Assembly: GCA_034190875.2 (NCBI GenBank)
Contig: CM067343.1
Coordinates: 63,362,751 to 63,426,750 of the forward strand
Source: Urechis unicinctus
Lineage: Eukaryota; Annelida; Polychaeta; Xenopneusta; Urechidae
Direction: 5' to 3'
Length of the DNA: 64,000 nucleotides
Within the stretch, counting starts at the first letter, position 1, and every line of letters starts with the position of its first letter. Below, in pieces: positions 1 to 64,000 of the stretch. The translations under genes and the position numbers were made by a program. Under the pieces are notes generated by a model. It made no database searches and had not been told where the DNA came from. It worked only from the letters and a program-made list of their open reading frames with translations.

Positions 1-3000
1 ATTTCAGTATCATAGTCGGAAGGCTGTTCAAAGAACAAACTGACATAACTCTACGTTTTGATTAAGTCGATAATATGTCATAGTTGTCACTTACAAACTA
101 CATTTTTACGAAAATTTATCCATTGTCTGTGCCGATGTGGGTAACATTGAGGCACAATATATCCGCAGTCAATTAAGCAACCTCAAAATCTGCTACTATT
201 TAATTGACCTTGCCACGGTTTTTTATGGGCTTTACCATATTCAACATCCACTTCTGATGACGTTCATATTTTAATGGTTGAAATTCCTAGACAAGCGTAC
301 ATCACGCAACTTAATGTATTGCTTATTTTATTACTCTTTGGATGGTCTCTGCTCTGATAGTTGTTAATGACCCATAACACACACTAAGCAGCTTTTGAAA
401 GGTTGATAAGCAACCACTTTTTGCACCACGAGATTGTACTATACATTAGCTACACCAAATGTAGCAGAATTATTGCTGGGTGCGATATTGTTAATGTGCC
501 ATCAACGAGATTGCTCTAATTACACAATGTTTCGTCACAACGCAGTCGCATGAATACCTTCCTGTAGGTAAGCAAACTTTGCAGGTGTGAATGTAATAAC
601 CATAGCACAATGAGGCTGAACCTAGGAACTCGCATCATACCCAACCAATATGCTCTTATGATAAGAAGAATAATCTTATCAAACCCAGCACCAACATGTC
701 AAGTACACCACCCAGAGAGCATATTCACTTGGCACTTAATTGCTGTATAGCTTGACATATTCACTTAGTCGAAACTATTACTTGCAGGCATCGGAGAGCA
801 AGCGATTTATCAGCATATAAAAGGTGTTGGAGGGCACTTCCGTACCGGTTGTTCTTGTTCAGGTGAGGCATTGCGTTAATATGAAATGAAGCAGTGGAGC
901 ATAACGTCGCTTGCAGCACGAGGGAGATCATCAACGGGGACGGATCAAAACGGCTGCGATTCGTTAACAGCTCCACTTCAGTGCCATTGCTAACTTGGCA
1001 CAACTCAGGTATCATGTCGTGTAGTAGTTCTTAATACATTCTCTATAATGGCAGTGCCAGTAAGTACATATGAAAGTACCTGTGATCCGACAATGCAGGT
1101 TAAATCTCTTGATATTAAACTAAACCAGACCACATGAGGCGCTGGACACATGTATATGGCGTTTTTTGGGCGCAAAGATTTCACAGCGAGCATGCAATGA
1201 TGGCGCACAGATATTCTGGTCAAATAACGCGACCGAATGTGCAACATCAAATATGAGGCATCAGTTAGCGAAGCTTAGTCCCAGTCAAATGTCAAAAATG
1301 GTTACATTCGTGTAAGATGTCGGGCAAGTACAATGCTTTTATTTATATGGTCTGTATTTGTCATAGTGCTGTGCTTTGCATATCCTTCCCATTCAATGCT
1401 CGACCAAGATAGGTAACCATCCTACAATGCTCTGCTGTCCTTACTCATGTGTCCACAAGATATCCTCTCAATGAATGCAAAACAAAATCCCAATTGACGC
1501 TGCGTCTGCAATACCATTCACAATGCTGTCCGGATTGTCTCAGATTTCAGACCGAAGGTAAACGCTGCAATTCGAATGAGAATTGTGCACAGCTCGAAGA
1601 CAATTGCATGGTGTGCGGCGTGTGTGGTGTGGAGTGGTGTAGACTATCTAATACTAACTGCTGACACGGCTGTTAAACATGTTAAGTGTGCAGTGCGAGA
1701 AGGCTTCTAAAAATTGCTTTCAAATTGCTTTTAAAGCATCCCGACTGTGTTATATTCACCTAGTGCTTCTAGAAAGATAAGTACAAATCAAATTGTTCTG
1801 GTACCATGCCGGGATAGACCTCAAGTGCACTGGATTATCTCAGGCTCAGTACACTCTCCCCGTTCAAACGTATCAAGATCATTGATGTTTGTGTCTAAAT
1901 AATGACGCATACAGAAAGGCACAAATCTGATCTATCATTAAGTTTGCATAAGAGTTCTCATATGTGATCAACAGAATCGATCGATAGGCCATGCATACGC
2001 TTTGAGATTTGAGACGAATAACAACTGGAAACGTGGCAATTCAACATATTAATGGCGATACATGAGATGGAAATTGCACTCAAAAAAAGTTACCTTAAGA
2101 CACTCCCAGTGCAGATGAATATGGGAAGACTGTTAGCAATACAATGAGTTAGATTTCATACTCGTCGGCAAATTCATGAAGCTAAAAGGTTTTGCTTCGT
2201 GAAGAGGTTGATTGAGTGCCTGTCTATCTTTGGCAAAAAATATAAATCATTCCTAGACATGTAAGAAATTAAGAAAGCAAAACGTATCAACATATTACCA
2301 TGGGTCACAGAGATAGAGCGTTCCACACATACAGCAAGGGTGCAGAAAGTGTTAGACCAATAAATTGTTCATACTCATGTTCGAGCTTGCATCATAGCCT
2401 AGAACTTTCTTACCCTGCCGTGCATGTTATAGGAAATAATTGGGGTCTTGCAGCGCTGTATTTTCTGCACAAATAGCCTGCCTAATGTGGATCTCCAAAG
2501 GTATATGCTAATTTATCCACCCATGAATGAAGCTTGATCACCGTACCTATACGTTGGTCAGTTGGTGGTGGCGTAGGATAGCTACATCAACATTCATACA
2601 AATGTCCATGATAATGCATGAAACTGTCATTATTGACACAGGGGTCGACCCGTTGGTCGTAAAGACCATGCACATTTGCAAATGCTATCTTGGAGCTTAA
2701 GCACCTGTCGCTACGGATAGCAAATGAAACCACTGTGTCAGCACAAACACTGTACTCTTTTTAACCGGGTAATTCTTAATTGCTACAACAAGATATAAAG
2801 TTGCTTCTACAAATGCACTTCTAAAGCCGCATAAGTTTTTCAGGGATATATATGATACCAATACGAAGGCTTCATTGAAAATACTCAAAATGGTCAAAAA
2901 TATTCTCGTCTGGTTAAAACGCTCGAAAAGTGATTTCGCGGCTGGAGTAGCATATTTAACAGGGAGGTTGAATTTATTGGTTGGGAGAAATTGTCTAAAA

Positions 3001-6000
3001 AATAATCCAGCCCGCACCATGTAAATGCAAGTACACAACTACATACGCTATATGCGGAATAGCGCGATTCGTAAAGCACTCACATGTGAGATATCAGTTC
3101 TGCCAATGCAAATGAAAATACTCCTTCGTTGGAAGACGTAAGCTGATTACCAAAAGCTGCGCTTCATTCATTTTGTTTTCTATTTAGAGAAAAATACATC
3201 ATACCCACAAAGTCACGCTTAATCGGTACCGGTGGGATCAATAACCTTAACTCTATTAATATATCGTGAAGCGCGCCTGTTGACAGCTTGTTTTACCTAA
3301 ATTGCTTATTATATTTGAAAGTAACTGTTCCAATATCTCAATTATGTACGCATCACGCATAGTATTATGCTTAAAGCATTCTTAAAGCCTTCCAAATGAG
3401 GTTTTATCTATAATTAAGAGCATGGACCGCTATAACTCTCATGTTGCAGCCCAAATCATGATATGTTAGTAGATATTAATGATGATTACATACGGATTTC
3501 ATGCTGAGCGCCAAATACGACCCAAAAATACAGATGACAATGAAAAGGCAAAATCTGCTGTTAACGAATAAACTATGATACTCTGTCAACCTAGCATTGA
3601 ATGAGCAGCTGTTATATTCTGTGAAATATTCTAACGATTCTCCAATGTTTTGTGAAAACAACATCTTAATGTGTGTCCTAAATTGGTTTGTTTAGACATT
3701 GTTGTCGCATTTTGATGAAGCGAATATCTGCTGTGCGTTTCCCTTGCTAAATAGTATCGTGTGTGGCAGTGTAATTTGATGGATTCCACTTGCGGCATTA
3801 GCAAAGTTACATGTTGTACAACTGGTACAGTATTGGTGTACGATGTGTTGTGACTGGAGTGATGATTGTTAGCGTACACAGCCGAGTTACATTCTCTTGT
3901 CCGCAGTACATAATGGTGTACTGGTCAATGACTTGGAAGCATTCAACGTACAATGTTTTAATCATTCGGATATTATCATTGAGAAACGCAAGTTTATTAC
4001 TCTGATAATCAAGTCTGTAGGATTATTGGCATATTTCGGATGTCTATATCATGCATATTGGAGATAGCTTAGAATCACACTGAATAACATATTAGATTCC
4101 GTTTATAAAGCCACTTCGTTGAGGTGGGTAATTGACTGGTTGGGTCGTAATGTTCGAAACACATGCCTGAGACTATTAAACCTATTGTACTTGGCAGCCA
4201 AATGCCAAGAAGATAAATATTTTTATATGCAGCGATATTCTCGCATGGTTTGGTGAAGTGGTGCATTTTTGCAACGTACCAGGTGCTGTTTGTAAATGGT
4301 ACCGCCAGAAACGCATACTCCATCTGTTCGTTGCGGTACGCAATATGCAATTAGAAGTAGTATAGAAGAGCAAAGCGGTGGTGTTTGGGGTGAGACCTAT
4401 CCCACCAATGTCGTTTTACGCAAATGTCTGCATGGATACCCTTAAGAATGTATTGATGGGGGATACATCGCTACATAATTATATGATTTAAAAATCTAAA
4501 GTGATTAAAGACTTATTTGAGAAGCCTACCAAAGGCACTTAACCATGACATATAGAATACCGCATATGCTTTTTCTAATTCTATGCACATCAACAGTTCC
4601 AACTTAGACTCAGTGGTCACTTTTCATACATATTCTACAGCAGATTTGCCATTACGCACACGGAATGATGACAAATATCAATGATGCATTGATGCGTAAC
4701 ATATATTTACTGCTACGCTTGGCAATTTTACAGACAATGAGTTGATACAACTAAACATTTAGCGCTCTTCAATTCACACCAGCAGAGCCGTTAAGTCGAA
4801 GCTGATTGCGTTTCGGTTATTGTGAGCTCAGAATGAAATTAGGAGCGCCACTATTCTGTGCAATACAGCATGAAAATTGTGGATTATATAAGAGCCTGAA
4901 AATGTTAGAGTATGTCAGCACCACAGCACAATAAATAATGTAACAGAGGACACTTTTTAAGAAAATCAATAATGATAATACTGAAAGGTTTGTAAATAAT
5001 ACTATATACGGGAAAGATATGGATATAAAATGCCCGCCAAAATAAAACTACTGATGATGATCTTTTATTCGTTTAATGAATACAACGGCGCCACAAACCA
5101 ATCAAAAGATAAGTAATTCTTTTTTCAAAACACAAATCAATTTTGACTAGGTAATCGAAGAATTATTAATTAAAGTGTAATGCACATCATACGCTGGGTT
5201 TTCATTGTCCCATCTTGTCGTTACGGTACCAGCTCTTATTATCGTATTCCACAAACAAATGTAATGACGATACCCATCTTAATGAGTGACATAGCCTTAG
5301 CCTTTAGGGGGGCTCTGCGGAATTTTGGTAGCATTGTTTGTCGTCTTTCTGAATAATCTTATGCAGACATTCTTAGTGAAGTATCGGACAATGGTTGTGT
5401 GCAATTTTGTTGTTTTAAGCCATATTCTGTCCCCACAATCACCAGGCGAAAGAACTTGTGTCGTTCCTGTCCCTTTAAATTCTACTGTAGGTAATTTAAT
5501 TGTTGGTCCCGTTCATCCTATTTCTTAATACCTGCCCTAATCATCATTAATAGTATTCGAATGAATCGATGGTATGGAGATGTTCTTGCTTTCTTTATGT
5601 CCAATGATATGCATAGTTTTGACAAGACTGCTGCATATAATCTGTCGAAACGCATTTCATAACAGTCTTTTGAATGTACCTTAATTCATAGATGTTTACC
5701 TACATTAATGCTTATATCAACCTGCGAATGACAGAACTAACAATGATGGTGATGGCATCAGGCATGCTGAACAAGCTTCTAAGGGTATAATTTCTAATAT
5801 TATTCTAAAAATATCAACTAACTTAGGTCCTTATCATCGTCCTTATTGGGTTTATTTTTAACCCATAGATTCCGGCCAATAATGCCATGGGAAATCCAAG
5901 AATGATATCGAATCATCAATTGAATAATATTGATAACCAAATCAGCACTTCAAATGGGGAGTACTTTTGACATTTCGGCGATCGCCGGACAAACTCAGAT

Positions 6001-6700
6001 AATGTGACCTATATCAAGACGACTTGATTCATCCGTCGTTGCAATATACAGAATTTCCCATTAAAATAACTTTATGATTCATTTCAATGAATAGTTTATG
6101 TCTCGCTTCATTGCATTTACCAAAGTACACAGCGACAGCCAGCGTACAGGGTTGAGATTTTCAAAAAGTGCATTACTAGACTATTCTGAAAGCACACGAC
6201 TGCAATTGCTACTTGAAATTCAGCACGATAGAAACTTCTATCATGTCCCAATACAAATGTGTCCAAAGAAGCACCCGCCTTAGAAATCATCGTCAGACGC
6301 AGGGACAGTAACTCTCCCAAAATAGGCAGGAATATATTCGACGTACGGTTAAGGTGCATTCATCAACAACCATCCTAACTCTGTTTTGAAAAAAATTAAT
6401 CGACTCATACTCGTATTTTTTGAGTATTTGTTAAATCCAGACCCATCGGTGATCCAAGCTATTTTATGTGCCTTTGTAAAGTCCGATTTTCTTATTTGAA
6501 GTTGAAAAGGGCAAACTTTTAGCTATAATGTCATTGAAAATGGCAGAGTTGCGCATGCGTTGGTACTGGTCTCTATTCATTAACAATTTTTATTATGCAC
6601 AAAATTCAGAGGCTGTTGTCAAGGAGCTTTTGTTGAAAAAATATAATTTCCATGATAAACGCATGTAGCATCGCGTTGAAACGCGTAGTGTCATTAAACG
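1..6700. other. Left flank, no recognisable gene; possible oldest array unit (H)
   Basis: I find no gene, RNA gene, transposon or tandem repeat that I can support here. The longest open frame is 113 codons on the minus strand at 2,697-3,038. It encodes a hydrophobic stretch, but has no recognisable domain, splice context or counterpart in other units. The only hint of kinship with the array is a weak resemblance of about 55 bases between 3,690 and 14,810 (TTAGACATTGTTG against TTCAGACATTGCTG, followed by GAAGC and CTGCTG words). Base composition matches the array to the right, so this is probably more of the same decayed material, but I cannot prove it by eye. Confidence 0.35.
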
Positions 6701-6719
6701 CATCACATAATCTTAGTGG

Positions 6720-7990
6720 GCATCCAGTGAACTAACACTGCACGTCATGATCATCAGCTGTTCTTTACCATTTCGTTTGCCAGTTACAAATGCTTGCACC
6801 AATTCCCGTCGCGTTACAGAAGTGTATGGTTCATTCAAAATTCATAAATTGCAGATAAAGGGTCGAAGCATATCCCTAGTGCTGGCAATTTCTACCAAAA
6901 CAGCAGTGACAAAACTCCCGTAAACAGTAAAGTGTGCTCTTAATGACTTCCTCCCGCACGTGCAACAGTGAATATTTGGCACTACCCGCACTCGAGCGGC
7001 ACAGATTCAACATTGGAATACAGAATTCGTCGCGTAATGCCTTTCAAAAGCTTCCATGAACATGCAAATCCAAAGACATCCATGTTCAAAGCCTAGAGTG
7101 TCTTAATGCCGTACAAATATTATCCACTAGGCCTTGTTAAACAGAACCACACCTCTAGCTGTGCCAGGTGTGGCGTATTTGCGCAGAATTGATAGATTTG
7201 GAAAATGGTGGAAATGTGATTATGGCTTATCATAAAATAAATACATGCGCGGACCAGTTAGGTAAACACCAATCGGTAATCGGTAGTTTTGTAGAACAGG
7301 TAAAACGAGCACATAAAGCAGACATGTTTGAGCTATCAATCTAGTTGAGGCCGTAAACTTGTCAGAATTGTTACTTCGCTTGAGGAACTAATAGATTGTT
7401 CAGTGAGCTAATTATCCTTTACTGGGTAGCTTTGTAAATAGTGAGTCATGAACCGCCGAGGCGATGATTCACTATGGTTGGGCTCCGCCATTGATGTTTG
7501 AAAATGAACCACAACTGTGAATATGCAGAGAACACAACAATCTTAATACGGCATTATATTGCGTTAAAAAACAATACTCGCTGTTATCATCATGTCAGCT
7601 AAATTGCATAGGTATAGCTCGCAGATGCACGTTGCTAACTAGCCCAACACGCTCACGTTTTAGCATATGTTCGCCCATTTGTCATTGGCAAACTGGTTGC
7701 TGTTATTGAGTCCATGCCAGTATTAACCGGTATTTGAAAAAAACATACTAAATGGCTAAAAAGGTATATAGCTCCATTCACGTTTTAGCATATGTTCGCC
7801 CATTTGTCAGAGTCCATCAGATTAACCGGCTTGTAACTTTTCTGAAAAAACATAGCGGCTTTCAGAAGTTTGCACGAATCAGCATTATTGATCGTTACGA
7901 CTACATCATAATCGCTACAACTATTTGCTGCGGTCAAACTAAATAGCATTTTGCGAATCTAACATGAATTGTCCATATCTCTGCAAAAGA
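6720..7990 (+). repeat. Tail of array unit H
   Basis: This block aligns with 40.1-41.5 kb in unit A and the matching part of B. The word AGAACAGGTAAAACG occurs exactly at 7,293-7,307 and 41,079-41,093. Around it both copies keep ACATGCG-GGAC, a GGTAAACA(C/T)CA word, CGGTAG, GAGCTAT and CTTGTCAGAA in the same order. Upstream, GCCAGTTACAAATGCTTGCA near 6,780 resembles AGCCAGTTACAAATCTTTGCA near 40,165. Downstream, TTGCTGTTATTGAGTCCATGCC near 7,700 matches TTGCTGTTATTCAATCTGTGCC near 41,450. A weaker third copy lies at 20,770-20,860. No open frame is shared. Confidence 0.7.
7653..7890 (+). repeat. Local tandem duplication, 125-bp offset
   Basis: A 32-base sequence beginning TCACGTTTTAGCATATG is identical at 7,653-7,684 and 7,778-7,809. 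The similarity continues afterwards (GAGTCCAT, ATTAACCGG, GAAAAAACATA), with about 24 bases missing from the second copy. The 32 bases without a mismatch imply the duplication is much younger than the unit that carries it. The 64-codon plus-strand frame starting at 7,752 lies across it and is probably chance. Confidence 0.85.
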
Positions 7991-7999
7991 ATTGTCTTT

Positions 8000-10900
8000 G
8001 CAGAAGTATGACGTATGTAACGGCAATTGCCATTCATATGGAGCGCTGACACAAAGGAATAACAAATATGGTAATAAATTCCTAGGGCTGCCGTTTTACA
8101 ATTCACTATCAGTTAGACCTGTAACTTAATGCCAAACGCAAGTACAAAGCAGAACAAGTGTATGAATAAGGCTTATGATTGCGCAAAATCAGCCGATAAG
8201 CTTAATATCAAAAAATTATATATTAAAGGACAATACTACACCACTTTTGCATCAGCACATTAAGTATGCAAAAATGATTAGACAGCCCAGCTTACCAAAC
8301 ACCTCGCTAGCGCACTATTCATGACCACTCAACCCAAAGCACTGAGATCCCATGACATTGACAAACACATGATGCACGAGGATGGTTTGCTTACATTGGT
8401 GCACCGCACACCGCAATAGCTCAACCAATTCTCATATCTGCAGCAAGCCATTGGTAGTTGGAAAGCAGCTCAATTCAGTCCGCGACCACTTCTAAATAAC
8501 TGGAAAAATATACGGGTTCTCACCACAATGTATGAAACCGAAAGGTGATGTTGAACCCCAAAACTATATCGATAAATTAATAGCATTTGTTTGTCTCAAC
8601 TACCGAGGTAAATATTGCAACATCTGTGTAGAACACAAACGCCAGAATCGTTAGTGATCCCATTACTAAAGCCTCGCAAACAGCAGACATTTGTATTTAA
8701 ACCAACTCTGACAGACAGTTCGGACAAAAGTTCAATGAGGAGGTCATCAAGATTAATGGAGAGGAGAGTATACTATGTTACCAAACACCAGACCTGCAAT
8801 AGTGAATGAATCTATCAGGCAATAAAACTGTTGACTCGTCCCACACGGCACCAGGACTCTACGACCTTTCCCATCCACCCTAATCTGCTTCCCGAAGTGC
8901 GATCGTCCATTCCCATCATATGCCATTACAAAACTACGTTAGAGTCGATAAATGGTAGCATCAGATGAATGGATGGCTTTCATTACCCCAGACGTAGAAG
9001 ATTTCGTTCATAGCATACGCAACGTAAGTGTCAATAACTAGTGTCAATGCAACCAGTGGACTGTCTATATTGATGTGGCGGTAATGGCTTACAGTGGCAG
9101 TTGATGGGTATTATTTTTGGAATAACCCCCTGCGGTCGAATGCCAAGGCTTCAGAAACGTGGAAGTATAGTTATTTCTCATGGAAGCAAGCTTGGAGCAA
9201 GAGTCGCCATGCAGCATATTATGTATCCCACCATGTAATATCGGTTCCAATAGCAGTCAACATAGACATAAATGGGCAACGATCAGTAATCAATATGATT
9301 ATCATAGATCCCTCTATCCGCATGCGCGCAGATGCACATCGAAATAAAATCTGATTATCGCCCAGTTTAATGCCAAATGTATATTAGACATAGTTGCATA
9401 GTATTTCTTCCCAAGTGTTCAATATTCACTAAAGGGTTTTGCACTGTACGGCGTCATTATGTCTATAAACCGTGTAACAATACAGATTTGGTTGATATGC
9501 CAACCTACTACGACCTCCAATTCATATTTCATGAGCTTACAATTTCGCAGATGACTGACCTTCCGTTGAAATATACTTGTGTTAGTAATATTTAAAAAAG
9601 TCAATAACTTCGTTGTGCAGAGGTTTGCTTGCATCAAACGAAACTAATCCATGCCTTAGATGTTAATGAACTGGCGAAGCAGAATCGGTCACTCAGCTAA
9701 TGTAGCCAATAGGTTGTCAATATGGCGATAAGAAGATAAGTGCAGCAGTGGCAATATATGGATAGAATCGATTTGATGCGCTGTCATTGGGAAAACTGCA
9801 ATCCATTTGCTGTTCTAACTCAGTCAGAATTGTTACCATGCCTAATGTAGAAACATAAAAGCGTAGTCATTGATCATCATCTAGATGACGTAGGTGGAAA
9901 ATGTTTTCATTGCCATGTGGCATTCGAAAGTTTCAATTGTCATTATCCATTAATTCAAGATTGATTTCATTTTCTTATTCATCAACCTGGATGTTGCCGA
10001 TAAGAATGTCTACATCAGCCTTCCTCATATATCAATTCAAATACACGAGTATGGAGCACAAAAAGGTTGCTATGATATTTTTCTAGCGCAGAGTCAGTTT
10101 CTACAATACGTTTTGTGACCCAGGTGTCGTAGTTACAGCCAGCATACTAACATGACTTTTATAATGGTCGAATACAAATCCATACTTAAATACTGTACGT
10201 AATATCTTTAATGACTCGTTCGACATTGTTTTGCTGTGGACCATAGGAAAGGGTCGCACAAACACTGTACACAATGCTGTAGTGGTGTATTCTGCAGATA
10301 AAAAAGCATACTATTAACAGAAGTTAGCATTTGCTTTGAAAAACGTTTGGCCGACGTTTTGTCATTGTACAGATTCTTACATGTGTCTGAAGTTTTTCAA
10401 TGAATCGGTTCTATGATAACGTTAACGGCTGGTTGTAGTATACATTATACGATTACCTTAATGATTATACAGCAATTGAATTATACAAAGCAAAAAGAAA
10501 TGTATATCGGCCACGTTTGTTTGCGAGACTCCTGGTGCTGTCTTTACATAAAAGAAAGTCGATTTTACAAAATTGCCCAACAGAAGGGTAGATCGATTGG
10601 CCTATAAAAGTATCTATTCAATGTTCCGTAGATAATCTCACCTTAAAATTTTAATATGTTATTAACTTTCTGCACCAGTTCATAACTTCCCGAGGTACAT
10701 GCGATCAGAAAGCTGCAAATTTGCAAATGACAGACACTCTAACAGGGAGACCAAAAACAAAACTTCCCTTACGAAGATATCAACAAGTACATATGTCAAC
10801 ATATAGACGCTTGGTGCATGAGACAGCTCAAAGCATTGCATCATTCCATCCTAAACTATGCATGCTACATCTTGGCATAAGTCGCATTAAAGCATTTGCT

Positions 10901-13900
10901 GCTATATGCAGCAAAAGGCGGTCAACATATTGCACTGTAAAAAACAACTACAAGTGTCTATCGCCTAAATGTGATGATTTATATTTTCGTGAAAGTCATG
11001 ATGAGATTGCTGCATTGAACAAAGTACATATTAGTGAGTGTGGGTGATAATAAAATATCAAATAATGATACCGGCTTTACTGCCATCACCATGTTTGCCA
11101 GCTCTCACTTTGTCTCACAATTGGACAATACTCTCCTTTTAACTCTACGTAAGCCTCGTAATATCAAAAGAGGCCGAATTCTGTGCTAATGTGTATTTAG
11201 CTGGTCTATCAAACCGTAAACCAGACGGTGAAGCACTCGATTGGAAATCTATAAAAGAGTAGAGATTTAAACACGAGGCAGCGTCATTATCAAGAACAGC
11301 AGGCGAAGATGTAAGGTTATATGCTAACGTAATAGCACCCAGTTCTCTCAACCAAAAACAAAGCTTTTCATTCATTAGTTGTGGCTTTAGTGATAAAGAA
11401 GATGGTTTTGCATAGCAGACATTCTGTGCGCTTGGGAGGGATGTTTGTTCATAGCTTTTCTCTGATTTAACGTTGCTAGTTTATGCATTATATTCTATAC
11501 ACATTCTTTCTGCGTTTATCTTACTAGGTCATCGGTTTTCCCGCAAACGCTTACTGTAAATAAGAGTACTTAACCATTGAAGAAAACAGCGGCGTGTTTT
11601 TGACATTCTACATACCCAACGGCGGTATTTTGTAATTGTCTTGGAATCTATCTACCATATGGTCAGCTTTGACCATCACCTGATATATATCCAAATCACC
11701 CATTTTAATTTGGTATAAAGTGAGTATCATATTTGCGAATTGTTCCTGGATAATAAGCCACGTATACCATTAACACGTTCACGTTAAAAACAGTGGTCTT
11801 CTCGCACATTCAAGGACGTTTAATGTTTTGGGGTAGCAGCCCAAGACCTCTCCGTCTGCCTTTGTGATATCTGCGACGTAAGTTGCCAATGCTGTACAAC
11901 CATGGTTCAAGAAGAATCAATCGAAGCAAATGAAGAATAATATCGCCGTTTGTTAAATAACACCGTGTCGTCCATAAGAATCCTACTTTAATGCCTGGAA
12001 CAATCAATCGGTCCTTCAATAAGTTATAGATGTCTGACAGCTCGACAATGGCTATTTGCGGTCTGCAGTGTGGTCCAGGTCATCTTGCTATAATTGTCAA
12101 TTGATACAAAGCATCAATAAATCAAAGCTTATCAACAGCCGCTGTTCCATTATCCCAGCAGTTTTCCGGAACTTGTCTAGGGACCCATAACAAATGGCCA
12201 AAAATTGTTGAGTTGAGCGTGACCCATGCCATTACCTACCGTAAAACCTACTATCAAACAACCCCGCCCCCTTCACCCTGTGTTTCGGACTATGCGGTGT
12301 CGAATGCTTGGTAATACCATTTTACTGGTCCTGCAGACGATGCCACTGTTAAGCACGTCACCGATCCTTTAGTAACCCACACCGATTCCGGTCGTTAATC
12401 AAATGGTTTTCTACTTCGTTAATTGAATTGCCGTCATCAACAAAATTCCAATCTTGGCCTTGGAGGGGCTGAATTTGCCTTATATAAGGTAACCAGCGTC
12501 ACACGCGTCACATCAGACAGCCATTAACCATAAAGACAACTAACACAATCAGAAGTTGAATCACCATGCGAATGAGGAGTGGTACTCAATCACTGAAGCA
12601 TACTAGCACTCTCATCCAGCGATGCAATCCATGCAATTACTTTACAATTGGACTTAAAATTAATAGAATTAATCATCCTGAGCCCTCAACACGGACACCA
12701 AATGCCTTTGCAGCGGTGTACCCTACGCATTATCAGACTGTTTACAAGCATAATGCTTCATTTTACACTCTTTAACAAACTGCTGCATGCCTATTTGCCA
12801 CCAGCTCTCTGTGTTGTTTACAAATATGAAGAGGACATAAGCTGGAGAGCTTTACACGTGTTTACCCAAATGGGAATGATAACTTCTGTTTGCTCAACAT
12901 TGTAATGCAAGACACTACTTGGTATTGCTGCTGTGTTGAAAAATATATGTGATGTTTCAGTCAATTACGAACGGCAGCAAATCAATTCCGTCTTACCATT
13001 ACTATTAGCACACAATACTAAAACCTAAGTTGAAACCTAACATACATATATGAAGTTAGTTAGCGTTGTCTGCATTGTGGAAGTAAAGCATCGCTACAAA
13101 TGCAAAATGAAAGGCGAATACTTACGTCAAAGTGTTCTCCATGTGTTCGTTATTCTAAGCAGAGCACATTCCTTTCCCTACTCAATTTCATGGTTCATGT
13201 GAAGCAGAAGATGTACTTGACAGCCTAAAGCCAACAGTGCAGCTGTGACCGCCCACGTGGCCTCACTCTATCTGTTCATCAATTCCATGACTGCACACAT
13301 TTCAACACTGATGCAACTGCCTACTGATTCGGATTTTTATTATCAAATTATGAGTTTGCAATCTATTAGCTTTGTGCCTGACATGCGTCACACAAGGAAT
13401 TTGTGACTAGTGCATAATGAATTCGAGAACGTCGGCATTCAGGTAAAGATTGCTATAGCTATTTAGTGGATAAGTGTTAGTTTTCGTTTTTCGTTGCTCT
13501 GTTTTAAATCGTGTTTTCTTGTTGTAAAGTTTCATACAGCATCTCCTGTTAATCGATTTTATCATATTGAGTATAGCGTGTTCACAATATGCATCGCAGT
13601 TGCCCATTTGAACTGACACGATTTAAAGTTATATCACGGAAACCAATCATTTATGTGTTCTCGTCGCCGTTCATCTCTTGCACCAAGAGGCGTTTTGAAA
13701 GTAAGAAGCCAGTGATACAAAGTAGCATGCGTCCGACCCTCGATACAATTACAAAGTACTGTTCATCAATTCCATGAGATGCAGTGATCCATGGTCATGG
13801 CGCAGATGCAAATTCCTACTCTGATTTGGATGTTTTCTCACTTACACTCAATATAATGGGGATTCTTACCATTATCAGCAGACCAGCTTGTAGGCGTATT

Positions 13901-14040
13901 TGGTCGATTATTAAAAAGATTTTGCAAAAATGCTTGAACCATAGTTTTATCGCGCCATTGAGCAATTTGAAGAGAACTTTTCACTTGCGCGGGTGCGAGT
14001 TGTCACATTAGCGGATTTACATTATTATCATTCATGCTCA
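8000..14040 (+). repeat. Array unit F (ancient, degenerate)
   Basis: Blocks in order: 9,480-9,600 aligns with 29,930-30,060 in D (ATGACTGACCTTCC exact at 9,551 and 29,989); 9,680-9,850 aligns with 17,040-17,200 in G and 22,440-22,620 in E; 11,160-11,740 aligns with 31,410-31,890 in D and 53,390-53,880 in C (TTTAGCTGGTCTAT exact at 11,196 and 31,436); 11,950-12,060 aligns with 54,260-54,420 in C; 13,125-13,450 aligns with 36,250-36,560 in A (AAGTGTTCTCCATG exact at 13,130 and 36,255). The order of blocks is the same in all units. The reading frames across these blocks contain stops, and none is shared. Stretches between the blocks (8.0-9.4, 10.0-11.1, 12.1-13.1 kb) show nothing I recognise. 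Confidence 0.65.
13272..13777 (+). repeat. Direct repeat inside unit F, 487-bp offset
   Basis: CTGTTCATCAATTCCATGA occurs exactly at 13,272-13,290 and 13,759-13,777. The following bases (GCAGATGCAAATTC.TACT-CTGATTTGGAT against GATGCAACTGCCTACTGATTCGGAT) also align loosely. This suggests a partial internal duplication within F. The corresponding place in A (about 36,395) has only one copy. Confidence 0.55.
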
Positions 14041-17000
14041 TATAACGCGTGGAGTCAATTAGAAACAAATAATAAAAAAAGAGTGCGCATTATATACTCT
14101 TATTTTCAAACACTCCCTTCTTCGTAATAACGATTAATTGGAGTTGCGAGGGATTACAAAACAATACTCAACACACCAGTATCTCAGTTATTTTGAATAT
14201 TGGAGTATACATCAAGTGTTTTTTTCACAAACAAATCCTTGTTACAGTAGCACAGTTGCCCATTTGAAGGAAATATATCTGACAATCGATCTAAAAGGTA
14301 TATTCACATAAGTAAATCACTGATAGTTAGTCTACTTAAATACGTATTTTCCCCAACGTCAAAAGTCGTCGTTTCAGATAGTCTATCGTTTAGAAAATGT
14401 AACTCGAGATTGCTAGTGTGCCCGAACTAAGCATAAAATATCTCGATGATGATAACATGCAGATTTCACGCAAAACATTGGCAGCACAAAACGAACGCAT
14501 TACTTACGTTCCCGGCTTTCCGATGTACTGAAACTTACGACCTCTCCGATTATGGGTGACATATAGTGCACACTGTCGCACAATAAGCATTACAAATCGT
14601 GACTGCTCGCCTACTTGAATTCATTGTAGATTGTATTGAACAGATACGACAGTGGTCCAGACATATATACCAGGAACATATCATTTATCCTAATGACAAA
14701 TGATAATACTCTGGGCTATATATCACAAGGGGAAATCGAGGAACGCTTTACCTAATCGATACATTTGCTTTAATAATTATCCCATATTTAAACAATGTGG
14801 GACCAAAACCCGTTTGTTCAGACATTGCTGTTTTACTTCGAGGAAGCAAACAGCTGCTGCATGTTTACTCACGTGCCAGAGTAATCGGATGAGCAGCGTT
14901 TCCGGCTTACTGATTGTAGTACTATTTATGGTCAAGCTGAAGATTTCAGAATCCACAACACGTACAGATCCTATCAACGAGTTTAGCATATATTAGAGAT
15001 GGCAGGTTGAGCAATTGTGTGATATTTGATGCAGCAATTAGTACACCGCACCCCTACTACCTCACACACAGCTAACTGTAGAACCATCAAGGCTAGGTAA
15101 ATCGAGTTACATATCATCATCGGATATAATCAGGCAGAGTTGGCCAATGGGCTGGAGAGTTCTAAGTAGTATGTGGGGAATATTACGATATAACCATCAA
15201 GAAATACAAGGTGTTAAGCAACACTGCGCATTGAGCAATAATATATTTCGGTAGTCAAAAAGAACTCATTCACACGATGGTTGTGATGTCTTTATCATGT
15301 TCATCTAATGTTTCATCTGTATAGTAATGGGGTTGCAGTGGCAGTGTAAAGGTTAACAGCCAGCAATGGGATTCGTTTTGCTAATGTAACACTCTCGGAA
15401 TTATCCCTGCGTACCAGTCGTTTAGATATGAAAGCCTAGTAATTGGGTCATTTATTTTCCTCATTTGCAGTCCAAGAATTCGATATTTCCTACGCATAAT
15501 ATTTGGAGGTTCTAGACCTCACAAATAAGTATTTGTTCTGCTTGTAGAGGATAAACATCAGTGTGATGACGTTGCTTCATCAGTTCAATGAAAGCATAAC
15601 ATACCTAGATGTACGTTGAATGAGAGTGCTGACAATTAGTTTATGGAAGTAGTTTTTAAGCCCAGCGCCGTGGCAGTTCTCCAGATTTCAAGCAGGCTAC
15701 AGCAGGTAACAATTTGTATAACTTGCAACAAGACGGACGGAAATAAAATTACAACTGGCCATTGATGAACAGATGTTTATGATAAAGGCTACGAGCAAGA
15801 GGTGCCAAGCAGTGATGTTTGTAGCCAACGGCGTGCGATCCGTTACTATAAAAACATGAGCTTCACCACTAGTGTTCAAATTATCAAGGATTGCGTGAAC
15901 TGTAAAATCATCCACTAATCTTGCAAGTCTGAAGGAAATCGCCAATCTGCCCCACGTGATTAAATAGTTTTAAAGGCCATAAATGTATATGACAGCTGCT
16001 CTTCCACTACTGAGGACATCACTTACCAGTATGTAGTATGCACCGTGAAATGATATCTGATCAGCAGAACCTCTACTTAGTAAAAACATCATCCTTGATC
16101 CTTGAAAGTTTATTGAGATATTTCAAATGTCGATAACACTACAATATGGCTTAGCAATAATGTCAAGTAATCAGTCAAGTACTGTGCGCCGTATTTTAAC
16201 TACCAATAAAAACTGTGTGGCATTTTTATGGGTAGTTTGCTAAGCTGTGACGACCTCTTACTAGTACTTCAGCAGCGTTCAATGTCACAGATGGCTGAAC
16301 ATCCCTTGATTTATTGCTTCGCTATATGGCATAGAACATGTTTTATAGTTTATTGCTGGGTGTAAATTTGACGACTGCTACAGCAGCATATATACTTCTG
16401 CCCCTAAACATACGCCAATTATCATCGGTTTGGTACGTGGCGAAATGATACAGCATTGTTGATGCACAAAATGCGATTTATAATTATCATCCTAGTACGC
16501 GATTGTTGTCCAAAATTTAGGCATACCACATGCTACAGTCGGGCAGAGTGCATCAATATGGGCATCATTAACGAGGCTGGGCGCCAATTTTTATAAAAAT
16601 TTACAAATTGTTCTGACATACATTGAACGCCCGAATATCATTTATTGATTCAAACGAAATATAAAGCAACTCAATTTAGTGTCGTAATAACATGTAAGTG
16701 CACGTTTAATCGGTCTTCGACTGACAACATGTAATGTATATGTGTAATGCATGTCTCAGTGTCCTCCATGATAACGACTACATAATCGCAAGGTGTAATC
16801 TGCGTTTGTCATTGCTTATCATTCACAAAATTCGACTTCAACGAAATTGCAACAAAATTGATAAAATTTATTAACTGTGACAGTTTTACAGTAATGGTTC
16901 ATACCTTTAAAACCCGCAATTCACATAATCAAGAACGTATTATTTTACGAAAACGCATGCACTTTGGTAAATGGCATTATTCTATACTTTCACTGTGCCG

Positions 17001-17199
17001 AGTTGTGCTTGCATTAAATATGCCATTGCGAACCTTGAACGGACTGAAACATTCATTGATGTGGTGTTAATGGGTTATCTATATGGCGATAGCAGGGTAA
17101 GATGAATGGTGGCAATGTATAATCGATTTACCGCGCAACGTAGCCGAAGTCATCAATCAATTTGCTTTTGTAACCCAGTCAGAAAAGTTCCTTCCCTCC

Positions 17200-17345
17200 A
17201 TGTTCAAGCCTAGAGAGAAGATAAGTGCAACCATTCATCATTGTTTGGTTGCCACCATTTAGACACAATCTTCAGTTTGAAGATGTTTTTTTTTCAATGT
17301 AATGCAACGACATAAAAGCCTGGTATAATTGGGCATTTACTATCA
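17200..17345 (+). repeat. Ancient internal tandem duplication of about 107 bp in unit G
   Basis: A segment ending in GACACAATC lies next to a diverged second copy beginning at the AAAAGCCTGG word near 17,314. Unit E has the same arrangement at 22,620-22,810 and unit D has only a single copy (30,170-30,240). It is degenerate, so the exact period is an estimate. Confidence 0.5.
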
Positions 17346-17959
17346 CCTGGGATCTACCATTCAGACTTAATCAATCGTTATAGATTTGTTTTATTTCTAT
17401 GTGATGCTTAAAGGTCCCAATTATCGTTATTTGTTATAACGAGATCGATTTCTTTTATGTTTCGTCTACTAGAACGGTGATGATGTAAAGCGTCGGCAAT
17501 GGGACCAACAATATATAAATGTTGCGCACATTGGCTTTTTAGTGGCAACTAATCGCTACTGGTCGGACTTATTGAAACATACAATCCGTAGAAGCAAAGA
17601 TTATTTTGTTAGGGTCCGGCAATATCGTTCTCTGCTTGAGGTTTGATTATTACCAGAATCGATAATAACAGCATAGGGTGAGTATATTGCAATATATGTA
17701 TAATGAACTGATTCTTAGGTGTTATTGATACCAAATGGCATGTATGATTGGCCACCGAAAACAAAATGCTCAGTAGCAGCAGATGACATGAAATGACAGG
17801 TACATGAAAATGTCGTAGATAGGAAATATCAACGAAGTACAATTTGAATAGTTGTACCTGAGTCGAGCAGCCAATGTCCTATCATCAAACGATCTGATAT
17901 TAAGGTACCACATGGTCAGTTTTGTATCTCTATACACGATCAGTGTCGCGCTATATCAC

Positions 17960-18005
17960 CATTACAGGATTGATGTATTATTCATTACAGGATTGATGTA
18001 TTATT
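17960..18005 (+). repeat. Two-copy 23-bp tandem repeat
   Basis: CATTACAGGATTGATGTATT occurs twice in direct succession, starting at 17,960 and 17,983, without mismatch. It is a recent local slippage event inside unit G. Confidence 0.9.
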
Positions 18006-20949
18006 GCTCAACTCAGGATAGCAAACACCAGCTTTCCCATTGTACAATGATATATTTGGCATGCCCCGGCACAGTCTTTAAAAAAATATTCAAAATTAGT
18101 TCGTTTTGCAAATGATAAAGGTATGCATGATATAATTGTTTCTCTAAAGAAAATATTATTGAGCCTATATATTCCACCAAATATTATGACTTATAGACAT
18201 CCGAACTGCTAAATCACATACAAACTGCATGCGGCATTGTGATAGCAGATTTCTGTCCCGTCGAACACCGGGTATTTGCGGCTAATCATGAACTTTTGTG
18301 ACTGAGTTATGCGCTTAACAAACATTGACAGTCAGACGGCTTTTGTTGTACTCGATATAGTCATAACAGCTGTTCACAGCCTGAGCCTGCAGATATGCGG
18401 TCCAGATTGTAATCTAATTTCGAGCATAGAATCCGTTGGCGAATAGCTTCATAGAGAGATCACAAAATATTGTTCCATCGGAATATTTCGAACAAGGACT
18501 CCATGCGGCGGCCTTATTTATCATTGTTCCGACCAACAATGCGCACATGCACAGGAGTGGAGAAATCCGTTAATGTTTAATCTAATGATGCGATCACAAC
18601 CTACCGTTTCATTACAAGCATACAAATGTTCTATCTAGCGTTTACATACACTGTCAATATCTTACTGCACATCACACATCTGTCTAGATACTGCACCATT
18701 TATCTTCATCTAGAGACCTACGTTTACAATTGCATTATATATTTATATTTTATGCAATAAAAGTATGAACTTTTAAGGATTAATACATGTTTGTATATAA
18801 TCAAAATATAGTGATCACGAAACAAGATCTGAGTTTAAGAATCATCCGGTACGAGTTTAATCATTGGTCTATGGAAAGGCTGTACAATCTCGTTGCGAAT
18901 AAACAAGACATTTATACACAGGTATCAATTCGTAAACGAATAGTATTCACCTATTATGCTCTGGCAAATTGGGCCTGTGTGGTCATGTGTGTGGAAAAGA
19001 AATGTTGCCCTAAATACAAATCGCACAAACTTTGCCAGACGTAACAAGATCGTTAAATTGTTTAATATGTGGATATTAGTACCCTAGCTAGTGTCTTAAT
19101 CAGCGTACCAAGAGTATAAGGCATTCAACGTCAAGAGAAAGCTGTTCATTCGATCATTGTGGCTTTGGTGATGAAGATGCCGGATGCTTGCATTACTGAA
19201 ATTCTGCGCGTTTATGCAAGGCATTACTGCCACAGAAGTTTTCCAGTTTATGTGTTACATTATTTAAACATCCTTGTTTTCCAACAAGCGCTGGCAGTGA
19301 CTGATATAAGTCATTCATTGAAGGGTTAAGCAGAGTGTTTTCTGCATGCCCAACTGTCTGGTAGCAGTCTTTGAAGATATTTTTTTAATATGGCAAGCAA
19401 TGACCACCATCTGGTTTTCATCACTAAAATCAGTTGCAGATTTCCAATCATAATTAATCACTTCTAAATATAGTTAGGTGAATTGTTGAGACATAATTGC
19501 ATCATCACAAACATCTACCAGCGCTTTGGTTAGCAAAAGTAGTCGGTAAAAGTACATTACCAATGCGTTTAAATGTGTTCGGTACACGAACGCCACAATT
19601 TTTCTGGAAGACTGATAAGAGCAGCTACATACCTCTTTCTCTGTCTCTATAAACACTACGACGTAATATGCAAATGCAGATTTATGTTATGCGTGTAACC
19701 TAACCATGTGTGGCGAAGGTACAACCACAAGTCATGACCAATACTTTAGCTGTGGTTAATGGCGATATTCAATGGTTGTAAAACATCACTAGTGATGTGC
19801 GCAACGGCGCTTGCATATTCCGACTGTGTTTACGGGTATTTCGATGTCACGGGGAATGGGTTGAACGAAGGATATCATTTTGAAAACGGGTAACGTGATT
19901 AAGTTAAATTCGTTCCATATAAATCATTGGGGAATCAGGACATACTGCTTGGGTACAAGTGTGACAGGCTGCAATTGCTCGTTTGTACATCAGTACATAC
20001 ATAGGGGTGGCGAAGGACTTCTCCAATGTTCGAGTGGAGGCTGAGCGGACCATAAAAAGGGGAGAGCACCATGCTTGCCTTCGTGTTGGCACGCATCAAG
20101 TGCAAACAGCGCTTCGATTGGCGAGGGTTAATTCTGCGAGCTCAGTAGGTTAGCTAGCAGTAAAATAGCCCTAAGTGGACGAATTCGGAAGGAATATTGT
20201 AGTCACGCCAGACTGAGGGGTCACAAAACTGACATTTAAAGCCACTTGACGAAAGGATTTGTTTTGCAATTGGTTTTTGTGGACGAGGCTTTTGGAAGGC
20301 ACTATTTAATCTGATAAGTAATTTCTTGTAATTCCTTCGAAGACATTTCCAAATGTGTTAAACGTCTATAGTGCTTAATAATGTCAGTATTTGACCCATA
20401 CACCTATATGGCGCGCGGTAGACACTACAAGAAATTTTGATATATGCAATATAGTTTACAATATTGAGCAGAATTAATATGCTATACCACTGTATTTGTG
20501 ACATTATTTTCATTCACTTCACCGGTGTCAGATAGTAAAAGGTGCACTTCACAACCAAGTAAAACACAATGGAACGCAAATTCGCGCGCTCACGTGTCTT
20601 TCAAAACACTTCCTTGAGTATAAAAAATATCAATAATTTCATAGTAATATAGTTTACTACGCATCGTAAAACAGAGCAAAGACTATTGATGTGCTGGATG
20701 TGGCACATTCAAGCTGCACTGATCCATTTGATAGACTTGTGTATGCATACATTCAAGTGCTAGGGTTAGATTAGGTAAAACAAGTGCACAATGCAGTCAT
20801 ATAGGAGCTATCAATCAACTTGATATCATAAACCTGCCACGACTGTTCCTTCGCCAGAAGAGTAATTCATTATCGACGGAATAGCTTCATTAACAACAAG
20901 CCAGCAGCCGAGGCATTGATTTATCTTGGTGTAGCACTTCCACTCAAGC

Positions 20950-23900
20950 ACTTCCACTCTAAGTATAATCGATTGATATCGACATAATTAACCCCGTAGA
21001 AGACACTACTCGTTTGTCCAAAACAATATACCATCGTATAATCATAAAGCAGAACCAAATTCTTACTTAATGATTAATTAGCTTTGTATATATTACTTTA
21101 ACTTTGTACCTTCTTTCATTTATTCATATTTATAAGTGACAATTACCTATGGACAAACTTATAAAGATTGTTAAGCCAATGTATGAAAATGGAGCTAACA
21201 CGACTTTAAGCACAGGCATATCTGATGGTCCATATCCACACAAACAACGTAGTGACCCGACACAACAACTATGAGGCCATGACTCCCATGCAGATTCTGA
21301 AACTTGTAGTCAGAGAGATCACCTTGAAATCCCAATGCCGTTGTAAGGCTGCAAGTAGGCATGGATCCAGAGGCTGGGTAAATCAATTCAGTTTTTTATC
21401 CAGCATTTCGATAGAATCTACGCACTTCTGAGTTTATCATCAACTTATACGAGACTTACAAATCTTCAAAGGGAATAGGCTGTGCCCATGAAATCTCTTA
21501 CTAACAGCACCGCTGGAGCTCTATGTGCAGGCCTATAATCAATCACTTGTACTGTGGGTACAGTCCATCATGTGTTTGACGGCACAAAGCAGTGAAACTC
21601 TATGATTACAAGCCGACTTCGGCAGTTTCGACTGCAGGTCACAAGTTCTAGTCTAGGTAAGATTTAGATGCTGCAAATGCAAATCGTTCATAACATGGTA
21701 TAATTTGTGATTCGGATACTATCCATTTTTGACGTTTAAGTCTTAAGCGTAGCTCGATCGGGGATAAAATAACTACAAACATCCCTAATTTTGTCTACAA
21801 GCATGTTACTGGAGGAACTGAGGATGAGCTTGGTAAGGTTTAGTGACGGGAACAAAATACAATTTGTGAATCATACATCCCAGTATACGGTTGCTATCCG
21901 AAGGTCTAGTTGGCCAGCGCGCACCATTACGGGCCTCTAGAACGACACTGGGCGACCGTTTATTTGCAAATGTACAAATAGTTCCTCATACTTCTTATAA
22001 ACTTTGAACGCCCGGATATCATCCATTGATTCAAAATAAATACAAAACATATAGCAGTGTTCACACAATCATGTACACCTGCACATTAGACTCGACTTTA
22101 CATTGCCAACATATCAGGTAATTGTCCAGCATTATATGCCTCAATGAACCACATGATGGAGACACCATAATCGCAACGGCCAATATGTATGGTCCACTGC
22201 TTATCCTTCATTGAACTCAACTTCTAGGGGTGCAACAAGATTTGATCGATACTATATATTGTCAGTAAATGTTTTGAGTTAAGCAGACATGCTCGTGCTC
22301 ATACATTTAGAATATCGAAATCCACACAGTCAGTAACCCCTTCATTTAGGAAATGCATATACTTTAGTTAATTGCAATATTCAACACCTCCGCCGTGTCG
22401 AGTGCTGCTGGCTTACAAACCTTAGCTACTGGTATTACGAAATAATACAATGGGTCACATTCATTGATGTCGTCCTAGTGGGTTTTTGTTATTTATGACG
22501 ATAATGGGTGTGACTTACGGTGGCAAGGTGTAGATAAATCGATTTACTGCTTAGCCGTATAGAAGGCATCAATCAATTTGCGTTTGTGACCAAGATATAA
22601 TTGTTGCCTCGTTAAATGTATAAGCCTACAAGCCAGGTGAGTGAGATTATGTATCAACATATGGTTTCAGCCATTACGACACAATCTAAAGTATGCAAAT
22701 GTTTCTTTTCAATATAGTGCAAAGGCCTAAAAGCCTGGTAAGTGAGGTCATGTACCATCGACTGAGTACCACAATTTCGACACAATCGATAGTTGTTGAA
22801 TGTGATACATTCTGTGTGATACTGGAAGGTTCAAACTATCGCTATTTAGTATAATGAGATAAATGCATGTTTCTTATTCGTCTACCGTAACGTTCCTGAA
22901 GTAAATTCCTTAAATAAGATACATTATATAAATGCTGCAGAATGGATTAATTACGTATATAATTCAAGCAATCATCAACCGCACATGGTCAGCGACTGGG
23001 CAAAGCGTGTTAAGCTAGTACTCCTGTTATGCATTCCACAATAAATAGAGGGCATCCGGAGCTTTATATGTTTTAATATCAGAAACGTGTTTATACAAAT
23101 ACTATCGTAATTAGCAAGCATGCAATCATAACCACAGCAAATGAAGCCATCAGGCGAGACAGCCTGTTATTGTTCAGCGCATTGATAATCGAAAAAGAAG
23201 ATATTGACACGATTTCGTAACATCAGCACAGACAAATCAATTAGGCCCATATTTTGAGGTATGCTTAAATAGTAATAAGTGACTCGGCATTGTGAAAAAC
23301 TAACAAACGGAACAACCGATAAGCTAGTTCGGATTGGCAATACCATGATCTTTTATATATTTGAATATTGCCAGAACGAATATGGTGACTATATTGCTGT
23401 ATGTATATGACGAAGTAACCAACCCATGCGAGGTGGTTGATAGTGAACATTTGCGCCTTCACCGTCTCATGACGGTCATATGTTTTACGCCTCGTCGTCA
23501 ACAACTGCTCGGCTTACTGGTTTGTGGGCTAGATTGTAATCTAATGTCGAATCAGTTGTCTTGCAGCTTCATAGTGAGTTCACGAAATGTCATTTCATCT
23601 CACTATTTCCCAGAATTCCGTAAATATGGATGCAAAATTGCGTACATGACTAGCGGCTGCGTAGGTGTAATATGACTTCATAATGGATACCATGGTACAA
23701 AATCCTGAAAGATGCATTTCTCATTACTTCATAAAACAGCAATATACACATCCAGTTACATAGCGAATGCAAAGTAGTTAATGAGGACACTTAGTATAAT
23801 ATCATGATGAGGATCTATTGATAGCATCTCTGAATTTCTGTGAATATACCATGTGACAGAAGAATTCAATATCGGTACTATTCCCAAACAACCAAACAAA

Positions 23901-26400
23901 ATACAATATATTTTAGCTGATTATATGGCGCCCAGATGGACACTGTGCACATACACAAGAGCAGCGATAACCGTAACTAATGAAACTATTGCTGTGATGC
24001 ACCTAAACACCGTTTCCTCCCTGTGGCCATATCACACTACACATCATACACCTGTCCGAGTTACTGTGCAGTTTCCATTCATCCACAAAACCCATGTCAC
24101 ATTATGTGTGCTTTCAATGTGGAACAATGGTAGCGCATACTACTTCAATGAGTGTAGGTACTAATGCATCCTTCAGCGGAAACGCAATGACTTCTGTTAC
24201 ATCAATATATTGAATTTTGTGCAAATGTCAGTCTGATAGGTAATTGATAAATCTGCCGAAAGCTGTGATCTTAGGCATCAATATTAAACAACTACAAACT
24301 GCATCAGTGGCGCATGCTTGTGAGTTCAATGCGTGGTCACCTGACTTTCACTCGTTGTACAGGCCGACAAGAGTCTGACATCCTCAACGATCCAAATCTA
24401 TTGACTCATTTTGTATCCGCTTACGTTTGGGCGCGTTATCATGAGAATAAATTGATAAGTGATACTATGTGACATTTATCTAACACTTGATACACTTATA
24501 TTGAAGCATCAGCCACCTCAGCCATCAAACTTTGTGTTTTCCATGGTCATCCTGATCATGAAACACTACAATCCCGATTTTTAACCTCATGCATGTTAAC
24601 GGGAAGTACTGTTAAGTTAATGCTTGTGCGTCTGTCATATGAATTATTACCTTTAGAATTTACAGCACTGATGATGCAATATTATCTCTAAATGATCAAT
24701 AGTTGCCAAGAATTATGGAGTAGTGAGAAACAGAAGGCTATAGAAATGTTGAATGACATGAGAATGTTATTAAGATGTATGAGAAATCAGATTGTGTAAT
24801 TATTGAATGCTTGGTATTGCTACAGAAGGGTAAATATGCATGACTTATATCTGTGAAAACTGATATCAGCCGGTTACCATTCACGCCTGTCATAGGAATG
24901 AAAAAGCGAAATGTACCACAATGTAATCTTGCCAATCGGTTGTGATAGAGAATTGCAAATTTGTATGACAAACACGATTGCGTTTTTACATAAATGCGTT
25001 TATGTAAATATTATGCCTGTACAATAACGCTCATACACATCCAGAAGATGTTGTCAAAAGGCAATGCTCACTTAAAGGTTTAGTTTTTCATATATTTTTC
25101 TCACCTTATCAACTCTGAGTAAAATCAATACTTGGCCGTGTCTGTGAGCCATGCTGCACTGCTACCTGCATACCAGCGACATTAAGTTACATCGCCATTG
25201 CATCGAAAAGCCTTGTCAAGGAGTTTCATAAGAGCATGATATGGCTGTGCTATAATTTGCAAGTAACTTTATGATGTATATGCCTCTTAATCAGTATTTG
25301 ACTTATCTAACCTCTTTAAAAGCATTGCACATTCATAAGCATTGCACCATAAAAGGTAATAACGTTTGCTAACATAAATATGGTGTCTGTGCAGTTGTCT
25401 ATTCATTGTCACCTGTTATTTGGAACTAGCGCCAAGCACTTCATTTTATAAACTGCTGATTTTTTGAACACTTGACTACAAAGTGAAAATCAAAATGCAA
25501 ATAGTTACAACAAGCTTCGCTATTTTGTATCATGTCTTTGAAATGTGGGCGAACAGTCATTCACAAAAAGATATGTTTCATAAGACAGGATCATTATCTG
25601 CGAGGATAAAAAGCCCCAACTCTTTCTGTATCCTGAAAGGTAGATACCTTCAGACACCTAAAATTATACTAGAATTACTTACAATAAGACGATTATAGCA
25701 GTTATGTTTTTGACACAGAATAGCAATCAGAGTGTCTTCAAAATGCGTTCGTTTGATGCTCGATTATTCAGGATATATGACACCAGCTCTAAGAATACAA
25801 CGTGTTAATAATTCAACTTGGATGCCATGCAGAGCATCAACAAAACAATACGACAACAATATGTTTAGATGCAGTTCAACATACTAACTCGACGGTGTGT
25901 GTTACGGTACCACGCGTCTAGTGATATACAGCGCGTACTGCGATATAATTCAGTATAATTCAGGATATCATATCATTCCGTATGCATTCCCTGTCAATGC
26001 TTCTTACAGGCGCAGTTACATTTAATGTCATTCTTGCAATGAAACTGGAATGAAAGCGGGACCTTTGAATATTTGCCAGGAATATATCGCAGGAGTTATA
26101 TGTTAGTCCACAAGTTCTCTCAGGTTCAAGATCTTGCAATCACAGTTTATAGGTATTTAAAACATGTGAACATACTCTGTCATGCAACCATGCAAAGGTC
26201 TAGGTTTTTATCATCCCAGTAGTAGTGCTGTAGGCTATGTATCTCATGTATGACGCTCGTCCGCGTGTTCACATGTCACTCATGCAAGGAGTAACTAGAC
26301 TGACGATGGCTGATGCCCCGAACTCAGGAAAGGACAGTACTATAATTTCTGTTAGGTATTTTGAGAGTCAAATCTTGCAATCCGGGAATGATAAATGTCA
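20950..26400 (+). repeat. Array unit E (ancient, degenerate)
   Basis: Blocks 21,880-22,810 and 23,520-24,080 align with unit G at an offset near 5.4 kb. The exact 19-base word CCTAAAAGCCTGGTAAGTG is shared with D (22,726-22,744 and 30,171-30,189). TTGAATATTGCCAGAA at 23,361-23,376 is shared exactly with C (52,834) and B (43,080), followed by the ATATTGCTGTAT and GTGGTTGA words. An open frame of 104 codons at 23,361-23,675 overlaps the last block. It is absent from the other units and I treat it as chance. No partner was found for 24.3-26.4 kb, nor for most of 20.95-21.85 kb, where nothing is recognisable. Confidence 0.65.
22620..22810 (+). repeat. Internal tandem duplication (about 107 bp) in unit E
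   Basis: AAGCCAGGTGAGTGAG at 22,632 and AAGCCTGGTAAGTGAG at 22,731 begin two diverged copies of the same segment. Each continues through a ..CATCATATG/CATCGACTG.. stretch to ACGACACAATC or TCGACACAATC. Each copy carries a splice-donor-like AG/GTGAGTG or TG/GTAAGTG word. The same duplication is recognisable in G but not in D. Confidence 0.7.
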
Positions 26401-26560
26401 TTACATATTTTTTATAAAATCATAATTCGATTAACAGCAATATTTATCGGTATAGTTTCTTGTCAAACGACATTGAAGCAAGCGGTCTGCTTAAAGTGTA
26501 CCATTGTATGGCGATTAGGATGGAATGGTTTGGTAAAGAGCACTATAGGGTGTAATTCGC

Positions 26561-26725
26561 TGGTTGGTTGGTTAGATGGTAGGTTGGTTGGTTAGAAGGT
26601 TGGTAGGTTGTTTGTTTGTTTAGTTGGTTGTTGGGTTACTTGGTTGCTTGGTTATTGGTGGCATGGTTGCATGGTTGGTTGTTTTGTTGGTTGGTTGGTA
26701 GGTTGGTTGTATGGTTGGTTGGTTA
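26561..26725 (+). repeat. Degenerate GGTT (TTGG) simple repeat
   Basis: About 165 bases consist mostly of GGTTGGTTAG and GGTTGGTAGG-like words. The orthologous tract in C is at 51,141-51,206 and shorter. In both units it is followed by the same sequence (GATGAG.GGA-ATTCC, GGCTTT.ACGTAAC, CTTTGTGTAT.CACG), so the tract predates the D/C split. Confidence 0.9.
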
Positions 26726-29700
26726 GTGCTTAGCATCTTCTGAAGCCAACTATGTCTTATTGAAATATGTGTATATGTCCAAACCAGATGCAAGATGAGT
26801 GGAGATTCCGTCTGAGGCTTTTACGTAACTCAGCTTTGTGTATTCACGGGGTTATATAACTCTTTTTCTGACGTTTTCTCAAAGCAATTCAAGCTATGAA
26901 AACCAGAAACTATCTATGAAGTCTACAATATAACGCATTCGCAGTCGTATCTCATGATAAGTGACCCACTTAGAGTCTTAGATCAGTTATAGGATGCCCC
27001 ACAAATCCTAAAAAGGAGGTCTTGAGAATTATCTGTATGTCCTTCACATAGAAATATGCGTATATGGCCAAACTCTTTTTCTGATGATTCTTAAAGCAAT
27101 GCAAGCTATGAAAACAGTTAATAACGCAATCTGCCATTTCCTTCGCTAAAGCAGGTAATTTTTCTGCACTAAGCATCGGGTTAATATACCTTCTTGTTTC
27201 ATAAGTTTTATACATATCAACATAAACCTAGTTTAGTGTCATTAAGCTTGGGATCAATGGCAAGTTTTGCACTGCGTTTAGCTTATAAAAGTAGACAGCA
27301 TCGGCCATATGAGTAGGAAAAAAGCAACAAGCCATGTGATAAAGAGAGATACGCGTGGGTCCAATTCCCATATTAATGCTATCTTGGGCACCTTGTTCCA
27401 TCACTTAACTGTGTTAATAAACAATCTACCACGAATATCATATGTTTAACAATGAAGTAACCAATAAATTTTATGAAGAATATCAAGAAAGATTTATGGC
27501 AGTATTTGATATGCATCTACGTAACCATTGAATGCATACACGCTACATCGGCGAACCATGTATATTGACCCGTATGAGCCGAACGGGGAAAAATCAACTA
27601 CCATGAACAACATCACTTAACTGCACAGTATAACGGCAGATGCCCTGAATAGCCAGCTACATCTCTATTCCCATAATACTCATCATAATAATGACATAAT
27701 GCATTCCAATTAAGGGAAGTTTCAGCCAAATTTTATTATGTGACAGCCGCTCCAATGATAAAAATAATCAGCACTTACCCAAAAAGAAGATCAAATGGTA
27801 AACAATGAATATGTTTTAATTACAAATTAGGCAAAGAGTGGCTTAGCACAATCCATTTTCACTTAACCGAGCTACCAACTAACTTAACCATAAAATACAG
27901 CTTATTATTGCTTTGCTTTTATATTTTCTTGAGGTAGGATATTTTCCTGAGATTGCGTTACAAAAGAACTCACCAGAGTGGCAAAAAATGTCGATGGCCC
28001 GCCCATGACAATTTATAATTTTACAAATTGATTTTAATAAGGTCCGATAATGACCAACATGATCTTTTATTCTATTTGAGAATTACGGCTTATCTGCGAA
28101 CTGAGTTCACGACGAAGAACACGCTATATTTATACCATATCTTCTAAATGATTATGAACAACTATCATGTTCTCACATATTTCGCAACCATTGTTTTGGT
28201 CATCCTAATATGTGATACGACGTGCCTTGACCAACCCGCATTATTTCGAAAATCTCATTTGGTGGTACTCACTCAGTGGAAGTGGGTTGCCAAACTTTGT
28301 TTCAGCAATTATGGCTGTGCACAAACCATGACTGCAAGCTATATGAGTTTATATTTCGAATAATATATAATACAGCAAATCAATTAGTTCCAATAAAGCT
28401 TAAAATTACACAATATCATTGCGACAAAATGTTTGATAGGGCAACAAGTTTGTTTTTAGCCTTCATCAGTCAAGATGTATATTGCAAGCTTATATTTTTA
28501 TGCACAAAAGAGCTATTTAAATATAATTCATTGTTTTTTGTCCCAAGATGAAAACGTGTGTGTTGTTATTCGGTAAATTGTAAGTCTCATATACACTAGG
28601 TAAACAACACAGTCTGCCTCAATGGGTAGACAACAACCAACAGCGCGTGAATGTGTTACTCAAGCCACAAGAAGTCTCTCTAAAGCTTCACAAACAGTGG
28701 ACATGTATTTGTTGCTAAACAACCCTGAGAGACCGTTTGTTAATCTTTCACAATTTCAGCTAAGGCATCGCGATTGATGGAGGGGAATGAACACAATGAT
28801 GTGGCAATAAACTTCCTAAAACACATATAACGCCAGCCGACATCGTGAGAATGTGCATCGTTTGCTGTAATTACCTGTGTATTTGTTAGTCTAACGTGCT
28901 CCAGACTTGCATTGGCAATGTGACCCCCCTCCCCTGCTCCCCACCCAACGGTAAGTGCAGTCATTTGTCATCGTCTGATTTTCATTATGAAAGGGTTAAA
29001 AGATTTGATGCGTATTGCGTATGATGTACTAGGATTCGAGACATTGCCGCTTATTAGAATGTTTCTACGTGCTGAATCTCGCATCAGTCAGTGATTTGTA
29101 GGTTAGTGCTGTTATGGATATGGACACGTGAGCAGGACTGGTGTGATGAGGGGGCTTTATCAGCTCAAAGCAAATGTAATGTTACCAAATGTGCCTTGAA
29201 TGAGAATACAGGTAAACTGTTAATGGGTGTCATTTGTTTGTACAACACCGTAGTAGCTGGGGCATGGGAATTTGCCGGATTTTAACCCAGGTTACTGCTG
29301 GTAACAATTCAATTGCTTATAACGAGCAATAAACAACCGTGCTTAGTTTAAATCTTACCACCAAGGTACATATTTTCATGATCAAACCTCAGCGCAAGAG
29401 GCGCCACCAAACGTGTGTTCTGCCTACAATACAGTGTCGGTTTCTAAAGCAACAGAAGATAATGATCAATAGCGCTCAAAATCAAAACAATGGTGCGAAG
29501 ATTATTAATCATTGTAGTTTTCGTAGATAGCATGAAACAACAAATCATGTGTTCATGTGGGAACTTAGAAGGGAAATCGACAATTTGCCCCACACAGTGC
29601 GATAGTGTTAGAATCAATATGCATGCGGGAACAGCTCCTCGGCAGCATTTGCAGGTAAGTAGTATTCCGTTTATGCCAAAGCTGACAGATTCACTGCGAA

Positions 29701-32699
29701 ATAATATCTGATGAACAGAAGCCATTTATCTTGAAGCACGAGTTATGTTTGGCAATTGCAAATGCACATAATATTTTTCGTTCCCAGATAAAGACAAAAC
29801 TACAATATGGCATACCTGAATGTCTCGTTTGTCCACAGGTAATTATGCTTACTTATCAGTCAAATGTTGTGTGCTGAACAATATCGTTCTGTTTAAGGCA
29901 CGCAGCGAAGCTATGTGGCATTATTATTGTTTGTAAGCTAAGCCGCAGCAACCTTTGGATCTTATTTGAGGAGCTTTCATTTCCACATATGACTGACCTT
30001 CCTTGGATATATTGCTTCGTTTAGCAATGTTTAAATGTTTAATCTTTCCAGCAACGTTACATGATGTATATGTCTGGCAAAATACGGTCCATTCGAGCTT
30101 TGTTAGATACCGACACTAAAGTCGGAACAGACAGCTGTTGGGAACCCTGTTGCCTCGCTTAATGTGCAGACCTAAAAGCCTGGTAAGTGCAGTCACGCAC
30201 CGTTGTCTGGTTAACACCATTTCGCCAGAATTGTTGTAAAATGATTTCCTTTTAATTGTTACTAGGGTTCACAATTTATTAACACGTCTTCAAGAACGCT
30301 GCATGTGATTGTTTACTAAAGTGAGCGATTGCCATTATGGAGAATAATTCAGCTGTTGCGTGGGTTCCATTGCGTAGGAAAAATAGACCAAGTGCATATT
30401 TTTCACTAAACTACTTAAAAAGGCACTTTTAAGTATGTTGCGGTTGATCACTAGACCTCGGTGAAAAATACCTCTGATATAGACGTCCATATAGTGTTAA
30501 GGTTTTTGTGAGCTGATTTTCTAGTGGCACTTTTCGTCTTTCAGAGTCGGTGCATGTTAAACGATAATAAACCTAGTGGGATGACAATGGTTATGATTTC
30601 TGCACAGATTAGTTACTTTGGCATTCATTTAGCATTCATCTAAAAAATCTTTGACAGCCATGTTGAAAGATAATACACCTGGTTGGATGACAATTAATAT
30701 GATTGCGACAGGGATAATCACTTTGGCCAAGAAGCAAATATTCATATATTTTGTATAAGTAAAACCCACGCGGCAATTGTCAGGGACACTGCAGTAAACA
30801 AATATACGGAACAATGATTAGTTTGTTAGTATTGGTAAAAGTGATCTTCTTTGTGCTTAAATATTGACGGAAGCGTTTGGGTGATTGACGAATATGGTGG
30901 GTATATTGCTGTGTATGAGCCAATAACCAAATGATTCGTAGCGGTTATTGAATCAGAACAGAATATATGAATATCCACAGAAAAAAACTATGCTAGGTCG
31001 TATCAGATGAAAGCAGAGGTACGTGCAAATTGTACACATGGCAAATCTCTACTTATGAGGTACAGCCGGAAATGTGGTAAAAACATATAAGGGATGTTAT
31101 TGCACAAAGGCACTGATAAACCTGTCGTTTATCCACTGACTTAATGCAATTGCTCTGTGATATTTTTCACCATCTAAATCCAATGACACGGACATGTAGT
31201 AAAAGGTACGCACAACAGGCCTCAGTAGATATCTTTATGCACCAATCAGCGCATTCTTGCTATCGTATCCCTTGATTGAAGTTGCAACCTTATACCGTAA
31301 TAATGTACTCCCTTGACCCATGCAAAATAACAGTAAGCACATGTTTAGATTGAAATCGTTATATGATCATGTACGAAAATATCGAGTTAACAGAAGATTC
31401 TATCAGTTGTTTGGTTTATTGATCGTTAATGTTTATTTAGCTGGTCTATGATACAGCAAACCAGACGGCGAAGTATGTGGCCCAAAAGCAATCATTGTAG
31501 CGACTGTCTTAAACCTAGCACCAAGAATATCAGGCGAAGATACTACGCTAGGCGCAACTACAATATCACCCTATTTCCTCAGCTTCGAAACAAAGCTTTT
31601 CATACATTCATTGTTTCATTCGGTGAAGCAGGAAATGACTGCTTGTATAACAGAAACGGCGCTCCGGAGGGGTTGTTATTTGGCTATGTTTTTCTAGAAC
31701 GCTTTTCTTTTCCAACAAGCTCTAACAGTGAACGATGGTATTTATCAATCGAATGATGGAACGATGTGTTTTCTGCATGCTCAGTAATTTGGTCGCGGTT
31801 TTTGGTAATTTTCATTCATTTATCTACAATAAGGCAAGCATCGACCATTGTATGGTATATATCATTCCAATCACTCATTTAATTTGCTACGAAGTGAACT
31901 ACTTGTAGTTATATTATATCATCCATATCCTGACGGATATGAAAAGCCTTATTTGCATCATCGTTTTACTAAACGGTATGCACCCTATGAATTAGCAAAG
32001 TACGTTATCAAATCATTGTCTCCTGATAACTTGATTTAATCATGCCGAACAATATCAGGTTCTCCAAAATATTGATTATACTATCATATATAAATGCTTT
32101 AAAACTTCCAGCGGAATAATATGTTGCAATCAACTGACGTCTTGTTAGAATATCAACCAAATGGGCTTATCACATATAGGGGGAAAAGGACAGTATCCTA
32201 TATCAATACAAGATATTGACTATGCTTATCGTCCATATATCGCTGCAATATGATGTGATGCGATCGCAACCAGACCATTAATGAATCCATTTCAATGGAG
32301 CCATTTGATTTACGGCTGTACAATGCTAATCAGAGTGTAAAAAGATAACAAAATTCGATCTGCCTATATTCGGAATCCTTGCACAGATGCTCACAAAATA
32401 CAGTGCATATATTATCTAGGAATATAGGCCAGCAAAATTTACTAGTAAACGAGGACGCAATAGCATCCGCTGCTACTATAGTGATGCACGTTTACGAGCA
32501 ATTGTTCTTATATTGGGCGCGTCATCATATACAAAATGTAACACCGACCATTAAGACGACATCTGGCCCAGATACGGTTGTGCATAACGTAAATTTAATG
32601 CTAATACATTAACAGTATAATATGCTATTTCTATTGTAGACGTATGATATGTAAGAGTCTTTAAACAACGATGCCATCATACTGGGTTTATATTCCCTT

Positions 32700-33075
32700 T
32701 AACACCATCCACCCCGACATTTCTCTATTGAGACCCGTTGATACACGCATTGCTCTCGTCAGACACTGCTATGATTTACACCGGGCATCTGATTGAGAAT
32801 AGCACTGCCTATTAATACCTACAAGTTCATTGTCAAAACCATCACATGTATCATATTCCCGTTGATCTACCTCTTGTACCTGACAACCTCGGTGTCCTCG
32901 GATAGTTAAGGTGAGTACCTATTCGCAATCACAACATTTTTTTGTCCCGCGTACCCCTCGTCCTGGATATGGATTAGCTCATATGCACCATATGTTAACA
33001 TACCGTGTTAACATACCGATAATATGAAGAACCTGGCATTTGGATGAGGTCCTTTTGATGCTACTATGATGCAGT
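32700..33075 (+). repeat. Highly conserved D/C block, D copy
   Basis: About 375 bases match 59,219-59,595 at roughly 90-95% by eye with few indels. This is clearly higher than the similarity elsewhere between D and C. Shared words include TGCTCTCGTCAGACACTGCTAT-like text, TAATACCTACAAGTT, AAAACCATCACATGTATCAT, ATATGTTAACATACCGTGTT and TGATGCTACTATGATGCAGTT. There is no long open frame. The internal TGTTAACATACCGTGTTAACATACCG is itself a short direct repeat. Confidence 0.9.
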
Positions 33076-33189
33076 TACGCATTTCACATTTAACAGTTGG
33101 AAGATGTGACTGTCAGATATAAGGATGTGGCAGCCGGCATCGGACATATTGATGGACCAGCCGTTGTCGAAGCTTTTATAATACAGTGT

Positions 33190-33810
33190 GGTCATAAAGC
33201 AAATGTAACATTGGGCCTCCCAGATGGAGCTTAACGAGAACAGCGCTTCCTCTGACATAAAGCGAATGAAACATTGGGCCTCCCAGATGGAGCTTAACGA
33301 GAACAGCGCTTCCTCTGACATATAGCGAATGTAACATTGGGCCTCCCAGATGGAGCTTAACGAGAACAGCGCTTCCTCTGACATAAAGCGAATGAAACAT
33401 TGGGCCTCCCAGATGGAGCTTAACGAGAACAGCGCTTCCTCTGACATATAGCGAATGTAACATTGGGCCTCCCAGATGGAGCTTAACGAGAACAGCGCTT
33501 CCTCTGACAGAAGGTGAATTAAATATTTGGCCTCCCGGATGGAGCTTAACGAGGACAGCGCTTCCTCTGAGATATGGTGAATAAAATATTTGGCCTCCCA
33601 GATGGAGCTTAACGAGGACAGCGCTTCCTCTGACATATGGTGAATAAAATATTTGGCTTCCCTGATGGAGCTTAACGAGGACAGCGCTTCCTCTGACATA
33701 TGGTGAATGATACATTTGGCCTCCCGGATGGAGCTTAGCGAGGTCAGCACTTCCTCTGACATATGGTGAATGAAACATTTGACCTCCCGTATGGAGCTTG
33801 GCAAGTACAG
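33190..33810 (-). repeat. 63-bp minisatellite, nearly ten units
   Basis: Tandem 63-base units, with the core GCCTCCCAGATGGAGCTTAA followed by CGAGAACAGCGCTTCCTCTG. From 33,190 to about 33,500 neighbouring units alternate between AAAGCGAATGAAAC and ATAGCGAATGTAAC, so this end has a 126-bp higher-order period. Because 63 is a multiple of three, two minus-strand frames stay open (246 and 200 codons, 33,064-33,804 and 33,176-33,778). The longer one would be a 21-residue repeat with the motif MSEEALFSLSSIWEAQ. I see no evidence that it is expressed. A single relic unit sits at 60,085-60,143 in C. Confidence 0.95.
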
Positions 33811-36800
33811 TTCAATATAGTGTACAGAAAGTTCACTTCATACATACGAAAAAAACCGACGATGACCATAGTTTGATATTTATCAACGCAACAGCAAAGA
33901 TGTATTGCTACCATATCAATCCATTTGCGAGCGCTCTGTTGTTGATGTCAGGGATCAGAGAAAATTGAATGATCAACGTGAGGTTTAAGTCAGTTTGATA
34001 CAGATAGATGGATATCGTGTGATAGCTTGTAGTAAGTGATACAAGGATAACGAATATTGGTCATTAGCTTTTCTGTCCTCATCGCCAGTCGAACCACATT
34101 TGAAGACGAAATGCGGAATGTTGTTGCGCCTAACCATGATGCATTCATGTTCCATGATTGCCTTACCATAATATACACCCGATAGTGGAGATTATTCATG
34201 ATGCGCTGATGTCGAATTTATAGTATTCCAGCAAATGTGACTGAATTGGTCAATCAAATATCAAAGAGATACAGCCTATGAAACTTCACATATTGCATGC
34301 CATAACAGATAAACAGCACGTACTAGATTTGTAGAAATTGTCGCTGTAGTTTGTGAGGAAAAGGTAATATTCTGACGGCTGATTTAAATTCACTGATTCC
34401 GGGATGATAACAGGAAGATAGCAGATTTATGTATTTGCAAATATGGGTGATTGGATGATTTGCATCTATGTATGTGGATGGGTGGGTATGCAGGTGGGTG
34501 TTTGCATGTCTGTGCATGTGTTTTGGTGTGTAAATGTTAACATTGGTCAATCAACGCGGCCGTGTCACAAGATTCTATGAACGTTCCAAATATCAACTTG
34601 ATTTCACTTTATTTTCCCGCATATGATTAAGTATGCTGTGTTTGATCACTAGTTTCCGGTGAAAATTGACTGTTATGATGTCTGAGGTAAACGTCCATAG
34701 AATATTGTGGTTTTTGAAATACGATATTCTGGTGGCACTGCTCGTTTATGACAGACAGTGCATTGATATTCATATAGATATCTTCGATGGTGATATAAGA
34801 GGAAAATGTACCTGGTGTTAGGATGACATTGAATATTATTTCGAAATATCAACACAGAATAATCACTTTGGACCAGAAGCAAATTCTCATATATGAACAA
34901 ATATAAGGAACAATGATTATTTTGTAAGAAAAGGCAGCTTTGTCATCTGCTATGTGTTTGAATATTGCCACAAGCGCTTGGGTTATTGCAGAATATGTTG
35001 AGTATATTACTGTATATGAGGAAATAACCAACTCATGCGTAGTGGTTATTGAATCAGAACAGAATATATGAATATCTACAGAAAACTCAAAGCCGGGCCG
35101 TATCAGATGAAAGCTGAAATACGCGCATAAGGTACAAGCGGAACGGTGATAGAGACATAAAATGGCTGAAATTGCATAAAGGAAATGAAAAAACTGTCAA
35201 CGATCCACTGATCATATGTAACGGCTTTACGATATTTTCCACCATCTATATCTAAAATCACGGACATGTTGTAAACGTGAAGCACTGTAGGCTTCAGTAG
35301 TTATCTTTGCGCACCAATCATCTCAATATCGCCAACATTCATATTGAATGGAGTTGCAACCTTACACCGTATCAATGTGCTCCATTGCAAACTGCATTAT
35401 AGCTGTTAGTACAGATTTTAACCGTTATTTGATCATCTGTTGAAAGATCGAGTTTACAGAAGATGCACATCAGCAGATTGTGTTTTTGGACCGTTTTGAA
35501 AATGACCTGGTGGCTGTTCTGACGGAAACAATGGATAAACAGACTGACACGCTAATTTTCACAACTATACGAGAGATAAAATATATTACTTGTGGTTGAG
35601 TTTCGATATTATCAGGATCCATCAAAGATATTGCATGCTGTCCTAACCCCTAAATCCCGCCCGAAACTCCGTCAGACATTCCTGTGACACCTTTATATAT
35701 TTTTAACAACCCTGCCTCATCATCCTTTTGCAGACGTCAATTCAAGTAAGATAATTCATTTTTATTCGTTAACTTATCTAAACTCAATTAAGATCCCGAA
35801 AATAAAACCATGTCTGCATCCTGCTGATATCACTGGATTTCTGATTCGATTCTTGCTTCACTTGTTACACTGCACTGATGGAGAGCACAGCCTCCAACGC
35901 GATTGAAACTTACTCCTATGATGTTGCCTGTGTGTAGGTATGTTCAAATAGGCATACTGTTCACATCCCTTGCTTGCCATATTAATGTCGCTATGCAACC
36001 TGTGAGCAGGTGATGAATTGAGTCGACAAAATTTACACAAGGTTATACGTACACAACGACGACAATGAGGCATAACATTCGGACAAGAACTAAACCGATT
36101 TAACTGACACTGTCGAATACAGACAAGCATATACAGCGTTAGCGCTGTCAACATCGTTATGCAGCAGCTTTTACCGCACTACATACACATGGTTGCATAT
36201 TGCACAAGTAACAAATTGGCTTCAAAAGACAATGAAAGGTTAATACTCCAGTAGAAGTGTTCTCCATGAGTTCGTAATTAATAAGCAGAGCATATTTCCT
36301 TCGCAACTGTATTACACGATTTCTGTACAGCTTAAGATGTACATTACAGCCTGAAGGAATCAGTGCAGCTGAAACCGCTCATGTGGCCTCACTTGAGCAT
36401 TTCTTCGATGACGTGATTACACGCATAGCAACACTGATACCATTGCCTTTTGATCCAGATCGTGACACTAAGAAGATAAGTTTAACGTCTAGTAGCTTTA
36501 TGTCACACAGTTGTCACACGGGGGATTTGTGTAGTGAGCGTAATGAATTCGACTGTTGTGAACGTTGTCATTGAGAGATATAATTGGTGACAGCAATTAT
36601 GCTCCCAATTGTACGTGCGAGTTTCCGTTTTGATGTTGCTGCTCTCTGTCAGTAGCTGCGTCATATGCGATGAATAGAGTGCACGCATATTGTACAAGTT
36701 TCCACCAACATCTTGGTCCTTCAGTAACTCGATTAGGGACGTTTTTGTAGCTCTCCAAAAACAATCATCACCGCTTACGAAGTGCATGTATCAGCCCGAT

Positions 36801-39445
36801 CTGACCAGCGTTAGGGGCCATCTCTATCCTCAATTGCAGATGCATTTTGTAAGTAATAAACCACTTACTGCTGTTTAGCGATGATTAAAACAGCTGATTA
36901 ACAGTACCATTCAACACACATCGGATTGTGTTGACTGAGTCACAATGATAATTTCCATCAACCTCGTGTTCGCAATATGCAATGTATATGAACGGGCACA
37001 ATTACAACTCATATAACGAAGATACTTCATAACCAACCCAATTAAACATACACGTGCTCCGCATCTATTAATTATCTGGCAAGGTCAAACTGAAGGTACC
37101 TGCAGTAAAAATATTATGAGCATATTGCATTCTGCTTTATCATTCTAGCAAGTTTACTTCACCGCGTTGTGCTGCAGACGCTTTGGTTTGATGTATTAAT
37201 CTTACGCAATGCACATTGAAGGCTGTCTTCATTCAAGGTTTTTGAGGAAAGACACAAATGATCTTTACAGAGGCACTCTCTGCAAGTTCATTCTTTGATT
37301 CAAACATGAATATCAGCACTTGCTTAAGTTATCAATTTACATTTGCATGTGAACACTACATGGCTTTGAAAGTTGCTTACAGTGTTAGTTATGATTCATA
37401 CTGCTAGCCATGAGATGCTATCATCTCATACCATCTGGACATGTTGTCATGTGCAAAAACTGACCAGAGGTTCTGGATACGTTTATAATGAAATGTCAGC
37501 CACCTCATCAACCACACCTGATGTTTCCATGATTTGCCTGATATGCAAACACGCCAATCCTCTATCCTTACTCATCCCAAGCATTATAAGATGAGTCAAC
37601 GGGCGTAATGATAGGCAAATGCAGTTGCTTGAGTCAACTGAACTATCAATTTGAATGACGTAAATTTAACGCAGTAAGGCTGTGGTATGCATATCCGTTA
37701 TAGCTGTGTGTGGAATATTGTTATTAGGAATATCGAGGGGTAACAGAACAATATTAGATTTTATCTGTGAATTCAAAATGCCACATCGTTATTTTACAAC
37801 AGTGTTCCCTTTTGAATTGGCTGAACGATGCTAGAAAGCCAATATGCATATGCTAAAATATCATCTATTGAAATCATGTAGCAGAGTGCCGCGCTCATAA
37901 GTAATTTTTGCTTTGTCCCGAATAAGCGAAGCATATTACTTTGGCGATGTCTGCCAGTGAGAGAATGATGCACTTAAGTCATCCAGAAATCAAGCCCGAT
38001 GAAGACTTAATATCATCATAGAAGATCATGTTGTGTGAGTACTGACTACTTGCGTCGAGCAAGGATTGCATTCAGACTAAATCATTCAACGTAATGTCAT
38101 TGTCTACTGATTTAATCATGCCGAGCCACATAAGGCTCTCCAAACAATAATAACACAGTCATATGTAAATGCTTTAAAACTACCAGCGGAGTAATTTGCT
38201 ATCCACTGACATGCGTCTTGTAAGACTATCAGCCAAATGGGCTTATCACCTAAAGAGAGAAATAGACAATACCAAATATCAATCTTTTTCTTTTGTCTTA
38301 ACCCACCGCTGCAATATGATGTGATACGATCGCAACTAGACTATTAATGCATCAGTTTAAAATGTGCAATTTGATGTACGGCTTTAAAATGCTAATCAAT
38401 GTTAAATAAGACCAAGGTTCGATCTCCCTACATTCTTAATCCTTACGCAGCTGCTTACATCAGCAGGCATGTCAGCATTTTACCATTCCTCCGCCATATA
38501 TCAATTACCTATTCAGTTTACACCGGAAAGGCACACAGACCACGAAGAACGTAACAAACTGCCACAATAGCTTGTGAGCCATGAAAAGTTGACCCTTCGA
38601 ACGTGTGTGTTCTTTATGGTAGTTAACATATAAATATAATTACGGATTACCACGCAAATAATTAACCCATTGCAAAATGCCATATCACATAATGAGCAGC
38701 TGATGGATATCATTAACAGGGCAAGAGACGATGCGTATAATAATTCACAATCGATTTTACTCACGTTAATGTCGGGTGATTACAATACTGGATGATGTTA
38801 GAAAAACGTACATTGTGTCATGATTTGTCTATGCCTAGCCTATGCAGTTCATCCGCCCCGGTACCTATCTACCACAATTTCCAACGAAAGTTCTAGTCAT
38901 AAAGAAATAATTGCATTCACAAAATACAGTGCGTATATTATCTTGAAATATAAGCCAGCATGATTTTCTCGTTATCGAGGACGCAATAGCACCTGCTGCT
39001 ACTATATTGATGAACGTTTACGAGTATATGTGCTGATATCGGGCATGTCATAATGTAGAAAATGTTACACCGACCATTAAGACGAAATGTAACCCAGTTA
39101 GTGCTGTGTGTAGCATGAATGTAATGCGAAAAGATTAAACATTTAACATCCTATTTCTATTGTAGATGATATGAAAGAGGCTTTACAAAATGCCAATCAC
39201 ACTGAGTGTAAATTCCCTTTCACCCCAGCATTATTTGCATGTAGTCACTATTGGAAGCGATACCTTTCCAGCCATCCTACCACGCGGCATGGAGCCACGA
39301 ACCATTTATTGGTCGCGTTATGTGTGCAACTGTGGAAATTTGCTATAATGCGTTTAGTATATTGCCATTTAAATATAATGTGTGCAGAACATGTTGTACA
39401 ATATTCTCCGACAGTAATCTAGAGCATCTAGTATGGTGTATAGTT

Positions 39446-39528
39446 ATTTGTATCTACTGACAATGCCATTTGTATCTACTGAACAATGCCATTTGTATCT
39501 ACTGAACAATGCCATTTGTATCTATGTG
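39446..39528 (+). repeat. 23-bp tandem repeat in copy A
   Basis: The unit ATTTGTATCTACTGAACAATGCC is present about three and a half times; the first unit lacks one A. In copy B (48,255-48,324) the array starts at a different phase, so the two copies differ here by a small deletion. Confidence 0.9.
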
Positions 39529-40309
39529 ATGTGCTTGCTATGTGATAGATGGCAAACTATCGGATGAGCATTAGGATGCAATGTCTGCGTACAATACCGA
39601 ATTGTGTGGTTCCGTTAGCAAATACCGTGGGTGTTATTGGAATAGCCCATGGAGCGATGTTGCAGCAACATTTCATAGGTAGTGTTACGTGTTAAACGCC
39701 AATGAAGACGGCGTAACCAAGGGTTCTGGTTAAAGTCTACTAGTTTATGGTCGTCTGTTCTATACTACATTTTGTCTCCGCAATCTGTTAAAAATTATTT
39801 TTACATTGAATGTGCAAATGGTTGTGCTGAATCCTGTCTTACGACATATATTTCAGGAGATTCTGATGCATTTTTGCATTATTTATCCGGGACTATAGCA
39901 CCTGTATCGGTTGATAAGCATTTATTTATTTCGCGATTTCAAGTTTATTAAATGTGCCTGAGTACTCATATCAATTTGCAAATGTTAACATGGACATGTT
40001 GGACCGGTGTATTTTTTTGGTATAATGTCCATGGAAATCCCATGTGCCAATGCAATTAAATGCAACATTTGACAGAAGTAACATGATGGTCGAGAATGGT
40101 GGTCAGCATCCAATTTAGTAGCAACGTACGTGATGATAAGTAGGTACACTTTATATTTTATTAGCCAGTTACAAATCTTTGCATGAACCACTCGGGCATG
40201 AGACAACGAGAAGCATTCCAAATTGCCATTTGTCAGAGAACTTATCGAAACATTTCCCGAGTGTAGGCAAATCTTTAAGCTGGTGTGAGAAAGCTCGAGG
40301 TTATTGCAT

Positions 40310-40793
40310 TGATGAGACCTTGGTCCACACTTTAGGCACTATCTGCTCTGCTTATCGAGTATTGGTGAGACCGTGGTCTACACTTTAGGCACTATCTGCT
40401 CTGCTTATCGAGTATTGGTGAGACCTTGGTCTACACTTTAGGCACTATCTGCTCTGCTTATCGAGTATTGGTGAGACCTTGGTCCACACTTTAGGCACTA
40501 TCTGCTCTACTTATCGATAATTGGTGAGCCCTTGGTCCACACTTTAGGCACTATCTGCTCTGCTTATCGAGTACTGGTGAGACCTTGGTCCACACTTTAG
40601 GCACTATCTGCTCAACTAATCGATTACTGGTGAGCCTTTGGTCCACACTTTATGCACTATCTGCTCTACTTATCGATAATTGGTGAGACCTTGGTCCACA
40701 CTTTAGGCACTATCTGCTCTACTAATCGATTACTGGTGGGCCCTTGGTCCACACTGTAGGCACTGTGTCCGCTCTGCTTATCGATTATTGGTG
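40310..40793 (+). repeat. 53-bp minisatellite, nine units (copy A)
   Basis: The unit runs TGGTGAGACCTTGGTCCACA then CTTTAGGCACTATCTGCTCT then GCTTATCGAGTAT. The word GGTC(C/T)ACACT occurs nine times. Unit variants (GAGCCC, GATAAT, CTAATCGATTAC) are mixed along the array. Copy B has only three units. The last unit in both copies carries GTAGGCACTGTGTCCG, so the right edge is anchored. Confidence 0.95.
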
Positions 40794-41912
40794 CACTTTA
40801 CAAACAAATCTAACTCAATTTCCACAATGGAGTACAAACATGGCCGCTATAATACCTTTCTGTGCGTATCAAAATAATAATAACATCTTTATGGGTCAAA
40901 ATATGCGTAGAAATATATTTCACTTGGCCTTGTTAAGAGAAATAAAACTTAGCTTATTACAGCTGATGTGGTTCATTGTGACAATTATAGAAACGTGAAT
41001 CCAACTAATCCAAATACATGCGGGGACTGGTTTGGTAAACATCAGTCGGTAGTTTGGAATCTATAAACATTAGTATTAGAACAGGTAAAACGGGTGCATG
41101 AAGCAGTCATATGGGAGCTATACATCAAGTCGTGGACAACAGCTTGTCAGAAATGTTCCTTCACTTGAAAGACTTCAGGCTTGGGATGCAGAGTTAAATA
41201 TCATCGGTATTGTGTCTCTATGGTGCAATCCATCATCTGGCTGTTGCGCGGGAACAATCTTGATGTACGGAGTGTTTATTCAATTCCTCAAGCGCTTGGC
41301 AAACTGCGTCATACGTAAAACTACTTGAATACAGACCGTGGTTAGATGCCCATAGCGGTAGGAAGCACTCATATTTAGTTTTCAGCGTTAATCACCGGAA
41401 TCACTGTCATATGTAAATACCTACTTGTTGAGCGCAGATGATTGCTGTTATTCAATCTGTGCCTATATTAAAGTATTTACCTATATAAAGGCATACTGAT
41501 TGAAACATGGCTTCATTTATAGATTACTGTGATCAGATCCACTTTCAGATATTTCACGCGTCAGCATCATGATCGTTAGGGTCACAGCAATAAGCGTATT
41601 CAATGTTAGCCATAACCTAGCGGAGTCCATGTTTCTGTCTCCAAAATTGTTATCTCCATCCAATATTATTCGATTTGTCAATATCTGCGCAGAGCAGCGC
41701 TGAAAGATTTATTTTTTCAGAAGAGTTTCACATGCATTGACAATTGAGCATATAGAACGCTCACTTCAGCACCAGGGGGTAATAATTGGGGTTATAAATT
41801 CCAACCGCTTTGCAATTATCTCCCCGTTGGACTTGTTTATTGTTTGTCTGACTCATCTAAGCAACAGAACACGGGCACTTATAATGCATTTGATGGTGCA
41901 GAACATTAAGGG

Positions 41913-42341
41913 TTGGAGCTGGGACCAAATCAAGACTCTCTTTCGCATATTTCACAAACATCTCATGCCCTCACAAGTATCCCGATTCCACCCTTATCCC
42001 GCATGCAGCACAACAACCCAGCCCTTACCAAAAGCACCAGACCAAGCACCCATCCCAAGCTAACCCAACCGTCCCCACCCAAAGCACACTACCTCACCCA
42101 ATATATAACCGAAGAATATCCAAGTACTAAACACTACTCCAATTATAGCTACTCGGTACAACACTACCAACGCAACTATCCCATAAACCAATATATTCCC
42201 AGACACACCGCAGTGGGTCAACGCAGGCACTATAATTCCACAAAGTCAGCATTTCAAAGCCAGTACGTGTACCTATTACGTGCACCACTGCATATAAAGA
42301 TAGTGGAGATTATTCATGATGCGCTGATGTCTAATTTATAG
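41913..42341 (+). other. G-poor, C-rich tract with a 142-codon open frame; coding status doubtful
   Basis: From about 41,985 to 42,240 the plus strand is strikingly poor in G and rich in C and A. A frame open for 142 codons would encode a Pro/Ser/Thr-rich then Tyr/Gln-rich chain with no recognised domain. Its last 14 residues come from the beginning of copy B, because the frame crosses the A/B junction. An overlapping 108-codon frame (41,737-42,063) reads a different product. Between A and B the 142-codon frame has about one amino-acid change and two silent ones. The 108-codon frame has about five changes, all replacing. The numbers are too small to prove coding. Confidence 0.25.
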
Positions 42342-43540
42342 TATTCCAGCAAATGTGACTGAATTGGTCAATCAAATATCAAAGAGATACAGCCTATGAA
42401 ACTTCACATATTGCATGCCATAACAGATAAACAGCACGTACTAGATTTGTAGAAATTGTCGCTGTAGTTTGTGGGGAAAAGGTAATATTCTGACGGCTGA
42501 TTTAAATTCACTGATTCCGGGATAATAACAGGAAGATAGCAGATTTATGTATTTGCAAATATGGGTGATTGAATGATTTGCATCTATGTATGTGGATGGG
42601 TGGGTGGGTGTGCAGGTGGGTGTTTGCATGTCTGTGCATGTGTTTTGGTGTGTAAATGTTAACATTGGTCAATCAACGCGGCCGTGTCCCAATATTCTAT
42701 GAATGTTCCAAATATCAACTTGATTTCACTTTATTTTCTCGCATATGATTAAGTATGCTGTGTTTGATCACTAGGTTCCGGTGAAAATTGACTGTTATGA
42801 TGTCTGAGGTAAACGTCCATAGAATATTGTGATTTTTGAAACACGAAATTCTGGTGGCACTGCTCGTTTATGACAGACAGTGCATTGATATTCATATAGA
42901 TATCTTCGATGGTGATATTAGAGGAAAATGTACCTGGTGTTAGGATGACATTGGATATTACTTCGAAATATCAACACAGAATAGTCACTTTGGACCAGAA
43001 GCAAATTCTCATATATGAGCAAATATAAGGAACAATGATTAGCTTGTAAGAATAGGCAACTTTGTCATCTACTATGTGTTTGAATATTGCCAGAAGCGCT
43101 TGGGTTATTGCAGAATATGTTGAGTATATTACTGTATATGAGGAAATAACCAACTCATGCGTAGTGGTTATTGAATCAGAACAGAATATATGAATATCTA
43201 CAGAAAACTCAAAGCCGGGCCGTATCAAATGAAAGCTGAAATACGCGCATAAGGTACAAGCGGAACGGCGATAGAGACATAAAATGGCTGAAATTGCATA
43301 AAGGAAATGATAAAACTGTCAACGATCCACTGATCATATGTAACGGCTTTACGATATTTTCCACCATCTATATCTAAAATCACGGACATGTTGTAAACGT
43401 GAAGCACTGTAGGCTTCAGTAGTTATCTTTGCGCACCAATCATCTCAATATCGCCAACATTCACATTGAATGGAGTTGCAACCTTACACCGTATCAATGT
43501 GCTCCATTGCAAACTGCATTATAGCTGTTAGTGCAGATTT

Positions 43541-44086
43541 GGATACTGCAACTCTGTTATTAGAAACTCACTATTTGAAGTACACTGTAGTAGTTTTTTT
43601 GGGTCGGCGATGTGGAGTTTAAGACCCAACCAGCTGGCCAAATTGTGTAGTGTTTGGAGGAGGTGTATTCGAACTATATGGAAATTAGAGTTCAGAACAT
43701 GTTCAAAGTATTTACAGTTCATTTCGGGAAAATTGCCCCTTAGAAATCAATCGATGTTGTGCTTTGTCAATTTCTTTCATAGGTGCCAGAACAGCCCCAA
43801 TATTTTAGTATCCTATGTAAGTAGATGTTGTTTCCATAGCAGAACAATTGTAAGCGATAATGTTCGAACAATATTGCCTACCCTGAACATCAATAATTGT
43901 TATCTATTACAGCATAGTGAATGCATTAAGGACTTCAGCTATAAGATTAAGCCACCAGGTAATTCTGAATATGGTCAGATTGCCATGCTCATAAAGGAGC
44001 TTATTTCTATTAGAGATGGGGATTCAATATCAGTGCTTACCCGACAAGAAGCTGAAGCTCTGTTAAAGGACTTGTGCTTATCTTAA
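43541..44086 (+). CDS. C-terminal fragment of a CR1-like ORF2 protein (reverse transcriptase C-terminal region)
   Basis: The frame is open from the first inserted base to TAA at 44,084-44,086, giving 181 residues with no internal stop. The first methionine at 43,610 is not a genuine start; the protein is cut off at its N-terminus by 5' truncation. The reading SFFGSAMWSL followed by WRRCIRTIWKLEFRTCSKYL is the pattern I associate with the region after the reverse-transcriptase core in CR1-clade elements: a YG..LW motif, then WR+A.R.IW.L..RT.S..L. This is followed by a stretch with many Phe and Cys residues (FFHRCQNSPNILVSYVS). The catalytic motifs and the endonuclease domain are missing, so the fragment is inert. 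The intact frame suggests a recent insertion. Assignment to CR1 rather than a sister clade is by memory of the motif. Confidence 0.8.
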   Translation, partial: GYCNSVIRNSLFEVHCSSFFGSAMWSLRPNQLAKLCSVWRRCIRTIWKLEFRTCSKYLQFISGKLPLRNQSMLCFVNFFHRCQNSPNILVSYVSRCCFHSRTIVSDNVRTILPTLNINNCYLLQHSECIKDFSYKIKPPGNSEYGQIAMLIKELISIRDGDSISVLTRQEAEALLKDLCLS

Positions 44087-44190
44087 CTGATTTATTTGCT
44101 TATTCGTTCTCGTGTGCTTTGTTGCTGTTGTATCAAATAATAATTGTTCCTGTACACATGCTGTGCGAAAATAAAGATTATTATTATTAT
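43541..44190 (+). mobile_element. 5'-truncated CR1-superfamily non-LTR retrotransposon
   Basis: Copy A reads CAGATTT-TAACCG at 35,412-35,424, and copy B has 650 extra bases at exactly this point. The insert begins abruptly inside a reverse-transcriptase-type ORF, contains its stop codon, and then about 100 bases of 3' UTR. It ends with an AATAAAG signal followed by (ATT)n merging into the flanking T. This is the usual form of CR1/Crack/L2-like elements: truncated at the 5' end with a microsatellite-like 3' end. No clear target-site duplication is visible beyond a base or two. It is oriented on the plus strand and is absent from every other unit, so it arrived after the A/B duplication (or was lost precisely from A, which is less likely). 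Confidence 0.9.
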
Positions 44191-47100
44191 TAACCGTTAT
44201 TTGATCATCTGTTGAAAGATCGAGTTTACAGAAGATGCACATCAGCAGATTGTGTTTTTGGACCGTTTTGAAAATGACCTGGTGGCTGTTCTGACGGAAA
44301 CAATGAATAGACTGACACGCTAATTTTCACAACTATAAGAGAGATAAAACATATTACTTGTGGTTGAGTTTCGATATTATCAGGATCCATCAAAGATATT
44401 GCATGCTGTCCTAATACCTAAATCCCGCCCGAAACTCCGTCAGACACTCCTGTGACACCTTTATATATTTTTAACAACCCTGCCTCATCATCCTTTTGCA
44501 GACGTCAATTTAAGTAAGATAATTCATTTTTATTCGTTAATTTATCTAAACTCAATTAAGATCCCGAAAATACAACCATGCATGTCTGCATCCTGCTGAT
44601 ATCACTGGATTTCTGATTCGATTCTTGCTTCACTTGTTACAATACTCTGCACTGATGGAGAGCACAGCCTCCAACGCGATTGAAACTTACTCCTATGATG
44701 TTGCCAGTGTGTAGGTTTGTTCAAATAGGCATACTGTTCACATCCCTTGCTTGCCATATTAAAAACCATACTGCATTTACGATAACCAAAGTTGGCTAAA
44801 CGTCGGTATGCAACCTGTGAGCAGGTGATGAATTGAGTCGACAAAATTTACACATGGTTATACGTACACAACGACGACAATGAGGCATAACATTCGGACA
44901 AGAACTAAACCGATTTAACTGACACTGTCGAATACAGACAAGCATATACAGCGTTAGCGCTGTCAACATCGTTATGCAGCAGCTTTTACCGCACTACATA
45001 CACATGGTTGCATATTGCACAAATAACAAATTGCCTTCAAAAGACAGTGAAAGGTTAATACTCCAGTAGAAGTGTTCTCCATGAGTTCGTAATTAATAAG
45101 CAGAGCATATTTCCTTCGCAACTGTATTACACGATTTCTGTACAGCTTAAGATGTACATTACAGCCTGAAGGAATTCGTGCAGCTGAAACCGCTCATGTG
45201 GCCTCACTTGAGCATTTCTTCAATGACGTGATTACACGCATAGCAACACTGATACCATTGCCTTTTGATCCAGATCGTGACACTAAGAAGATAAGTTTAA
45301 CGTCTAGTAGCTTTATGTCACACAGTTGTCACACGGGGGATTTGTGTAGTAAGCGTAATGAATTTGACTGTTGTGAACGTTGTCATTGAGAGATACAATT
45401 GGCGACAGCAATTATGCTCCCATTTGTGGATTAGTACGTGCGAGTTTCCGTTTCTGCTCTCTGTCAGTAGCTGCGTCATATGCGATGAATAGAGTGCACG
45501 CATATTGTACAGGTTTCCACCAACATCTTGGTCCTTCAGTAACTCGATTAGGGACGTTTTTGTAGCTCTCCAAAAACAATCATCACCGCTTACGAAGTGC
45601 ATGTATCAGCCCGATCTGACCAGCGTTAGGGGCCATCTCTATCCTCAATTGCAGATGCATTTTGTAAGTAATAAACCACTTACTGCTGTTTAGCGATGAT
45701 TAAAACAGCTGATTAACAGTACCATTCAACACACATCGGATGGTGTTGACTGAGTCACAATGATAATTTCCATCAACATCGTGTTCGCAATATGCAATGT
45801 ATATGAACGGGCACAATTACAACTCATATAACGAAGATACTTCATAACCAACCCAATTAAACATACACGTGCTCCGCATCTATTAATTATCTGGCAAGGT
45901 CAAACTGAAGGTACCTGCAGTAAAAATATTATGAGCATATTGCATTCTGCTTTATCATTCTAGCAGGTTTACTTCACCGCGTTGTGCTGCAGACGCTTTG
46001 GTTTGATGTATTAATCTTACGCAATGCACATTGAAGGCTGTCTTCATTCGAGGTTTTTGAGGAAAGACACAAATGATCTTTACAGAGGCACTCTCTGCAA
46101 GTTCATTCTGTAATTCAAACATGAATATCAGCACTTGCTTAAGTTGTCAATTTACATTTGCATGTGAACACTACATGGCTTTGAAAGTTGCTTACAGTGT
46201 TAGTTATGATTCACACTGCTAGCCATGCGATGCTATCATCTCATACCATCTGGACATGTTGTCATGTGCAAAAACTGACCAGAGGTTCTGGATACATTTA
46301 TAATGAAATGTCAGCCACCTCATCAACCACACCTGATGTTTCCATGATTTGCCTGATATGCAAACACGCCAATCCTCTATCATTACTCATCCCAAGCATT
46401 ATAAGATGAGTCAACGGGCGTAATGATAGGCAAATGCAGTTGCTTGAGTCAACTGAACTATCAATTTGAATGACGTAAATTTAACGCAGTAAGGCTGTGG
46501 TATGCATATCCGTTATGGCTGTGTGTGGAATATTGTTATTAGGAATATCGAGGGGTAACAGAACAATATTAGATTTTATCTGTGAATTCAAAATGCCACA
46601 TCGTTATTTTACAACAGTGTTCCCTTTTGAATTGGCTGAACGATGCTAGAAAGCCAATATGGATATGCTAAAATATCATCTATTGAAATCATGCAGCCGC
46701 GCTCATGAGTAATTTTTGCTTTGTCCCGAATAAGCGAAGCATATTACTTTGGCGATGTCTGCCGGTGAGAGAATGATGCACTTAAATCATCCAGAAATCA
46801 AGCCCGATGAAGACTTAATATCATCATAGAAGATCATGTTGTGTGAGTACTCACTACCTGCGTCGAGCAAGGATTGCATTGAGACTAAATCATTCACCGT
46901 AATGCCATTGTCTACTGATTTAATCATGCCGAGCCACATAAGGCTCTCCAAACAATAATAACACAGTCATATGTAAATGCTTTAAAACTACCAGCGGAGT
47001 AATTTGCTATCCACTGACATGCGTCTTGTAAGACTATCAGCCAAATGGACTTATCACCTAAAGAGAGAAATAGACAATACCAAATATCAATCTTTTTCTT

Positions 47101-48254
47101 TTGTCTTAACCCACCGCTGCAATATGATGTGATACGATCGCAACTAGACTATTAATGCATCAGTTTAAAATGTGCAATTTGATGTACGCTTTAAAATGCT
47201 AATCAATGTTAAATAAGACCAAGGTTCGATCTCCCTACATTCTTAATCCTTACGCAGCTGCTTACATCAGCAGGCATGTCAGCATTTTACCATTCCTCCG
47301 CCATATATCAATTACCTATTCAGTTTACACTGGAAAGGCACACAGACCACGAAGAACGTAACAAACTGCCGCAATACCTTGTGAGCTATGAAAAGTTGAC
47401 CCTTCGAACGTGTGTGTTCTTTATGGTAGTTAACATATACATTTGATTACGGATTACCACGCAAATAATTAACCCATTGCAAAATGCCATATCACATAAT
47501 GAGCAGCTGATGGATATCATTAACAGGGCAAGAGACGATGCGTATAATAATTCACAATCGATTTTACTCACGTTAATGTCGGGTGATTACAATACTGGAT
47601 GATGTTAGAAAAACGTACATTGTGTCATGATTTGTTTATGCCTAGCCTATGCAGTTCATCCGCCCCGGTACCTATCTACCACAATTTCCAACGAAAGTTC
47701 TAGTCATAAAGAAATAATTGCATTCACAAAATACAGTGCGTATATTATCTTGAAATATAAGCCAGCATGATTTTCTCGTTATCGAGGACGCAATAGCACC
47801 TGCTGCTACTATATTGATGAACGTTTACGAGTATATGTGCTGATATCGGGTATGTCATAATGTAGAAAATGTTACACCGACCATTAAGACGAAATGTAAC
47901 CCAGTTAGTGCTGTGTGTAGCATGAATGTAATGCGAAAAGATTAAACATTTAACATCCTATTTCTATTGTAGATGATATGAAAGAGGCTTTACAAAATGC
48001 CAATCACACTGAGTGTAAATTCCCTTTCACCCCAGCATTATTTGCATGTAGTCACTATTGGAAGCGATACCTTTCCAGCCATCCTACCACGCGGCATGGA
48101 GCCACGAACCATTTATTGGTCGCATTATGTGTGCAACTGTGGAAATTTGCTATAATGCGTTTAGTATATTGCCATTTAAATATAATGTTTGCAGAACATG
48201 TTGTACAATATTCTCCGACAGTAATCTAGAGCATCTAGTATGGTGTATAGTTAT

Positions 48255-48324
48255 ACTGAACAATGCCATTTGTATCTACTGAACAATGCCATTTGTATCT
48301 ACTGAACAATGCCATTTGTATCTA
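48255..48324 (+). repeat. 23-bp tandem repeat in copy B
   Basis: Counterpart of 39,446-39,528: about three units of ATTTGTATCTACTGAACAATGCC, beginning mid-unit with ACTGAACAATGCC. The upstream ATTTGT seen in A is missing here. Confidence 0.9.
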
Positions 48325-49107
48325 TGTGATGTGCTTGCTATGTGATAGATGGCAAACTATCGGATGAGCATTAGGATGCAATGTCTGCGTACAATACCGA
48401 ATTGTGTGGTTCCGTTAGCAAATACCGTGGGTGTTATTGGAATAGCCCATGGAGCGATGTTGCAGCAACATTTCATAGGTAGTGTTACGTGTTAAACGCC
48501 AATGAAGACGGCGTAACCAAGGGTCTGGTTAAAGTCCACTAGTTTATGGTCGTCTGTTCTATACTACATTTTGTCTCCGCAATCTGTTAAAAATTATTTT
48601 TACATTGAATGTGCAAATGGTTGTGCTGAATCCTGTCTTACGACATATATTTCAGGAGATTCTGATGCATTTTTGCATTATTTATCCGGGACTATAACAC
48701 CTGTATCGGTTGATAAGCATTTATTTATTTCGCGATTTCAAGTTTATTAAATGTGCCTGAGTACTCATATCAATTTGCAAATGTTAACATGGACATGTTG
48801 GACCGGTATATGTTTCTGGTATAATGTCCATGGAAATCCCATGTGCCAATGCAATTAAATGCAACATTTGACAGAAGTAACATGATGGTCGAGAATGGTG
48901 GTCAGCATCCAATTTAGTAGCAACGTACGTGATGATAAGTAGGTACACTTTATATTTTATTAGCCAGTTACAAATCTTTGCATGAACCACTCGGGCATGA
49001 GACAACGAGAAGCATTCCAAATTGCCATTTGTCAGAGAACTTATCGAAACATTTCCCGAGTGTAGGCAAATCTTTAAGCTGGTGTGAGAAAGCTCGAGGT
49101 TATTGCA

Positions 49108-49272
49108 TTGGTGAGCCCTTGGTCCACACTTTAGGCACTATCTGCTCTGCTTATCAATAACTGGTGAGACCTTGGTCTACACTTTAGGCACTATCTGCTC
49201 TGCTTATCGAATATTGGTGAGACTTTTGTCCACACTGTAGGCACTGTGTCCGCTCTGCTTATCGATTACTGG
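49108..49272 (+). repeat. 53-bp minisatellite, three units (copy B)
   Basis: Three units of the repeat that has nine in copy A. The flanks on both sides are identical to A. The first two units resemble several A units, while the last carries the GTGTCCG variant shared with A's last unit. The difference accounts for nearly all the length difference between A and B outside the retrotransposon. Confidence 0.95.
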
Positions 49273-50387
49273 TGCACTTTACAAACAAATCTAACTCAAT
49301 TTCCACAATGGAGTACAAAAATGGCCGCTATAATACCTTTCTGTGCGTATCAAAATAATAATAATATCTTTATGGGTCAAAATATGCGTAGAAATATATT
49401 TCACTTGTTAAGAGAAATAAAACTTAGCTTATTACAGCTGATGTGGTTCATTGTGACAATTATAGAAACGTGAATCCAACTAATCCATATACATGCGGGG
49501 ACTGGTTTGGTAAACATCAGTCGGTAGTTTGGAATCTATAAACATTAGTATTAGAACAGGTAAAACGGGTGCTTGAAGCAGTCATATGGGAGCTATACAT
49601 CAAGTCGTGGACAACAGCTTGTCAGAAATGTTCCTTCACTTGAAAGACTTCAGGCTTGGGATGCAGAGTTAAATATCATCGGTATTGTGTCTCTATGGTG
49701 CAATCCATCATCTGGCAGTTGCGCGGGAACAATCTTGATGTACGGAGTGTTTAATCAATTCCTCAAGCGCTTGGCAAACTGCGTCATACGTAAAACTACT
49801 TGTATACAGACCGTGTGTAGATGCCCATAGCGGTAGGAAGCACTCATATTTAGTTTTCAGCGTTAATCACCGGAATCACTGTTATATGTATATACCTACT
49901 TGTTGAGCACGGATGATTGCTGTTATTCAATCTGTGCCTATATTAAAGTATTTACCTATATAAAGGCATACTGATTGAAACATGGCTTCATTTATAGATT
50001 ACTGTGATCAGATCCACTTTCAGATATTTCACGCGTCAGCATCATGATCGTTAGGGTCACAGCAATAAGCGTATTCAATGTTAGCCATAACCTAGCGGAG
50101 TCCATGTTTCTGTCTCCAAAATTGTTATCTCCATCCAATATTATTCGATTTGTCAATATCTGCGCAGAGCAGCGCTGAAAGATTTATTTTTTCAGAAGAG
50201 TTTCACATGCATTGACAATTGAGCATATAGAACGCTCACTTCAGCACCAGGGGGTAATAATTGGGGTTATAAATTCCAACCGCTTTGCAATTATCTCCCC
50301 GTTGGACTTGTTTATTGTTTGTCTGACTCATCTAAGCAACAAAACACGGGCACTTATAATGCATTTGATGGCGCAGTACATTAAGGG

Positions 50388-50795
50388 TTGGAGCTGGGAC
50401 CAAATCAAGACTCTCTTTCGCATATTTCACAAACATCTCATGCCCTCACAAGTATCCCGATTCCACCCTTATCCCGCATGCAGCACAACAACCCAGACCT
50501 TACCAAAAGCACCAGACCAAGCACCCACCCCAAGCTAACCCAACCGTCCCCACCCAAAGCACATTACCTCACCCAATATATAACCGAAGAATATCCAAGT
50601 ACTAAACACTACTCCAATTATAGCTACTCGGTACAACACTACCAACGCAACTATCCCATAAACCAATATATTCCCAGACACACCGCAGTGGGTCAACGCA
50701 GGCACTATAATTCCACAAAGTCAGCATTTCAAAGCCAGTACGTGTACCTATTACGTGCACCACTGCATATAAAGATAGTAAGCGTAGCAGGCTAA
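50388..50795 (+). other. Copy-B counterpart of the G-poor tract and its open frame (135 codons)
   Basis: Same tract as 41,913-42,341, with the frame ending in unique unit-C sequence (..KIVSVAG) instead of the B start. The C-terminus therefore depends only on what lies beyond the duplication breakpoint, which argues against a preserved protein end. No domain is recognised. Confidence 0.2.
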
Positions 50796-51140
50796 ATCCA
50801 TTTCCCCAGCACCGTATTCAATAGGGTTAGACACCTGCATTAAGTAAGGTATCTAGCATGCTTACATATGTGGGAAACAGATGTTTGTAGATATAATAAG
50901 GAAAAACAGAGAAACTGGGCATTTTGCATTGTATTTTGCTGATAGCTTAACAGTACAGCTGCTTCTACACAACTGACAGGACTATCATAAATATATTCTA
51001 CAAACCGACAGACCGGGCAAACTGTGGTTCCTTAACAATTGGATATTTGCATTGTTAAAGACTCTTAGCAGTAGTTGAATTCGGCATAAGAGGAATAAAC
51101 AGTCCAGACGGACTCCCGCGATTCATGATTTATTTGATAA

Positions 51141-51206
51141 GTTGGTTAGAAGGTTGGTTATTTGCTTGCTAGCTTGCTTGGTAGGTTAGTAGGTTGGTTG
51201 CTTGGT
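51141..51206 (+). repeat. Short GGTT simple repeat in unit C
   Basis: Counterpart of the longer tract at 26,561-26,725, with the same downstream sequence. About 65 bases of GGTTGGTTA and GCTTGCTTGG-like words. Confidence 0.85.
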
Positions 51207-53656
51207 GTAATGCACGATGAGAGGAAATTCCTCCCAAGGCTTTCACGTAACGAAACTTTGTGTATCCACGTAGTAATGAAGTAGTTTCGCACTTCGTGTT
51301 ATGAAAATGGTTTATTCTGCAAGCTGTCATTTTCTTCGCAGAAAATAGTTTCTGCACTGAGCATCGTGTTCATTTACTATGGGTATGTTAAAATAAGTTA
51401 ATTAAGAGCGAAAAGTATTATTTCTCAGTGATCAATATGGCATTTAGCTTGGGATCAATGGCAGGTGTTGCAGTGCGCTTTGCTTGTGAAAGAAGAAAAC
51501 ATGCTTTGTGTTATGACAAAACAACAAGTGATAAAGCAAGATATGCCTGGGTCTAACTTCCGTCGGTTGTAAATAACAACGCTATGTTAGGCACTGTTTT
51601 CCACTACTTTACTGCGTTATCCAACAATAAACCACGAGTACCATATGCTTATCAACGAAGCAACCCTATATTTATAACATTCCTGGTATTTGTGGTGGAA
51701 CATCATGAAAGCTTTATGGCATCTGCGAAACTATTTAATTCATACACGCTACATCTGCTCAACATGTTTACTGCTACACACGAGCCAGGCGGAAATCAAG
51801 CGACTATCATAAATACCTTCCCTGAAATGTACGGTATAACGGCAGATGCACCGAATAACAAACTACCGTTGTCGTAATATTCATCTAATGAATGACATAA
51901 TGCTTTCCAGTTACGGAAAAATTTACACAACTAAGCTTTTTACGTACAAAGCGTCGTGTTTTATCACGATGAATACCTGTTGTAATTCAATAAATCATAT
52001 GTCTCATATACCCCAGGTGAACATCACGTTGCCTGTCTCAGTGGGTACAAATCAAACACCAGCGCGTGCATGTGTTACTCAACCCATAAACGTCTGTGCA
52101 AGGCAAACAGCAGGCATGTAGTTTTGCAAACCCGTGTGATCCAATCAGTTAAAACCACAGCGAGGTCATCACGATTGATGGAAATGAAAGTACACAATCA
52201 TGTGGCAATGAACTTCTAAAACTCATAAACGCCAGCCGACATCGGGGGGCAGTGGGCTTCGTCGTCAGAGCCGGCCACTGGATTGTTGATTGGTGTGTGA
52301 ATAATAATAATTTTGTACTTACTGATCCATGCCGCCGTGTCCATATGTTGTATGTCTATTGCACAAATCGACTTGATATCGCTTCATTTTTCCGCATATG
52401 GGTATAATTTACGTTGAGCTTCTAGAGACTAATTCAGCTGTTGTGAGGACTACATTGCGTTGCGAAAGTAAAATTTAAGTATGTTGCGGTTGATCAATAG
52501 ACACCGGTGAAAATGCCTCATATGATGTTTGGAATAGACGCCCATAGAAAATGTATGTTTTTGTAACCCGATATACTAGTGGCACTGTCCGTTAGGGCAT
52601 TGATAGTCACATAGATATCATCGCCAGCAATATCGCCAGATAATGAACCTAGTGTTGGGATGACAATAGATAGGATTTCGAAATAACAACACAGATTTGT
52701 CACTTTGGACCAGAAGCAAATCCTTATTTAGTTTATAGGCGAAACTCAGCCGGCACTTGTGGGGGTCAGTGATTTAAACAAATATACGGAACAATGTCTG
52801 TAAGAATTGGCAATTTAGTGGTCTGCTTTGGGTTTGAATATTGCCAGAAGCGCTGGGGTGATTGAAGAATATGGTGAGCATATTGCTGTATATGAGGAAA
52901 TAACCAATTCATGCGCAGTGGTTATTGAATCAGAATAGAATAGATGAATATATACGGGAAACACTATGCTAGGTCGTATCAGATGAAAGCAGCGGTGCGT
53001 GCGAATTGAAAAGATTGCAAATCACTACTTATGAGGTACAATCGGAACGGTGGTACAAACATAATATGGTGATGATGCACAAAGGAAATGATAAACCTGT
53101 CGTTTATTCACTAATGTTGTGCAATGGTTCTACGATATTTTCCACCATCTACATCTAATATCATGGACATGTTGTAAACATGAAGCCCTGTAGGCTTCGG
53201 TAGATATGTTTGCGCACCAATCACCTCAATATCGCCAACGACCAGGTTTATTGCAGTTGCAACCTTACACCATAATAATGTGCTCCTTCGTACCCTGGGT
53301 AATAGTAGTTGGCACGTGTAAAGATTGTAATCGTTATTTGATCATCTTTGAAAAGATCGAGTTAACAGAAGATTCAATCCGTTGTTTGACAATATTGATC
53401 GTTAATGTTTATTTACCTAGTCCATTAAACAGCAAACCAGAGGGTGAAGTAAGCGGTTATATATCAATGTAACAATAGAGATTAGAATATAATCTGATGT
53501 CTTAAACAGAGCACCAAGAGTAACAGGCAAAGATACTACGTTAGTCGCAAGTATAATAGCTCTCTCAGCGTCGAAACGAAGCTGTTCATTTATTATTTGT
53601 GCCATCGTTGATGCAGTATACGGTTGCTTGCATAACAGAAAATGCGCTTCGGGCGT

Positions 53657-53672
53657 GGGGGGGGGGGGGGGG
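53657..53672 (+). repeat. Sixteen-base poly-G run
   Basis: A run of 16 G within an aligned block. D has only GGAGGGG at the equivalent place (about 31,667). Probably slippage, or possibly an assembly artefact. Confidence 0.9.
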
Positions 53673-56600
53673 CTCTATTGTTTAGCTAGGTTATTGTTTC
53701 CAACAAGCGCTGACAGTTATTAGTTGTATTTATTTATTGAAGGGTGAAAGGAAGTGTTTTCTGTATGCCCATCAATTTGGTCGCATTTCTTGAAATTTTC
53801 AAGACATTTATCTACCATAAGGTAAGCATTGACTATCCTCTGGCTTATATCACTGTAATCACCCGTGTAATTTGTTACGAAGTGAACAACTTGACTGATA
53901 TGGTAAACCTTATTTGCATCAACTCAAATATTCATCAACTCCTTATTAAGCGACATGCACCCAGTGAATTGGTCATTTACGTCAAAAATACATTTATATT
54001 AAATTACTCATTTGTCGGTGGGAATAGTGGGTTTTGAAGGCTAGTACTAGCAGATGGGGACATTTACCGCGACGCTATATGCAAATGCTGCATATACACT
54101 ATGCGTGTGCAAAATAAGGAGCGAAGAACAATCAATCAGAGGATATGCTGAAGGCTATCGATGTGGTGAAACATTGTATGCTGACCAGGGCCAGGAATAA
54201 TTGAGCACATCAACTCACACTTTTACAGCCAGAGGAAATTAAATCAACTAATTTTTTCCCTGGCAAATAACACCGAGCCGTCCGTAAGCTCCAGGTGCTC
54301 GCTTTGAAGAACCCACCTTAATGCCTAGAACATTCAGTTGGCCCCATATTCTGAATCTAATAACAAGCCTCAGAGCCCACAATTTATTGATGTATGACGA
54401 CATGACAGGGCTATTTCCCATGAGCTCTTTTTTTGCATTAAAGTCGAAGACCTTCCCAACTGCGATGCACATCAGCAGATAATGTTTTAACGTGTGGAGC
54501 GTTTTGCAAATGGCCTGGAGGCGCCGATCGGAAGGAAACAATTGATAAACAGAATGACACGCTTATTTTTACAACAATAGGAGGGATAAAACATGATTCT
54601 TGTGGTTGAGTTTTGATATTATCAGGATCCATGGAGTAATATACTTCTGTTTAAACAGTCTTCAACAGTCAAAGGCGGGACAATGTACTTATTCCCCTGT
54701 GATCTGTAAAAAACGGTATGTTTACGAGAGTTAGTCCCTGTTCTTGTCTCTCATAGACACGAGGTTGTGTTGCCATTGTAACCTCGCAAATTTGGTACAG
54801 GCAATAGAGCATACAGACAATGGACATGCTTCCTCAATGTCGTTCGGCCACCTTTTGTACGTGTCCGATTGTTGATACTTAATCTCGATGTTTGAATAAT
54901 ACAGTACATGTTTACTTCCTGGCTATTTACAACACATTTAAACCCTTGGTCGTCAACGAATACACATCCAGACGCATTTCACAGAGATACGTCAATTAAT
55001 ATCAACCAATTGGCATCCTATCCTAACCCCTCAATACCGCCAAGCTCCACCAGACACTCCAGTGACACCTATATATATTTCAATGATATCCAGCGTACCC
55101 TCACACCCTTTAACTGACGTTACTTATAGTAAGGTGAGTCATTTGTTTTCGTTAACTTATCTAAAATCATTACTGATCCCGAATCTACAACCATATCTGC
55201 GTCCTGCTGATATCATTAGCTTTCTGATTCGATTCTGGCTTCACTTGTTGCAATTACTCAGCACTGATAGAGAGCAAAGCCTCCAACGCGCTTTACACTT
55301 GCTCCTACGATGTGGTCGGTGTGTAGGTATGTTCAAATAAGCAAACTGTTCACACCCCTTGCCTCATGTCATATAATGTATCATGATGAATTTACGATAC
55401 TGAAGTTGGCTAAACGAGTACCTAACATGGAGCCAGCGTCGTTATGCGACCCGTGAGCAGTTGATGGATTGTGTGGACACTATTTGCACGAGGTTACCCG
55501 CACACAATCTAGTCCCATGAGGCATATCTGTAGGACGCTTACTCTACCGATTTAACTTAAACTGTCGAAAACTAACAAAAATATACGAAGTGAAAACTGA
55601 GAGTCGAAGAGCTCAGATGCAGAGCATATTTCTTTCCGAGCTGAAATGCTCTACAGCTTTGAATGTGCTTTAGCATTTCCACAATGACGTGATTGCACTC
55701 ATGGCAGCGCTGATATTATTGCATACTGATCTAGATCTTGACACTAGTAAGATCAGTATAATTTCTAGTAGCTTTATGTCATACGGTCGTCACACAGGGG
55801 ATTAGTGAAGTAAGCATAGTGAATTCGACTGTTGTGAACGTCGACGCTAAGAGATCTGATTGGTGAAAGAAATTATGGTCCCATATAGTGGGTTAGTACG
55901 TGTGAGCTTCCGTTTTTGGATGCCGCTCTCTGTTAGTAGCCGCGTCATATGTGATGAAGACAGTGTTAACATTTTGTATCTAACCACATCTTAATCCTTC
56001 AATAACTCGATTAGGGAGGTTTTTGTAGCTCCCCACAAACAATAATTACAGCTCTATGAAGTGCATGTATCAGCCAAATCTCACCCGATCTCTATCCTCA
56101 GTTGCAGATGCATTCTGCTCGTAATTTACAATTTGTCCAGCTGTTTAATGATGATTTAAACACTTTGTTCGATGGTTATTCTGGTAGATCATTGAGATCG
56201 TTATGATGAATTGTCGAGCATTTGGCAGCACACTTGATCGACTGCAAACCAAATAAGATTTTGTTAACAATGAGTCACAATGATAATTTCTATCAATCTG
56301 ATTACTTGTATGGTACAGCGTCCACAATGTGCCATGTATATGAACAATTAGGAGCCATATCACAGACACACTTGATAAACAACTCATTTACCATATACGG
56401 GATCCGCATATAATAATTATCGGTCAAAAGCACATTTAAGGTGCTGGCATCGCCTTGTCTAGAAATTCAAACCGAGGCTACCTGAAGCAAACACATGGCG
56501 TGCATGTGACATAGTGATTTATCATTCGAGCACGACTTCACTATCGGGTAGTGCTGCAAACGCTTTGCTTCAGTGAATTAAGCTTACGCAATGCACATTG

Positions 56601-58130
56601 AATGCTGTCTTCATTCAAGGCGTTGGGGGGGGGACCCACAAGAAATCTTTAAAGCGGCATTGTCCTGCAAATGCATTCTGCATTTCAGGCACGCATATCA
56701 GCACTTATTTGAGCTGTCGATTTAAGTTTGCATGTGAACACTAAATGTGCAAGGACTATAACTAGATGTATAGGCTGCTAAGGATCTGATATCATCAACG
56801 ATCAGCACCCATTGATTCATACTGCTGGCCGTGAGATGCTAGCTTTTTATACCATCTGCACACGTTGTCTTGTGCAAAACAACTGACCAGAGGTACTGGA
56901 TGCATTCATTATGAAATAGCAGCCACCTCATCAACCACACTTGATGTTTCCATGGTCTGCCTGATATGCAAACACGTCAATTCTCTATTCTTACCCATCA
57001 TGTTCAGATAGGCAAATGCTATTGCGTGTGCCATTTGAATTATTAATTTCAAAGCCGTTTATTTATTACAGCAAAACTGTGGATGCATGTCCATTATAAC
57101 TCTTTGTGGAATAGCTGCATGACTATTTAGAATAGCTAGGGGTAACAGAACGATATTTGACTTAACATGTGAAGTATAATTGGTACATATTTCCTTCACA
57201 CAAGCGTTCCCTTTTAAATTGGCTCTGTTGTGCTAGTAAGCCAATATGGATATGATGTAATATTATCAATGAACATCATTAACTAGAATGCCCACGTTAA
57301 TTGGTAACAGGCATGTCAAACCATTACCATACATCCTATATCTGTTCTTTAAGATAGTTTACTTATATTGATGATTACGGATTACCACTTATATAATTAA
57401 CCCTTGGCTGAATGCCAGTTGACATTGTGAGTAGCTGATGAGCATTATTAATGGGACAAGAGACGGTGTTTTGAATAGTTCAAAATCTGTTTTACTCACG
57501 TTAATGCATGTGATGTTTATGCCACTTTTGAAAAAGCATTAAGGGTAAGCCATTTCTGCCATGGTGTTTATAGATGACCCAGCGTACGGGCGAATACTGA
57601 TAATTTAAGAAAATGTTTATTATGTAATTATTTGTAAATGCTTAGCCATGTAGTTTGTACGTCCGGGTACTTAGATTCCTCCATTTGCAACATAAGTTCT
57701 AGTCATAAAAAAAATAATTGCATTCACAAAATACAGAGCGTATATTATCTCGAAATATAAGCCAGCAAACGAGGACCAATAACAGCCCGCTGCTATGATA
57801 GTGATGCACGTTGCAGAGCAATTGTTCTTATATTGGGCTCGTCATCATGGAGAAAATGTTACACCGATCATAGAGCCGACATCGAGCTCAGTTAGCGCTG
57901 TGTATGTCATGAATGCAGTGCTAAAGCATTTACTGTTTGAGCTGCTATTTGTTTTGTAGAGACTTTAATATATGAAAGAGACTTTTAAAAAGCCCATCAC
58001 ACCGGGTATATGTTCCCTTCCACCAAGCACTAGTTGCTAGTAGTCACTTTCGGAAATACTATCTTCCGAGCCATCCTACCACGTGTACAAATGCTTCTTT
58101 ATAGTTATCGACGCGCAAATTGCGGCCGAA

Positions 58131-58938
58131 CGCGCATGGGAATAGGGGAGCAGCGCCAGATCCGAACCTGGGAGAACGTGCATGGGAATAGGGTAGCAGC
58201 GCCAGATCCGAACCTGGAAGAACGTGCATGGGAATAGGGGAGCAGCGCCAGATCCGAACCTGGGAGAACGCGCATGGGAATAACCTGGGAACGCGCATGG
58301 GAATAGGGGGAGCAGCGCCAGATCCGAACCTGGGAGAACGCGCATGGGAATAGGGGAGCAGCGCCAGATCCGAACCTGGGAGAACGTGCATGGGAATAGG
58401 GGAAATAGGGGAGCAGCGCCAGATCCGAACCTGGGAGAACGTGCATGGGAATGCCGAACCTGGAAGAACGTGTATGGGAATAGGGGAGCAGCGCCAGATC
58501 CGAACCTGGGAGAACGCGCATGGGAATAGGGGAGCAGCGCCAGATCCGAACCTGGGAGAACGCGCATGGGAATAGGGTAGCAGCGCCAGATCCGAACCTG
58601 GGAGAACGTGCATGGGATAGGGAGCATCCGAGGGTAGCAGCGCCAGATCCGAACCTGGAAGAACGTGCATGGGAATAGGGGAGCAGCGCCAGATCCGAAC
58701 CTGGGAGAACGTGCATGGGAATAGGGGAGCAGCGCCAGATCCGAACCTGGGAGAACGTGCATGGGAATAGGGGAGCAGTGCCAGATCCGAACCTGGGAGA
58801 ACGTGTATGGGAATAGGGGAGCGGCGCCAGATCCGAACCTGGGAGAACGTGCATGGGAATAGGGGAGCAGCGCCAGATCCGAACCTGGAAGAACGTGCAT
58901 GGGAATAGGGGAGCAGCGCCAGATCCGAACCTGGGAGA
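58131..58938 (-). repeat. 46-bp minisatellite, sixteen full cores
   Basis: The unit is CGTGCATGGGAATAGGGGAG then CAGCGCCAGATCCGAACCTG then GGAGAA. AGATCCGAACCTGG is present 16 times, plus truncated units near 58,279 and 58,450 and a disturbed unit at 58,616-58,636. It is much richer in GC and CpG than the host unit. Since 46 is not divisible by three and the unit has no stop in any minus frame, all three minus frames stay open for about 250-300 codons (58,059-58,952, 58,076-58,942, 58,105-58,854). That is an artefact of the unit, not evidence of a gene. It is absent from A, B and D at the aligned position just after the CCATCCTACCACG word. Confidence 0.95.
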
Positions 58939-59218
58939 TCAATGGAGATCATATGGTCAACAGATGGTCACATGTGATGCACTTTGCTGCACTGCAAACA
59001 GATGATCACAAACAGATCCCCTTAACGGTTCGATCTTCAACACCGATACAAATACGTCTTTATCAATGTAAGCATTCTGTTTATACGTGTCTGAAGTACT
59101 ATGGTACTTATGTTTATGATCGGCTTATTTATTGTCAGTTTTTCACTTCGACTGCACCTGCAGGGCGAATCGTCCGTACATCAGTATACCCACACACCGA
59201 CTCATTTGCATGCATACC

Positions 59219-59595
59219 ATCCACCCCAACCAATCTCTATTGAGTTAGACCCGTTGATACATGCATCGCTCTCGTCAGACACTGCTATGAATCACACCGG
59301 GCATCTGATTGAGATTAGCACTGTCTATTAATACCTACAAGTTGATTGTCAAAACCATCACATGTATCATATTCCTGTTGATCTACCTCTCGTACCTGAC
59401 AACCTCGGTGTCCTCGTAAAGTTAAGGTGAGTACCTATTCGCAATCACAACATGCTTCTAGTTCCGCGTATCCCTCGTCCTGGCTATGGATTAGTTCATA
59501 TGTACCATATGTTAACATACCGTGTTAACATACCGGTAATATGAAGGGCCTGGCATTTGGATGAGGTCCTTTTGATGCTACTATGATGCAGTTGC
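59219..59595 (+). repeat. Highly conserved D/C block, C copy
   Basis: Partner of 32,700-33,075. Similarity starts abruptly at the CATCCACCCC word and ends at GATGCAGTT, after which C and D differ completely for several hundred bases before the 63-bp repeat relic. No open frame. Confidence 0.9.
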
Positions 59596-59949
59596 TTCGC
59601 GGAACTACGACCAAGTAAAGTAAGAGCAAACCGATGCCTTTGCACCCTCTGACCCTGGGTGCTGATTCATAACAATAAGACAGCGCACACTAGATAGATG
59701 TACACTCAGCTGGTGATCAACTCCCTGACGTACTTTTCCAAGCAGCTGGGGGTATTTCACAGCTGCAGACCAGACACAAATACTTTCAACACGGCGTTAA
59801 CAAAGCCTTCTTATGCATCAAATATCCAATGCGAAGGACGTTACAACATAACGACTATTCTTGGAACACTTCAGAGGTGAAAGGTGTGAGCGTCGGATAG
59901 GAAGAATATGGTAGTCGGATTGTAACATTATTCGACTTTGAATATTGAC

Positions 59950-60081
59950 GGCCATACCTTTGTCGCTGCTTTGATCATTCGGCGTGTACATACGGCCATA
60001 CCTTTGTCGCTGCTTTGATCATTCGGCGTGTACATACGGCCATACCTTTGTCGCTGCTTTGATCATACGGCGTGTACATAC
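59950..60081 (+). repeat. 44-bp tandem repeat, three units
   Basis: Unit GGCCATACCTTTGTCGCTGC then TTTGATCATTCGGCGTGTAC then ATAC, at 59,950, 59,994 and 60,038. Only one mismatch is seen (CATTC to CATAC in the third unit), so it is recent. Confidence 0.95.
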
Positions 60082-60084
60082 GGC

Positions 60085-60143
60085 GGAGGAAACGTTTGGC
60101 GTCCCGGATGGAACTTGGCGAGAACAGTGTTTCCTCTGCCTCA
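60085..60143 (-). repeat. Single relic unit of the 63-bp repeat
   Basis: GAGGAAACGTTTGGCGTCCC then GGATGGAACTTGGCGAGAAC then AGTGTTTCCTCTG matches one unit of the 33-kb array (AAACATTTGGCCTCCC.GATGGAGCTT..CGAG.ACAG.G.TTCCTCTG). On the minus strand it reads EETLFSPSSIRDAKRFLRRM, similar to the array peptide, but no longer frame follows. Downstream, 60,310-60,385 resembles 33,820-33,890 (ACTTCATACATA, TAGTTTGA, ATCAACG..ACAGCAAAGAT), confirming positional homology. Confidence 0.8.
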
Positions 60144-60389
60144 ACGAATTCTCAATAGAACAACTGATTTTAAGCAGAACAATGCAATAAAGATATTAAA
60201 ATAATAATAAGTAGAGGCATATCAACAGTTACCTCGCTTCATTGCAGCTAACATATAGCGTTTAGTTTGATGCTTACCGGTTCATCTTAGCACGTTCTTT
60301 GTAATGTATATAACGCTGACTTCATACATAATACACCATAAACTTAGTTTGAAGTTAATCAACGTGACAGCAAAGATAATCACCATAAA

Positions 60390-61424
60390 ACATATAATTA
60401 CACTCCCGGGGTAAGCTGAATCAAATAATTGTTCATTGTTAGAATAATGTAGGTGGCGCTCACGGACCGCTGTCCAACGAACACAGTCATTCTAACTCAT
60501 CGACTTCGCGACATCACCTCGTTGTTTTAAAGCGACGCGACTTCACCTCGTTGTTTTAAAGCGACGCGACTTCACCTCGTTGTTTTAAAGCGACGCGACT
60601 TCACAATATTTTATTTGTGACCTGTAACTGTTAATTGAGTTTTCCTAAATGTAAGGGTAACGGCGTGGAAGTCAACAATCAATGAGCTCCATTAGTTCAC
60701 CTGCAAGCTTCAGCACTTTATAGCTAATTCATAATGTCTCGGTCATAACGGCGATGGTGCTTGGTTGCGAAACTCGGAGTGTTAACAATAGGCCATCAAG
60801 TCCACCAGCGCATAGCGAAGAGCGGTTTAGCCCAATATGGATGCATGCATGAAACGGGGGTTTAGAATGACGAGCAGTGAATCACATTCCACTATCAATG
60901 AAATGGCGGTAAGGGTGAAGTAGGAGTTTTTTTTTCATATGTTCCAGTATGAAGCAGTTTCGTAGGCGAATACAGCGCTTGCGTCAACAGGAATGTTTTT
61001 GTATAGATATAGCGTAACCTCTCCAAGCCGTCGCCGACCTTACTCAACAGTTGCGAAGAGAACGACGCATGACTGATCACACCTTCCACCACAATACATT
61101 AACTTGCAAGACGACAAGCTTTATGAGCAGTGGTAACTGTCAAAATAACGAACCCAAACAAGTGGCGCTGTGCAATGACGCACGGGCGCTTTAAATGGGA
61201 AGGTCCGTTAACTCAGCGTGAAACACGCAGTAGGTTATTTGCAATCGTAATTTAGCCATGACATGGCTTCCGCACATATGCGTCAACTTAACTTGCCTCA
61301 GCTACAAGGAATGTTTATGTTGAAGCATTGAACCAAGTTGTTGCGACCGCAATCGATACACACCTGCGATACTGGAGGATATGACATGCGGTCTATAAGA
61401 TCACCGTCGTCTTAAGACGTCGTC
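60390..61424. other. Unique, CpG-richer flank; putative upstream region of the right-hand gene
   Basis: Similarity to the array units stops at about 60,385. From here CpG and GC are clearly more frequent. Contents: the 29-bp repeat at 60,513, and a 65-codon minus-strand frame at 60,895-61,092 (Met start, neither hydrophobic nor low-complexity) that could be a small exon but has no supporting splice site. CTATAAGA at 61,394-61,401 looks like a TATA box, but lies only about 25-30 bases before the ATG, so it may be fortuitous. Confidence 0.5.
60513..60604 (+). repeat. 29-bp tandem repeat, about three units
   Basis: Unit TTCACCTCGTTGTTTTAAAG then CGACGCGAC at 60,513 (first base pair ATCACC), 60,542 and 60,571, followed by a five-base partial unit. 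Nearly perfect, so recent. Confidence 0.95.
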
Positions 61425-61529
61425 ATGTCGACTGCACCAAGTGCTTTCGTGTTGAAGGAAGGGGACATCAAGTTGTCTTTGAACACAAGCCCTCTGGCTC
61501 CGAGTCCTGCAAACCTCAGCCGCGAGCAG
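61425..61529 (+). CDS. Candidate first coding exon of an unknown gene (35 codons)
   Basis: An in-frame TAA at 61,413 precedes ATG at 61,425. The exon reads MSTAPSAFVLKEGDIKLSL and continues for 16 residues to ..ANLSREQ. It ends in GAGCAG followed by GTAAGAAG, a strong donor, in phase 0. Composition is Ser/Pro/Leu-rich without low complexity, and codon usage is GC-richer than anything in the array. I do not recognise the family. There is no signal peptide or membrane segment. It lies just outside the duplicated array, where a real gene would be expected to resume. Confidence rests on the ATG, the donor and the compatible downstream exon; there is no homology evidence. Confidence 0.5.
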
Positions 61530-61667
61530 GTAAGAAGAAAACAACAATGGGGAGGCACGTGGGTGGCGGGAAAGGGGAAGCCGGGGCTTGGCTGATATGC
61601 AAATTAAGGTCAGAATGAGGGTGCGGGCTGGGTGAGGGTGCGGGGTGGGTGATGGTCCGGGGCTAGG

Positions 61668-61975
61668 TTAATATTGGTGTTTCACGTCACTCTCCACACT
61701 GCGCTGATCTGGCGACGGTGCTGGATGAGGGTGATTGTGATACTTGGACAGCTTAAGTGTAAGCATCCGCTTAGTACGAACCCGCTGCTCAAAAACGGGC
61801 TGCAAAACCCACGCCGCTGGGACGAAGGTCCAGCACGATACTATTATGCAACCCTTTTCAGAGATGGGACCGACATTTAACGTGTCCATCAGAGTATCCA
61901 GTCAGTTTTTCACACCTTGGTATCGAACCCACAACCTGCGCACCGCTGTTGCACCACGGTAACCAGCTGGCCAAG
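61668..61975 (-). mobile_element. tRNA-derived SINE-like element
   Basis: Read on the minus strand from 61,972, the sequence GGCCAGCTGGTTACCGTGGT leads to GGTGCGCAGGTTGTGGGTTC then GATACC. This resembles a tRNA-type RNA polymerase III promoter: an A-box-like TGGTTACCGTGG and a B box GGTTCGATACC (61,919-61,929). The body of about 240 bases continues to roughly 61,668 and contains no recognisable LINE tail. The left (3') boundary is an estimate. A minus-strand open frame of 73 codons in it is incidental. It sits in the putative first intron of the plus-strand gene, in antisense orientation. Confidence 0.5.
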
Positions 61976-62040
61976 GCAAAGGATAGAAGGGTGAAGGGGC
62001 GCGATTGTTTAGAATGGGGTGAATGAGCTGAGGAAATTGA

Positions 62041-62935
62041 TGATGGTGGATAGTGATTGTGTGTGATGGTGGGTGGTGATGGTGGCTAGTGATGGTGGTG
62101 GGTGATGGTGGCTAGCGATGGTGGGTGGTGATGGTGGCTAGTGATAGTGGCTAGCGATGGTGGGTGGTGATGGTGGCTAGTGATGGTGGGTGGTGATGGT
62201 GGCTAATGATGGTGGGTGGTAATGGTGGCTAGTGATGGTGGGTGGTTATGGTGGCTAGTGATGGTGGGTGGTAATGGTGGCTAATGATGGTGGGTGGTGA
62301 TGGTGGCTAATGATGGTGGGTGGTGATGGTGGGTGGTGATGGTGGCTAATGATGGTGGGTGGTGATGGTGGGTGGTGATGGTGGCTAATGATGGAGGGTG
62401 GTGATGGTGGGTGGTGATGGTGGCTAATGATGGTGGGTGGTGATGGTGGCTAATGATGGTGGAGGGTGATGGTGGCTAGTGATGGTGGATAGTGATGGTG
62501 GGTGGTGATGGTGGAAGGTGATGGTGGTTGGTGATGGTGGAGGGTGATGGTGCGTGGTGATGGTGGCTTGTGATGGTGGGTGGTGATGGTGGCTAGCGAT
62601 TATGGAGGTGATAGTGGCTAATGATGGTAGGTGGTGACGGTGGATGGTGATGGTGGTGGGTGATGGTGGCTAATTATGGTGGGTGGTGATGGTGGAGGGT
62701 GATGGTGGCTAGTGATGGTGGGTGGTGATGGGGTGGTGATTGTGGCTAGTGATGGTGGCTAGTGATGGTGGGTGGTGATGGTGGCTAGTGATGGTGGCTA
62801 GTGATGGTGGCTAGTGATGGTGGGTGGTGATGGTGGCTAGTGATGGTGGCTAATGATGTTGGAGGGTGATGGTGGCTAATGATGGTGTTGGGTGATGGTG
62901 TCTAGTGTTGGTGGATTGTGGTGGGTGATGGTGAG
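62041..62935 (+). repeat. 13-bp minisatellite in 26-bp dimers, about 0.9 kb
   Basis: Built from two 13-mers, GGTGGGTGGTGAT and GGTGGCTAGTGAT, that mostly alternate to give a 26-bp period. Local variants include CTAATGAT, AGGGTGAT and CTAGCGAT. The plus strand is almost devoid of C except in the CTA triplet. Open minus-strand frames across its right end (62,850-63,181) are His/Pro/Thr-rich repeat artefacts. Confidence 0.95.
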
Positions 62936-62949
62936 GAAATGATAGTTGG

Positions 62950-63131
62950 TGGGTGTTTTTGATGATGTGTGAAATGGGGGATGGTAGGTGATGGTTGTGA
63001 TGGTGAGTGATGATGTGTGATGGTGGGTGATGATGTATGATGATGTGTGATGGTGGGTGATGATGTGTGATGGTGGGTAATGATGTGTGATGATGTGTGA
63101 TGGCGGGTGATGGTGGGCGGTGGTGGGTGGT
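62950..63131 (+). repeat. About 20-bp GATG-type minisatellite
   Basis: Units of GATGATGTGTGATGGTGGGT and shorter variants continue the T/G/A-rich character of the preceding array, but with a different period. Probably derived from the same founder GATGGTGG word. Confidence 0.85.
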
Positions 63132-63345
63132 GGGTAAAGAAGATGAACATGTGGGTTCGGTGAACATTTAGGTGAAAACAAAGTTGTTGTGAGCAGATTG
63201 ATTAGACTGGGGGCAATGGGAGGGGTTATGAAGGGAAGTGGATAAGGAAAATAGCGTACAAAGTGTGTGTGGGAGGGGGTTGGAGCTGTGCATGTAGATA
63301 TAACCTTGACCTGTGAATCACTCGTGTGACCTGGTATTGTTTCAG

Positions 63346-63379
63346 AGATATCTTAAGCTCAACAAGAACCCTATTACAG
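63346..63379 (+). CDS. Candidate second coding exon (34 bp)
   Basis: Preceded by GGTATTGTTTCAG and followed by GTGAGTAAATACC, both good splice signals. In the phase left by the first exon it reads RYLKLNKNPIT plus one base, with no stop. Joined to the first exon this gives ..SREQ then RYLKL... The exon is very short, so chance is a real possibility. The matching phase and two strong sites support it. Confidence 0.4.
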
Positions 63380-63584
63380 GTGAGTAAATACCGTAATACC
63401 TGGCGGGATCATTAACGAATTTGTGCTATGAACATGATATAAATGTTACATTATTCAATACCGCCGCAAAATCGTTCATGATGAAATTGTTGCCTGATTA
63501 TGACATCATATCAAGTACTAATATGAATAATGTGATATGACCCCATGACGGTATATATGACGTTAAAATGGCTAACTTGTGCAG

Positions 63585-63706
63585 TACAATATGAGATAGC
63601 GATCCATGAGAAGAAGAAGTCAGCGCCACTGCTCGTCAGCCGGTACAGTGCGTTTGCCATAACCATCACGGGACAGATACTGGACTGCCAACAACGCTCT
63701 CTTCTG
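63585..63706 (+). CDS. Possible third coding exon
   Basis: After GTGCAG (63,579-63,584) the phase left by the second exon reads YEIAIHEKKKSAPLLVSRYS and continues about 20 residues to QQRSLL, without a stop. It ends either at a TCT/GTAAGC donor (about 63,705) or at TAA one codon later. The acceptor lacks a good pyrimidine tract, and another AG (ending 63,599) keeps the same frame. Function unknown. The remaining sequence to 64,000 shows a donor-like CCGGTAAGA near 63,940 but no exon I can define. Confidence 0.3.
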
Positions 63707-64000
63707 TAAGCTTCTGCTAATGACTATCTTCCCTATTGCTAAAATGTGTAATTTCATAATATTGTGGGTTCACCTATGTAAATGCTAAGTTTGTCATGAG
63801 AGAAAATTTTATTTACTACCACGCAAGTCACCCAATCAAGATTCACGGGTTCGCATTACTAAATGGCAAATAAAATGACGAGACTATATATGCTGGTGAT
63901 ACCTGCTGTCGACCTTTGTATCCATCGTGTCATATCCGTATCGCCGGTAAGATGGTTATCTGGGGGCAAAATTGTATTTTCAGTGGCACCAAGTCGAAAC

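Follow-up and report, generated by a model that had tools for sequence, protein, structure and literature searches.

In this work, we found that bases 1-60,600 of the window (i.e., the whole 64,000-nucleotide stretch of Urechis unicinctus DNA that was analyzed) form the right-hand end of a dense ~275-kb repeat array, which becomes sparser further left. This array is probably locus-confined, hierarchical non-coding DNA that arose by repeated local duplication and diverged in a nearly neutral manner. Two levels of organization were recognized, with monomers of ~8-9 kb grouped into super-units of ~34-53 kb. The locus is at 63.4 of 73.7 Mb on C2, and the GC content is 37-42% over positions 1-58,000 of the window.

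Extent and hierarchy of the array

Copies elsewhere in the fetched region (the window plus 250 kb upstream) cover 92.1% of 1-60,600 and 4.2% of 60,601-64,000. Inside the window, self-comparison produced many off-diagonal matches, as a preliminary description had proposed; those at least 1 kb apart with E ≤ 1e-6 cover 52.1% of 6,720-60,380 and 0% of both 1-6,720 and 60,381-64,000. By comparison, five first-order Markov sequences derived from 1-60,600 gave no off-diagonal match at E ≤ 1e-3. The array that had been placed at 6,720-60,380 is thus real, but its start at 6,720 was wrong.

All 52 long-range repeat pairs in the window (E ≤ 1e-6) are direct and none is inverted. Profile searches with 400-base tiles, in which blocks 00-18 are numbered after the monomer at 34.4-42.3 kb, recovered one cyclic block order across approximately seven units (Table 1). 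Both results agree with the earlier claim that at least six units and the tail of another share the same blocks in the same order and orientation. Each of the six links quoted for this claim contains an exact word of 14-23 bases, located no more than 4 bases from the given places, and all lie inside significant self-alignments (weakest E 3.0e-7); for the link 7,293/41,079, the word is present but the register was off by one base. The units of 5-10 kb reported earlier exist, but they form the lower of two levels in a hierarchy that has inverted copies upstream. The earlier description missed the super-units, the inverted half of the array, and its true length because these lie outside of the window.

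Five super-units were found, namely, U1, U2, and U3 in direct orientation and I1 and I2 in inverted orientation, with identities of 83-90%; U1, U2, I1, and I2 are all located upstream of U3. U3, which extends into the window, chains to each of the other four by 33-42 matches, with identities of 0.889 to U2, 0.850 to U1, 0.846 to I1, and 0.843 to I2. Direct chains link U1-U2 (42 matches), U2-U3 (39), U1-U3 (33), and I1-I2 (21), and six inverted chains of 35-43 matches link the I and U super-units. The monomers are more diverged, with identities mostly of 65-82% where alignable; for example, 16,537-17,489 in monomer 2 is 65% identical to 21,908-22,905, and 30,647-31,905 in monomer 4 is 74% identical to 52,617-53,893. 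In trees of three tiles (11, 14, and 12 copies of at least 140 bases, read by topology), monomers mostly cluster by position in the super-unit and across super-units, such that a monomer is closer to its counterparts in other blocks than to its neighbors within the block, as in a satellite higher-order repeat. The exception is one tile in which the neighboring monomers 5-7 of the window cluster together; therefore, local turnover also acts.

Table 1. Positions of the array, its monomers, and associated repeats in the window.
Feature	Positions	Strand	Remarks
Array right end	1-60,600	+	Edge at ~C2:63,423,350; consists mainly of the third direct super-unit, with local duplications of later date
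Super-unit U3	1-42,300	+	Starts ~6 kb before position 1; approximate right limit
Monomer 1	6,640-13,520	+	Blocks 14-17 then 04-05; limits approximate; profile tiles
Monomer 2, partial	15,620-19,760	+	Limits approximate; profile tiles
Monomer 3, partial	20,490-24,740	+	Limits approximate; profile tiles
Monomer 4	27,090-33,900	+	Limits approximate; profile tiles
Monomer 5	34,181-42,301	+	First copy of newest tandem duplication; limits ambiguous by six shared bases
Monomer 6	42,302-50,780	+	Second copy of newest tandem duplication; ~650 extra bases near 43.5-44.2 kb
Monomer 7	51,136-60,380	+	Strongly diverged, reaches array edge; profile tiles
GATAGT microhomology	34,181-34,186	+	Left breakpoint; recurs at junction (42,299-42,304) and right breakpoint (50,774-50,779)
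63-bp minisatellite	33,193-33,799	.	9.6 copies
53-bp minisatellite	40,308-40,793	.	9.1 copies
46-bp minisatellite	58,128-58,938	.	~17 copies, close to array edge

Newest duplication and minisatellites

Monomers 5 and 6 are adjacent and ~97% identical, and this newest duplication is joined at a 6-base microhomology. When the flanks of its breakpoints were compared, the best match was no better than E 0.43. Minisatellites are found at three sites. The 53-bp minisatellite of monomer 5 has only 3.1 copies in its 97% identical sister (49,109-49,274), and a single unit resembling the 63-bp minisatellite is located at ~60,045-60,138.

The newest pair, being adjacent and 97% identical, might reflect two haplotypes that were assembled side by side, and retained haplotype copies or misjoined contigs might more generally mimic an array. 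Such an assembly artifact is very unlikely. The other copies are only 65-90% alike, which is beyond ordinary haplotype divergence, and many of them are collinear, separately mutated, and present in both orientations. Furthermore, the newest junction has a simple microhomology, and neither the window nor the fetched array contains N bases.

Coding potential

The preliminary description had found no shared frame and no recognized gene cluster, and our tests of periodicity, open frames, and Pfam families (the last in part of the frames) agree with this. Codon periodicity was absent in 802 sliding windows of profile alignments (mean z -0.005, sd 0.95, largest 3.66). The block at 51,438-51,919, examined around 51,481 as the best non-minisatellite window of a cruder scan, shows neither a shared open frame nor periodicity across its five aligned copies (itself and four relatives), and the gaps break the frame. 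Neither a shared open frame nor a codon-like substitution pattern, as expected of a tandem gene family, was found. Pfam searches of 150 of the 371 frames in the window gave a BRICHOS match (E 7.9e-8), with all other matches at E 0.0007 or weaker; the BRICHOS match sits in the frame of the 63-bp minisatellite, no stretch of it passes alone, and we set it aside. No credible Pfam gene was found in these frames or in a second set of 120. Searches with the putative gene to the right of the array revealed no Pfam family and no convincing match in PDB. The Egg_lysin family gave no match in this genome, and none in 14 control genomes either, so this negative carries no weight.

These results bear on the suggestion that the array is a decayed gene family, i.e., multi-exon genes with small exons that were duplicated and then all died. 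In its favor, the size of the unit and the order of its blocks are reminiscent of an intron-containing tandem gene cluster, exons of less than ~90 bases would evade the periodicity test, and five short coding-like segments (4-13 codons each) score 10.8-11.6, above the best of the reversed control (10.0). However, the number of coding-like segments is 308 in the real sequence and 315 in the reversed control, and neither the periodicity tests nor the Pfam searches favor genes. A decayed gene family is thus disfavored, and we regard it as quite improbable.

Confinement to one locus

Five DNA queries (19.8 kb in total, overlaps counted) against the whole genome of 1.19 Gb gave 126 matches (11, 11, 9, 42, and 53), all of them at C2:63.15-63.42 Mb. 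The query 51,000-58,000 accounted for the last 53, and the array unit had no match on other contigs in these searches. Since all 126 matches are at one locus, the array is not a dispersed transposon family; the dispersal in hundreds of places that the preliminary description had named as a sign of transposons did not occur, and this candidate was rejected. A transposon family or a tandem transposon array has some points in its favor, namely, the presence of mobile elements inside the region (Pfam matches to reverse transcriptase and, weakly, to DNA polymerase B among 120 frames) and of dispersed elements inside the segment L034. Against this, the unit occurs nowhere else by these queries, and in the separate search that showed the elements in L034, with 40 of 2,008 candidates scored, matches outside of the locus concern only query parts 73-440 and 1299-1557. 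This explanation is extremely unlikely.

RNA, conservation, and possible function

No Rfam match and no tRNA were found, so a tRNA or known-RNA array was rejected. Among the 24 most stable, non-overlapping windows of 6,050 folded, the best hairpin has a z of -4.5 and conservation is inconsistent; with no outstanding conserved hairpin among them, a microRNA-like hairpin array was rejected as well. Substitutions polarized between U2 and U3 (23,170 sites) are symmetric between strands in all six classes (p 0.16-0.89) and so do not suggest one-sided germline transcription. A CTCF-like pattern of the vertebrate type, from which a clade-specific motif could differ, had one match with up to two mismatches against 3.5 expected, and a DXZ4-like CTCF array was rejected because this pattern is not above chance.

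No strong conserved core was found, the lowest 30-bp variability being 0.10 compared to a median of 0.197 across 1,566 windows (minisatellites excluded). Divergence is uneven, with clustered variable sites in 20 of 76 tiles (p ≤ 0.01), and of seven comparisons between super-unit pairs, four show correlated local divergence (rho 0.25 to 0.47) and the other three no significant correlation (rho 0.04, 0.20, and -0.22). A few 80-base windows are 95-99% alike compared to a mean of 83%. Highly conserved blocks were observed, for example, at 8,581 and 16,101.

DXZ4 reportedly may function through copy number or tandem organization. By analogy, each monomer could carry a promoter, an insulator, a long RNA, or a small-RNA precursor, such that copy number or tandem organization matters. 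The non-uniform and partly correlated divergence, the few highly conserved blocks, and the long retention of block order and orientation within the window are consistent with such a functional array. The absence of Rfam, tRNA, hairpin, strand-bias, and CTCF-like signals in the above searches, together with the lack of a strong conserved core, argues against it, and we consider it doubtful. A more specific version, in which the array would be a working non-coding locus that keeps its tandem organization rather than its exact sequence and acts via chromatin or RNA near the putative gene beginning just to its right, appears unlikely. If true, it would represent a two-level macrosatellite made of non-transposon DNA.

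Proposed history

In the favored explanation, the starting point is an ancestral non-coding segment of ~8-9 kb that was duplicated head to tail several times, as the conserved block order shows. A group of these monomers, ~34-53 kb long, was then block-duplicated at least four times, which gave three copies of one orientation plus two of the opposite one, as the chains and trees show. Single monomers were duplicated again later, the newest event via the 6-base microhomology observed for that event only; replication slippage or end joining may have caused this join. Between duplications, the copies would have diverged at nearly neutral rates and gained deletions, mobile-element insertions, and minisatellites. 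We infer nearly neutral divergence because no coding signal, no strong conserved core, and no strand bias were found. The clustered variable sites, the partly correlated divergence, the few windows that are 95-99% alike, the five coding-like segments above the control, and the local turnover count against this explanation. No function is needed for this history, as existing copies may favor further duplication at the same place.

The preliminary interpretation is retained in part: the array is old, head-to-tail, and non-coding, and it is confined to this locus, but the option of decayed genes is not supported. Because the monomers span kilobases and have diverged too far for homogenization, several rounds of duplication and inversion, together with the growth of minisatellites and the insertion of mobile elements, are readable at one place, with no selection on genes to confuse the picture. 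Self-feeding local duplication in non-coding DNA thus becomes a question testable with long reads and population data.

Comparison with known systems

What is known of the evolution of higher-order repeats comes mostly from short satellites, in which homogenization erases the history. In alpha-satellite higher-order repeats, monomer types diverge first and blocks of monomers are amplified later, such that trees group monomers by block position. The trees of this array similarly group monomers mostly by position in the super-unit. However, the monomers here are ~50 times longer, few, and far less homogenized, and the likeness does not imply centromere identity of the locus. In segmental duplication clusters, large blocks are copied locally in direct and inverted orientation, with microhomology at the junctions; those described are often gene-bearing and young. 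Direct and inverted large blocks and a microhomology junction are also found here, but no gene was found and several copy generations survive side by side.

Among the titles and abstract openings covered by a literature search, no comparable array was described, which is not a claim of absence from print. In human LTR (MaLR) megasatellite arrays, six monomers of ~3.5 kb make up the higher-order repeat (PMC2588610). This array likewise has kilobase tandem monomers, a higher-order unit of several monomers, and later block expansion. The MaLR monomers are transposon pieces, and their arrays are found on several chromosomes (PMC2588610), whereas the monomer here is ~8-9 kb and matched at one locus only, and the array shows far greater divergence and is inverted in part. 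In DXZ4, GC-rich units of 3 kb, with a CTCF site, follow one another without interruption (PMC3218863). Both are single-locus tandem arrays that are not obviously coding, but the units here are larger, 37-42% GC, interrupted, and diverged, and the vertebrate-type CTCF-like pattern is not above chance.

Of the three options in the preliminary description, a megasatellite fits best. The approximately seven kilobase-scale units are arranged head to tail, as in megasatellites or macrosatellites, but they lack the usual high unit similarity and are far more diverged; only the newest pair reaches 97% identity, compared to ~65-82% for other monomers and 83-90% for super-units. The best reading is that this array represents a new variant within megasatellite or segmental-duplication arrays.

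Extent and organization of the array

The preliminary description placed an ancient head-to-tail, non-coding array at 6,720-60,380 of the window, and its layout was borne out by our comparisons. In-window repeats (E<=1e-6, spacing >=1 kb) cover 52.1% of this interval and 0% of the rest of the window, all 52 of the 52 repeat pairs are direct, and five Markov sequences used as a chance control yielded zero matches. The six word pairs quoted as links between units are all present within significant alignments, one of them shifted by one base in register. Profile searches of 400-base window tiles against the fetched 324 kb (tiles in three minisatellites omitted) also recovered the common order, with blocks ascending in one cyclic order through approximately seven monomers and different blocks lost from each. 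Block numbers were taken from the monomer at 34.4-42.3 kb, and monomer limits are approximate.

For the surrounding locus, 250 kb on the left and 10 kb on the right of the window were added from one assembly (1,190,315,542 bases, 926 contigs). The array ends on the right at ~60,600 of the window, and a 5-kb run of N lies immediately right of the window. Sequences repeated elsewhere in the fetched region make up 92.1% of window positions 1-60,600 and 87.2% of contig positions 63,148,750-63,423,350. The left side is sparser, with only 24.8% of 63,112,751-63,148,750 repeated, as pieces of 64-90% identity. The segment 63,114,150-63,120,750 has an inverted copy at 63,086,615-63,092,152 (77-85% identity), so duplication at the locus extends at least that far left. 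By eye, from block order rather than a formal count, the whole array holds about two dozen monomers. The CpG observed/expected ratio of the window is 0.81, which differs from vertebrates.

Five genome queries (1,001, 2,601, 2,526, 6,701, and 7,001 bases), with every first-look candidate scored, returned 11, 11, 9, 42, and 53 rows, respectively, all at 63.15-63.42 Mb of this contig (C2). A sixth, from the sparse left part, gave at least 104 rows from 40 of 2,008 candidates scored; among the matches listed, off-locus rows align only to query parts 73-440 and 1299-1557, both of which resemble mobile-element insertions. In fetched pieces left of the window, a repeat of ~350 bases (L034:1,470-1,840), with copies on many contigs that match it in either orientation, is probably a small foldback element, and a LINE-like element (L029:6,100-9,200, minus strand; by eye, from frames) is inserted in the array. 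Right of the N stretch, L030:5,001-5,600 resembles a PIF/Harbinger transposase by eye only.

Super-units and order of duplication

Upstream DNA reveals a second level that is hidden in the window alone: matches chain into long collinear series, the super-units. Over aligned letters, identity is 0.905 between the inverted super-units I1 and I2 (11,103 sites), 0.889 for U2-U3 among the direct ones (28,837 sites), 0.871 for U1-U2, 0.850 for U1-U3, and 0.832-0.846 for inverted versus direct. Measured along the chains, where harder stretches count as well, identity is 79.6-83.8% among direct units and 89.6% for I1-I2. Frames in L016:3,300-8,000 (C2:63,236,050-63,240,750), where inverted super-units give way to direct ones, resemble a Polinton/Maverick-type element by eye.

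Coordinates of the window, super-units (in the 264-kb stretch starting at 63,162,751), and newest duplication (in the window)
Feature	Coordinates	Basis or remark
Window	C2:63,362,751-63,426,750	
Direct super-units	~79-132, 141-191, 194-242 kb	collinear chains
Inverted super-units	~3-37, 37-74 kb	collinear chains
Short inverted piece	~132.5-141 kb	collinear chains
Newest tandem duplication	34,181-42,301 / 42,302-50,780	copies ~97% alike

FastTree trees of three tiles (11, 14, and 12 copies; copies <140 letters dropped) mostly cluster the same monomer type across super-units, not neighbours inside one super-unit. The exception is one tile in which the window's last three monomers cluster together, as expected of later local copies. 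The grouping by type argues for an order like that of higher-order satellite repeats, in which monomers would have multiplied in tandem first and blocks of them would have been copied later; further local duplication of monomers would have continued. In the newest duplication, GATAGT is common to the left breakpoint, the junction, and the right breakpoint, and comparison of the flanks gave no match better than E 0.43, which together mark this event as a microhomology join rather than a crossover between aligned monomers. The two sister monomers differ in a 53-bp minisatellite, with 9.1 copies in one and 3.1 in the other.

Coding potential and constraint

An earlier pairwise codon-rhythm scan, in which related copies were counted many times, gave z up to 5.9, and minisatellites underlie several of its highest-scoring windows. 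No three-base rhythm was found in column variability of the profile alignments (802 windows with a mean z of -0.005 and an sd of 0.95; z exceeds 3 in five of them and 4 in none). At 51,481, the best pairwise-scan window outside minisatellites, five aligned copies lack a common open frame, most gaps have lengths not divisible by three, and permutation p was >=0.39 in each of ten sliding windows. The synonymous/non-synonymous score picked 308 segments versus 315 in the reversed control; the five top real segments (4-13 codons each) score 10.8-11.6 versus the control's best of 10.0. Pfam was run on 150 of the 371 window frames that reach 50 aa, after exclusion of frames over the minisatellite at 58.0-58.97 kb and beyond 61.5 kb; it matched BRICHOS, in the frame of a minisatellite, and otherwise gave weak hits (among 25 of 32 families listed). 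Outside the window (120 of 852 frames), reverse transcriptase and PT repeat each matched in two frames, and there were four weak single matches, including DNA polymerase B; the frames were not named. Rfam gave no match at gathering score in the window or at E<=1 on 34,000-44,000, and ARAGORN found no tRNA.

Just right of the array edge, window 61,425-61,529 and 63,346-63,379 (plus strand) are candidates for the opening coding exons of a gene. They would encode MSTAPSAFVLKEGDIKLSLNTSPLAPSPANLSREQ / RYLKLNKNPIT, and by eye their ends resemble splice donors and acceptors; these candidates had no Pfam match and no convincing PDB match. A G-rich minisatellite at 62,041-63,133, also outside the array, consists of 13-bp TGATGGTGGCTGG plus 10/50-bp variants, and GC skew is 0.60 over 62,001-64,000.

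Pure neutrality is countered by clustered variability in 20 of 76 tiles at p<=0.01 (30 at p<=0.05) and by the local divergence of super-unit pairs, which is correlated (rho 0.25-0.47) in four of the seven comparisons and not significantly so in the other three (0.04, 0.20, and -0.22). In favour of neutrality, there is no strong conserved core, as the best 30-bp windows outside minisatellites retain about half of the median variability, and substitutions polarised on U2/U3 have no strand bias (6/6 classes symmetric). We read the array as mostly neutral, with a possible contribution from weak constraint, from gene conversion, or from differences in mutation rate. Within window 8,500-8,790, an 80-base window is 98-100% alike in three super-unit copies (mean ~83%), which may reflect either recent gene conversion or constraint.

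Comparison with known arrays

Higher-order arrays built from kilobase monomers are already known: human LTR megasatellites contain six 3.5-kb monomers per higher-order unit (PMC2588610). DXZ4 is a single-locus non-coding macrosatellite that binds CTCF (PMC3218863). A vertebrate-type CTCF pattern, from which a clade-specific motif could differ, was not enriched in the Urechis array. This array behaves like higher-order repeats, but its units are not nearly identical, as is usually demanded of megasatellites, and its monomer, unlike that of the human LTR megasatellites, is no dispersed mobile element. On the basis of these diverged units and this non-dispersed monomer, which set it apart, we class the Urechis array from its sequence as a variant of the known higher-order arrays.
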